A stretch of 47,623 nt of DNA from Nitratireductor aquibiodomus NL21 = JCM 21793 (GTDB lineage Bacteria; Pseudomonadota; Alphaproteobacteria; Rhizobiales; Rhizobiaceae), in NCBI RefSeq assembly GCF_000615975.1, contig NZ_BAMP01000026.1, positions 1-47,623 of the forward strand. The letters run 5' to 3'. The position numbers were made by a program, and so were the translations under genes. Below, piece after piece: positions 1 through 47,623 of the stretch. Numbering within the stretch: the first letter of the stretch is position 1; each line of letters begins with the position of its first letter. Below the pieces are notes generated by a model. That model had not been told where the DNA came from. It saw only the letters and a list, made by a program, of their open reading frames with translations, and did not search any database.

Positions 1-140
1 TGGCTGGCCAATGGCGAGCCGCTGCCGGAGGCCTATCGCCGGCGCAGGGCGAACTGGGTGCCCGATGGCGGCGGCGCATCGACCTGACGGTGATCGACGC
101 GGCCGGACGTTCCGCCAGCGTGGATGTTTTTCTGGAATAG
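1..140 (+). pseudogene. pbpC: Penicillin-binding protein 1C, C-terminal fragment (frame broken)
   Basis: This is only the last ~46 codons of a gene entering from the left. Reading from base 1 gives a stretch WLANGEPLP...WVPDGGG that then hits TGA at 85-87. Two frames over, IDLTVIDAAGRSASVDVFLE continues from base 78 to a TAG at 138-140. Joined, they resemble the C-terminal beta-sandwich of periplasmic PbpC (transglycosylase/transpeptidase of peptidoglycan synthesis), which ends in a similar L-T-V-x-D-x-x-G-R-S-x-S-V pattern. The join needs one extra base near 75-77, for example GCC instead of GC before ATC. The stop lies one base from the stop of the convergent sugar kinase. Family assignment is from memory of the motif and the fragment is short, so confidence is moderate. 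Confidence 0.5.
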
Positions 141-141
141 A

Positions 142-1065
142 TCAGGCGGCTTCCGCGAGCGCCTTCAAAACCGTTTCGCGCATGGGCATGGGAGCGACTG
201 CGCCAAAGCCCTGTGTGGAAAGGGCAGCGGCCGCATTGGCGTAGCGCGCGGCCTCGAACGGGTCGCCATGGCGATTGAGCTCGGCGAGGAAATTGCCATC
301 GAACGTGTCGCCCGCACCCGTGGCGTCGACGGCGTTGACCCTGATGCCGGGCACGCGGCGGCGCTCATCCGGCGTGGCGACGAGGCAGCCATCCTTGCCG
401 AGCGTCAGCGCGACGATGCCAGCGCCAAGACCCAGATAATGATCGGCGATGGCGTCCGGGTCGCTGATGCCGACCAGCTGTTCGGCGTCTTCCAGACCGG
501 GAAGCGCGATGTCGGCCTTGCGCATGGCGGCTTCGGTGAGTGCGCGGGCGCGCTCGAGCGGCCACAGCTTCAGGCGCAGATTGGTGTCGAAGGAGACTTT
601 GGTGCCGGCGGCGCGGGCAATGTCTATGGCTTCGAGAACCGCATCGCTTGCATCGGCGCTGATGGCCATGGAGATGCCCGACAGATGCAGAATGTCGGCG
701 TTCTCGATGGCGCTGCGGGGCAAGTCGCGCGGAGCGACGCGGCTCGCCGCCGAACCCTTGCGCAGATAGGAGAAGACATGGCCGTTCTCGCCATGGCTGA
801 CGAAGTAGACACCCGTATGGGCATCCGGGTTGCGCAGGACCTGGCTAGCGTCCACGCCATTGTCTGCCCAGAGCTGCATGAGGCTGTCGCCGAACTCGTC
901 TGCGCCGAGCGCGGTGAAGAACCCGACCGATGCGCCGGCGCGCGCGGCTGCGATGGCGCAGTTGGAGGTGTCGCCGCCGTAGCCGAAGAGATAGCGGCCC
1001 GTGTCGTCCACCTGGTTGAACTCGATCATCGGTTCACCCATGCAGATGATCTTCGGATGGCTCAT
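142..1065 (-). CDS. kdgK: 2-keto-3-deoxygluconate kinase (PfkB family sugar kinase)
   Basis: A 307-residue PfkB/ribokinase-family kinase, predicted to phosphorylate 2-dehydro-3-deoxygluconate to KDPG with ATP, feeding uronate and gluconate catabolism into the Entner-Doudoroff route in the cytoplasm. The N-terminal substrate segment GYGGDTSNCA is at residues 28-37. The family's anion-hole and catalytic motif DATGAGDTFDG is at about 247-257, with the Asp of GAGD as the general base. FDTNLRLKLW at 159-168 is typical of KdgK rather than of fructokinases. ATG at 1065 follows a clear GGAGGAGAA ribosome site. The gene stands alone between a convergent pbpC remnant and a repeat-filled gap. Substrate specificity (KDG rather than another sugar acid) is inferred from the motif style. 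Confidence 0.85.
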   Translation of the reverse strand: MSHPKIICMGEPMIEFNQVDDTGRYLFGYGGDTSNCAIAAARAGASVGFFTALGADEFGDSLMQLWADNGVDASQVLRNPDAHTGVYFVSHGENGHVFSYLRKGSAASRVAPRDLPRSAIENADILHLSGISMAISADASDAVLEAIDIARAAGTKVSFDTNLRLKLWPLERARALTEAAMRKADIALPGLEDAEQLVGISDPDAIADHYLGLGAGIVALTLGKDGCLVATPDERRRVPGIRVNAVDATGAGDTFDGNFLAELNRHGDPFEAARYANAAAALSTQGFGAVAPMPMRETVLKALAEAA

Positions 1066-1186
1066 GACGGTGTTCTCCTCCCCTGACGCTGCGTGCGCTT
1101 CTCTTTAAGCGATTGTGCGCCAATGGTGAATGTCTCTTGGGAGAAGATTTTTCACCATACATGGAGAGCCCGGCCTCAGGACCTGG

Positions 1187-1226
1187 AGCGGTTCATCGTT
1201 TCATGGAAACGCTGCGCCACTCCACC
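1187..1226. repeat. Imperfect palindrome with core GTTTCATGGAAACG (copy 1)
   Basis: The stretch GGAGCGGTTCATCGTTTCATGGAAACGCTGCGCCACTCC is an imperfect inverted repeat centred on CGTTTC-ATG-GAAACG (core 1198-1211). The same 14-base core, preceded by a similar CGGTTC, recurs at 2857-2870. It looks like a second small intergenic palindromic family, distinct from the mosaic element that starts at 1244. Confidence 0.5.
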
Positions 1227-1243
1227 TGACTGCAAAATACTCT

Positions 1244-1347
1244 AGATCGCCGTGCGTCCATCCGGACGCACAAAGGACGATCTAAACCATTGATGGAGCA
1301 TCGGAACAATCGGAAAACCGGATTCCACTTTTCGGTCCGATGCCCTA
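1244..1347. repeat. Mosaic intergenic palindromic element, copy 1
   Basis: Two palindromic modules lie side by side. Module B (1244-1283) has the form AGATCG-ccGTGCGTCC-atcc-GGACGCAC-aaagga-CGATCT. Module A (about 1293-1347) begins GATGGAGCATCGGA, has a central CGGAAAACCGGATTCCACTTTTCGG region, and ends TCCGATGCCCTA. Near-identical copies occur at 47097-47200 (same orientation) and 9981-10085 (opposite orientation), and a decayed copy lies at 3890-3944. The organisation resembles rhizobial RIME/ABC-type intergenic mosaic elements; the formal family name is not verified. The last bases (CTA at 1345-1347) are the stop codon of the adjacent sugar transferase. Confidence 0.8.
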
Positions 1348-2703
1348 GCGGGCGCCGCGACCGAACAGGACGGTGCTGATCGTTGAAAGTATGATGAGCA
1401 CGTCGAGATCGAATGACAGATGCTTGATGTAATAGAGGTCGTAGGAGAGTTTGTTGATCTCTTCCTGGGTTGTGCCCGCATAGCCGGAATTCACCTGTGC
1501 CCAGCCGGTGATGCCGGGCAGCACCATGGTGCGGTGGATGAATTTTGGCTCTTCTGCCTCACTCGCCTGCGCCACATATTCAGCGACGGGGCGTGGTCCC
1601 ACGAGGCTCATTTCTCCGCGCCAGATATTGATGAGCTGGGGAAGCTCATCCAGCCGCAGGCGGCGCAGCACCCGGCATCCCTTTATGATCCGGTCGTCGT
1701 TCGTGCGCGTCGCTCCGCCCTGCCTGCCATGATACATGGTCCGAAACTTGAGCATGTTGAAAGGGCGCCCGCCATAGCCCCGACGGTTTGCACGAAGATC
1801 GCCGGCCCGCCATCGAGGGCCCGGATATAGAGCCAGACTGCAAACCCCAGCGATGGTGATCGGCGCCGTGACGATGACGGCGATGAGATCAAGCGCGCGT
1901 TTCGCTTTGGAATAGTAGATCTGGCTTGGCGTGTAGGCGAGGTGCGAAACGTCGAACGCGCCCACATCCACGCGGCCTTCGCGCAGCTCGAGAAAGTTGA
2001 ACCAGGGGGTAACGTCGACCCCGACCATGTAGGCCTTTGTTAGGAAGGTCGACCAATCCGGGTTGTGGTGTGTTCTGGTGTCGATCAGCAGTCGGTCATA
2101 GGCGCCGATATCCGCTGTCTTGTCGCTGATCACAGCCACATGGCCTGCAAGCCTCGCTGCAACCTGAGCGGCCTGAGGGAAGTCGAGCAGGGCAACGCGG
2201 TCCTCCAGAGACCGGTGAAGCCTCAGATTGGCGACGATCATGGCGATCGTGGCGATCGGGTAGGCCGTCAGAAGAGCCGAGTAGCTCACCGGAATGCGCA
2301 GGCCGGACAGAACCGCGACAGCCACGTTGAAACACACGAAGGTGACGAAGATCGCGATGGAAAACGTGTTGCGCTGCCTGCGAAAGCCAAGCAGGGCCAG
2401 CGCGACGGCGAAGGGCAGCAAGAAAAGCACCGAGCAGACGATTGCCAGATTGTTCCAGTCGCTGCGTGATGCGTTGAGAATGAAAGCGCTGTAGATCATG
2501 CACTGCAAAATGCCGGCGGCCAGAATCTCCGGCAGCATGGGGCGCAGGTTTCGCAGCAGGCGTCGCTGGCGCAGAGATGCACCGTGCTGGAGCACGTCCT
2601 CCAGGTCGGGGCTGGGCTCGGCTGGGCTGCGTTTCAGAACGCGCCTGGCGCTGCGATTGGCGGGGCCGTCATCCTTGCCCGCTGGTTTGGACACGTCGTT
2701 CAA
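1345..2703 (-). CDS. Exopolysaccharide/undecaprenyl-phosphate sugar transferase (contains a scrambled segment)
   Basis: A 452-residue membrane protein of the bacterial sugar-transferase (ExoY/WcaJ, polyprenyl phosphosugar transferase) family. It would load the first sugar phosphate onto undecaprenyl phosphate for exopolysaccharide synthesis. Hydrophobic helices fill about residues 58-160. The catalytic domain follows from about residue 265, with KFRTM, DELPQLINIW, LVGPRP and PGITGWAQVN. Between about 1786 and 1848 the translated frame gives a non-family stretch (VCSLALYPGPRWRAGDLRAN). A neighbouring frame there gives the conserved LYIRALDGGPAIFVQT, directly before RRGYGGRPF. One extra G in the GGGG run at 1845-1848 and one missing C near 1787 explain this, so the reading frame survives with about 21 wrong residues. 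The start is a TTG at 2703 (an in-frame GTG at 2694 is possible). No ATG is available. Confidence 0.85.
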   Translation of the reverse strand: MNDVSKPAGKDDGPANRSARRVLKRSPAEPSPDLEDVLQHGASLRQRRLLRNLRPMLPEILAAGILQCMIYSAFILNASRSDWNNLAIVCSVLFLLPFAVALALLGFRRQRNTFSIAIFVTFVCFNVAVAVLSGLRIPVSYSALLTAYPIATIAMIVANLRLHRSLEDRVALLDFPQAAQVAARLAGHVAVISDKTADIGAYDRLLIDTRTHHNPDWSTFLTKAYMVGVDVTPWFNFLELREGRVDVGAFDVSHLAYTPSQIYYSKAKRALDLIAVIVTAPITIAGVCSLALYPGPRWRAGDLRANRRGYGGRPFNMLKFRTMYHGRQGGATRTNDDRIIKGCRVLRRLRLDELPQLINIWRGEMSLVGPRPVAEYVAQASEAEEPKFIHRTMVLPGITGWAQVNSGYAGTTQEEINKLSYDLYYIKHLSFDLDVLIILSTISTVLFGRGAR

Positions 2704-3002
2704 CGTTGCTTCTCGCCCGCACTTAAGAGCTCATACGACCGCGCTTTGCCATGCAGGAACCGGAAGCGCAATCAACGATTGTTCGCATGTCCACAGACAA
2801 CCCGGATGCAGGCGGTCGGTGTTGCAGCGATTCGACCGACCTTAGACCGGTTCTCTGTTTCATGGAAACGTTCAACTGCACGCCGTTCTGTCCGTCCGAG
2901 CATTTGTGCAACAGTTTGCATGTCGAATTATGACGTTGGCATTTACGATTTTGGTCCGAGGCTCTATCAGGCTGAACCCATCGCTGTTCTGACTGTGTAC
3001 CC
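2704..3002. other. Divergent intergenic region
   Basis: About 300 bases separate the sugar transferase (leftward) from the EamA transporter (rightward), so both promoters should lie here. It contains the second copy of the GTTTCATGGAAACG core (2857-2870). I see no convincing gene, terminator or named operator in it. Confidence 0.4.
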
Positions 3003-3952
3003 ATGCACCGCCAAGCCTATGTCTTTCTCTGCCTGACCACGCTCTTCTGGGGCGGCAATGCCGTGGCCAGCCGGCTGGCTGTCGGCCATGTTTCGCCGAT
3101 GATGCTGACAACGCTTCGCTGGGTCATTGGCTGTGCGCTGCTCGCTGCCTTTGCCTGGCCGCATCTCCGGCGTGACTGGCCGGAGATCCGGCCGAAGCTG
3201 CCGTTACTGGCGGCGCTGGGCACGCTCGGTTTCACCGGGTTCAACGCTGTTTTCTACAGTTCCGCCCAGTTCACCTCGGCCATCAACATCGCCATCGAGC
3301 AGGGTGCGGTGCCGATGGTTATCTTCGTTGCCAATTTTGTCCTGTTTCGCCAGCGCGTGAGTTTTCTGCAGATTGCCGGCTTCGTTCTGTCTCTGGTCGG
3401 CGTAGCGCTGGTTGCCAGCCATGGCGCGTTTTCCCGCCTTCTCGACCTGAATGTGAACTTTGGCGACGCGCTGATGCTTGTCGCCGTCCTGCTCTATGCG
3501 GGTTACACGGTCGGGCTGCGGTTAAAGCCGAATATTCACTGGCTGAGCCTGATGTTCGTGCTCTCGTTCTTTGCGCTTCTGGCGTCCCTGCCGCTGGTGG
3601 CCTGGGAGATCGCGACCGACCGGCTCATCGCCCCCGACTTTCAGGCTGGATGGTGGTGTTCTACGTTGTGCTGTTCCCCTCCATCTTCGCGCAGACGCTT
3701 TATATTCGCGGCAATGAGCTGATTGGCGGTAACCGCGCCGGCCTGTTCATCAATCTGGTGCCGATCTTCGGAACGCTCCTGTCGATCGTCATTCTGCGTG
3801 AAGCCTTCTTCACCTATCACGCCGTCGCGCTGTTCATGGTGCTTGGCGGGATATGGCTGGCAGAGCATGGTGGCCGGAAACTGGCTTCCAGAGCTTCAGG
3901 CCGCAAAGTGGAGCCTGGTTTCGGGAATTCCGACACTCCACCAACAGGATAG
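3003..3952 (+). pseudogene. EamA/DMT-family transporter, split by a one-base frameshift
   Basis: A ten-helix drug/metabolite-transporter (RhaT/EamA) family permease, probably a small-molecule exporter of the inner membrane; the substrate cannot be told. The first frame runs from ATG 3003 (MHRQAYVFLCLTTLFWGGNA, typical EamA N-terminus) through about residue 216. It then turns into non-family sequence after GGATGG at 3648-3653. The second EamA repeat continues in another frame from 3650 (VVFYVVLFPSIFAQTLYIRG...) to a stop at 3950-3952. One added G (GGATGGGTGGTG) restores a continuous protein of about 316 residues, the usual length. The C-terminal ~20 residues are encoded by a decayed intergenic repeat. 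Confidence 0.8.
3890..3944. repeat. Decayed copy of mosaic module A inside the EamA 3' end
   Basis: The sequence AGAGCTTCAGGCCGCAAAGTGGAGCCTGGTTTCGGGAATTCCGACACTCC aligns by eye with module A of the mosaic element as seen at 9994-10042 (GAGCATCGGACCGAAAAGTGGAAACCGG...TTCCGATGCTC). It has scattered substitutions and keeps the same order of blocks. It lies within the coding 3' end, so the C-terminal tail of the transporter (about RASGRKVEPGFGNSDTPPTG) derives from it. Confidence 0.5.
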
Positions 3953-3960
3953 ACATGCAA

Positions 3961-3983
3961 ATGCCGGCGCATGACGCCGGCAT
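3961..3983. terminator. Hairpin between convergent genes
   Basis: ATGCCGGCG-CATGA-CGCCGGCAT forms a perfect 9-bp stem with a 5-base loop, between the ends of the rightward EamA gene and the leftward serA gene. Only short A/T tracts flank it, so it is a plausible bidirectional terminator rather than a textbook one. Confidence 0.5.
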
Positions 3984-4009
3984 TGCAATTCCACAAGACT
4001 GTTTGCCCC

Positions 4010-5608
4010 CTATGCCGCCACGTCGAAGGCCAATGGCTTGGCCGAGAGGATCACGTCGGTTGCGCGCAGCTCGCGCAGGACTTCCGGCGGGAAGGGCGCG
4101 TCGAGGTAAAGCAGGGCGATGGCATCGCCGCCCGGCCTGTTGCGGCCGAGCTGGAAGTTGGCGATGTTGACCTGGTGCTTGGCGCAGATCGAGCCCAGCA
4201 GGCCGATAATGCCCGGCACGTCGTAATTGGTCGTGTAGAGCATGTGCTGGCCGACCTCGGCATCGAGATTGATGCCCTTGATCTGGATGAAGCGCGGCTT
4301 GCCGTCGGAGAACACCGTACCGGCGATGGTGCGCGTCTTCTCGGAGGTCTTCACCGTCAGCTTGATATAGCCATCGAACACGCCCGACTTGTCGCGCTTG
4401 ACCTCCGAAAGAATGATGCCGCGCTCCTTGGCCATGATCGGGGCCGAGACCATGTTGACATCAGCCACCTGCGGGCGGATCAGGCCGGCGAGTGCCGCGC
4501 TGATCAACGCGCGGCGGTTCATCTCGGTGGTGGAGCCGTCGAACAGGATCTCCACTTCCTCGATGGCCTCGTCGGTCACCTGACCGACGAATGCGCCCAG
4601 CACTTCCGCGAGCTTGATGAAGGGTTTGAGGCGCGGGGCTTCCTCGGCGCTGATCGAGGGCATGTTGATCGCATTCGTGACCGCCCCCTTCGTCAGATAG
4701 TCCGCCATCTGCTCCGCCACCTGGATGGCCACGTTCTCCTGGGCCTCGCTGGTGGACGCGCCCAGATGCGGTGTGCAGACCACGTTGGGCATGTTGAAGA
4801 GCGGGTTCTCCGTCGCCGGTTCCGTCTCGAACACGTCGATGCCCGCACCGGCCACCTTGCCGGATTTCAGGCCTTCAACGAGATCGGCCTCGACCACAAG
4901 GCCGCCACGCGCGCAGTTGATGATGCGCACGCCCTTTTTCATCTTCGCGATGGCATCCTTGTCGATCACGCCACGCGTCTTGTCCGTCAGCGGCGTGTGC
5001 AGGGTGATGAAATCGGCGCGTTTGAGCAGCTCGTCGAGTTCGACTTTCTCGACACCCAGTTCCGAGGCACGTTCTGCCGAAAGGAATGGGTCGAAGGCCA
5101 CCACATGCATCTTCAGGCCGATGGCGCGCATCGCGACCACGGAACCGATATTGCCGCAACCGATCACACCCAGCGTCTTGCCGGTGATCTCGACACCCAT
5201 GAAGCGGTTCTTTTCCCACTTGCCGTCATGCGTGGAGGTGTTGGCCTCCGGGATCTGGCGGGCAACCGCAAAAAGCATGGCGATGGCGTGCTCGGCGGTC
5301 GTGATCGAGTTGCCGAATGGCGTGTTCATCACGATGATGCCGCGGCGCGATGCGGCCGGAATGTCGACATTGTCGACGCCGATGCCGGCGCGGCCCACCA
5401 CTTTCAGGTTTGTGGCGTTGTTGATGAGCTTTTCGGTGACCTTGGTCGCCGAGCGGATGGCAAGGCCGTCATATTGGTCGATGACGGAAAGAAGCTTTTC
5501 CTTGTCCTTGCCAAGGTCGGGCAGGTAATCCACCTCGACGCCGCGATCCTTGAAGATCTGGACGGCGGTGGGCGACAGTTTGTCGGATACGAGTACGCGG
5601 GGCGCCAT
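4010..5608 (-). CDS. serA: D-3-phosphoglycerate dehydrogenase
   Basis: A 532-residue cytoplasmic NAD-dependent dehydrogenase that oxidises 3-phosphoglycerate to 3-phosphohydroxypyruvate, the first step of serine synthesis. The order is substrate-binding domain, Rossmann fold (GVIGCGNIGSVVA at about 146-158), the catalytic Arg/Glu/His set (NCARGG, ETEPA, TPHLGAST), an allosteric substrate-binding domain, and a C-terminal ACT domain (YDVPGIIGLLGSI). This is the long, type 1 form, near the usual ~531 residues. ATG at 5608 has AGGAGG five bases upstream and is preferred over an in-frame ATG at 5626. It lies 66 bp downstream of serC in the same direction, and the two should be co-transcribed. Confidence 0.97.
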   Translation of the reverse strand: MAPRVLVSDKLSPTAVQIFKDRGVEVDYLPDLGKDKEKLLSVIDQYDGLAIRSATKVTEKLINNATNLKVVGRAGIGVDNVDIPAASRRGIIVMNTPFGNSITTAEHAIAMLFAVARQIPEANTSTHDGKWEKNRFMGVEITGKTLGVIGCGNIGSVVAMRAIGLKMHVVAFDPFLSAERASELGVEKVELDELLKRADFITLHTPLTDKTRGVIDKDAIAKMKKGVRIINCARGGLVVEADLVEGLKSGKVAGAGIDVFETEPATENPLFNMPNVVCTPHLGASTSEAQENVAIQVAEQMADYLTKGAVTNAINMPSISAEEAPRLKPFIKLAEVLGAFVGQVTDEAIEEVEILFDGSTTEMNRRALISAALAGLIRPQVADVNMVSAPIMAKERGIILSEVKRDKSGVFDGYIKLTVKTSEKTRTIAGTVFSDGKPRFIQIKGINLDAEVGQHMLYTTNYDVPGIIGLLGSICAKHQVNIANFQLGRNRPGGDAIALLYLDAPFPPEVLRELRATDVILSAKPLAFDVAA

Positions 5609-5643
5609 GGCGGCCTCCTGTTTCAATAAAATGAAGTGGGAAG

Positions 5644-5665
5644 GCGGCTCCGGTTCAGGAGCCGC
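5644..5665 (-). promoter_or_regulatory. Intercistronic hairpin serC-serA
   Basis: GCGGCTCC-TGAACC-GGAGCCGC is a perfect 8-bp stem in the 66-base spacer between serC and serA, with no T tract behind it on the transcribed strand. It may set differential stability of the two halves of the mRNA or cause partial termination. The function is inferred only from position. Confidence 0.45.
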
Positions 5666-5674
5666 AGTATCGTG

Positions 5675-6850
5675 TCAGGCTGCGGCCTTGAGGCTCGCCT
5701 TCTGCGACTGGAACGCCCAGTCGAGCCAGGGCATCAGCGCTTCCAGATCGGAGGCTTCCACCGTGGCGCCGGCCCAGATTCGCAGGCCCGAGGGCGCATC
5801 GCGATAGTGACCGATGTCATAGGCGACGCCTGCCTTGGCCAGTGCGGAGACCATGCCTTTGGCAAAGGCAGCCTGCTCGCCCGCATCGAGTGCGGCGATC
5901 TCTGGATCGACGATCGACAGGCACACCGATGTGTTGGAGCGTGTTGCCGGCACTTTCGCCAGATGGTCGAGCCAGGGCGTGCGGCGCACGAATTCGTCGA
6001 TCACGGCGAAGTTCGCATTGGCGCGGGCAACGAGACCGTCGAGGCCGCCAATGGCCTTCGCCCAGTTCAGCGCGTCCAGATAGTCTTCCACGCACAGCAT
6101 GGAGGGCGTGTTGATCGTTTCACCACGGAAGATGCCCTCGATCAGCTTGCCGCCCTTGGTCAGGCGGAAGATCTTGGGTAGCGGCCATGCGGGCGTGTAG
6201 CCTTCCAGCCGTTCCACGGCGCGCGGCGAAAGGATGATGACGCCATGGGCGCCTTCACCGCCAAGCACCTTCTGCCAGGAGAAGGTGACCACATCGAGCT
6301 TGTCGAAGGGCAGGCGCTGCGCGAAAGCCGCCGATGTGGCGTCGCAGATGGTCAGGCCCGCGCGGTTCGCGGGGATGAAATTGCCATCGGGCACGCGCAC
6401 GCCGGAGGTGGTGCCGTTCCAGGTGAACACCACGTCGCGGTCGAAATCGATGGAGTTGAGATCCGGCAGATCGCCATAATCGGCTTCGATGCGGCGAACG
6501 TCATCGAGTTTCAGCTGCTTGACCACGTCGGTGACCCAGCCGGCACCGAAGGATTCCCAGGCAACCATATCGACGCCGCGCTCGCCAAGCAGCGACCAGA
6601 GCGCCATTTCGACGGCGCCGGTGTCGGATGCAGGCACGATGCCGATGCGGTAATCGGCCGGAACCTGCAGAATTTCACGGGTAAGATTGATGGCCTCTGC
6701 CAGTTTCGCCTTGCCGATGGAAGAACGATGCGACCGGCCAAGGGGAGCGTCGGCGAGCGCGTCAAGCGACCAGCCGGGACGTTTTGTGCAGGGACCTGAG
6801 GAAAAATGCGTATTGGCCGGACGGAGGTCCGGCGTGGGGAGTGTGCTCAT
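5675..6850 (-). CDS. serC: Phosphoserine aminotransferase
   Basis: A 391-residue class-V aminotransferase that converts 3-phosphohydroxypyruvate and glutamate to phosphoserine with pyridoxal phosphate, the second step of serine synthesis. The PLP lysine is in [15 protein letters not shown]. The N-terminus [18 protein letters not shown] and the segment [12 protein letters not shown] are typical of the alphaproteobacterial SerC group. ATG at 6850 is chosen because it is preceded by AGGATA and sits just below a structured leader; a longer in-frame start at 6904 would be inside that leader. It is the first gene of the serC-serA operon. Confidence 0.95.
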
Positions 6851-6858
6851 GATATATC

Positions 6859-6896
6859 CTATCCTTCCAGATAGCACGCCTCTCGGTGGGGAGAGG
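6859..6896 (-). ncRNA. Structured 5' leader resembling the serC RNA motif
   Basis: On the transcribed strand the region just before serC reads CCTCTC-CCCACC-GAGAGG, then CGTG, then CTATC-TGGAAG-GATAG, ending about 8 bases before the ATG. The pair of short hairpins, with sequence ...CUCUCCCC..GAGAGGCGUGCUAUC..., matches what I recall of the alphaproteobacterial serC motif, a conserved element in the leaders of serC-serA operons. The second hairpin contains the purine-rich ribosome site region, which suggests control of translation initiation. The ligand, if any, is unknown. Confidence 0.65.
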
Positions 6897-7088
6897 TGGC
6901 CCACGGACGGAGTTACGCCGATCCGGTTTTTTCGTCAAGTGCGACATGAGTGCCTCTGGAGACGGGAAATCGGGTTCGCAGGACGCGAGATGGTTCCCAC
7001 CGGGCTCCGGAGGCTCTATAGAGGCGTTTCGATTTCTTGAGTCATCCAGCGGGGGACCCGCCGGACGTTGCGCCGGAAGGACGTTTTC

Positions 7089-8387
<1,299 letters not shown>

Positions 8388-8462
8388 TTTCGCGGGCGGA
8401 ACTGTTTTGCGTGTCTGTGGAAATGGCCGCGCGTTCAAGAAGTAAAACAGGTTTGATAAGGC

Positions 8463-9951
8463 ATGGCGGATTTTTCTGCGGTTCTGAAGAAGACGATCGA
8501 GGCGTTGTCGGAAAACACTCCGGCGGCGCGCGAGCGCATCTATCAGAAGGCCCGGACAACGATCGAGAACAAGCTTGCGGGCATGGACCCGGCGCCGTCC
8601 GCTGCGGTGGCTGACCGCCAGCGCAAGCTGCTTGAAGACGCAATCGCCAAGGTCGAGGCCGAATATGCGCCTCCGCCCCAGCCTGAGGAACCAGCACAGG
8701 ATGAACTAGACCAGATCTTTGCCGAACTGGATGTCGATCCGGCGAAGCCGGGTGTTTCCGTTCCTCCCGCCTTCGAGACGCCGGCTCCGACGCCGGAACC
8801 TGCTCCCCCGGCTGCGGAAGCGCAGAAGGAAGCCGAGGCTGCGTCAGAAGGGAGCGAAACGGACCATGCCGTGCGCTCCGAAGCGCCGATCTCGTCTTCA
8901 GGTGAGGATGTCGCCCTGGAGACACCTCCGCCGCCGCCGCGCGCCAGGCCGCGCAAGGGTGGAGCTTCCGGGCTGGTCGCCGGGCTGGGTGCTGCTCCTC
9001 GTGGCCGCCATTGCCGCCGGCGCCTGGTTCTACAGGGACGATCTCGCCAGGCTCGCTGATTTCGAGGGTGATGGGCAGACGGTTGCGGAGAGCGGTGAGA
9101 GCGGCTCGGAGGCAGGAGAAGGCGCACCGGCGGATACTCAGGGAACCGAGCAGGCTGCAGCCGAGAGCGGTGGTGCTGAGACCAGTCCGCCAGCCGAGCC
9201 GGCGCCGGTTCGTAAATTTACCCAGCGGCTGCTCGAAGATGGACGCGAGGTCGATGAGGGCCCAGCCGGTGGAGAACCCGGTCTTGGCGAAGGCACGTCC
9301 GTGGCACAGGCAACGGTGCAGGGCGATGAAACAGCGGTGCAACCGGCACCGGTTCAGAACGGTCAGCCGGAGAGCCCGGGCGCCGGCGAAGCGCTGCCCG
9401 TGGGCCAGAAGGCGATCTTCTATGAAGAGCGCACGAGCGTTTCGCAGGGGTCCGCGGATCTCGGCGCGGTCGTCTGGTCCGTGGTGCAGGAATCGCCCGG
9501 CAACGATCTTCCACCCGAGCCGGCCATTCGGGCCGATGCAACGATCCCCGAGAAAAATCTGCAGCTCAAGATGACGATCCGGCGCAATGCCGACGAGTCT
9601 CTGCCGGCCAGCCATATTCTCGAGATCATCTTCCTCACACCGGACGATTTCGACGGCGGTGGTATCGACAATGTCCTGCGTGTGTCCCTGAAGCGGTCCG
9701 AGCAGGATACGGGCAATCCGCTGCTTGGCATCCCGGCCAAGATCGCCGACGGCTTCTTCCTCGTTGCGCTCAGCGACAGCACTGCCGATGCCGAGACCAA
9801 TATGCTCCTTCTGCGCCGCCAGAGCTGGATCGACATACCCGTGGTCTACAAGTCGGGACGCCGTGCGCTTATCACGATTGAGAAGGGCATTCCCGGTGAG
9901 AAGGTTTTCACCGATGTGCTCAACGCCTGGCAGAATGCGACGAGCGGCTGA
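8463..9951 (+). pseudogene. Large membrane-anchored Pro/Ala/Glu-rich protein of unknown function, frame broken
   Basis: The first frame starts at ATG 8463 (MADFSAVLKKTIEALSENTP) with a helical N-terminal domain, then a long proline/alanine/glutamate-rich linker (about residues 70-165). It then degenerates. The neighbouring frame takes over at GWSPGWVLLLVAAIAAGAWFYRDDL, a clear single transmembrane helix. That frame continues through another acidic low-complexity linker into a ~170-residue folded C-terminal domain (from about YEERTSVSQGSADLGAVVW) ending at 9951. Removing one G from GGG at 8957-8959 joins them (...RPRKVELPGWSPGW...) into about 495 residues. The layout is a cytoplasmic N-domain, one membrane pass and a periplasmic C-domain. 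I do not recognise the family. It follows purA by 75 bases. Confidence 0.65.
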
Positions 9952-9980
9952 CGGGACGGTGGCTTTCCCGCAAGTTGCTT

Positions 9981-10085
9981 AGATCGTTGATGGAGCATCG
10001 GACCGAAAAGTGGAAACCGGCTTTCGGATTATTCCGATGCTCTACAGCGCCGCGCGTTTTACAAGACGCGCAAAGGACACTGTAA
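9981..10085. repeat. Mosaic intergenic palindromic element, copy 2 (inverted)
   Basis: Module A (about 9990-10042: GATGGAGCATCGGACCGAAAAGTGG...ATTCCGATGCTC) is followed by a more diverged module B (10046-10085: AGCGCCGCGCGTTTTACAAGACGCGCAAAGGACACT). It lies in the opposite orientation to the copies at 1244 and 47097. It sits between two convergent genes, downstream of the membrane-anchored protein and the rpoH terminator. Confidence 0.75.
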
Positions 10086-10097
10086 CACTTTCAAATG

Positions 10098-10146
10098 ATG
10101 CATGTTCGTTGTCTTTCAAATGAACTCATTTGAAAGCGACATGCAT
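10098..10146. repeat. Nested double palindrome
   Basis: An inner perfect palindrome TTTCAAATGA-AC-TCATTTGAAA (10114-10135) is enclosed by an outer perfect pair ATGCATGT (10098-10105) / ACATGCAT (10139-10146). A further direct copy of TTTCAAATGA lies immediately before, at 10090-10099. The structure is separate from both the mosaic repeat and the rpoH terminator. No function is assigned. Confidence 0.7.
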
Positions 10147-10161
10147 TAGAAACAACCTCAA

Positions 10162-10193
10162 AAAAAAGCCGGCGGGAGACCACCGGCTTTTTT
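10162..10193. terminator. Bidirectional rho-independent terminator after rpoH
   Basis: AAAAAAGCCGG-CGGGAGACCA-CCGGCTTTTTT gives a GC-rich stem extended by A/T pairs, with a T run on either strand. It lies 29 bases beyond the rpoH stop and would also end rightward transcripts. Confidence 0.85.
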
Positions 10194-10221
10194 CAGTTCA
10201 TGCAAGTTGCACGTTTCCGTA

Positions 10222-11145
10222 TCAGGCGCCTGCCTGGCGGTGTGCCTCGGCTGCCATGGCCTTGGCGGCCAGTGCCTGCTGGCGAGCCGAGTTCTGCACC
10301 GCTTCCTGCACCTTCTCGAAGGCGCGGACCTCGATCTGGCGCACGCGCTCGCGGCTGATGTCGAATTCACCCGAAAGCTCTTCCAGGGTCATCGGATCCT
10401 CGGAAAGGCGCCGGGCCTGGAAAATGCGCTTCTCGCGATCGTTCAGCACCGACATGGCGTCGCCGAGCATGCGGCGGCGGGTTTCCAGTTCGTCCTGCTC
10501 GACCAGCAAGTCCTCCTGGCTTTCGCCATCGTCGACCAGCCAGTCCTGCCATTCGCCCGATTCGCCCTCGGTCGCCCGGATGGGCGCGTTGAGCGAAGCG
10601 TCGCCGGACAGGCGGCGATTCATCGAAATCACCTCTTCCTCGCTGACATTGAGGCGCGTGGCGATTTCCGAAACCTGTTCGGGATTCAGGTCGCCGTCAT
10701 CGAGTGCCTGAATCTTGCTCTTCACCTTGCGAAGGTTGAAGAACAGGCGCTTCTGGTTCGCCGTAGTGCCCATTTTCACGAGGCTCCACGAGCGCAGGAT
10801 ATATTCCTGGATCGAGGCCTTGATCCACCACATGGCATAGGTGGCGAGACGGAAGCCGCGCTCCGGTTCGAATTTCTTCACGGCCTGCATCAGGCCGACA
10901 TTGCCTTCGGAAATGACTTCGCCGATCGGCAGGCCATAGCCGCGATATCCCATGGCGATCTTGGCCACGAGACGCAGGTGGCTCGTCACGAGCTTGTGTG
11001 CAGCCGCCGTATCGTCATGCTCTGAATAGCGCTTGGCGAGCATGTACTCTTCCTCGGGCTGAAGCATGGGGAAGCGGCGAATCTCCTCCAGGTAGCGGGT
11101 CAGTCCGCCTTCACCTGAAGCGATGCTGGGTAATGTCTGGGCCAT
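10222..11145 (-). CDS. rpoH: RNA polymerase heat-shock sigma factor sigma-32
   Basis: A 307-residue sigma-70-family factor that directs RNA polymerase to heat-shock promoters. Region 2 is complete (LVTSHLRLVAKIAMGYRGYG, DLI-like GEVISEGNVGLMQAV, FATYAMWWIKASIQEYILR with family spelling RLATYAMWW). The RpoH box follows as NQKRLFFNLRKVK (about 129-141), and region 4.2 as MTLEELSGEFDISRERVRQIE. The RpoH box separates it from the primary sigma factor. Length is normal. ATG at 11145 has a strong GGAGGGTGCTTA ribosome site. Two rpoH paralogues are common in this order; which one this is cannot be told from the window. Confidence 0.96.
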   Translation of the reverse strand: MAQTLPSIASGEGGLTRYLEEIRRFPMLQPEEEYMLAKRYSEHDDTAAAHKLVTSHLRLVAKIAMGYRGYGLPIGEVISEGNVGLMQAVKKFEPERGFRLATYAMWWIKASIQEYILRSWSLVKMGTTANQKRLFFNLRKVKSKIQALDDGDLNPEQVSEIATRLNVSEEEVISMNRRLSGDASLNAPIRATEGESGEWQDWLVDDGESQEDLLVEQDELETRRRMLGDAMSVLNDREKRIFQARRLSEDPMTLEELSGEFDISRERVRQIEVRAFEKVQEAVQNSARQQALAAKAMAAEAHRQAGA

Positions 11146-11344
11146 TTAAGCACCCTCCTTTGCCGGATATGCTCATGCGGGGACGCCTTGAAAACCTGGC
11201 GTTTGCTGGAATGAGAGACAGCGCGACCATCTTTGATGCATCGCACCATATCCTATATAGGAACGAATTCCGACGGTTAAAGTTTCATCCTGCTGTCAAC
11301 ATTATGTCACCAGGCGGTGAACAATAATATTATTGTACCGATAA

Positions 11345-12394
11345 TTACAAAATATCCAGCGCGCTTGTCAATGCCATCATGTCGGGAGGCGGATCGGCCT
11401 CGAAACGCATGAGGTCACCGGTCTCCGGATGGCGGAAAGCCAACAGGCGCGCATGAAGAGCCTGACGCGGAAAAGCGGCGACTGTAGGGCGTATGTCTTC
11501 CGGCAGGCGGTTTACCTTCGTGCGGAATGCGCGGCCATAGTCCGCGTCACCGATAAGCGGGTGACCGATATGGGCCATATGGACACGGATCTGATGGGTG
11601 CGTCCGGTTTCCAGCCTGCATTCCACTTTCGCGGCAAACGCCTTGCCGCTGCCATCGGCTCCGTAACGCTTCTGCACCTGATAGCGGGTCACCGCGTGGC
11701 GCGCATCGCTGCGCCCCGTCGGCACGACGGCTCGCAATGTCCGGCTCTGTGCATGGCGCCCGAGCGGGGCGTCGATGGTCCCCGCCATCCGCTCCGGTGC
11801 ACCCCAGACGACGGCGACATAGGCGCGCTCCAGGTCGCCGCTCCGGCCGTGGTCGGCAAAGGTCTCCGAAAGAAGGCGATGGGCATTGTCCGTCTTTGCA
11901 ACGACCATGACGCCGCTTGTATCACGGTCGAGGCGGTGCACGATGCCCGGCCTGCGCACGCCACCAATGCCCGAGAGTGAGGCGCCGCAATGGTGCAGCA
12001 GCGCATTAACCAGCGTGCCCGACCAGTTGCCTGGGGCGGGGTGGACAACAAGACCGGCCGGTTTGTTGATCACGATCAGTGCATCGTCTTCGTAGAGAAC
12101 CTGAAGCGGAATCGCTTCGGCTTTGGGCTCGGCAGGCTCCGCTTCAGGTATTGTCAGCGCGTAGACCTCGCCCTCCGCGACCCTGTGCTTCGTCTCGGTG
12201 ACCGGGTTTTCGTCCGTCGTCACTGCACCGGCGCGGATAAGCGTCTGAAGGCGGCTGCGTGAAACGGACGCGCCCAAACGGCTCGAAAGCCAGCGATCAA
12301 GCCGTTCTCCGGCATGTTCTGCTTCGACGGTAAACGCTTTGCGCGCACTCGTGTCTTCCCAATCGTTGTGGTCTTCGGTATCAGGATCGCCCAT
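11345..12394 (-). CDS. rluD: Ribosomal large-subunit pseudouridine synthase, RluA/RluD family
   Basis: A 349-residue RNA-modifying enzyme of the RluA family, predicted to isomerise uridines of 23S rRNA. It has an N-terminal S4 RNA-binding domain (RLDRWLSSRLGASVSRSRLQ), then the synthase domain with the signature GIVHRLDRDTSGVMVVAKT containing the catalytic Asp of HRLDRDT. ATG at 12394 (MGDPDTEDHNDW) is preferred over one at 12433, which would run into the divergent neighbour. It diverges from the DUF6476 gene 26 bases away, a pairing often seen in this order. RluD rather than RluC is suggested by length and by the S4 domain, not proven. Confidence 0.88.
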   Translation of the reverse strand: MGDPDTEDHNDWEDTSARKAFTVEAEHAGERLDRWLSSRLGASVSRSRLQTLIRAGAVTTDENPVTETKHRVAEGEVYALTIPEAEPAEPKAEAIPLQVLYEDDALIVINKPAGLVVHPAPGNWSGTLVNALLHHCGASLSGIGGVRRPGIVHRLDRDTSGVMVVAKTDNAHRLLSETFADHGRSGDLERAYVAVVWGAPERMAGTIDAPLGRHAQSRTLRAVVPTGRSDARHAVTRYQVQKRYGADGSGKAFAAKVECRLETGRTHQIRVHMAHIGHPLIGDADYGRAFRTKVNRLPEDIRPTVAAFPRQALHARLLAFRHPETGDLMRFEADPPPDMMALTSALDIL

Positions 12395-12420
12395 TGGAAC
12401 TGCTTTCGAAACGGTGAGAC

Positions 12421-12795
12421 ATGGCCACGCCACAAGAACAGGAAGACCTGGAGCAGGAAGAGCTCGACCCGGCGGCCGAGCGTGTGCGCCGCAAGATGGT
12501 CCGTTTTATGGCCATCAACCTGGGCATTCTCTTCGCAGCGGTTATGGCTGTCGTGCTCGCCTTTGTCTACAAGACGCTCAGCAGTGGCTCCGAAGAGCCC
12601 GCCGAGACGATTGCCCTGCCGGGCGATGCCGTTGAAGGGAGCATCGACCTTCCCGAGGGCGCGCGCCTTGTCTCCCAGGCTCTGGACGGTACGCGGGTGT
12701 CGCTGCATCTGCGCCTTGCCGACGGCACCGAGGAGCTGCGTCTCTACGACCTGGCGAGCGGTCGGATGATCGCCAGGTTCGCGCTGCAGCCCTGA
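12421..12795 (+). CDS. DUF6476-type small membrane protein
   Basis: A 124-residue protein with an acidic N-terminus, a single transmembrane helix (FMAINLGILFAAVMAVVLAFVY, about residues 30-50) and a ~70-residue periplasmic domain rich in beta-type sequence (VEGSIDLPEGARLVSQALDG). It matches my memory of the DUF6476 family that sits divergent to rluD in Hyphomicrobiales. Function is unknown. It is followed two bases later by the VOC gene, so the two are probably one transcript. Confidence 0.75.
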   Translation: MATPQEQEDLEQEELDPAAERVRRKMVRFMAINLGILFAAVMAVVLAFVYKTLSSGSEEPAETIALPGDAVEGSIDLPEGARLVSQALDGTRVSLHLRLADGTEELRLYDLASGRMIARFALQP

Positions 12796-12797
12796 CC

Positions 12798-13199
12798 ATG
12801 TCCCGCTCCATCGCGCTCACCACGCTTGTCGTCCGCGACTATGACGAGGCAATCGCCTGGTATCGCGGGAAGCTCGGCTTTCACCTTCTTGAAGACACCG
12901 TCGTTTCTGCCGAAAAGCGCTGGGTTGTCATGGCGCCAGGCGCCGGGACGCCCGGCGCGCTGCTTCTGGCGCAGGCTTCGGGAAACGGACAGTCGGCCAG
13001 CATCGGCAATCAGGCAGGCGGGCGCGTGTTCCTCTTCCTGCATACGGATGATTTCTGGCGCGATTACCACGCCATGCGGCAGGCTGGCGTGACGTTTCGT
13101 GAGGAGCCACGGGAAGAGGCCTACGGAACCGTGGCCGTCTTTTCGGATCTCTACGGCAATCTTTGGGATCTTTTGCAGCGAAATTCGCAGGGAACTTAA
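12798..13199 (+). CDS. VOC-superfamily (glyoxalase-like) protein
   Basis: A 133-residue single-subunit vicinal-oxygen-chelate protein of the glyoxalase/bleomycin-resistance fold. The first beta-alpha-beta-beta-beta unit contains TTLVVRDYDEAIAWYRGKLGF, and the second ends in VAVFSDLYGNLWDLLQ, where a Glu in the usual family position is replaced by Asp. Possible metal ligands are not complete enough to name a reaction. It overlaps no neighbour and follows the DUF6476 gene by two bases. Roles of such proteins range from lyases to resistance binding proteins; the specific role here is unknown. Confidence 0.8.
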   Translation: MSRSIALTTLVVRDYDEAIAWYRGKLGFHLLEDTVVSAEKRWVVMAPGAGTPGALLLAQASGNGQSASIGNQAGGRVFLFLHTDDFWRDYHAMRQAGVTFREEPREEAYGTVAVFSDLYGNLWDLLQRNSQGT

Positions 13200-13250
13200 A
13201 ACCGCTGTTGCATTTGCCGGCGAAGGCGACTATATCGCCGCAATCGCTGC

Positions 13251-13325
13251 GCTCCCATCGTCTAGCGGTCAGGACGCCGCCCTCTCACGGCGGAAACAGG
13301 GGTTCGATTCCCCTTGGGAGTGCCA
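13251..13325 (+). tRNA. tRNA-Glu (CTC)
   Basis: A 75-nt cloverleaf. Acceptor GCTCCCA pairs with TGGGAGT followed by G-CCA. The D-arm contains TCTAGCGGTCAGGA, the anticodon arm is CCGCC-CTCTCAC-GGCGG with anticodon CTC, and the T-arm is AGGGG-TTCGATT-CCCCT. CCA is encoded. Confidence 0.95.
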
Positions 13326-13488
13326 CTTTCCCAAACTTTTTCGATTTGCAGGCTGATCGTGCTGCGCTCCAGCGGCAGGCAAGCTCCGTCTGGCAGGGTG
13401 CGCTGCGAACACTTCTTATGCTTTGCAAATCGTTAAGCCTTGGCAACCACACTGTTGTTGATGCGTTAAGGTCACGAGAAGGCTCGAT

Positions 13489-16400
13489 TTGTGCCTTTTT
13501 AGGGAGCGGACAGTTTTGGGGACCGGCGAGGATTCAGACGTTGGGCAGCGTTTTTGCGGCGATGAACTGGCCGCTCTGCTGCGGTCTGCGCCCGGCTGGG
13601 TCTGGGAAGCCGACGAAGCCCATCGGCTGACCTGGATATCGGAAGAGTTTGCGAGAATCACCGGGCTGAATCCTGAGCGTTTCATCGGCCGGTCGCGCAT
13701 CACGCTGGCCCGCAATGCGTTTCATCCCGTCGGCGATGTCGAGGCCCATGAGAGACTTCTCGCGGCGCGCGAGCCGTTCAGCCAGTTCGTTTACGACCTG
13801 GAAGGTGGACCTCCGGACTGCCGCTGGATTTCTGTATCCGGGTTCCCGCTTTTCGACGACCAGGGCCGATTCCGCGGCTACCGGGGTGTAGCCTGCAACG
13901 TCACGCCGATGATGGAGCTCCTTCGCGGGGCAGGAGGAGCAGGCGATGGCGTGGATGTGCACGATCATCGCACGGGCAGCGGCGGGCATCTTGCAAGGCT
14001 GATGGCTGCACTGGATGTCACCCGCGACGCGTTCTGCTGTTACGACGCAGACGACCGCCTGGTGCTCAGCAACCAGGCCATGCTGGACATGTATGCAGGG
14101 CTGGAAGACGTCATCCGCCCAGGGACGTCTTTCGAGGCGCTTTTGCGTGCCGGTCTCGAGCGCAGAATACTGTCTTCAGAAGGGCTCGAGCCGGAGGTGT
14201 GGCTTCGCGGGGTTCTCGATCTGCGCAGCCGCGAAGAGGCCTTTGAAAGCGTGCTCCGTTTCACGGACGGGCGCTGGGTCATGCATCGCGAGAAGCGGAC
14301 CGAGGATGGCGGGGCCATCGGCGTCTGCACCGACATCACAAGGCTCAAGCGGCATGAAGGTGCGCTGGCCGCGGCTCTCGAAAAGGCAAAGCTTGCCGAA
14401 GCCATCCTGGATGAACTGCCCAATCCGGTTTTCGCCAAGGATCAGGATCTCCGGTTCGTTCTTGCCAACCGGGCCTTCAAGCGTACGCTTGGCGACGAAG
14501 CGACTGAGATTCTCGGTCGGCGTGCCGCCGATTTCACGACACCGGAGCTTGCCGAGACATTCGAGAGCAGCGAGCGGCGCGTGCTCGAAACCCGCGAGGA
14601 TTTTGAGGTCGAGGAAGACTTCGACCAGCCCGGTATCGGCAAGTACCGTATCGTGCGCAAATGCCGCGTGGAGACGGAGAGTGGCACGTCCTATGTGGTG
14701 GGGGCGCTGTTCGACATTTCCGATATCCGCAAGCGCGAGAACGATGCCGAAGATGCGCGCCGGCAGCTTGCCGAGGTTCTGGAGACGCTTCCGGCCGGCG
14801 TCGTCATCTATGATCGTGACGACCGCTATGTTCTGGCCAACCGCAAGATGCAGGAGGCACTGCCGGCCATGATACCGGCGATGCGGCCGGGAAAATCGCT
14901 GCGGGATGCGGTCGAGCTCGCGCACGATGCGGGATACTTCCGTCAAAGCGGAGATCCGGATCTCGATGCGCTTTATGACACCGATCGGGAAGCCTGGATC
15001 GCGGGCTATCTGCGTTCCTATCACGTACATCATCGCATCTTTGAGCGCAGTCATGCCAATGGGCGCTGGGTCAAGGCCATCGATACACGCACCGAGGATG
15101 GCACTTTCGTTGGTGTGCGGGTGGATATCACCGAGCTGAAACAGCGTGAGGCCGAATTGCAGGCCGCACGCGAGGAGGCCGTGCTCGCCGACCGGGCAAA
15201 ATCTGAATTTCTGGCCAATATGAGCCACGAGATCCGGACGCCCATGAACGGCGTTCTCGGTATGACCGAGTTGCTGGCAAAGACAGAACTAACGGCCAAG
15301 CAGAAGACCTTTGCCGACATCATCCTGAAATCGGGCAATGCGCTTCTCACCATCATCAATGATATTCTGGACTTCTCCAAGATCGATGCGGGTCACATCG
15401 TCCTTGAGGCCGATCCGTTCTATCTCGGAGAGGCGGTCGGCGATGTGGCAACCCTCATGTCGTCGCGGGCAAAGGAGAAGGATCTCGAGCTGATCGTCCG
15501 GGTGGACCCGGGCATCACGCGCGCCGTGGTGGGTGATGTCGGCCGCGTCCGGCAGATTCTGACGAACCTTGTGGGCAACGCCGTCAAGTTCACCGAAAAA
15601 GGGCATGTTCTGGTGAATGTGAGCGGCAGCGACACACCCGATGGCGCGTTGGCGCTGCAGTTCAGTGTCACTGATACCGGCATCGGAATTCCAAAGGAAA
15701 AGCTCCACCTGATCTTCGACAAGTTCAGCCAGGTCGATGCGTCGTCGACGCGCCGCCATGAGGGCACCGGCCTCGGGCTCGCCATCACCTCGCGCCTCGT
15801 CGATCTCATGGGCGGTGAAATTGGTGTAGAGAGCGTGGAGGGGCGTGGATCGACGTTCTGGTTCACGTTGATTTTGCCCAAGGCCGCGGGCGCGACCCCG
15901 CAACCCCTCGCACCCCGTGAAGTCTCGAACGCCCGTGTTCTTGTTGTTGATGACAACTCAGTCAACCGGATGATCCTCCGCGAACAGATGGAGCACTGGG
16001 GTTTTGACGCCTGCGTGGCCCGGGATGCCGGCGAAGGTCTGGATGTGCTGCGTGCTGCTGCAAAGCTGGGACTGCGCGTCGACTGCGCCGTTGTCGACTA
16101 TCAGATGCCGGGCATGAACGGGCTGGAGATGGTGGAAGCGATGAGGGCGGAGCAGGCGATCGCGGACGTTCCGGTGGTTCTTTTGACATCCGTCGACCAG
16201 TCACTTTCCGGCTTTGGGGCACGCGAACTGTCCATTGCATCGCATCTGATCAAGCCAGCGCGATCGTCGGCGCTCCTCGAGGCAATGGTGGCTGCCATGC
16301 AGCCCGCCCGAGCCGCAGCGCCGGTTCATGAAGTCGGAATGGTACGGGAGCCCCTCCCGGAAAGCCCAGCGCAATCTACTGAAGTGGACGACGCGGCGTT

Positions 16401-16821
16401 GCAGAACGAGGATGAGGTCTCTTCCGACATCGACATCCTGGTTGCCGAAGACAATGAAGTGAACCAGCTGGTCTTCCGGCAGATTCTGAGCGAGGCCGGG
16501 CTGCGTTTCGATATCGTGGAAAGTGGCAAACATGCGCTGGAAGCGCATCAGCGCAGGAAACCGCGCCTCATCCTGATGGATGTTTCGATGCCCGGAATGA
16601 GCGGGCTGGAGGCAACGCGGGAAATCCGCCACCGGGAACGGGAGACGCGGACACGGGTTCCGATCATCGGTGTTACCGCTCACGCCTTGAAAGGTGACCG
16701 CGAGCTCTGTCTGGAAGCAGGGATGGATGATTACCTTTCCAAGCCGATCAGCCCCAGGGCGCTCCTGGAGAAAATCAACTCCTGGGTGAGTTTTGTACAT
16801 CAGAAATCAATCAATAAATGA
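13489..16821 (+). CDS. Multi-PAS hybrid sensor histidine kinase with two receiver domains
   Basis: A protein of up to 1110 residues. Four PAS-like sensor units lie within about residues 20-560 (GWVWEADEAHRLTWIS; YDADDRLVLSNQAML; NPVFAKDQDLRFVLANRAF; GVVIYDRDDRYVLANRKM). They are followed by a HisKA domain with the phospho-His in NMSHEIRTPMNG (about 575-590), an HATPase_c domain (DTGIGIP, GTGLGLAI), receiver 1 (VVDDN about 817, phospho-Asp in VVDYQMPG about 868) and receiver 2 (VAEDNEVNQL about 984, phospho-Asp in LMDVSMPG about 1029). No transmembrane helix and no Hpt domain are seen, so it is probably cytoplasmic and passes phosphate to an external Hpt. No partner gene is adjacent. Only TTG starts are available: 13489, or 13516 preceded by AGGGAGCGG. 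The true start is uncertain. Confidence 0.88.
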   Translation: MCLFRERTVLGTGEDSDVGQRFCGDELAALLRSAPGWVWEADEAHRLTWISEEFARITGLNPERFIGRSRITLARNAFHPVGDVEAHERLLAAREPFSQFVYDLEGGPPDCRWISVSGFPLFDDQGRFRGYRGVACNVTPMMELLRGAGGAGDGVDVHDHRTGSGGHLARLMAALDVTRDAFCCYDADDRLVLSNQAMLDMYAGLEDVIRPGTSFEALLRAGLERRILSSEGLEPEVWLRGVLDLRSREEAFESVLRFTDGRWVMHREKRTEDGGAIGVCTDITRLKRHEGALAAALEKAKLAEAILDELPNPVFAKDQDLRFVLANRAFKRTLGDEATEILGRRAADFTTPELAETFESSERRVLETREDFEVEEDFDQPGIGKYRIVRKCRVETESGTSYVVGALFDISDIRKRENDAEDARRQLAEVLETLPAGVVIYDRDDRYVLANRKMQEALPAMIPAMRPGKSLRDAVELAHDAGYFRQSGDPDLDALYDTDREAWIAGYLRSYHVHHRIFERSHANGRWVKAIDTRTEDGTFVGVRVDITELKQREAELQAAREEAVLADRAKSEFLANMSHEIRTPMNGVLGMTELLAKTELTAKQKTFADIILKSGNALLTIINDILDFSKIDAGHIVLEADPFYLGEAVGDVATLMSSRAKEKDLELIVRVDPGITRAVVGDVGRVRQILTNLVGNAVKFTEKGHVLVNVSGSDTPDGALALQFSVTDTGIGIPKEKLHLIFDKFSQVDASSTRRHEGTGLGLAITSRLVDLMGGEIGVESVEGRGSTFWFTLILPKAAGATPQPLAPREVSNARVLVVDDNSVNRMILREQMEHWGFDACVARDAGEGLDVLRAAAKLGLRVDCAVVDYQMPGMNGLEMVEAMRAEQAIADVPVVLLTSVDQSLSGFGARELSIASHLIKPARSSALLEAMVAAMQPARAAAPVHEVGMVREPLPESPAQSTEVDDAALQNEDEVSSDIDILVAEDNEVNQLVFRQILSEAGLRFDIVESGKHALEAHQRRKPRLILMDVSMPGMSGLEATREIRHRERETRTRVPIIGVTAHALKGDRELCLEAGMDDYLSKPISPRALLEKINSWVSFVHQKSINK

Positions 16822-17363
16822 GTAAAAAAACCTCTTAACTCATTGTTGTTTATTGATTATTCATCTCCCTCGGGCTTTCTCGTGGACTAGCGCGATCGCA
16901 CCATTTAGGGAATCTGGTGCTCTCATTAAAGTTGAGACAAATGGTCGATAGCTGACCATTATTTTCCGGGCGGGCGGATGTCCGCAGGCCGTGGGTGATC
17001 CAAACGAGCCCCAACAGGATCTATCCGGGTTTTAAACCCAGCCAAGTGTGATTTGCCATTCCATATGGTGTTTCCCCCGCCCGGCTTTTTTGGCTCTGCA
17101 CATCCAGTACGGTCTTCCTGCACACTTCAGTTGGCTCCCGCTTCTTACCCCGGCGACAACCCAGCTGGTATTATCCGGGGTGATGTACACACTCACTGTG
17201 ACACAGATACAGAGCCGCACGGGGGCATTGTGCCTCTGGCAGAACGGCTGCGCCTGAGGGGCAGCGAAAGCAGCCCTGTCACACGGGCTTCGCCGGCCGC
17301 TTCGTTGCAACGGCAATCCGTTCCCCCGCCCGAAAAACCTGTCGTTTCGCCATCGTAATCGGG
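16822..17363. other. Long intergenic region before the pst operon
   Basis: About 540 bases carry no supportable gene. It is less GC-rich at its left end and contains several short perfect inverted repeats: AATGGTC-gatagct-GACCATT (16940-16960), GCGGATGTCCGC (about 16975-16986) and GGGTTTTAAACCC (17027-17039). The right part shows no protein-like frame. It may hold a small RNA or long leader, but nothing identifies one. Confidence 0.4.
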
Positions 17364-17392
17364 CTGACACGGAACTGTCATGGAACTGTTAC
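17364..17392 (+). promoter_or_regulatory. Triple Pho box (PhoB binding site)
   Basis: Three 7-base units, CTGACAC, CTGTCAT and CTGTTAC, are separated by exactly GGAA each time, giving the 11-base period of PhoB boxes (consensus unit CTGTCAY). They lie 72-100 bases upstream of the pstS ATG and should activate pstSCAB-phoU-phoB under phosphate limitation. Confidence 0.9.
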
Positions 17393-17463
17393 ACAGAGTT
17401 GTTATTCCGCTCCTCGACGCCGGCAGGGCGTCTGACCGAATTCCGAACAGGGAGCTGTCTCCA

Positions 17464-18501
17464 ATGAAAAAATTCCTTCTTACCGCTTCGGCGGCCACGA
17501 TCGCCCTTGCCGGTGCGGTCGGTGCGGCCGCGGCCCGCGATCAGGTACAGATCGCCGGTTCGTCGACCGTTCTCCCCTATGCGAAGATCGTTGCCGAGAA
17601 CTTCGGTGAAACCTTCCCGAACTTCAAGACGCCGGTCGTCGAGTCCGGTGGTTCGTCCGCTGGCCTGAAAGAGTTCTGCAAGGGCGTCGGTGAAGCCACG
17701 ATCGACATCGCCAATGCATCGCGCAAAATCCGCGAAAAGGAAGTTGCAGCCTGCGCCGAAGCAGGTGTGACGGAAATCCAGGAAGTCCAGTTCGGCTATG
17801 ACGGCATCGTCTTCGCCACGGATATCCAGGGTCCGGACTGGGCGCTTGAGCCGGTTGATGTCTACAAGGCTCTGGCGGCGAAGGTCGCTGTCGACGGCAA
17901 GCTGGTCGACAATCCCTACAAGAAGTGGAACGAAGTCAATCCGAACCTGCCGGACTGGGACATTGCCGCCTACATTCCGGGCGAAAAGCACGGCACTCGC
18001 GAAGTCTTCGAGGAGAAGGTGCTTGCGGCTGGCTGTGAGGTTGCTGGCGGTCTCAAGGCAGCCGAAGAGGCTGGTCTCGACGAGGATGCTGCCGAAGACG
18101 CATGCATTGCGGTCCGCAAGGACGGTGGTGCGGTCGACATCGACGGCGACTACACCGAGACGCTCGCCCGCATCGACGCCAACAAGACCGGCGTCGGCGT
18201 GTTCGGCCTCTCCTTCTACGAGAACAATGCAGACAAGCTGAAGGTCGCCACCATCAACGGCATCACGCCGTCGGTCGACACGATCTCCACCGGTGAATAC
18301 CCCGTGTCGCGTCCGCTTCAGTTCTACGTGAAGAAGGCCCATATCGGCGTCGTCCCGGGCCTGAAGGAATATGTCGAGTTCTTCCTCGACGACCAGATGG
18401 TCGGCCCGGAAAGCCCGCTCGCCGATTACGGTCTGGTTCCGGCTCCGGATGCGGAGCGGGACGCTCAGCGCAAGGCTTTCGAAGCTGGCGAAACCATGTA
18501 A
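17464..18501 (+). CDS. pstS: Phosphate ABC transporter, periplasmic phosphate-binding protein
   Basis: A 345-residue periplasmic binding protein that captures inorganic phosphate and hands it to PstCA. A Sec signal peptide MKKFLLTASAATIALAGAVGAAAA precedes the mature start RDQVQIAGSSTVLPYAK. The phosphate-loop motifs GSSTV and ESGGSSAG are both present. ATG at 17464 is chosen because it starts the signal peptide and follows GGGAGCTGTCTCC. It is the first gene of the operon and lies below the triple Pho box. A strong hairpin separates it from pstC, consistent with higher pstS expression. Confidence 0.96.
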   Translation: MKKFLLTASAATIALAGAVGAAAARDQVQIAGSSTVLPYAKIVAENFGETFPNFKTPVVESGGSSAGLKEFCKGVGEATIDIANASRKIREKEVAACAEAGVTEIQEVQFGYDGIVFATDIQGPDWALEPVDVYKALAAKVAVDGKLVDNPYKKWNEVNPNLPDWDIAAYIPGEKHGTREVFEEKVLAAGCEVAGGLKAAEEAGLDEDAAEDACIAVRKDGGAVDIDGDYTETLARIDANKTGVGVFGLSFYENNADKLKVATINGITPSVDTISTGEYPVSRPLQFYVKKAHIGVVPGLKEYVEFFLDDQMVGPESPLADYGLVPAPDAERDAQRKAFEAGETM

Positions 18502-18518
18502 TCCGGTTTCCGCATGAC

Positions 18519-18546
18519 AACGCAGGCGGCTCCTGCCGCCTGCGTT
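18519..18546 (+). promoter_or_regulatory. Intercistronic hairpin pstS-pstC
   Basis: AACGCAGGCGGC-TCCT-GCCGCCTGCGTT is a perfect 12-bp stem with a tetraloop, 17 bases after the pstS stop and without a following T run. Hairpins in this place usually protect the pstS part of the message from 3' decay or cause partial termination, giving more binding protein than permease. Confidence 0.8.
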
Positions 18547-18605
18547 GGATCCTTGCGGAGAGGTTGTGAACTGGACGCCCGGCCTGGTGCCGGAGAGGGG
18601 GCTTC

Positions 18606-20078
18606 GTGGCCTGGGGACTTCTCCTTACCATCATCGTGTTCATTGGCGTTGTCGGCTATGTTCTCGGCAGTGCGCGTGCAAAAAAGCAAAGTGCATCGGT
18701 GGCTGAAAAGCCGCATTCGCGTGCGCATTATCATGGCTGGTGGGTATTCCTGCTCGCCGTTTTGCCGACACTGCTTTTCATGGCGGCCTGGTCGGCCGGC
18801 AGCTATGCCTATGTGGATCGCGCGATCAGCGAACGCATGCCCGAGCAAACAGCCGACAGCGCGATCGCGAGCCGTTCGCTTGCCCTGGGCATGGTCCGCA
18901 ATCTGGCAACCGGTCTGCGCAGGATCGAGGGCGACCCCGCCTTTGCCGAGGTGCCGAAGAGCTTCGAGGCACTGCGGCCCGTTCTTGCCGAACGCGGCGT
19001 GGCACTCGCTTCTGACACGCAGGACTACATGATCCCCATCGCGCTCGACCTCAACGCCATGCAGGACAATGCAGCGTTGATCGGTACGGTGATCGCGATC
19101 CTTCTGTCGCTTGGCGGTGCCTTTCTCGGTCTGCGGAGCGTGCGTCCACGCGGCCGGGCCAGGAACAATGTCGAGCGCATCATCACCTGGGGTCTGCTGG
19201 CCGCCTCCACCATCGCCATCCTGACGACGGTGGGCATCGTCTTCTCGATGCTGTTCGAGACGATCCACTTCTTCCGCTCGGTGTCGCTGAGCAACTTCTT
19301 TTTCGGAACCGTGTGGGACCCGCGTTTCGCCGCTGCCGGTGCAGAAGCGCAGGAGGGCCAGTTCGGCCTCATTCCGCTGCTTGCCGGCACGGTCTATATC
19401 GCCTTCGTGGCGATGCTGTTCGCCGTCCCGGTCGGTCTGATGGCGGCGATCTACATGGCCGAGTACGCCTCCAAGCGCGTGCGTTCGGTGGTCAAGCCCC
19501 TGCTTGAGGTTCTGGCCGGCATTCCGACCATCGTCTACGGCTTCTTCGCCCTGGTCACGGTCGGTCCGTTCCTGCGCGACATGAGCGCGGCGATCGCCGG
19601 CGGCCCCGGCTTTATCCAGGCCCAGAGTGTTCTGACGGCGGGTCTTGTTATGGGCATCATGTTGATCCCGTTCGTCTCGTCGCTGTCGGACGACATCATC
19701 ACCGCCGTGCCGCGCGCCATGCGTGACGGTTCGCTCGGGCTTGGCGCGACGCGTTCCGAGACCATCAAGCGCGTCATCTTGCCCGCCGCGCTGCCGGGCA
19801 TTGTCGGGGCGCTGCTTCTCACGGCGTCGCGTGCCATCGGTGAGACCATGATCGTGGTTCTGGCCGCAGGCGTCGCCGCCAATCTCACGCTGAACCCGTT
19901 CGAGGCAATGACAACGATCACCGTCAAGATCGTCAATCAGCTCACCGGGGATCTGGAGTTCACCTCGCCGCAGACGCTGGTGGCCTTTGCGCTGGGCATG
20001 ACCCTGTTCGTGCTCACGCTCGGCATGAATGTCTTCGCGCTGTACATCGTGCGCAAATACCGGGAGCAATACGAATGA
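18606..20078 (+). CDS. pstC: Phosphate ABC transporter permease PstC
   Basis: A 490-residue inner-membrane permease of the long type found in alphaproteobacteria. An N-terminal helix, a second helix (WWVFLLAVLPTLLFMAAW) and a ~120-residue periplasmic insert precede the standard six-helix transport core (residues ~190-485). The core includes the inner-membrane permease EAA-loop region ALGLGATRSETIKRVILPAALPG in family form (LGLGATRSETI...LPAALPGIVG). GTG at 18606 follows GGAGAGGGGG. The stop overlaps the pstA ATG (ATGA at 20075-20078), indicating coupled translation. Confidence 0.95.
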   Translation: MAWGLLLTIIVFIGVVGYVLGSARAKKQSASVAEKPHSRAHYHGWWVFLLAVLPTLLFMAAWSAGSYAYVDRAISERMPEQTADSAIASRSLALGMVRNLATGLRRIEGDPAFAEVPKSFEALRPVLAERGVALASDTQDYMIPIALDLNAMQDNAALIGTVIAILLSLGGAFLGLRSVRPRGRARNNVERIITWGLLAASTIAILTTVGIVFSMLFETIHFFRSVSLSNFFFGTVWDPRFAAAGAEAQEGQFGLIPLLAGTVYIAFVAMLFAVPVGLMAAIYMAEYASKRVRSVVKPLLEVLAGIPTIVYGFFALVTVGPFLRDMSAAIAGGPGFIQAQSVLTAGLVMGIMLIPFVSSLSDDIITAVPRAMRDGSLGLGATRSETIKRVILPAALPGIVGALLLTASRAIGETMIVVLAAGVAANLTLNPFEAMTTITVKIVNQLTGDLEFTSPQTLVAFALGMTLFVLTLGMNVFALYIVRKYREQYE

Positions 20079-21391
20079 CCGACGCTGTCTACAAAGGGGG
20101 CGATGCTCCCCGCGCAGCCGCGCGCCGAGACATCGGCATCAAGAAGCGTTATGCGGCAGAGCAGCGGTTCCGGATGTACGGCATCATCGCGATCGCCATC
20201 GGCATCTTCTTTCTTGCCGCGCTTTTGTGGTCGGTGGTGTCCAACGGTTACACCGCTTTCTGGCAGAGCTCCATCAATCTGGATGTCACCTTCGCCGAGA
20301 ATGTGATCGATCCGGACAATGAGCGCGCCACCGACCCGAACGCGCTTCTGACGGCCAATTATCCGAAACTTGCGACAGATGCCCTGGTGGCGAAGCTAGG
20401 GGTCGACCCGGAGAACCGCAAGCTGGTTCGCGAGGTGGGCGGTCTGATCTCGAACGGGGTTCGCACCCAGTTGCGCGACATGGTGGTGGCGGACCCGTCG
20501 ATCATCGGCACGACCCGGAATGTGTGGGTTCTGGCGAGCGGCGATGTGGATTCTGCCGTGAAGGGTCAGGTCAACCTCGAGGTGGACGAAAGCCGCCGCA
20601 AGGTCTCCGACCAGCAGCTCGAATGGATGCGCACGATGGAAGCCGATGGCGTTCTGGAACAGCGCTTCAATTCGGGGCTTTTCACCCGTGGTGCTTCGAG
20701 CCGACCCGAAACGGCAGGCATGGGCGTCGCTATTGTCGGCTCGATCTACATGATGCTGATCGTGCTCGTCCTGGCGCTGCCGATCGGTGTTGCCGCTTCG
20801 ATCTACCTTGAGGAGTTCGCGCCGCAGAACAAGCTGACCGATCTGATCGAGGTCAACATCAACAATCTGGCGGCCGTGCCGTCCATCGTCTTCGGCCTCC
20901 TCGGCCTCGCTGTGTTCATCAATTTCATGCATCTGCCGCGCTCTGCTTCTCTTGTGGGCGGTCTGGTGCTGACGCTGATGACATTGCCGACGATCATCAT
21001 CGCAACGCGCGCAGCGCTGCGGGCCGTGCCGCCGTCGATCCGCTCGGCAGCTCTTGGCCTTGGCGCTTCGCGCACACAGACGGTGTTTCACCATGTGCTG
21101 CCGCTGGCAGCACCGGGCATCCTGACGGGTACGATCATCGGCCTGGCGCAGGCGCTCGGCGAAACGGCACCGCTGCTTCTGATCGGCATGGTGGCTTTCG
21201 TGGCCGATTACCCGACCACGCCGCTCGATCCCGCAACGGCGCTGCCGGTTCAGATCTATATGTGGGCGAACGAAGCCGAACGCGCATTTGTCGAGCGCAC
21301 TTCGGGCGCTATCATCGTATTGCTGCTGTTCCTCGCCGTGATGAACATCACCGCCATTATTCTGCGGCGGCGCGTCGAGCGTCGCTGGTAA
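20075..21391 (+). CDS. pstA: Phosphate ABC transporter permease PstA (with DUF3333 N-terminus)
   Basis: A 438-residue partner permease. Beyond the C-terminal core of six helices (from about residue 220, with [20 protein letters not shown] as the EAA-type loop), it has the long N-terminal extension of the DUF3333 type: a transmembrane helix [20 protein letters not shown] and a ~150-residue periplasmic portion. Such extended PstA forms pair with long PstC in alphaproteobacteria. Start ATG 20075 overlaps the pstC stop by four bases. pstB starts 14 bases after its stop. Confidence 0.95.
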
Positions 21392-21405
21392 CGGAGTGGA
21401 AGGAC

Positions 21406-22221
21406 ATGAATATGCTCACTGATGCTGCTGTCGAAGAAGCACTGGATGCGAGCCAGAAGCCAAGGCCCCTCAAGATGCGCGGCGAGAACGTGCGTGTCTT
21501 CTACGGCGAGAAGCAGGCGCTTTTCGATGTGAACCTGGATGTTCTGGAGAACCAGGTCACGGCGCTGATCGGCCCTTCGGGCTGCGGCAAGTCGACGTTC
21601 CTGCGCTGTCTCAACCGCATGAACGATACGATCGATATCTGCCGCATCGAAGGCAGGATCACGCTCGACGAACAGGACATCTACGATCCCAGGATCGACG
21701 TGGTGGAGCTGCGTGCCCGCGTCGGCATGGTGTTCCAGAAGCCAAACCCGTTCCCCAAGTCGATCTATGAGAACATTGCCTACGGACCACGCATTCACGG
21801 TCTGGCATCGAAGAAGGCGGAGTTCGACGAGATCGTCGAATCCAGCCTGCAGAAGGCCGGTCTCTTCAACGAGGTGAAGGACCGTTTGCATGAGCCTGGA
21901 ACGGGCCTCTCCGGTGGCCAGCAGCAGCGTTTATGCATTGCGCGCGCCATCGCGGTTTCGCCCGAGGTGATCCTCATGGACGAACCGTGCTCGGCGCTCG
22001 ATCCCATCGCCACCGCCAAGGTGGAGGAGCTGATCGACGAACTGCGCGAGAACTACACCATCGTCATCGTGACGCACTCCATGCAGCAGGCGGCGCGCGT
22101 GTCGCAGCGCACGGCCATGTTCCATCTGGGCAATCTTGTCGAGGAAGGTCCGACGGACAAGATGTTCACCAACCCGGATGACAAGCGCACCCAGGATTAC
22201 ATCACCGGTCGCTTCGGTTGA
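21406..22221 (+). CDS. pstB: Phosphate ABC transporter ATP-binding protein
   Basis: A 271-residue cytoplasmic ATPase driving phosphate uptake. Walker [10 protein letters not shown], signature LSGGQQQR and Walker B VILMDEP are intact, followed by the switch His in [13 protein letters not shown]. PstB-specific segments are FRCLNRMND-like ([10 protein letters not shown]) and [21 protein letters not shown] at 21406 ([13 protein letters not shown]) follows GGAGTGGAAGGAC. Together with PhoU it forms the phosphate-sensing complex that restrains the Pho kinase. Confidence 0.97.
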
Positions 22222-22243
22222 CGCACAGATAAGGAACCAGATC

Positions 22244-22954
22244 ATGGGCGAGCACACAGTCAGCTCCTTCGATGAGGAACTCGGTGAGATCGACCGCCTC
22301 ATCCGCGACATGGGCGATCTCTCCGGTGCGATGACCCGCGCCTCAACCAATGCCCTGCTCAATTCCGACACTGCGCTCGCGCAGCGTGTCATCTCCGACG
22401 ACACGATCATGGATGCCAAGCAGCGCGATCTCGACGAGCGCGCGATCACGCTGATCGCCAAGCGCCAGCCGATGGCGCAGGATCTGCGCAGCGTTGTGGG
22501 CGCCATTCGCATGGCAGCCGACCTGGAGCGTATTGGCGATCTCGCCAAGAACATCGCCAAGCGCGTGAGCGCGGTCGGGCAGAGCGCCACGCCGCGCACG
22601 CTCGCCCATTCCATCGATGCGATGGCAGGTCTGGTGCTGCATCAGGTCAATGCGGTGGTCGAACACTATGTGAAGCGCGATGCCGAAGCGCTGATCCGGT
22701 TGCGCGACGAGGATGAGAAGATAGACATCCAGTATACGTCGGTGTTTCGCGAACTGCTGACCTACATGATGGAGGATCCGCGCAACATCACGTCGTGCAC
22801 GCATCTTCTGTTCTGCGCCAAGAATCTCGAACGCATCGGCGATCACGTGACGAATATCGCCGAAAATGCCTATTATGTGGTGACGGGGGAACAGCTTCCG
22901 GTCCAGCGGCCGAAGCTCGATGAAACACAGATGACGGTCGATGCGGATGCGTAG
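22244..22954 (+). CDS. phoU: Phosphate signalling/transport accessory protein PhoU
   Basis: A 236-residue all-helical protein made of two tandem PhoU repeats, each with the E/D-x-x-x-D metal-cluster style segments (IRMAADLERIGDLAKNIAK and CAKNLERIGDHVTNIAENA). It binds PstB and the PhoR-type kinase to silence the regulon when phosphate is plentiful. ATG at 22244 follows AAGGAACC. It lies 22 bases after pstB and 34 bases before phoB. Confidence 0.96.
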   Translation: MGEHTVSSFDEELGEIDRLIRDMGDLSGAMTRASTNALLNSDTALAQRVISDDTIMDAKQRDLDERAITLIAKRQPMAQDLRSVVGAIRMAADLERIGDLAKNIAKRVSAVGQSATPRTLAHSIDAMAGLVLHQVNAVVEHYVKRDAEALIRLRDEDEKIDIQYTSVFRELLTYMMEDPRNITSCTHLLFCAKNLERIGDHVTNIAENAYYVVTGEQLPVQRPKLDETQMTVDADA

Positions 22955-22988
22955 TCGGCCGTAGCAATGCCCTAGGAGAATGCCTTCC

Positions 22989-23678
22989 ATGATTGCCCCC
23001 AAGGTCATGGTCGTTGAAGACGACGAACCGCTCTGCGTCCTGCTGAAATACAATCTGGAGGCCGAGGGTTATCAGGTAGAGATGATTTCGCGCGGCGATG
23101 AAGCCGAGGTGCGCCTGCAGGAAAATGTTCCGGATCTGCTCGTTCTGGACTGGATGGTCCCGGCTGTGTCGGGCATCGAACTTTGTCGCCGGCTTCGCAT
23201 GCGCCCGGAAACCGAGCGCCTGCCGATCATCATGCTCACCGCGCGCGGTGAGGAAAGCGACCGCGTGCGCGGACTTTCCACCGGGGCCGACGATTATCTC
23301 GTGAAGCCCTTTTCGACACCGGAGTTCGTGGCGCGTGTCCGCGCGCTCCTGCGCCGGGCCAAGCCGGAGGTGCTGTCAACGGTTCTCTCCGTCGGCGACA
23401 TTGTGCTCGACCGGGAATCGCACCGCGTTTACCGGCGCAAGAATGAAATCCGTCTCGGACCGACAGAGTTCCGCCTTCTGGAATTCATGATGCAGCATCC
23501 CGGCCGCGTTTTCTCGCGCAGCCAGCTGCTCGACAATGTCTGGGGTGAAACGATCTATATCGACGAGCGCACGGTTGACGTTCATGTGGGCCGGTTGCGC
23601 AAGGCCGTGAATCAGGGCCGACTTCCCGACGTGATCCGCACCATTCGCGGCGCCGGCTACGCTATCCGTGAAGCCTGA
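22989..23678 (+). CDS. phoB: Phosphate regulon response regulator PhoB
   Basis: An OmpR/PhoB-family response regulator of about 229 residues. The receiver domain has VVEDDEP, the phospho-Asp in LVLDWMVP, T in LTARG and K in VKPFS. The winged-helix DNA-binding domain has LLEFMMQHPGRVFSRSQLLDNVWG and ERTVDVHVGRLRKA. It binds Pho boxes such as the one at 17364. Two ATGs are possible, 22980 and 22989; the AGGAG at 22973-22977 is better spaced for the second. No phoR kinase gene is next to it in this window. Confidence 0.95.
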   Translation: MIAPKVMVVEDDEPLCVLLKYNLEAEGYQVEMISRGDEAEVRLQENVPDLLVLDWMVPAVSGIELCRRLRMRPETERLPIIMLTARGEESDRVRGLSTGADDYLVKPFSTPEFVARVRALLRRAKPEVLSTVLSVGDIVLDRESHRVYRRKNEIRLGPTEFRLLEFMMQHPGRVFSRSQLLDNVWGETIYIDERTVDVHVGRLRKAVNQGRLPDVIRTIRGAGYAIREA

Positions 23679-23692
23679 GACAGACCGACACA

Positions 23693-23722
23693 AAAACCCC
23701 GGCGCAGTTGCCGGGGTTTTTT
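23693..23722 (+). terminator. Terminator of the pst-phoU-phoB operon
   Basis: AAAAACCCCGGC-GCAGTT-GCCGGGGTTTTTT is a strong GC stem with a T run 14 bases after the phoB stop. The symmetric A and T tracts let it serve the leftward neighbour as well. Confidence 0.9.
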
Positions 23723-23746
23723 CATATGCTGTTGCAGTCGGTCCGG

Positions 23747-24073
23747 TCACTTCACAAGCGTGCTTGCGGGCCTGCCATGTTCGTTCCGGGCAACCGCAAA
23801 GCTCGTCACCGGCTCAAGGGTGGCCGTCAGCTTGCCGTCGTCCGTAATGTCCCATTCCAGAACCGCGTCGTCGTAGACGAGCGCCGGATCAACGTAGACA
23901 CATGTCGCCATAACCTGCGGAGCCTCATTTTCGAGCTCGCGCATCGAGAGAGGCCTTTCCGCCTCGCACTCCTCGAACGTCTCATAGACAGGCGTGGGGG
24001 CGGGCAGTTCGCGGCATTCGGCCATGTTGCCGGAGCAGCCGACAATCAGAAGAAGCGCAGCGATGTGTTCCAT
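23747..24073 (-). CDS. Small putative lipoprotein, unknown function
   Basis: A 108-residue exported protein. The N-terminus MEHIAALLLIVGCSGNMAEC carries a short hydrophobic stretch ending in a lipobox-like IVGC (Cys13). The remainder is acidic with two more Cys residues (AECREL, EECEAE) and an ATCVYVDPALVYDD segment. ATG at 24073 follows AAAGGAGAACGCC. It stands alone between the pho terminator and the DUF1328 gene. No function is recognised. Confidence 0.65.
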   Translation of the reverse strand: MEHIAALLLIVGCSGNMAECRELPAPTPVYETFEECEAERPLSMRELENEAPQVMATCVYVDPALVYDDAVLEWDITDDGKLTATLEPVTSFAVARNEHGRPASTLVK

Positions 24074-24163
24074 GGCGTTCTCCTTTCACTGTCTCCCCGA
24101 AGCGGAAGCCATGGATGGTCCGCCTCGCCGGGTGCCGCATTCGTTTACGTTGCGTCCCTTTGT

Positions 24164-24331
24164 TTAGCCGCGTCTCCTCAGCAGTCCCATGATCAGGGAA
24201 ATGGCAAGAAGAGCGAGGAAAATATAGAACAGAATCTGCGCTATCCCCGCTGACGCACCAGCAATCCCGCCAAAACCGAGCGCGCCGGCGATGAGCGCCA
24301 CGACCAGAAATATAAGTGCCCAGTAAAGCAT
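24164..24331 (-). CDS. DUF1328 small membrane protein (YtjA-like)
   Basis: A 55-residue hydrophobic protein with two transmembrane helices, [25 protein letters not shown] and [21 protein letters not shown], ending in RRRG. This is the compact DUF1328 pattern. ATG at 24331 (after GGAGAGACAGC) fits the family. An upstream extension would place the promoter inside the gene. A GGAAC-N17-CGTT EcfG promoter lies just upstream, so it belongs to the general stress regulon. The molecular role is unknown. Confidence 0.88.
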
Positions 24332-24360
24332 GCTGTCTCTCCGTTTAGTTATGAATGCTA

Positions 24361-24386
24361 AACGCCTGCGCACGGAGATTGGTTCC
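24361..24386 (-). promoter_or_regulatory. EcfG-type promoter for the DUF1328 gene
   Basis: On the minus strand GGAAC (24386-24382), a 17-base spacer and CGTT (24364-24361) match the general-stress sigma factor consensus. The element ends 29 bases before the ATG. Confidence 0.8.
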
Positions 24387-24464
24387 CGGCCGAAAGAAAA
24401 CCGGCAAAATAAAAGACCGCCCGTGGAGGGGCGGCCCTTAGGAAGCGGTGAAGCCAGCACTCAA

Positions 24465-25259
24465 TCAGGCGGCGGCGCGTGCCTGGTGATCGAAGAACAG
24501 CGCCTGACTGATCAGCGCCTTGACCATTTCAGGACTGAACGGCTTGGTGACCAGGAAAGTCGGCTCCGGGCGTTCGCCGGTCAGCAATCTCTCCGGGAAA
24601 GCCGTGATGAAGATGACGGGAACGGTAGCCGCTTCGAGAATTTCGTTCACGGCATCGAGGCCCGAGCTTCCATCCGCAAGCTGGATATCAGCAAGCACCA
24701 TTTTCGGCTGGGTCTTCGCGAACATCTCGACGGCCTGCTTGTGCGTTCGGGCGTTGCCGACAACCCGATGACCGAGGCTTTCGACCATCTCCTCGATATC
24801 CATGGCGATCAGAGGCTCATCCTCGATGATCAGGATATCGGTTGCCACCTGGCGGGAGATTTCTTCGCTGGCATCGTGCAGCATTGCGTTGATGCCGTTG
24901 AGATCGGTCTCCAGAATCTCCGCTGCCTCCTCCGGGCGAAAGTTCTCGACCGCTACCAGAAGGAATGCCTGGCGTGGACGCGGCGCGAGGGATGACAGGT
25001 TGCTCGAGGCGCGCTGCTCCCAGGCGGAGGTAGGGGCGTTGTCGGGCACTCGCACATCAAGCGTTTCGAACAGCGATGTGAACAGCCTGAAGAGCGCGAT
25101 CCTGTCGGTCGACGCCTCGGGAAAGATGCTCGTGTCGGCGATAAGCGCCTCAAGCACCGCAGCCACCAGGGCGTCACCGCTCGATTGAGAACCGGATACC
25201 GCTCTTGAAAAGCGCCGCAGATAGGGAAGGTGCGGAGCGATACGCGCTGACAGGGTCAT
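24465..25259 (-). CDS. phyR: General stress response anti-anti-sigma regulator PhyR
   Basis: A 264-residue PhyR protein. An N-terminal sigma-factor-like domain (residues 1-125, MTLSARIAPHLPYLRRFSRAV, PRPRQAFLLVAVENFRPEEAA) mimics EcfG. A C-terminal receiver domain follows with IIEDEPLIAMDIEE, the phospho-Asp in MVLADIQL, T in FITAFPE and K in VTKPFSP. Phosphorylated PhyR binds NepR and frees EcfG. ATG at 25259 follows TAGGTCTCCC in complement (GGGAGACC). It is transcribed divergently from nepR-ecfG, with its own EcfG promoter. No HWE-type PhyK kinase is encoded in this window. Confidence 0.96.
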   Translation of the reverse strand: MTLSARIAPHLPYLRRFSRAVSGSQSSGDALVAAVLEALIADTSIFPEASTDRIALFRLFTSLFETLDVRVPDNAPTSAWEQRASSNLSSLAPRPRQAFLLVAVENFRPEEAAEILETDLNGINAMLHDASEEISRQVATDILIIEDEPLIAMDIEEMVESLGHRVVGNARTHKQAVEMFAKTQPKMVLADIQLADGSSGLDAVNEILEAATVPVIFITAFPERLLTGERPEPTFLVTKPFSPEMVKALISQALFFDHQARAAA

Positions 25260-25317
25260 GGATTTTAGGTCTCCCTCGTAACGTGGCAATGGGAACAATG
25301 TATATTTATGATGTGTG

Positions 25318-25343
25318 AAACGCCCGTTCCGCGAAAATGTTCC
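25318..25343 (-). promoter_or_regulatory. EcfG-type promoter of phyR
   Basis: On the minus strand GGAAC (25343-25339), 16 bases and CGTTT (25322-25318) match the GGAAC-N16/17-CGTT consensus, about 60 bases before the phyR ATG. A second GGAAC lies within the spacer. Confidence 0.85.
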
Positions 25344-25351
25344 GCAGGGAC

Positions 25352-25376
25352 GGAACGATTTCCAAGCGGCGGCGTT
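25352..25376 (+). promoter_or_regulatory. EcfG-type promoter of nepR-ecfG
   Basis: GGAAC (25352-25356), spacer of 16, CGTT (25373-25376). It lies about 85 bases before the nepR start, back to back with the phyR promoter and 8 bases from it. It implies positive autoregulation of the sigma factor. Confidence 0.85.
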
Positions 25377-25462
25377 TGGCAAGACACAAGACAGTGGTGG
25401 CGCGAGGCAATCGGATATGCCCGGGCCAGTGGGAGACAAGACCTTATGGATGAAGACAGGGC

Positions 25463-25669
25463 ATGAATTACGGCAAACCCAAAGCCCGAAGCGGTGTGGA
25501 AAGGCGTGGGAAGGGCGATGACCCTCTCGGCGCAAACTCCGAGATCGGGCGCAAGCTCAGGCAATACTACGACGATTTGATTGCGGAAGACATTCCGGAC
25601 CGGTTCAGCGATCTGCTCAATAAGCTCGAGCAGAAGAGCAGTGCTGACACCGCCGGAAACAAGGATTGA
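25463..25669 (+). CDS. nepR: General stress anti-sigma factor NepR
   Basis: A 68-residue NepR. The conserved core IGRKLRQYYDDLIAEDIPDRFSDLLNKLE (residues ~28-56) forms the two helices that bind EcfG, or phospho-PhyR when stress is signalled. The N-terminus is basic and probably disordered. Its end touches the start region of ecfG, typical of a translationally coupled pair. Start ATG 25463. Confidence 0.94.
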   Translation: MNYGKPKARSGVERRGKGDDPLGANSEIGRKLRQYYDDLIAEDIPDRFSDLLNKLEQKSSADTAGNKD

Positions 25670-25674
25670 TATCT

Positions 25675-26226
25675 ATGAGTGTGTATCCGGGCTTTCGTGA
25701 TGATCTTCTCGCTGCCGTACCCAGTCTGCGTGCGTTCGCGGTTTCGCTTTCGAAGAATGCCGACCGGGCCGATGACCTGGTTCAGGAGGCGCTCGTCAAG
25801 GCGTGGGACAAGCAGGCAAGCTATCAGCCGGGCACAAATCTGAAGGCATGGCTTTTCACCATCCTGCGCAACGAGTTTTATTCGCAGATGCGCAAGCGCA
25901 AACGCGAGGTCGAGGACAGCGATGGTGCCATCACCGCCCGTCTTTCAGTTCATCCTCCCCAGGAGGGGTCGGTCGACCTCAAGGACTTCCGCCGTGCGCT
26001 CGAGCAGTTGCCAGAAGATCAGCGCGAGGCGATCATTTTGATCGGCGCATCAGGGTTCTCCTATGAGGAGGCCGCCGAGATATGCGGCTGCGCCGTCGGC
26101 ACGATCAAGAGCCGTGTCAGCCGTGCCCGCACGCGGCTGCAGGAGATACTGGCTATCACCGGTGAGAATGATTTTGGGCCGGATGCCATCTCGACCCAGA
26201 TCACCAATTCGGTCTTCACCGCTTAA
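25675..26226 (+). CDS. ecfG: General stress ECF sigma factor EcfG
   Basis: A 183-residue ECF15-type sigma factor. Region 2 holds SLRAFAVSLSKNADRADDLVQEALVKAW and GTNLKAWLFTILRNEFYS. Region 4 holds ALEQLPEDQREAIILIGASGFSYEEAAEI and GTIKSRVSRARTRL. It recognises GGAAC-N16/17-CGTT promoters, several of which are present nearby. ATG at 25675 begins right after nepR. A TTG at 25666 is in frame but unlikely. Its stop overlaps the stop of the convergent response regulator by a few bases. Confidence 0.95.
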   Translation: MSVYPGFRDDLLAAVPSLRAFAVSLSKNADRADDLVQEALVKAWDKQASYQPGTNLKAWLFTILRNEFYSQMRKRKREVEDSDGAITARLSVHPPQEGSVDLKDFRRALEQLPEDQREAIILIGASGFSYEEAAEICGCAVGTIKSRVSRARTRLQEILAITGENDFGPDAISTQITNSVFTA

Positions 26227-26672
26227 TCGGGTTGCTGTCCGGCCCCGGCAGGCGAAGAGCCGATCGCCTGCGCGAGCGCTTCGATAAGATCGCTGTCCTT
26301 GTAGGGCTTTTCGACAATCGCGACGCCGTTGAAGGTCTCGAAGACCTGATGGTTCGCGGCATAGCCCGTTGCAAAGATAAAGGGTATGCGCCGGCTTTGC
26401 AGAAGACGGGCGAATTCGTCCGTCCAGTTGTCTGAGATCCTGATGTCGAGAATCGCGGTCGAGATGCGGCCCGTTTCCAGAACATCAGGCCCAAGCGCGT
26501 TGAATGAGGTGATGGTCACCACATCCTCGGCGCCGTGTTCCTTGCAGAGCGCCTCTATATTCATGGCAATCATGGTTTCGTCTTCGACAAGAAGAACGCG
26601 TGCGCCGTCCAGGGTTTTCTTCAAGCGGGCATCCTTCCGAAGCCAGAGAATCCATTTCTTCTGAACTCTCAT
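26223..26672 (-). CDS. Single-domain response regulator with FATGY motif
   Basis: A 149-residue protein that is essentially one receiver domain: acidic pocket VEDET, phospho-Asp in AILDIRIS, and K in VEKPYKD. The segment following beta-4 reads PFIFATGYAA, the signature of the FAT-GUY receiver subgroup. Members such as SdrG/MrrA act in general-stress phosphorelays of alphaproteobacteria. A ~20-residue basic N-terminal extension precedes the domain and is not part of the fold; ATG at 26672 could be replaced by a later start. It is tail-to-tail with ecfG. A role in modulating PhyR phosphorylation is inference. Confidence 0.85.
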   Translation of the reverse strand: MRVQKKWILWLRKDARLKKTLDGARVLLVEDETMIAMNIEALCKEHGAEDVVTITSFNALGPDVLETGRISTAILDIRISDNWTDEFARLLQSRRIPFIFATGYAANHQVFETFNGVAIVEKPYKDSDLIEALAQAIGSSPAGAGQQPD

Positions 26673-26713
26673 TAGTTGACTGACTTGTCATTAAAAAAAG
26701 ACATGCTCCTGAC

Positions 26714-26739
26714 GGAACCGGAGGGTTCAAGATGGCGTT
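26714..26739 (+). promoter_or_regulatory. EcfG-type promoter of the Crp/Fnr gene
   Basis: GGAAC (26714-26718), spacer of 17, CGTT (26736-26739). Transcription would begin near 26746, downstream of an in-frame ATG at 26732. The translation start is therefore placed at GTG 26768. Confidence 0.75.
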
Positions 26740-26767
26740 CCTCTTTATCAGCGGATTGAGGCAACCC

Positions 26768-27517
26768 GTGACAAAAGAACAAGAACTCACTCACAACAGT
26801 TTACCGTGTGAAAAATGTCCTCTGCGAAAGCGCGATATTTTCCGTGATTTTGAAGCCGACGAACTCGATTTCGTTGGCCGTTTCAAAAAAGGTGATCTCG
26901 CGGTCAAGAAGGGCGCAACTGTTCTGGTCGAGGGGGCGCACAATCCGCATCTCTACACCGTTCTTTCGGGATGGGGCTTTCGCTACAAACTTCTTGAGGA
27001 CGGCCGCCGGCAGATCGTGAATTATGTGATGCCCGGGGATCTGGTCGGTCTGCAGGGCAGCCTGCTTGGCGAGATGAAACATTCCGTCGAGGCGCTCTCT
27101 CAGATGGTCCTGTGCGTGTTCGAGAAGGCGGAGCTGTTTTCGCTTTACCGGAAGTTTCCCGAGCTTGCCTACGACATCACCTGGATCGCATCGCGCGAAG
27201 AATGCATGCTGGACGACAATCTGCTGACGGTGGGGCGGCGCACCGCGCTGGAAAAAGTCGCCTATCTGCTGGTGTTCATCCTCGAGCGTAGCCGGCAAAG
27301 CGGCCTGACAAAGAACGGTACGCTTTCCATCACCCAGCAGCATGTGGCCGATACGCTCGGCATATCGGTCGTTCACACCAACAAGACCATCGCCCGCCTC
27401 ATGGAGCGCGGCCACCTGAAATGGGAAGACGGCGGTTGCCGGATACTTAATCCGGAGGCCTTGGCCGAATTGGCGGGCTGGACGGCCGAGCGAGCGGGGA
27501 AGCGGCCTTTTCTATAG
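26768..27517 (+). CDS. Crp/Fnr-family transcriptional regulator
   Basis: A 249-residue regulator with an N-terminal cyclic-nucleotide-binding-type beta barrel (KKGATVLVEGAHNPHLYTVLSGWGFRY, VMPGDLVGLQGSLLG) and a C-terminal winged helix (SITQQHVADTLGISVVHTNKTIARLMERG). An N-terminal Cys pair CEKCPLRK resembles Fnr/FixK-type N-termini but lacks the four-Cys set of an oxygen-sensing cluster. GTG 26768 follows TTGAGG, and the EcfG promoter upstream supports this start over ATG 26732. It is likely a stress-regulon regulator; its target sites are not known. Its 3' end overlaps the convergent AI-2E transporter gene by about 70 bases. Confidence 0.85.
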   Translation: MTKEQELTHNSLPCEKCPLRKRDIFRDFEADELDFVGRFKKGDLAVKKGATVLVEGAHNPHLYTVLSGWGFRYKLLEDGRRQIVNYVMPGDLVGLQGSLLGEMKHSVEALSQMVLCVFEKAELFSLYRKFPELAYDITWIASREECMLDDNLLTVGRRTALEKVAYLLVFILERSRQSGLTKNGTLSITQQHVADTLGISVVHTNKTIARLMERGHLKWEDGGCRILNPEALAELAGWTAERAGKRPFL

Positions 27518-28639
27518 GCGCATGCGGCACGACCGGCCGTGCCCTTGAGCGCGGTCTGGCGGGCGCTGGAGGCTCTATGCCCGGGATGATGTTGCCGGAG
27601 ACTGCGTAAAGCGTCAGCAATGCAGGGATCGCAATGAACCCGCCGATGGGTCCCCACATCCAGAGCCAGAATGCGATTGCCAGAAAAACGATGAAGGGGT
27701 TGAGCGTCATCCGCCGGCCGATAACGGTTGGCGTGACGAACTGTGCCTCGATCGCGTTTAATCCCAGATAGGTCAGCGGCGGCAGGAAACTCGCCGTCAG
27801 AGTGTCGAAAGTGCCAAGCCTACGGCCAGCAGAACGCAGGCCATCACCGCCGGACCGATATAAATCACGAAGTTCAACAGTGTCGCCATGGCTCCCCAGA
27901 GGGCGGGAGAGGGGACGCCGAGCAGCCAGAGGGCGATGCTGACAGCGATCCCAAGACCGATATTGATGATCGTGATCGACAGCAGATAGTCCGAGACCGC
28001 GTTCTCGACGTCGCGGAAGATGTGGGCAACGCGCCAGCGCAGACGACGATTGAAACAGAGGCGCAGAATGGCCGCCCGCGTTTCGTGCCGGGTGGCCACG
28101 AAGAAATAGAGACTGGCGAAGAAGATCAGCAATTGTGCCAGCAGCGAGGGGGCGAGCACTGCCACATTCTCCACGGTGGTGTCTTCTTTCACCGCTACCG
28201 TCACACTTGAGCCTCCGGTGACAGACCGAATCTGCTCCTGAAGGTCCTTGATCGTGTTGAGGGGCTGTCTGAGACTGGAAAGCTGCAACTGCAGTTCGTT
28301 CCATATCTGGGGCAAGCGGTCGGCCCAGGCTGTAAGCGGGGCCGCGATGGCGGTCAGAAAGCCGCCCACAAGCGCGATGAAGATCAGCACCACGACGACC
28401 GCCGAGACGGCCGGCCAGACGCCGACCCGTTCCAGGCGCGTGGCGATGGGGCCGAGCATCAGGCCGATGAAGACCGCGAGCGACATGGGCGCGAGCAGGA
28501 AGCGCCCATAGTGCAGCGCGACAATGAAGGCAAGCAGACCCAGGAACAGAACCGAAGCCTGCGCGCCATAGGTCAGCGCCATGTCAAGCGTCATGATATG
28601 CGAGCTTTTGCCCGGGCGGTTCCGTGATGCGTCATCCAT
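27447..28639 (-). pseudogene. AI-2E/PerM-family membrane protein, split by a frameshift
   Basis: A seven-to-eight-helix inner-membrane protein of the AI-2E transporter (PerM/YdiK/TqsA) family; in this family substrates vary and are mostly unknown. The first frame runs from ATG 28639 (MDDASRNRPGKSSHIMTLDM) for 280 codons and stops at 27797 after AVGLALSTL. The neighbouring frame continues the family sequence as FDTLTASFLPPLTYLGLNAIEAQFVTPTVIGRR and NPFIVFLAIAFWLWMWGPIGG. It ends at 27447 after a proline/arginine-rich tail. Adding one base near 27812 (GGCCACTTT for GGCACTTT) gives about 397 residues. The tail overlaps the crp-like gene on the other strand by 71 bases. A GGAAC-N16-CGCT element about 30 bases upstream is a one-mismatch EcfG promoter candidate. 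Confidence 0.85.
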
Positions 28640-28703
28640 GCAGTTTTTCCGGTGGCGTTTTCATTGAAAAGCGCGATGACGGGCAAATGGTTCCTTGGGA
28701 TCG

Positions 28704-28728
28704 GGAACTTCACGGAGTGTTTCGCGTT
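28704..28728 (+). promoter_or_regulatory. EcfG-type promoter of the DUF883-like gene
   Basis: GGAAC (28704-28708), spacer of 16, CGTT (28725-28728), 44 bases before the ATG at 28773. Confidence 0.8.
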
Positions 28729-28772
28729 GGGCTGTGAGCGAAACATTGTGAGCGAAGCATGGGAGATTGCAC

Positions 28773-29111
28773 ATGGCATCGACGACTGCGAAATCCGCCC
28801 GCGACCAGAAAAGCAGCGAGGTCACTACAGGCGATCTCGAAAAGGACATCCAGCAGCTGCGCGCCGATATGGCGCAGCTCGTCAGTCATCTGAAAGACAT
28901 GGGTGGCCAGTCCGGAGAGGCGGCACGCAAGGCGGCAAGCGAGCGCATCGACCATCTGCGCGGGCAGGGCGAAGCCGCTCTGAACAGTGTCAAGGACAGC
29001 ACGCAGGAGCTGGAGCAGGAGCTGGCCCGCACGGTGCGTGAGCGGCCATTCACCTCACTGGCGCTCGCCGTGGGGGCTGGGTTTCTCATCGCCCTTGCAA
29101 CGCGCCGCTAG
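28773..29111 (+). CDS. DUF883/ElaB/YqjD-like membrane-anchored protein
   Basis: A 112-residue protein. A long amphipathic, probably coiled-coil helix region (residues ~20-88: DLEKDIQQLRADMAQLVSHL, QELEQELARTVRERP) precedes a C-terminal transmembrane anchor (FTSLALAVGAGFLIALATRR). This matches the ElaB/YqjD/DUF883 type, inner-membrane C-tail-anchored proteins that in enterobacteria bind ribosomes in stationary phase. ATG 28773 follows GGGAG. It is under an EcfG promoter and nine bases before the next membrane protein gene, so the two are an operon. Confidence 0.85.
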   Translation: MASTTAKSARDQKSSEVTTGDLEKDIQQLRADMAQLVSHLKDMGGQSGEAARKAASERIDHLRGQGEAALNSVKDSTQELEQELARTVRERPFTSLALAVGAGFLIALATRR

Positions 29112-29120
29112 GCCTTCGCC

Positions 29121-29561
29121 ATGATGGCAAGGCTGTTGGCTTCACTGGCGGCCGGAGAGGTTTCAGGCGTCGTCAGGCGCATGCGGGTCGCAACGGCTCT
29201 CTATGCGCTGGCCGCGTTTCTCGGCTTGTTCGGCTTTGGCTTTCTGGTGCTCGCCGGATTCATTGCCGCATCCCGGCACTGGGGTGTGATTGAAGCGGCA
29301 CTCGGCTTCGGCATCGCGTTCATGGCGATGGCGATGGTCGTTCTTGTCAGCCTGAAGGTCTGGAGCCGCATCCAGGTGCGCCGTGCCCGGCGACGCCGGG
29401 TATCGGATGCAGGCGTGTTGGCCGGCACCGCAGCCCTGACGCTGCTACCCTCCCTTCTTTCGCGCACCGGACGGCTTGGCACCATCGCACTGCCGGTTCT
29501 GGCTGTCCTTGGGTATGCGATCTACCGGGAAAATGCCGGTCGCGACTCTGACAGCGAGTGA
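29121..29561 (+). CDS. YqjE/holin-superfamily-like membrane protein
   Basis: A 146-residue protein with two adjacent transmembrane helices (ALYALAAFLGLFGFGFLVLAGFIAA and GVIEAALGFGIAFMAMAMVVLVSL). An arginine-rich cytoplasmic loop (IQVRRARRRRVSD) and a third hydrophobic stretch near the C-terminus follow. In other bacteria a YqjE-type protein follows the YqjD-type protein, and the same order here supports a shared role at the membrane under stress. Function is unproven. Tandem ATGs are at 29121 and 29124. Confidence 0.7.
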   Translation: MMARLLASLAAGEVSGVVRRMRVATALYALAAFLGLFGFGFLVLAGFIAASRHWGVIEAALGFGIAFMAMAMVVLVSLKVWSRIQVRRARRRRVSDAGVLAGTAALTLLPSLLSRTGRLGTIALPVLAVLGYAIYRENAGRDSDSE

Positions 29562-29663
29562 CCGGGTGACGCAGGTTTCTTCCTGCATTTTTGATGGATG
29601 CATTTTCTTGGAACTCTCTCCTGACCTCAGCATTGAACCAGGGAAACAACAGGAGCGGTGACC

Positions 29664-29858
29664 ATGCCCGAAACCGAGAGAAAGACAACGCCGGAGGAAG
29701 CCCGCCAGGGGCGTCGAGGCTTTCCCGTACTGATGGTGCTGGTGTGCGGCCTCTTGCTGGCTGCGGTGGTCTGGTGGGGTGTCGAAGTCTACGGCCTGAT
29801 GCTCGACGATCAGCAGGCCATAGAACTTCCTGCTGCCCAGGACGATCCGACCGGCTGA
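29664..29858 (+). CDS. Small single-pass membrane protein, unknown function
   Basis: A 64-residue protein: charged N-terminus (MPETERKTTPEEARQGRRG), one transmembrane helix (FPVLMVLVCGLLLAAVVWWGVEVY) and a short acidic tail. ATG 29664 follows AGGAGCGGTGACC. It sits in the stress block, 102 bases after the YqjE-like gene and 45 bases before dps. A GGAAC at 29609-29613 followed after 16 bases by CATT is a weak EcfG promoter candidate. Confidence 0.65.
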   Translation: MPETERKTTPEEARQGRRGFPVLMVLVCGLLLAAVVWWGVEVYGLMLDDQQAIELPAAQDDPTG

Positions 29859-29903
29859 TCCGCCCGATAACTTCCCAAAACATGTTAGTCTAAGGAGAAA
29901 CCC

Positions 29904-30412
29904 ATGAGCGATGCCGCTGAAGTTCTCAAGCCGAAAACCCATGCGGAGAAAATGAACATTGGTCTTTCCGAAGCGGACCGAAAGGAGATTTCGGCCGGTC
30001 TTTCGGAGATACTCGTCGATACCTATCGTCTCCTGATCAAGACGCATATCTACCACTGGAACGTGGTCGGTCCGCTGTTCCACTCGATCCATGTGTTGAC
30101 CGAGGAACAGTATAACACGCTGTTCGAGGCGACCGACATCATTGCCGAACGCGTGCGGGCGCTGGGTCATCACGCGCCCATCCTCAGCGGCAAGGGCGTC
30201 GACACATCGATTGAGCTTCGCGCCTCCGGCCGTTCGGCGCTGGAGATGGTTCAGGATCTGGTCGACGATCACGAGGAAGCCGTGCGCAAGATGCGCGAGA
30301 TCGGCACAAAGGCGGATGAAAAAGGCGACCTTGTCACAGCGACATGCTCACAGACCGGCTGACCTTCCACGAAAAAGCGCTGTGGATGCTGCGCGCGATC
30401 ATTGCCGATTGA
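29904..30412 (+). CDS. dps: Dps-family DNA-binding ferritin, C-terminus frameshifted
   Basis: A Dps protein that oxidises and stores iron and protects DNA from peroxide. The ferroxidase residues are present in THIYHWNVVGPLFHSIH and EATDIIAERVRALGHHAP. The uninterrupted frame ends at 30362 after DLVTATCSQTG (152 residues). The expected final helix, MLTDRLTFHEKALWMLRAIIAD, lies in the next frame and ends at TGA 30410-30412. One extra C near 30343 (ACCATG for ACATG) gives a normal 169-residue protein. ATG 29904 follows AAGGAGAAACCC. A strong terminator follows. Confidence 0.9.
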
Positions 30413-30431
30413 TGCATGATCCGCTTCCACG

Positions 30432-30465
30432 AAAACCCCGGTCGGTTCGCCCCGGCCGGGGTTTT
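30432..30465. terminator. Bidirectional terminator between dps and the diacylglycerol-kinase-like gene
   Basis: AAAACCCCGG and CCGGGGTTTT flank a GC-rich loop (TCGGTTCGCCCCGG), with A/T runs on both sides. It lies directly between convergent stops. Confidence 0.88.
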
Positions 30466-30466
30466 C

Positions 30467-31384
30467 TTATGCCGTCCGGTCGTCGCTTTGCGGTGTGAGC
30501 ACGCGCAGCGCCTTCGGGTGAAGGACGACCCGGGTTTCCTTTGGCAGCGGTCGGAGTTCACCGTCGATGGCGCATTTGAACCGGCGCCGTCTGGAACGGA
30601 TGCGCACCGTCACTTCGGTTGCCTGATGAATTTCCACCTGTTCGTTCTTCCGCCACCGCCCGATTCCCATGTTGAGGAAGAAGAGAAGCAACTCGCCGCG
30701 TGTCCGCGCGTGGGTGATGTAGATGCCAAGCTGACCGCCATCGGGACGATCGGCGAACGGCAGGCGCTGGCCTTCGCCATAGAGATTGTTTGTCACCGCC
30801 AGGTTCGAGGTGGTGGCGAGCAGCCTTGTGCCGGGCAACTCCAGTTCCAGCTCCAGCCTGGGCGGCCTGATCATCGTGACGAGGGCTGCGCGCACCGAGG
30901 CGAAGATCTTGCCGAGCCGGGAGCGGAACTCCATGCGCTCGCGCAACCGGATCAGCTGCGGGTGCATGCCGATCGACATCTGATGCACGTAAAAGGTTCC
31001 GTCGGCCTCGGCTATGTCCACCTCCCGCACTGCGCCACGGGCGAGCGCGCTCATGGCCGCGTGCAGGTCCTGCGGGATGGCAAGGCTGCGCGCGAAGAGG
31101 TTCATCGTGCCGGCGGGCAGAATGGCAAGGGCCTTGTCGGAATGAGCAAGCAGACCGGCAGCCAGCGAAATGGTGCCGTCGCCGCCACCCGCCAGCAAAA
31201 CATCGGCTTTCTCGTCGCGGGCTGCCTCTTCCATCGTCGGCACGAGCTCATCCCCCGCACAGAGCCTGATCTCGAGAGAATGCCCTTCCGTTTCGAAGAT
31301 GTTTTTCATCTTGTCGGCGAGCGCACTCGTGTCGAGGTTTCGGAGCGTTCCTCCATTGCGGTTGAGAACGGCCAGAACATGCAT
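30467..31384 (-). CDS. Diacylglycerol-kinase-like (DAGK/YegS/BmrU) protein
   Basis: A 305-residue lipid-kinase-fold protein. The nucleotide-binding motif GGGDGTISLAAG and ILPAGTMNLFARSL are typical of the DAGK catalytic domain. The second half carries the expected beta-sandwich (RFKCAIDGELRPLPKE). It would phosphorylate a diacylglycerol or sphingoid-type lipid at the inner membrane; the actual lipid is unknown. ATG 31384 is the first Met of the family-like N-terminus MHVLAVLNRNGGTLR. It is divergent from the PRC-barrel gene. A GGAAC lies upstream on its strand but without a good CGTT partner. Confidence 0.85.
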   Translation of the reverse strand: MHVLAVLNRNGGTLRNLDTSALADKMKNIFETEGHSLEIRLCAGDELVPTMEEAARDEKADVLLAGGGDGTISLAAGLLAHSDKALAILPAGTMNLFARSLAIPQDLHAAMSALARGAVREVDIAEADGTFYVHQMSIGMHPQLIRLRERMEFRSRLGKIFASVRAALVTMIRPPRLELELELPGTRLLATTSNLAVTNNLYGEGQRLPFADRPDGGQLGIYITHARTRGELLLFFLNMGIGRWRKNEQVEIHQATEVTVRIRSRRRRFKCAIDGELRPLPKETRVVLHPKALRVLTPQSDDRTA

Positions 31385-31480
31385 TGCGGGCTTCCTGAAG
31401 GTTTCGCTGCAGTTGGTCTTTAAGGGGGAGCCGAAAGAAAGGTTCCAAAAAGAAGTCTGCCGGCGCGAGAAGAAAATGGC

Positions 31481-31505
31481 GGAACAAGAATCGGGGCGGC
31501 GCGTT
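31481..31505 (+). promoter_or_regulatory. EcfG-type promoter of the PRC-barrel gene
   Basis: GGAAC (31481-31485), spacer of 16, CGTT (31502-31505), about 93 bases before the ATG at 31598. Confidence 0.78.
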
Positions 31506-31597
31506 CTAAGGATGCAAACGGCCACACACCAATCCTCCCTGGCAGGTTCGGTTCGGTGCGTGGCCTGTACAGAAACACTGCACACGGAGAGCTTATC

Positions 31598-32628
31598 ATG
31601 TTCCGCAACCTTTTGGCGACCACCGCTATTGCAACGCTTGTCGCGACCGGCGCGGTCGCACAGACGTCGACCACCACGGGAACTGGCGCACCGGCTGCTG
31701 CACCCACCGAGCAGCCCACTGAAATGGTGGTGCGCGCTGACGGCCACCTGGCCACCGATCTGATCGGCAAGACCGTTTACAATGGCACCGGCGAAGACGC
31801 CGAGAACATCGGCGAAGTCAACGACCTCGTCCTTGATGAAGAAGGTGAGGTAAGCGCCATTGTCGTTGGTGTCGGCGGCTTCCTCGGCATCGGTCAGAAG
31901 GAAGTTGCACTTGAGTACGATCTGGTCGAATGGGCCGAGCAGGATGGCGACCGCTGGCTCGTCGTAGAGACCACGGCCGATGCGCTCAAGGCCCAGGAAG
32001 AATTCGACCGCTCTGCCTATCGCCCGATGCCGGCCGATGCAGAGGTCTCGGAAGCGAAGCCTGCTTCCAAGGACGATCTGGCCAACGCGCCGGTCAAGGC
32101 TGACGAGAACGCGGAAGAGACCGCGATGGCGCCTGCAACCGATACGATGGGCGGCAACGAAGCCGCGGATACCGATGGTATGGCGGCGGCGCCCGCTCCG
32201 GAGACGGATTCTTCCACGGCTCCCGCCGGTCAGACGGCGGATGCAGAGCGCCCGGCGACAGATGACACGATGACGTCCGCCATTGACCGCTCAAGCCTGC
32301 AGGAGATGCCGGCGAATGACATCCGCACCGAGCAGCTCACGGGCACCACGGTCTATGGTGCCAATGAAGAGAATATCGGTGAGATCGGTGACGTTATCAT
32401 CTCGCAGGACGGCAACGTCGATGCCATCATCGTCGATGTCGGCGGCTTCCTCGGCGTTGGCGAGAAGGAAGTGGCCATCGGCATGGACAATCTCGCTTCA
32501 TGACCGACGGCAACGGCTCGCTCTATCTCTACACCGAGTTCACGCAGGAAGAGCTGGAGCAGCAGCCAGCCTACGACGAGGCGAGCTATGGTGAGCGTCG
32601 CGACGAAATGCGGATGCAGGTTCAGTAA
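31598..32628 (+). CDS. Exported protein with two PRC-barrel domains, 3' end frameshifted
   Basis: A Sec signal peptide (MFRNLLATTAIATLVATGAVAQ) is followed by a Thr/Ala-rich linker. PRC-barrel domain 1 (about residues 50-120: LIGKTVYNG...ENIGEVNDLVLDEEGEV...GGFLGIGQKEVAL) and a ~100-residue acidic Ala/Pro linker come next. PRC-barrel domain 2 repeats the pattern (TVYGANEENIGEIGDVII, GGFLGVGEKEVAI). The frame stops at 32503 after DNLAS. The natural continuation FMTDGNGSLYLYTEFTQEEL runs in the next frame to TAA at 32626-32628. One extra C near 32496 (GCCTTC for GCTTC) gives 343 residues. An EcfG promoter upstream puts this periplasmic protein in the stress regulon. The partner or ligand is unknown. 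Confidence 0.88.
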
Positions 32629-32651
32629 TCTGTGCGTACCGCATTAAAACG

Positions 32652-32681
32652 AAAGGCCCCGTGCAATGCGCGGGGCCTTTT
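32652..32681 (+). terminator. Terminator after the PRC-barrel gene
   Basis: AAAGGCCCCG-TGCAATG-CGCGGGGCCTTTT: a strong GC stem followed by a T run, 24 bases beyond the reconstructed stop. Its position supports the extended 3' end of the gene. Confidence 0.88.
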
Positions 32682-32799
32682 GTCTTCTTCGTGTTGACAA
32701 TGCGTTTGATCGTTGCCGCTTTCATTGACGCATTTTCGTTGCCATCTTGGAGCCAGCTGGCCCGTGCATGAAGAAGGGCCAGGCGCGAAAGGAATTGCC

Positions 32800-33731
32800 A
32801 TGCTTACCCATATTGAAGGCATTCATCACATCACCTCCATGGCGCGGGATGCGCAGGTGACGGACCGTTTCATCACCGATACGCTCGGCCTGCGCCGCGT
32901 GAAGAAAACCGTCAATTTCGACGCGCCGGAAGTTTATCATCTCTATTATGCCAACGGCACGGGCCGGCCCGGCACGGTCATGACCTACTTTCCTTTTCCC
33001 AACATCGTTGCCGGCAGGCGCGGGGCGGGCGAAGTGGGAGCGACCGTCTATGCCGTTCCCGAAGGCAGCCTCGATTTCTGGGAGAAGCGTCTTGAGGAAC
33101 ACGGTGTGACCGGTCTGGCGCGCGAGACCCGTTTCGGCGAGACGCGCCTGCTTTTCGACGGTGTGAATGGCGACGCTTCGCCTTGAACGAGATGAAAGAT
33201 GACGCGCGGGAACCGTGGAATCGCGCGGGGATTGCCGACGACGTGGCAATCCGTGGCTTTCATTCCGCTTCGCTGGTGCTGCGCGACCGTCGCGGCACCG
33301 AGGCGCTTCTTTCGCTGATGGGTTACGAGCCGCTTGCCGAAGAGAACGGCATACTGCGCATGAAGAGAGGCGGCGGCAATGGCGCTGACCTGATCGACCT
33401 CGAAACCCGCCCGGATGCGCCCGTGGCGCGGCAGGGTGCCGGCTCTGTCCATCACATTGCCTTTGCGGTTGCCGATGATGCCGCGCAACTCGCCGTGCGT
33501 GACGCACTGGTCGCGGAAGGCTTTCAGATCACACCGGTGATCGACCGGGATTATTTCCACTCCATCTATTTCCGCGCCCCCGGGGGTGTCCTCTTCGAGA
33601 TCGCCACCAACGAGCCGGGTTTCGCCAATGATGAAGACATGGCCCATCTGGGCGAGGCGCTGAAACTGCCCAGCCAGCATGCGCATCTGCGCGAGCGGCT
33701 CGAGGCATCGCTGCCGAAAATCGGAGGCTAG
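32800..33731 (+). pseudogene. Ring-cleaving dioxygenase, VOC family (MhqO-like), frame broken
   Basis: Two VOC halves form one extradiol-type dioxygenase of about 310 residues, the family that cleaves hydroquinone-type rings. The first half begins at ATG 32800 (MLTHIEGIHHITSMARDAQ, with the metal His in GIHHIT) and runs to LLFDGVNGDASP, stopping at 33184-33186. The second half continues in the next frame (NEMKDDAREPW...IRGFHSASL..., second metal His in SVHHIAFAV, Glu in VLFEIATNEPG) to 33731. Adding one C near 33175 (GACGCCTTCGCC) joins them as GDAFALNEMKDD. The hydrolase starts three bases after the stop. The pair resembles the mhqO-mhqD quinone/electrophile detoxification operon. Confidence 0.85.
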
Positions 33732-33734
33732 CGC

Positions 33735-34354
33735 ATGGCGACCGACAATTACGTCCATCACCTGGCCTCTCAAGGGCCGGGAAAGCCGCTCCTGTTTCTC
33801 TTCCATGGAACAGGCGGCGACGAGCGCCAGCTCCTGCAGCTGGGTGCGGAGCTGCGCCCGGAGCCGGCCTTGTGGCGCCGCGTGGCGATGTCAGCGAACA
33901 GGGTGCGGCGCGCTTCTTCCGCCGCACCGGCGAGGGCGTCTACGACATGGGCGATCTTGCGCGGGCGGCCGGCCGTATGCGTGAATTCATCGCCGCTCAT
34001 GTGGAGCGGGAGAGACCGGGTGCGGTTCTTGGTCTTGGCTATTCAAACGGAGCCAACATTCTTGCTTCCGTGGCCTTTTCCGCGCCGCAGCTCTTTGATG
34101 CCGCGGTGCTGATGCACCCGCTGATCCCGTTTGCGCCGGTCTGGGGCGAGGGTGCAGTGCGGACGCGGTTTCTGGTCACGGCGGGGCGGAAGGATCCAAT
34201 CTGCCCGGAACGGCTCACCACACGGCTCACGGATTATCTCGAGGATGCCGGTGCAGAGACCGAGATCGAATGGCACGAGGGCGGGCACGAAATCCGTCCG
34301 AACGAAACCGTGGCGGCGGGGCGTTTTCTGCTGCCGTTTCTTGAGGGAGAGTGA
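33735..34354 (+). pseudogene. Phospholipase/carboxylesterase-type alpha/beta hydrolase (MhqD-like), frame broken
   Basis: An alpha/beta hydrolase of about 206 residues when repaired. The first frame (ATG 33735) gives FLFHGTGGDERQLLQLGAEL, with the oxyanion motif HGTGGDE. It should continue into APRGDVSEQGAARFFRR, which lies in the neighbouring frame from 33872. That frame has the nucleophile elbow LGYSNGANI (Ser), the acid in AGRKDPICP (Asp) and the His in WHEGGHEI. One extra base near 33872 (TTGGTGGCG or similar) restores the protein. It is in an operon with the dioxygenase upstream and overlaps the acetyltransferase region, whose ATG is at 34357. Confidence 0.85.
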
Positions 34355-34356
34355 AA

Positions 34357-34650
34357 ATGAGTGTGAGTGAATCCATCATTGTCGAAGACACTGACAGCAA
34401 GGGGCGGTATCTCTATCGCGCCGATGGCCACGAGGCCGAGATGACTTTCTCCAAGATCGGCACCAGTCAGATCATCATTGACCACACGGATGTGCCGGAC
34501 GCCTTTCGTGGGCAGGGTGTCGGCCTCGCGCTGGTCACGCGCGCCGTGGAAGATGCGCGCGCCAACGGCATCAAGATCAGGCCGCTATGCCCCTTCGCAG
34601 CCGCCCAGTTTCGGCGCCATCCGGAATGGGCCGACGTTCTGGCGCGCTAG
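34357..34650 (+). CDS. Small GNAT-type N-acetyltransferase (YjdJ/CG subfamily)
   Basis: A 97-residue acetyltransferase of the short type. The acetyl-CoA loop VPDAFRGQGVGLALV contains the R/QxxGxG/A motif, and the C-terminus IRPLCPFAAAQFRRHPEWADVL is characteristic of the subfamily that carries a conserved Cys-Pro. The acceptor is unknown. ATG 34357 follows GAGGGAGAGTGAAA and is two bases after the hydrolase stop, so it is the third gene of that operon. Confidence 0.85.
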   Translation: MSVSESIIVEDTDSKGRYLYRADGHEAEMTFSKIGTSQIIIDHTDVPDAFRGQGVGLALVTRAVEDARANGIKIRPLCPFAAAQFRRHPEWADVLAR

Positions 34651-34686
34651 AGGGGAACAGTGCGGTCACGTTGAAGGAAACGACAC

Positions 34687-36171
34687 TCAGGCCGCTTCCT
34701 TCAACGTTTCCTCCCCCTCTTCAATGAAAGCCCGGTGCAATGCCTTGACGGCTTTTTCCAGGTCTTCACTGCGGACAAGAAACTGTACGTCGACGCCGCG
34801 GCCCGTCTCCTGCGAGGCGAGCGGTTTCACGCCTGCCTCGTCGAGCGCTTTAAGGCCTTCCAGCATGACGCCGAGCCCGGTCAGGTCGCGCCCGATCACA
34901 GACACCATGCCGGCGCGGCGTGCGGTGATGCGCGCGGCGGGATAGCGTTCGGCCAGATCCCGCTCCACCCGGCGCACGGATTTGAGCGTCGCCTCCAGAT
35001 GGTGGACGATCGAGTTGGCGTTGGAGCTTTTCGAGACGATGCGCACGCGGTGGCGGGTCAGCGATTCCAGGATCGCCGCGTCATAGCCTTTCACGCCCAC
35101 CATATCCTGCTCGAAAAGTTCAAGCGAGGTTACGGGCAGGCCGGTGACCATCTCGACACCGACACCATCGGCGGGTTCTGCGTCGATAAGCGTGCCGGGA
35201 TCCTCCGGCTCGAAGGCATTGGCAACGCGCAGCGGCACGCCTGCCTGGCGCAGCTTTTTCGCTGCCTTCGGATGGATCGCCTCCATGCCCATGTTGGAAA
35301 GCTGGTCGGCGACATCGTAATTGGTGCGGCCGATCTTGCGCACATTCTCCGGTCCCACAAGGCGCGGATCGGCGCTCGAAAGGTGGAACTCCTTGTGAAT
35401 GATCGCCTCGCGCGCGCCAGTCAGCGCCGCGATGGTGGCGAATGTCACTTCGGAGTAGCCGCGGTCGAATTCGCGCATCAGGCCCTCGCGGCATTGCGAA
35501 TAGCCGGTAACGATGGGCAGTTCGCGCGACAGGTCGATCTCGTCGAATGCCTGTTCGATGCGCTCGTTGAGGCTTGGCTGCGTTTCATCGCGCCAGCCGG
35601 TGAGGTCGATGAAGCGTGCATTCACGCCCGAGCGGCGCAGAAGCAGGGCCAGATTGTTGGCCGAGTGCGCTTCACCCAGTGCCGAGAGAAGCTCGCGGAT
35701 CGTCTGCATGTGCTCGCCGAGCTGGAAATGCCCGTAGGAGCACAGGCGCTGCAGGTCGATCAAGCAGCCGCGCGCACCCTCGATGCGCTCGCGCACGAAG
35801 TCGTCGGCGGCGTGCCGGTCGGCGGCCTCTTCGAACATCTCTTCGTTGATGGTGTGCATGGCGCGGCTCACCGCGCTCAGCGCCTCCATCCAGCCATGCT
35901 CGTTGTCGGCATGGGAAAACAGTGCGTAGACACCGGGTTCGCCCGACTTTTTGTGCTCCAGCAGCTTGTCCGTGATGCCGCCGAAAGCGGAAACGACGAA
36001 AACGCGGTTGTAGAGTGCATCGCCCTTGCGTTTGCCGATCAGGATCGTGTCGAGCAGCTCGCGCGCACGGCTCATCGACGTGCCGCCGATCTTCTCGACG
36101 GTGTGGATGCCTCGTTGTTGCTGGTTGGTGCGGCCCTTCTCGGCCGCACCGCTTTCTTGTCGGTCAGTCAT
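34687..36171 (-). CDS. ask_ect: Ectoine-cluster aspartate kinase
   Basis: A 494-residue aspartokinase that phosphorylates aspartate, feeding aspartate semialdehyde into ectoine synthesis. The kinase domain starts with VEKIGGTSM (residues 25-33). SSADPRLVGPENVRKI and GMEAIHPKAAKKLRQAGVPLRVANAF follow, and tandem ACT-type segments lie at the end (MVSVIGRDLTGLGVMLEGLKAL). The sequence style and the place at the end of the ect operon identify the specialised Ask_ect isoenzyme, which is usually not feedback-inhibited like the housekeeping enzyme. It begins 21 bases after ectD. Confidence 0.93.
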   Translation of the reverse strand: MTDRQESGAAEKGRTNQQQRGIHTVEKIGGTSMSRARELLDTILIGKRKGDALYNRVFVVSAFGGITDKLLEHKKSGEPGVYALFSHADNEHGWMEALSAVSRAMHTINEEMFEEAADRHAADDFVRERIEGARGCLIDLQRLCSYGHFQLGEHMQTIRELLSALGEAHSANNLALLLRRSGVNARFIDLTGWRDETQPSLNERIEQAFDEIDLSRELPIVTGYSQCREGLMREFDRGYSEVTFATIAALTGAREAIIHKEFHLSSADPRLVGPENVRKIGRTNYDVADQLSNMGMEAIHPKAAKKLRQAGVPLRVANAFEPEDPGTLIDAEPADGVGVEMVTGLPVTSLELFEQDMVGVKGYDAAILESLTRHRVRIVSKSSNANSIVHHLEATLKSVRRVERDLAERYPAARITARRAGMVSVIGRDLTGLGVMLEGLKALDEAGVKPLASQETGRGVDVQFLVRSEDLEKAVKALHRAFIEEGEETLKEAA

Positions 36172-36192
36172 GATGTCCAGTTCGGTTTTGGC

Positions 36193-37127
36193 TTATGCCA
36201 GTTTCCCGGTCTTGATTTCGACGGGGGTGGGTTCGCCGCGCTCGGCGAGAAAATCGGGCCGTGCCTTCGCCGCGCCGTATGGCTCTTCGAGCCGGTTCGA
36301 AACGGCGTTAAACACGAAGAAGGCGTTGGAGCGCGGAAACGGCGTGATGTTTCCATTGGAGCCGTGGATCGTGTTGCAGTCGAACAGCACCAGCGTGCCG
36401 GCCTTGCCCGTGGCAGCGGTGATGCCATGTTCGTTCGCCAGCTTGCCCAGCGCCTCATGCGAGGGCACACCCACTTCCTGTTTCTTCAGCGAAGATTTGT
36501 GGTTCTCATCGGGCGTTTCGCCGGCACAGGCGATGAACTGTTTGTGCGAACCCGGCATCAGCATGAGCGGGCCGTTCATTGCGTCATTGTCGGTCAGGAG
36601 CAGCGAGGCGGAAACGGCACGCATGCGCGGCATGCCGTCCTCGGCGTGCCAGGTCTCGAAATCCGAGTGCCAGTAGAATTCCTTGCCGGTGAAGCCCGGC
36701 TTGTAGTTCAGCCGCGACTGGTGGATGTAGACCTCGTCGCCGAGAAGGAAACGGGCGATGCCCGCAACGCGTCGGTCGCTGGCCAGTCGGTTGAAGAGGG
36801 AGCTCTGTTCGGGCAGCTTGAAGATGGTGCGGACCTCATCCGAGCCGGGCTCGGTGATCACGCTGCCATCCATCAGATCGCGCTCGCCATTGCGCATGGC
36901 GGCGGATTCCGCCTTCAGCGCCTCGACCTCTTCAGCCGTGAAAATATCTTTGAGGATCAGGAAGCCGTCACGGTCAAACTGGTCGGCCTGCTGTGCTGTC
37001 AGAGCGCATCGGGGCGCCACTGGCTCCATACGGTTCGGTCCTGCCGGGGCAGCCAGCGTTCTTCAGGCAGCCTGCTGGGATAGGGATCCTGACTTCTTCG
37101 GTCACGTTCCTTCGACATCGCTGTCAT
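36193..37127 (-). CDS. ectD: Ectoine 5-hydroxylase, N-terminus frameshifted
   Basis: A non-heme Fe(II)/2-oxoglutarate dioxygenase (PhyH family) that makes 5-hydroxyectoine. The iron ligands are in FYWHSDFETWHAEDGMP (His and Asp) and FDCNTIHGSNGN (distal His). The uninterrupted frame begins at a Met at 37029 and lacks the conserved N-terminus. That N-terminus, DPYPSRLPEERWLPRQDRTVW, is encoded upstream in another frame from ATG 37127, which has an AAGGAGAACGACC ribosome site. One extra C near 37002 (CTCCTGACAG for CTCTGACAG) gives a 311-residue protein of normal length. Without the repair the enzyme would lack a start signal. Confidence 0.92.
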
Positions 37128-37218
37128 GGTCGTTCTCCTTTTCTTTCAGGGTTTTCGCCGGCGGGCGCATGAGCCCGAGCACCGCGCCCGGATGGCGCGG
37201 TGTCAAGGCTGTCAAAGG

Positions 37219-37611
37219 TTATGCATCCTCCAGCGCATATGAGCCGTCGGCCTGGTGCACTTCCTTGCCGGAAACCGGCGGGTTGAAGGTGCATGCCATG
37301 ATCATCGGCTTTTCTGCGTCGGCGCGCAGAATGTGCTTGTCATGCTTGTCGAGCGCATACATGACGCCCGGCTTGATCTTATGAACTTCGCCGGTCGCGC
37401 AGTCCTCGATGGAGCCCGTGCCGTCGACGCAATAGACGCATTCAAGATGGTTCTTGTAATGCATGTGCAGTTCGGCGCCGGCGTGGATGGTCGTGATGTG
37501 GAAGGAAAACCCCATCTCATCCGACTTCAGGAGAAGGCGCACACTGTCCCACCCTTCCGAATGGACGTGACGTTCGGTGTTCTTCGCTTCGTTCAGGTCG
37601 CGCACGATCAT
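37219..37611 (-). CDS. ectC: L-ectoine synthase
   Basis: A 130-residue cupin lyase that cyclises N-gamma-acetyl-diaminobutyrate to ectoine, the last step of the pathway. The small beta-barrel carries metal and substrate residues in [20 protein letters not shown] and [16 protein letters not shown]. The N-terminus [16 protein letters not shown] is diagnostic. It starts 5 bases after the reconstructed ectB stop and is followed by ectD after 91 bases. Confidence 0.96.
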
Positions 37612-37616
37612 GTTCG

Positions 37617-38905
37617 TTACTCCGCTGCGATTTTTGTGTTCTGGGTTGTTTCGGCGACGGCAGACTGAAGAATATCCAGACCGCGCGCAAAGGTTTCCTG
37701 CTCGATGTTGAGCGGGCAGAGGATTTTCACCACCTCGTCATGCGCGCCGGAGGTCTCGATGATCAGCCGTCGCGGAAGCAGCGCTTGCAGATGTCGCCTG
37801 CCAGCTCGCCTGAGCCCACATCCACGCCCATCATCATGCCACGGCCCTTCACGCGGGCATCGGGCAGAAGCGCGGCGATCTCATTGAGACGCTTTTCGAG
37901 ATAGGCACTGCGCTCGGCAATCGTGGCGCGGAACGTGTCGTCCGCCCAGAATTTCTCAAGCGCCACGCGCGCGGTGACGAAGGCATGGTTGTTGCCGCGG
38001 AAGGTGCCGTTGTGCTCGGCCGGGCCGAATACGTCGTATTTCGGCTTCACCAGAACCGTTGCGAACGGAAGGCCGTAGCCCGACAGCGATTTCGCCATGG
38101 TGATGATGTCCGGCGAGATGCCCATCTCCTCGAAGGAGAAGAAATTGCCGGTGCGGCCGCAGCCTGCCTGAATATCATCAATGATCAGCAGCGCGCCATG
38201 GGCGCGGGCGATCTCGCTCACCCGGCGGACCCATTCACGGGACGCTGCATTCAGCCCGCCTTCACCCTGCACGGTTTCGAGCAGGATCGCTGCCGGTTTT
38301 TCAACGCCGCTGGAGGGCTCCGAAAGCATCCGGTTGAGGAGATCGGCCGTGTCGATGTCGCCGCCCATCGCGCCGTCATAAGGGATGCGCGTGACATGGT
38401 TGAGCGGCACGCCGGCGCCGCCGCGATGATAGCCATTGCCCGTGGCTGCCAGCGCGCCAAGCGTGACGCCATGGAAGCCGTTTGTGAAGGACACGACATT
38501 CTGGCGTCCCGTCACCTTGCGGGCGATCTTGAGTGCCGCCTCGATGGCGTTGGCACCCGTAGGGCCGGTGAACAGGACACGGTGATCCATGTCGCGCGGG
38601 CGCAGAATGAGACGCTCGAAGGATTTGAGGAACTCGGCCTTGGCATCGGTGTGCATGTCGAGCCCGTGCGTGACGCCGTCGCGCTCAATATGCTCGATCA
38701 GCGCGGCCTTCATGTCCGGGTCGTTGTGACCATAGTTCAGGCTCGAGCAGCCGGCCAGAAAGTCGATGTAGTCCCGGCCTTCGGCGTCTGTCAGGGTCGA
38801 GCCCTTCGCCTTGGTGAACACGGTCGAGAAGCTGCGGCAATAGCTGCGCGCTTCCGATTCGCGTCGCGTAAAAATCTGCTTGTCGTCCGTCGTAACGGTC
38901 GTCAT
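37617..38905 (-). CDS. ectB: Diaminobutyrate-2-oxoglutarate transaminase, C-terminus frameshifted
   Basis: A class-III PLP aminotransferase that makes L-2,4-diaminobutyrate from aspartate semialdehyde, the first step of the ectoine branch. [32 protein letters not shown] and the PLP lysine in [11 protein letters not shown] are present. From ATG 38905 the frame runs for 380 residues and stops at 37763 after [10 protein letters not shown]. The family C-terminus ([20 protein letters not shown]...) follows in the next frame to TAA at 37617-37619. One extra base near 37767 (GGCCTG for GGCTG) gives 429 residues, the usual length. Confidence 0.94.
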
Positions 38906-38951
38906 ATCTATTCCTTCGGATTGATCGGTCGTGCGAATTGGGACGCCGCTA

Positions 38952-39554
38952 TCAGGCTGCGTCGTCGCTCCGGGCCTCGTCTGCCTTGCGCAGAGAAATC
39001 CAGTTTCCGCGTAAATCGTCGGATGCACCTTCGGCGAACTGGATTGTCACCATGTGCTCGGTGGCATGCTTGCCATCGAAATGCGCATCCTTGCGGAAGT
39101 AAGGCTCGTGGCTGAGTTCACCGCCGCGCCTGCGGGCGAGTGAGGAAAACAGGCCCCAGCTTGCCTTGTTGTCGGAGGTGATGGTGGTCTTGAGTGCCTG
39201 CACATTTTCGCAGGCTTCCCGGTCGAGCAGTGCGGCAAGCAGCTTCTTGCCGACGCCCATGCCCTGGACACTCTGGTCCACGGCGACCTGCCAGACGAAC
39301 AATGTGTTGTCCTCGTCCGGCAGAAGATAGGCCGAAACCCAGCCCACCAGCGCTCCATCGCTGGTTCTTTCGGCGGCGATACAGGTGTCGCCGAAATGGT
39401 CGCACTGCAACAGATTGCAGTAGAGTGAATTCTCGTCGAGCGGCTCGCAGGACTGGATGAGCCGCCACACGTCCGCGCCGTCTTCCTTGCGCGGGGGGCG
39501 ATAGACAATTTCGGGCGATCGCTTGCGTACAAGCTTGATATCAGTGGTGGCCAT
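38952..39554 (-). CDS. ectA: L-2,4-diaminobutyrate N-gamma-acetyltransferase
   Basis: A 200-residue GNAT enzyme that acetylates diaminobutyrate with acetyl-CoA, the second step of ectoine synthesis. The acetyl-CoA motif QSVQGMGVGKKLLAALL and the family segments YRPPRKEDGADVWRLIQSC and SLYCNLLQCDHFGDT are intact. ATG 39554 follows GAGGAGACCA; longer in-frame starts would run into the promoter region. It is the first gene of the leftward ectA-B-C-D-ask operon and is divergent from the MarR regulator. Confidence 0.96.
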   Translation of the reverse strand: MATTDIKLVRKRSPEIVYRPPRKEDGADVWRLIQSCEPLDENSLYCNLLQCDHFGDTCIAAERTSDGALVGWVSAYLLPDEDNTLFVWQVAVDQSVQGMGVGKKLLAALLDREACENVQALKTTITSDNKASWGLFSSLARRRGGELSHEPYFRKDAHFDGKHATEHMVTIQFAEGASDDLRGNWISLRKADEARSDDAA

Positions 39555-39598
39555 TGGTCTCCTCATAGCGCGCCGAATATTATGACTATCGAAGGATA

Positions 39599-39619
39599 TT
39601 TCAACCGCTGGAATTGAAA
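39599..39619. promoter_or_regulatory. Inverted repeat upstream of ectA, candidate EctR operator
   Basis: TTTCAA-ccgctggaa-TTGAAA is a perfect 6-base inverted repeat 45 bases upstream of the ectA start, in the 221-base spacer shared with the divergent MarR gene. It is a candidate operator or promoter-overlapping site only. The spacing is wider than in the EctR1 site described in methylotrophs, so the link is weak. Confidence 0.35.
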
Positions 39620-39775
39620 ATGGTTCCATGAGCTGCGCAAACCCATGAAATGCAATGGTTTCCGAGGAAGATTTTATTCGCTAATCAAAATATCTTTTCT
39701 CTGCTATTTGTGTGCGAGTGGAGAGCGGCGACCGAGAATCGCCCCTTCGGCCTCCGAGTCCTGGGGAATGGCGGC

Positions 39776-40252
39776 ATGGAAGATCGTACTGAAACAAGCT
39801 TGATCGCACTGCGGCGAATCCTGCGTGCAACAGAGCTCAACGCGCGCACGCTTGCCCGGGCGACAGGGCTGACGACACCGCAGCTCATCGTGCTTGAAAT
39901 TGTCGCTGCGGCAGGCCGGGCCACCCCGAAGGACATCTCCGGCAAGGCCGGTGTCGGGCAGGCAACGGCCACCTCTCTGGTTGACAAGCTGGAGGCGCGT
40001 GGCCTCGTCACCCGCACGCGCAGCGAGCGCGACAAGCGTGTGGTCTGGGTGGCGCCGACGGAAGAGGGTCGCGCGCTGTTGAGCGCTGCGCCCGATCCAT
40101 TGCAGAAGACCTTTTCAGAGCAGTTTCAGGCCCTGCCGGACTGGGAACAGGGCATGATCGTTGCAGCCCTTGAGCGTGTCGGTGCAATGCTCAATGCCGG
40201 CGCGCTCGATGCCGCACCGCTGCTGGACGTCGGTGCGGTGGATCGCAAATAG
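39776..40252 (+). CDS. ectR: MarR-family regulator of ectoine genes
   Basis: A 158-residue MarR-type repressor. The winged helix contains LTTPQLIVLEIVAAAGRATPKDIS and QATATSLVDKLEARGLVTRTRSERDKRVVWV, flanked by dimerisation helices. The divergent position next to ectA matches EctR-type regulators that repress ect operons and respond to osmolarity. ATG 39776 begins at MEDRTETSLIALRR; a longer frame from 39650 lacks family sequence. Target site and signal are not visible. Confidence 0.85.
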   Translation: MEDRTETSLIALRRILRATELNARTLARATGLTTPQLIVLEIVAAAGRATPKDISGKAGVGQATATSLVDKLEARGLVTRTRSERDKRVVWVAPTEEGRALLSAAPDPLQKTFSEQFQALPDWEQGMIVAALERVGAMLNAGALDAAPLLDVGAVDRK

Positions 40253-40268
40253 GAGAGGGTAAAGACGC

Positions 40269-40877
40269 ATGTTCGGGACGTCGATGCAGCGTGAATGGCT
40301 GACGGATATTGTCGAAAGCCTGCCGTCGCTGGTTTTTGTCGCGCTGTGGCGCAGTGGAGCAGATCAGGAACTGACGGGCTGGATCGGGACAGGGCTTGCC
40401 GCATGCATGCTTGTGGGCTTCCGTGTCTGCCGCTGGCGGTTCCACCCGGTACTTCTCGGCATCAACATCCACCTTCTCGTGATCACGCCGCTGATCGTCG
40501 GCCTCTACCGTTTTGGCATCCCCGCCTGGGGGGACGCCATTGTCGAGGTCGCTTATAAGGGCGTTCTGATCACTATCTTCGTGACCGGATGCGCGCTGGT
40601 CTTCACGCGCCGGGGCTTTATCGGCGTCGACGGGGCGCCGGGCGCTCATCGCCCTTATTCGCTGGCGCTTCTCATTGCGTCTGCGATCACGATCCTCTGG
40701 TCCTTCTTCCTTGCCAGCGGCGGCCCGCTCATCACGGTCGCTCTCCCGGTTATGGGGCTTTTCGGGCTTCGTCGCTTCCTTCTGGCGCGACTTGCCGACC
40801 GTGACGGTGCAGCCGGTGCGCTGGTGCCAGTCGGAGCCGGCGCAGCGCTTGGCGCCGCCTCCATGGATGACACCTGA
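40269..40877 (+). CDS. Multi-pass membrane protein, unknown function
   Basis: A 202-residue protein with five to six hydrophobic helices (LTGWIGTGLAACMLVGF, LLGINIHLLVITPLIVGLY, KGVLITIFVTGCALVF, LALLIASAITILWSFFLA, LITVALPVMGLFGLRRF). The layout resembles septation-protein-A-like or other small permease-like families, but no diagnostic motif is seen. It starts 16 bases after ectR and may share its transcript. Convergent with the DUF4139 gene. Confidence 0.6.
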   Translation: MFGTSMQREWLTDIVESLPSLVFVALWRSGADQELTGWIGTGLAACMLVGFRVCRWRFHPVLLGINIHLLVITPLIVGLYRFGIPAWGDAIVEVAYKGVLITIFVTGCALVFTRRGFIGVDGAPGAHRPYSLALLIASAITILWSFFLASGGPLITVALPVMGLFGLRRFLLARLADRDGAAGALVPVGAGAALGAASMDDT

Positions 40878-40883
40878 GAGTGA

Positions 40884-42898
40884 TCAGAGCCCGTCGATAA
40901 ACGCCCGCACCTCGCCGCTCAGGCGTTCCATCTCGGTTTCTGCCCGGGCTCTCTCCTCGCCAAGCGAGGCGATCCGGTTTTCCTGTTCTTCAAGCATGCG
41001 CATATAGCGTTCTGCCAATGCGCTTTCGCGGGGGACCGACCCCAGGTTGTCGCGGATGCGGGCCTGGTCTCCGGCGGTTCGTTCCAGCGCCTGCCGTACA
41101 TTTTCGAGTGTGCGTTCGGCAGTTATTGCCTCACGTTTGAGCGCGGCGAGCGCCTTCAGTTTTTTTGTGGTTTCGTCGTCGGTTGCCGAGCCGGCCCAGA
41201 CATAGAGCGCGTCGGCGCTGGCATCGATCAGGGCGAAGTTCTCCGTGCGGCTGCGTTCCATCACCGTCCTGACGGTGGATTTCCCTCCGGCCTCTACAGT
41301 GGCGCGCAGGCGGTAATGCGTCGGCGTGGCGCTGTCGAGCGCATCGGAGGACATCTGCCATCCGTCACGGCGCGGGTGCTCGATCAGAACCGTGCGTTTC
41401 GCATCCGCAGCGCCCTTGATCGCATAGGTCGTGGTGATCCGCGAAACCGTCGTCGTGCGCAGGATGCCATCGGTGATGGCCGCCTTTCCGAGGATCTCGT
41501 GCGGTTTCGTTTCGGTTGTGATCTCGACCTTGCGGTCGCTGGCGAAGCTCGCCATTCGGCTTTCTCCGGCGGGAATGCCCAGAAGCTGTGCATCGCCCAC
41601 ATAGCCGCTCGCCCCGTCATAGACCGTGACGATGCCGGGCGGCAGGCTTGCCTCGGTGTCGTTTCTCAGAAACACGGCTGCGACCGGGTGGATCCTGCCG
41701 TTTTCAGGCTGGAAGACCGAGACCCGCTCTGCCCGGACCTTGGCGTCCACGAACGGCACGGAAAGGCTTTGCCCTGCTGCGAGGTCGATGGCATTCGGCA
41801 GTTGGTAAGTGGCGCTCGTCTCGCCCTCGTGCGCCTGGCTGCCATTGGTCGGTGCCGAAGGTCCATAATGGCCATATCCGCAATCGGGGCGGGTGCGGCT
41901 GCTCCTCCCAGGGCGCGCATGCGCCGGGGGGCGGCGTTCATTTCGGCCATCTCGATGCCCGCTGCATCGTCCGGCCGCGGCGGCGCGGCGTTGCCCACGG
42001 CAACGGGAATGTCCGCGCGTTCGCTCCAGTAGCGCTGATGCAGCTTCTGGGCGAGCGTCACCGGTGCGCCAGAGGAAAGCGTCAACCCGATGCCTTCCCA
42101 GTCTTCGCCGGTCGCGTTTTCGATCACCGCCCAGGCCTGCAGGCGGGCGGTCTCCTCTCCGGCCGAAACCAGCCGGTAGGCGGTCTTCCAGACGGGCGCC
42201 GGCACCACATAGGAGAGGGCGATGTCGCGCGCGCCCGTTCCCGATAGTGTGACCGCCACGGAGCGGATGGCATCGGTGCGCCCGCGTCCGCTCACCTTCG
42301 CGGCCTCCCGCAGCCGCTCCCGCATCGCCTCGTCGCGGATATCGAGCTGGGTGTCGGTTCCAAGCTTGAGAATTTCAACCGTTCCATCCGCCGTCATCAC
42401 CGAGAGAACCCGCTCGATGCGGGGATCAGTATCGCTGCCCGTCTGTTGCGTGTCGACACCGAGAATCATGCCTTCGACGGTGCGTCCGCCCGAGGTGGCC
42501 CGCACGGAGACGCCCTGAAGCGCAGCCGCCAGCGCCGGAACGGATCCCATTTCACCGGGGCTGAAGGGCAGCCGCCGGAACGTCTCCTCAACCGGCGAGA
42601 GCCCGTCGAGCGTGACGGCATCGATCGTGCCTGCGGGATCGCTCACTACGAGGCTTTTCAGAAAATCATCCACCTGGTCGAGCGGAATGTCGATGCGCAG
42701 CGTGCCGTCTCCGTCGATGCGAGCAGAGCGCCTGACCTCGGCCAGCCCGCCGGATGAGAGCGTGATTCTTTCTATTCTCCCGCTATCGATGATGTCGGCA
42801 AGGGCCGGTGGCACAGCCTGAGCAAATGCAAAACAGGCGCCGAACAGGGCGGTGCGGGCAATTTTCCGGTTCACGCCGGGGAAAGGTTTCGCTGTCAC
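40884..42898 (-). pseudogene. DUF4139 domain protein (MuiA-like), split by a frameshift
   Basis: A secreted or periplasmic protein of about 671 residues when repaired. The signal peptide (ARTALFGACFAFAQAVPPALA) is followed by an N-terminal domain with IERITLSSGGLAEVRR, as in mucoidy-inhibitor MuiA-type DUF4139 proteins. A middle DUF4139 region and a C-terminal coiled coil (EREAL...RMLEEQENRIASLGEERARAETEMERL) follow. The first frame (ATG 42898) reads correctly to ADMAIMD near 41863 and then degenerates. The second frame gives TNGSQAHEGETSATYQLPNAIDL and runs to 40884. One extra G near 41863 (ATGGGACCT) joins them. Function is unknown. Confidence 0.82.
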
Positions 42899-43038
42899 GT
42901 CATGTCTCCACGCTGCCTTGAGAAAGTCCTGAACGCACCTTCGTTATCAGTGTATCTGGATTGGATCGTGGCGTGTTTGGGGAAAAGTGCGCATCGCAGG
43001 CCGGCAGGGCAGCGTCATCGGGCTGGGCGCAGCAAAAA

Positions 43039-43115
43039 TGGCGATCCCGACAGGATTCGAACCTGTGACCCTCAGATTAGGAATCTGATGCTCTATCCTG
43101 CTGAGCTACGGGACC
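43039..43115 (-). tRNA. tRNA-Arg (CCT)
   Basis: A 77-nt cloverleaf on the minus strand. Acceptor GGTCCCG pairs with CGGGATC (one G-T pair), followed by G-CCA. The anticodon arm is TCAGA-TTCCTAA-TCTGA with anticodon CCT, and the T-arm is ACAGG-TTCGAAT-CCTGT. CCA is encoded. Confidence 0.95.
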
Positions 43116-43192
43116 GCTGAGCCCTCTCATAACGCGATGAAGCCGGTTCGCCAAGATCAAATGGGACGGCGTGCAGGGCGCCGTCCCCTCCG

Positions 43193-44356
43193 TCATGCCG
43201 CCAGGGCGGTCTCGGCCAGGCGCACCCAGTAGCTCACCCCGTGCGGGATGGCGTCGTCGTTGAAATCGTAGGCCGTGTTGTGCAGCGCGGCGCTGTCGCC
43301 ATTGCCGATGAAGATGAAGGCGCCCGGACGGGCTTCCAGCATGTAGGAGAAATCCTCGCCGCCCATCGTTGGCGTGATGTCGGTGTCCACATTGGCCGCG
43401 CCGGCGATCTCGCTTGCTATCGCGCTCGCAAAGGCGGTTTCGTCGGCATGGTTGAACGTCACCGGATAGTTGGAATCGTAGTCCACCTCCACCGTGGCGC
43501 CATGGGCGGCTGCCACGCCCGCGCAGATCGTGCGCATGCGGCTTTCGGCATCGGCGTTCACGTCCTTCTTCAGGGTGCGCACGGTGCCGGCAAGCTCCAC
43601 GGAATCGGGAATGACGTTGAAGGCGTCGCCGGCGTGGAATTTTGTGACCGAAACCACCACCGAATCGAGCGGATGCACATTGCGCGAAGCAATGCTCTGC
43701 AGCGCCGTCACGATCTGGCTTGCAGCGAGAATCGGATCGACCACCGTATGCGGCATGGCGGCGTGGCCGCCGCGCCCTTTCACGGTGATCACGAACTCAG
43801 CCGTGGCCGCCATGATCGGCCCGGGGCGGATGGCGAACTGGCCGACGGGCAGGCCCGGCAGATTGTGCATGCCGAACACGCGCTCGATGGCGAAGCGCTC
43901 CATCATCCCATCCTTGACCATCTCGTTGCCACCACCGCCGCCTTCTTCGGCGGGCTGGAAGATCACCGCGACACGGCCCCTGAAATTGCGCGTTTCGCAG
44001 AGATATTTCGCAGCGCCGAGCAGCATGGCCGTGTGCCCGTCATGGCCGCAGGCATGCATCCTACCGGGGATGGTGGAGGCCCAGGGCCTGCCCGTCATCT
44101 CCGTCATCGGCAGAGCGTCCATGTCGGCGCGCAGGCCAATGGTCGGCCCGTCGCCGAGATTGCCTTCGATGATGCCCACCACACCGGTCTTGCCGAGCCC
44201 GGTCACAACCTCTCCGCAGCCGAATTCCGTGAGTTTCTCCGTCACGAAGCCGGCGGTGCGGTGCACATCGAAGAGAAGCTCGGGATGACGGTGGATGTCA
44301 CGGCGCCATTCGGCGATTTCGGCCTGCAATTCCGCAGAACGATTCAAAATCGGCAT
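43193..44356 (-). CDS. M20-family amidohydrolase (hippurate hydrolase type)
   Basis: A 387-residue metal-dependent amidohydrolase of the M20D (HipO/AbgB/IAA-amino-acid hydrolase) group. Metal ligands are in MHACGHDGHTAML and QPAEEGGGG. The lid/dimerisation domain (GRGGHAAMPHTVVDPI) and the C-terminal metal His region (TPTMGGEDFSYML) are present. It releases an acyl or aryl group from an N-acyl amino acid in the cytoplasm. The substrate cannot be told. The gene is monocistronic with a 397-base upstream region. Confidence 0.92.
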   Translation of the reverse strand: MPILNRSAELQAEIAEWRRDIHRHPELLFDVHRTAGFVTEKLTEFGCGEVVTGLGKTGVVGIIEGNLGDGPTIGLRADMDALPMTEMTGRPWASTIPGRMHACGHDGHTAMLLGAAKYLCETRNFRGRVAVIFQPAEEGGGGGNEMVKDGMMERFAIERVFGMHNLPGLPVGQFAIRPGPIMAATAEFVITVKGRGGHAAMPHTVVDPILAASQIVTALQSIASRNVHPLDSVVVSVTKFHAGDAFNVIPDSVELAGTVRTLKKDVNADAESRMRTICAGVAAAHGATVEVDYDSNYPVTFNHADETAFASAIASEIAGAANVDTDITPTMGGEDFSYMLEARPGAFIFIGNGDSAALHNTAYDFNDDAIPHGVSYWVRLAETALAA

Positions 44357-44753
44357 GTTTTGCTGTTCCCTTCAAATTTTTGCCGGCATTTTGGCCTTCA
44401 TGGCGAGGCGGGTTTCGCGCAGGTACCGGAGGGGCCGCATTTATCCCGTGGTCATCTTCCTGAAGTCAGCAATAGGTAAGATGTGATCACGCGTGATTGC
44501 AAGCTGATCCGGTTGGACCAGCTTGGGCTTTTGTTCGCTCCGCATCGGTATTCTGGAGCGCGAAGCAGGCGCCGGCTTTGTGGTTTTTTGCTATAAGTGC
44601 CCGGTTCGCGTTAAATGCACCCGGACGCGCCGATATGGAGCGAACGGGGCTTGAGGCCGGTCGTTGACCACCTGTCGCAGGCACAGGTGACAATAACCGG
44701 TATACGGGTCAACAACAGAGCCTGATATTTCAGGCGGACATGAAATTCGGATA
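44357..44753. other. Intergenic region with perfect palindrome ATCACGCGTGAT
   Basis: About 400 bases separate the divergent amidohydrolase and carboxypeptidase genes. It contains the 12-base perfect palindrome ATCACGCGTGAT (44486-44497), which looks like a regulator operator. It also contains an imperfect hairpin AAGCTGATCC-GGTT-GGACCAGCTT (44501-44524) followed by GGGCTTTTG. No gene is supportable. The far right carries the promoter of the carboxypeptidase, not recognisable by consensus. Confidence 0.45.
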
Positions 44754-45875
44754 ATGCGCATGTGTTTCGCAAGGTTTGCCGCGCCGATGGTGGCCGGGGC
44801 AGTGATGGGGATGGTCGCGGCAGTCATGCCGGCGTCGGCAGGGCCGACAATCGTTCTCGACGTCAACAGCGGCAGGGTTCTGTCTCATGAAGACGCATTC
44901 CAGCGCTGGTATCCGGCATCGCTCACAAAGCTGATGACGGCCTATGTGGCGTTCGAGGCGGTCAGGGATGGCGAGTTGCAGTTCAACTCTCCGGTGACGA
45001 TCTCCAAACGTGCGACGCGGGAGCCGCCAAGCAAGATGGGCTATCCGGCAGGCTCGGTGCTGACGCTCGACAACGCCATCAAGCTGATCATGGTCAAGTC
45101 CGCCAACGATGTCTCCACGGCGATTGCCGAGAATGTCGGCGGTTCGGTCGGTGCGTTTGCAAAGCGCATGAATGCGGCCGCCCGCAAGCTCGGCATGTCC
45201 GGAACGAATTACGTAAACCCGCACGGTCTCTTCTCAACCGAGCAATACACCACCGCCCGTGATCTGGCGCTTCTCGTGCGGGCCATCCGCACCGAGTTCC
45301 CGCAGCACGCGCATTATTTCTCTATGGAGGCCATCCGCACCGGCGACAGGGTTTTGCCGAATTACAACTGGCTGATCGGTCGTTTTCCCGGCGCGGACGG
45401 CATGAAGACGGGTTATGTGTGCTCGTCCGGCTTCAATCTCGCCGCCACGGCCACGCGCAACGGCCGCACGCTTGCGACGATCGTGCTGGGTGCTCCATCG
45501 CAGGTGGAGCGCGGCGAGGAAGCCGCACGCCTGCTTGCCGAGGGCTTCAAGATTCAAGGGGCGGTCTCGCCCTCCATCACCGCGTTCGCGCCTTATGGCG
45601 AAGGTCGCAATGTGGCGGTCGACCTGCGCCCCGAGGTCTGTTCCGAAGCGGCGGTCAAGGCCCGGTTCGAGCGCGGTGACGACGACGGTCTCCTGGTTCA
45701 GCGCTCGCCTTACCTGTCGGCGATGGACCACGAGCCGCGCGCCGTAACGATCGCTCTGGGCGGCGCCACCGGCCCGGCACCGTCGGTGCCGCGCTATGCC
45801 GATGTGCCGATCCCCACGCCGCGGCCGGACTATCCGCTGAAAAGCGCCACCGCCGACACCGCGCAGGGTGGCTGA
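44754..45875 (+). CDS. dacA: D-alanyl-D-alanine carboxypeptidase (PBP5/6 family)
   Basis: A 373-residue periplasmic S11 serine peptidase that trims the terminal D-Ala of peptidoglycan pentapeptides. The signal peptide (FARFAAPMVAGAVMGMVAAVMPASA) precedes the catalytic set: SLTK (Ser-x-x-Lys), SAN (Ser-x-Asn in VKSANDVS) and KTG (GMKTGYVC). The C-terminal part has a small beta domain and a proline-rich tail. No obvious membrane anchor helix is at the end. ATG 44754; the metal GTPase gene begins five bases after its stop. Confidence 0.92.
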   Translation: MRMCFARFAAPMVAGAVMGMVAAVMPASAGPTIVLDVNSGRVLSHEDAFQRWYPASLTKLMTAYVAFEAVRDGELQFNSPVTISKRATREPPSKMGYPAGSVLTLDNAIKLIMVKSANDVSTAIAENVGGSVGAFAKRMNAAARKLGMSGTNYVNPHGLFSTEQYTTARDLALLVRAIRTEFPQHAHYFSMEAIRTGDRVLPNYNWLIGRFPGADGMKTGYVCSSGFNLAATATRNGRTLATIVLGAPSQVERGEEAARLLAEGFKIQGAVSPSITAFAPYGEGRNVAVDLRPEVCSEAAVKARFERGDDDGLLVQRSPYLSAMDHEPRAVTIALGGATGPAPSVPRYADVPIPTPRPDYPLKSATADTAQGG

Positions 45876-45880
45876 TCACC

Positions 45881-46969
45881 ATGTCCAGCACCATCGCGTT
45901 GACACTCGTCACGGGCTTTCTCGGCGCCGGCAAGACAACCCTGATCAATCGGCTGCTGCGCGATCCGGCACTTTCGGACACCGCCGTGATCGTCAATGAG
46001 TTCGGTGCCGTGGGCATCGACCACCTGCTGGTGGAAGAGGCATCCGACGGCATCATCGAACTGTCGGATGGCTGTCTGTGCTGCACGGTTCGCGGCGCGC
46101 TGGTGGACACGCTTCTCGGGCTGGATGAGCGCCTCGCGGGTGGCCGTGCAGACAGTCTCAAACGTGTCGTCATCGAAACCACCGGCCTTGCCGACCCGGT
46201 GCCGGTTCTGCAGGCTCTCGCCGCGCATCCGGCACTGGCTGCGCGTTACCGGCTGGACGGCGTTGTCACGCTGGTTGACGCGATGCACGGCCGTGAGACG
46301 CTCGAAGCGCACGAAGAGGCGCGGCATCAGGTGGCGGTGGCCGACCGGCTTCTCCTCACCAAGACCGATGCGGTTGTGGCGGACGCGTTCTCCGGTCTGG
46401 AATCGTACCTCGCAAAGCTTGCACCGGGTCTCCAGCCGCTCGTGGCAGAGGGGATGGAGGCTGCTGCCATCATTGACTGCAGTGCGCTCGACATCGGCGC
46501 ACGCGCCGCAGGGGTGCTGCATGATGCCCCGCCATATCATCATCACGATCACGATCACAACCATGGGCACGACCATCACCATGACCACGGACACAGTGCA
46601 GCCTACGACACGATCCTGCTGACGCACGACCGGCCCATTTCAGGCTCGGCGCTTGATAATTTTCTGGACCTTCTGCGCAGCCAGTGCGGACCGCAGATCC
46701 TGCGGCTGAAAGGCATTGTCGAACTGCAGGGGCAGCCGGATCGTCCGCTTGTCGTGCAGGGGGTTCGACAGGTTCTGCACGAACCGCGCCTTCTGGCGAA
46801 ATGGCCTGACGACACGCGCGGCGTGCGTCTCGTCATCATCGGTACGGGGCTCGACGAAGCCTATGTGAAGGGGCTGTTCTCGGCGTTCATGGGCGATGCG
46901 GCGGTCGACACGCCCGACAGGGCTGCGCTTGAGGACAATCCGCTCGCCATAGCGGGCTTTCGCCGTTGA
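45881..46969 (+). CDS. CobW/COG0523-type metal GTPase
   Basis: A 362-residue G3E-family GTPase that loads a metal into client proteins (zinc or cobalt in the family). P-loop GFLGAGKTT, the metal-binding GCLCCTV (C-x-C-C), the guanine motif LLTKTD (TKxD type) and a C-terminal CobW_C domain (LDLLRSQCGPQILRLKG...) are present. A histidine-rich linker, YHHHDHDHNHGHDHHHDHGH (about residues 218-237), suggests zinc handling or storage. It is in an operon with the D,D-carboxypeptidase. The client is unknown. No zinc-uptake-regulator box was recognised upstream. Confidence 0.9.
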   Translation: MSSTIALTLVTGFLGAGKTTLINRLLRDPALSDTAVIVNEFGAVGIDHLLVEEASDGIIELSDGCLCCTVRGALVDTLLGLDERLAGGRADSLKRVVIETTGLADPVPVLQALAAHPALAARYRLDGVVTLVDAMHGRETLEAHEEARHQVAVADRLLLTKTDAVVADAFSGLESYLAKLAPGLQPLVAEGMEAAAIIDCSALDIGARAAGVLHDAPPYHHHDHDHNHGHDHHHDHGHSAAYDTILLTHDRPISGSALDNFLDLLRSQCGPQILRLKGIVELQGQPDRPLVVQGVRQVLHEPRLLAKWPDDTRGVRLVIIGTGLDEAYVKGLFSAFMGDAAVDTPDRAALEDNPLAIAGFRR

Positions 46970-47197
46970 ACCGCGCGCCGCGTCGACGCAATTGGGAGCT
47001 GACCCAGTGTTTGGGAAGAATGTGGGACGGATATGTTTCTGATTTCTGCGCCGTTTAAAGTTCAGGTCATTTAACGCGACTGCTGACCTCCGGCTTGGAT
47101 CGCCGTGCGTCGATGCGGACGCACAAAGGACGATCTAAACTATAAATGGAGTATCGGAACAATCCGAAAACCGGATTCCACTTTTCGGTCCGATGCT
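46970..47197. other. Intergenic region between the metal GTPase gene and tusA, mostly repeat
   Basis: About 230 bases between convergent genes. The right half is the third mosaic element; the left ~125 bases hold no gene or terminator that I can recognise. Confidence 0.4.
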
Positions 47198-47200
47198 CTA
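47097..47200. repeat. Mosaic intergenic palindromic element, copy 3
   Basis: Module B (47097-47136: GGATCG-ccGTGCGTC-gatgc-GGACGCAC-aaagga-CGATCT) and module A (about 47148-47200) follow the same order and orientation as the copy at 1244, with only a few differences. It ends TCCGATGCTCTA, and the final CTA (47198-47200) is the stop codon of tusA on the minus strand. Confidence 0.85.
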
Positions 47201-47428
47201 ACCTCGTTCCACGAGAAAGCGATGCCCGTCGCTTGTCGCTTCCGTCTCCACGAGCAGATGTCCGTTCTCGTTGCAGAAGGCGGGAATGTCGATCACCGCC
47301 AGCGGGTCGGTGGTTTCAAGCCAAAGCCGGTTGCCGCGCGGCATGCCGGCAAGGCGCTTGCGCGCTTTCAGGACCGGCAAGGGGCAGTTGAGCCCCTTGA
47401 GGTCGTATGTCTGCGGTGCAACAGTCAC
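47198..47428 (-). CDS. tusA: TusA-family sulfur carrier protein
   Basis: A 76-residue sulfurtransferase-type protein with the CPxP motif in LKGLNCPLPVLKARKRL (Cys at about residue 15). The short alpha/beta fold is GNRLWLETTDPLAVIDIPAFCNENG. It would carry persulfide sulfur for tRNA thiolation or cofactor synthesis, or play another role in sulfur traffic. ATG 47428 is two bases after the stop of an upstream gene, so the two are in one operon. Its stop codon is supplied by the mosaic repeat. Confidence 0.9.
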   Translation of the reverse strand: MTVAPQTYDLKGLNCPLPVLKARKRLAGMPRGNRLWLETTDPLAVIDIPAFCNENGHLLVETEATSDGHRFLVERG

Positions 47429-47430
47429 GG

Positions 47431-47623
47431 TCAGCGGCTGAAGATGTTCTGAATGCGGCGACGCAACGAAGGGGCCTGGCCACCCGTGGCCGGAGCAGGG
47501 ACGGATGCCGTGCGTTCTGCGCTCGTATCCGGTCGCGGTGTCGGGCTCGGAACGGCGCCCTCTGCCGGCACCGGTGCCACGGCCGCGGCGGTGCTTTCCG
47601 CCGGCTGCTGCTGTTCGGGCTGG
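47431..47623 (-). CDS. C-terminal fragment of an Ala/Pro-rich protein (truncated by window end)
   Basis: The last ~63 codons of a gene entering from the right end. The visible part is low-complexity (PEQQQPAEST, APVPAEGAVPSPTPRPDTS) and ends in LRRRIQNIFSR before TGA at 47433-47431. It overlaps no feature and is two bases from the tusA start, so it is translationally linked to tusA. The family cannot be identified from this tail. Confidence 0.6.
   Translation of the reverse strand, partial: QPEQQQPAESTAAAVAPVPAEGAVPSPTPRPDTSAERTASVPAPATGGQAPSLRRRIQNIFSR

Follow-up and report, generated by a model that had tools for sequence, protein, structure and literature searches.

High-frequency indels (HFIs) that recur at given positions have been described for the Ion Torrent PGM (Bragg et al. 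2013, PMC3623719; this and the other studies cited here are represented by excerpts). They occur in reads at a rate of 1 per 1-2 kb and are mostly not repeated between runs, and just 29% of all HFIs lie in homopolymers. Among the strand-asymmetric HFIs, C and G deletions dominate and 82% fall in homopolymers of two to three bases (PMC3623719). In a Listeria comparison, Ion Torrent single-base indels were located in runs of mean length 5.5, mostly of A, in a count that took in only runs of three or more (PMC12046094). Ion Torrent and Proton data account for over 50% of RefSeq exclusions for 'many frameshifted proteins' (PMC7604302). Nitratireductor aquibiodomus JCM 21793, the assembly of which is the accession used for strain NL21 in PMC10185800, has been set aside as one of five strains without 12-28% of core genes, four of them with a CheckM proteome completeness below 90% (PMC11092082).

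Here, we analysed a window of 47,623 bases, the whole of contig C182 in the 207-contig draft genome of a marine bacterium of the genus Nitratireductor. The window carries 13 frame breaks, which are almost certainly base-calling or consensus errors in the draft assembly and not real mutations. The symptom is the same as in assemblies excluded or flagged for 'many frameshifted proteins' (PMC7604302, PMC10228379).

The draft comprises 4,513,145 bases and is 86.61% complete and 2.14% contaminated. Completeness was 98-99% in seven of nine congeners, 90% in G005 and 86% in G008. Since G008 scored this low and yet has no frame breaks, low completeness by itself proves nothing. A search for 23S rRNA gave no match in four of seven genomes, this one among the four. 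The named loci closest to ectB of the window are from Nitratireductor (sp. B36, isolate pb3, N. aquimarinus, an uncultured MAG, N. pacificus, N. soli and others). The region is colinear in G001, G002, G004, G008, G003 and G007, as judged by purA-ectB spacing and DNA alignments, and the aligned parts share a mean DNA identity of 84-85% with G001, G002, G004 and G008.

Frame breaks in the window and across the genome

Forty-seven gene models made in congener G001 were aligned with the window and with up to six other relatives. Counterparts were obtained in the window for 44 of the models, and 11 of these 44 genes contained a total of 12 frame changes private to the window. The pbpC gene, cut by the contig edge, failed the coverage filter and was aligned separately with six relatives by chosen coordinates, which gave 13 breaks in 12 genes, absent in the relatives aligned. 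The breaks, all placed by alignment, are as follows (gene coordinates in brackets).

82-84, plus strand: 3' end of pbpC at the contig edge, one base short against six of six relatives; the G001 orthologue has BiPBP_C and Transpeptidase domains
1785-1786, minus strand: -1 break in a bacterial sugar transferase gene (1345-2556; PF02397)
1845-1853, minus strand: net +1 break in the same sugar transferase gene, most plausibly the loss of two bases from a short C run
3643-3644, plus strand: -1 break in an EamA transporter gene (3003-3913; PF00892)
8983-8990, plus strand: +1 break, one base gained, in the gene that follows purA (8463-9951; no match to a Pfam family)
27818-27822, minus strand: -1 break in an AI-2E family transporter gene (27447-28639; PF01594)
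30339-30340, plus strand: -1 break in a Dps/ferritin-like gene (29904-30412; PF00210)
32496-32497, plus strand: -1 break in a PRC-barrel gene (31556-32628; PF05239)
33174-33175, plus strand: -1 break in a putative dioxygenase gene, so labelled in the earlier note (32800-33731)
33853-33854, plus strand: -1 break in an alpha/beta-hydrolase-like gene (33735-34360; weak hydrolase matches, one above cut-off)
37004-37005, minus strand: -1 break in ectD, ectoine hydroxylase (36193-37118; TIGR02408)
37766-37769, minus strand: -1 break in ectB, diaminobutyrate--2-oxoglutarate transaminase (37617-38962; TIGR02407)
41867-41868, minus strand: -1 break in a DUF4139 gene (40884-42700; PF13598)

Shifts of other kinds were set aside: paired shifts in gene 14 common to G002, G004 and G008, shifts near the start of genes 13 and 15 common to G003 and G007, and the alignment of gene 16 in G006b, a wrong paralogue. 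G004 has four private +1 breaks of its own, in genes 5, 8, 16 and 40.

An earlier note, made from the letters and their open reading frames, had listed 13 breaks in 12 genes, and orthologue alignment recovered the same list. The family names given there agree with the intact G001 orthologues where these were profile-searched, with the matches of the hydrolase being weak. Some of its positions moved by up to about 30 bases. The break in pbpC, put at about 76, aligns at 82/83; that in the EamA gene moves from about 3651 to 3643/3644, and that in the hydrolase gene from about 33872 to 33853/33854. The gene downstream of purA does have the one-base gain proposed, between about 8983 and 8990 instead of at 8957-8959. 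In the sugar transferase gene, what had been called a one-base gain at 1845-1848 aligns as a loss of two bases.

Five other contigs were compared with G001, G002 and G008 over 82 genes. Fourteen frame changes appeared in this genome, of which 13 were accepted; the one dropped lies at residue 13 of a C191 gene of 417 amino acids, before the conserved start (the profile match begins at residue 23). Over the same 82 genes, neither G002 nor G008 showed a frame change against G001, and none pointed to G001. Because the same method yields no breaks in G002 and G008, those of the window are not a product of chance.

A census against G002 was then taken on 13 contigs, including the window. The 569 model-contig trials gave 358 with a counterpart, one of which was dropped (C182:19817-21391, nine shifts from a wrong paralogue). 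The other 357 genes, with 352,944 coding bases, no overlaps and no gene counted twice, contained 79 net frame changes in 72 genes, roughly one change for every 4.5 kb of coding sequence. Sixty-nine changes were of -1 and 10 of +1. The latter were made up of five two-base losses (the sugar transferase site and four others outside the window), one pair of separate one-base losses (C172:3848, entered as one net change), two one-base gains and two at doubtful gene starts. The 79 include three doubtful cases that were kept, C163:3745 and C199:15391 at gene starts and C194:39630 at a start with a long gap. Extrapolated to the whole genome, this would amount to some 900 breaks. The proportion of miscalled genes anticipated in the earlier note, about a fifth, is borne out by the 72 of 357 genome-wide, with 12 of 45 in the window itself.

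The number of breaks per contig fits one rate (chi2 8.5, 12 df, p = 0.74; 13 contigs). The contrast that had been drawn with clean genes such as pst-phoB is thus a matter of chance. The longest break-free gap in the window measures 18.9 kb (P = 0.019 for 13 uniform points, the gap being picked post hoc). Protection of the genes in this clean stretch, from about 8,990 to 27,818, was considered and rejected, since the counts per contig fit one rate.

Spectrum and sequence context of the losses

Run lengths were compared with G002 only where neighbouring bases agree, a design that is blind to lengthened runs. A strict filter kept 34 shortened runs, and a relaxed filter, which kept 68, was used for spectrum and context. 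The 68 consist of 39 C/G runs of two to three, 25 single bases (13 C/G and 12 A/T) and four A/T runs of two to three; that is, C or G was shortened in 52 of 68, single bases included, and the length was two to three in 43 of 68. Part of the single-base losses are probably gaps placed beside a substitution. For C/G, 13 of 73,529 single bases, 26 of 21,862 runs of two and 13 of 3,076 runs of three were shortened, and none of 451 runs of four or more. The corresponding counts for A/T were 12 of 50,994, 3 of 9,042, 1 of 1,781 and 0 of 474.

The same shortening is nearly absent from the congeners. C/G runs of at least two were shorter than in G002 in 7 of 5,422 and 4 of 2,435 cases in this genome, together 11 of 7,857. 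The five congener comparisons gave 1 of 19,561 together (G001, 0 of 5,884 and 0 of 2,790; G008, 1 of 6,129 and 0 of 2,830; G004, 0 of 1,928), with window genes 13-16 left out.

The commonest event shortens a run of two to three C or G after a G by one base. C runs of at least two were shortened in 33 of 13,379 cases after G and in 6 of 12,009 otherwise (Fisher p = 4e-5). An A before that G raised the proportion further, to 19 of 2,040 against 14 of 11,339 with no A (p = 3e-8). The strongest context is A-G-C(2-3)-T with its complement: 11 of 426 A-G-C+-T runs were shortened and 0 of 3,314 G-G-C+ runs, with the complement pooled and with the same data serving both to find the context and to test it. 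Outside genes, 0 of 685 runs in the A-G-C context were shortened, with about 1.6 expected at coding rates, which is too few to judge. Not every loss fits the A-G-C(2-3)-T context.

These data bear on the nature of the error. If the losses were ordinary homopolymer-length errors, accuracy would drop with run length and the neighbouring bases would be irrelevant. In many events a C or G run is indeed one base short, and the C/G rate climbs with length from single bases up to runs of three. However, the neighbouring bases shift the rate strongly at equal run length. The lack of shortening in runs of four or more, both C/G and A/T, argues weakly in the same direction, as about 1.9 C/G events were expected at the rate of runs of three (P = 0.15). 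In a second count, by blastn, coding runs of four or more were shortened in 0 of 388 cases for C/G and 1 of 388 for A/T, and those outside genes, where real indels are expected, in 2 of 108 and 5 of 128. We therefore regard ordinary homopolymer error as unlikely. The earlier note had ascribed the breaks to homopolymer-length errors repairable in C or G runs. A sequence error in such runs is upheld, but the runs are mostly only two to three bases long and stand in a specific context, so the ordinary form of the error is not.

Essential genes, selection and readings in which the breaks are real

The genes mraY, adk and ftsW are each present at one place in the draft, in pieces, and are whole in G002; ftsW is broken twice. 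No second copy of mraY, ftsW or adk was found in the draft, which, being incomplete, could lack such a copy. MurF, FtsQ and an NAD synthase are likewise broken. Measured against G002, the nonsynonymous/synonymous ratio was 0.252 for the broken and 0.257 for the intact genes. Nonsense codons numbered 0 of 30,840 in broken genes and 2 of 85,405 in intact genes.

Natural mutation, too, deletes single bases from short runs, and recent gene decay by true frameshift mutations in the strain could produce such losses. Decay would leave selection relaxed, nonsense codons in the broken genes and essential single-copy genes spared. We found instead that selection is equal in broken and intact genes, that nonsense codons are nearly absent beside 79 frame changes and that the breaks reach essential genes for which the draft showed no other copy. 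Moreover, the congeners have no breaks over the 82 genes compared, and to our knowledge A-G-C(2-3)-T is not a mutational hotspot. Real decay is accordingly very improbable, and the view of the earlier note that the breaks are not biology stands on these essential genes, the unchanged selection, the uniform rate and the clean congeners.

Programmed frameshifting or altered decoding at the break sites would account for many sites with a common context and for a protein that is still conserved past the break. Yet the orthologues in relatives are in frame, and the first base of an affected run may stand in any of the three codon phases (5, 17 and 18 of 40), unlike any decoding rule, which leaves this reading with a negligible probability. 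Equally negligible is the probability of a bacterial RNA editing that would recognise A-G-C(2-3)-T and its complement and insert into the transcript the C or G that the DNA really lacks: losses are split almost evenly between sense C (21) and sense G (18) and involve every codon phase, as neither decoding nor strand-specific editing would have it, and they match a known platform error. All four readings (decay of the genes, programmed frameshifting, altered decoding, RNA editing) were rejected on the in-frame relatives, the nonsynonymous/synonymous ratio, the codon phases, the context and the essential genes.

Origin of the errors and likely platform

Base-calling or consensus error is the preferred reading because the breaks are private to this assembly among the genomes compared, are spread over 13 contigs at a uniform rate, affect essential genes for which no other copy was found, leave selection unchanged and have a context independent of gene sense and codon phase. 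Short C/G runs, above all those of two to three in A-G-C(2-3)-T and its complement, were most probably undercalled by the sequencing chemistry or by the consensus caller. One base, sometimes two, would in this way have been lost in every 4.5 kb or so of coding sequence throughout the genome. Roughly one in five genes of the assembly will seem truncated or missing. Errors will follow in the completeness scores, core-gene sets and pseudogene counts derived from it, and in pathway calls such as that for ectoine synthesis. The narrow sequence context may offer a read-free test for other assemblies of the same origin.

By analogy with described error profiles, the platform was probably flow-based, with the Ion Torrent PGM as the best candidate. 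The draft may well be the low-quality assembly of N. aquibiodomus JCM 21793, a strain of the same genus, which is slightly more likely than not. Type strains of Japanese culture collections have been sequenced on Ion Torrent. For the A-G-C(2-3)-T context the literature gave circumstantial support only, and it is absent from the excerpted text of PMC3623719. The Ion Torrent indels of Listeria, in runs averaging 5.5 bases and mostly of A (PMC12046094), speak against this platform. The present losses are also sparser than PGM HFIs, with the rate here being that of a consensus and the PGM rate that of reads. Strand asymmetry is a property of reads, and the comparison here was made with a consensus sequence alone. 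The preference for runs of two to three is weaker in this genome than the 82% reported for the PGM. The resemblance to PGM HFIs lies in the dominance of C/G deletions, in the run lengths of two to three and in the genome-wide scatter, and it extends to the share of C/G among the shortened runs and to the predominance of -1 among the net changes.

Shortening in the A-G-C-T context

Across 13 contigs of the draft genome G000, the window among them, 11 of the 426 compared A-G-C(2 or more)-T sites were shortened relative to the genome G002, with the complement pooled and the context found and tested on the same data. The excerpts consulted from the Ion Torrent error literature make no mention of this context. 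Shortening at such sites could be of use as a signature.

Ribosomal RNA and completeness of the compared assemblies

A 23S rRNA search gave no match in four of the seven genomes, namely G000, G001, G005, and G006, and rRNA may be absent from these assemblies or have been withheld. G001 and G006 are nearly complete.

G008 is a single contig with a listed completeness of only 86%. No frame break private to it was found in the compared regions (L071-L073, L200-L204), and its low score therefore has another cause.

One-base gains in G004

In the two-contig genome G004, the counterpart of the window (L068-L070) carries four private one-base gains in genes. Their sign is opposite to that of the error in G000, and they perhaps stem from a long-read consensus.
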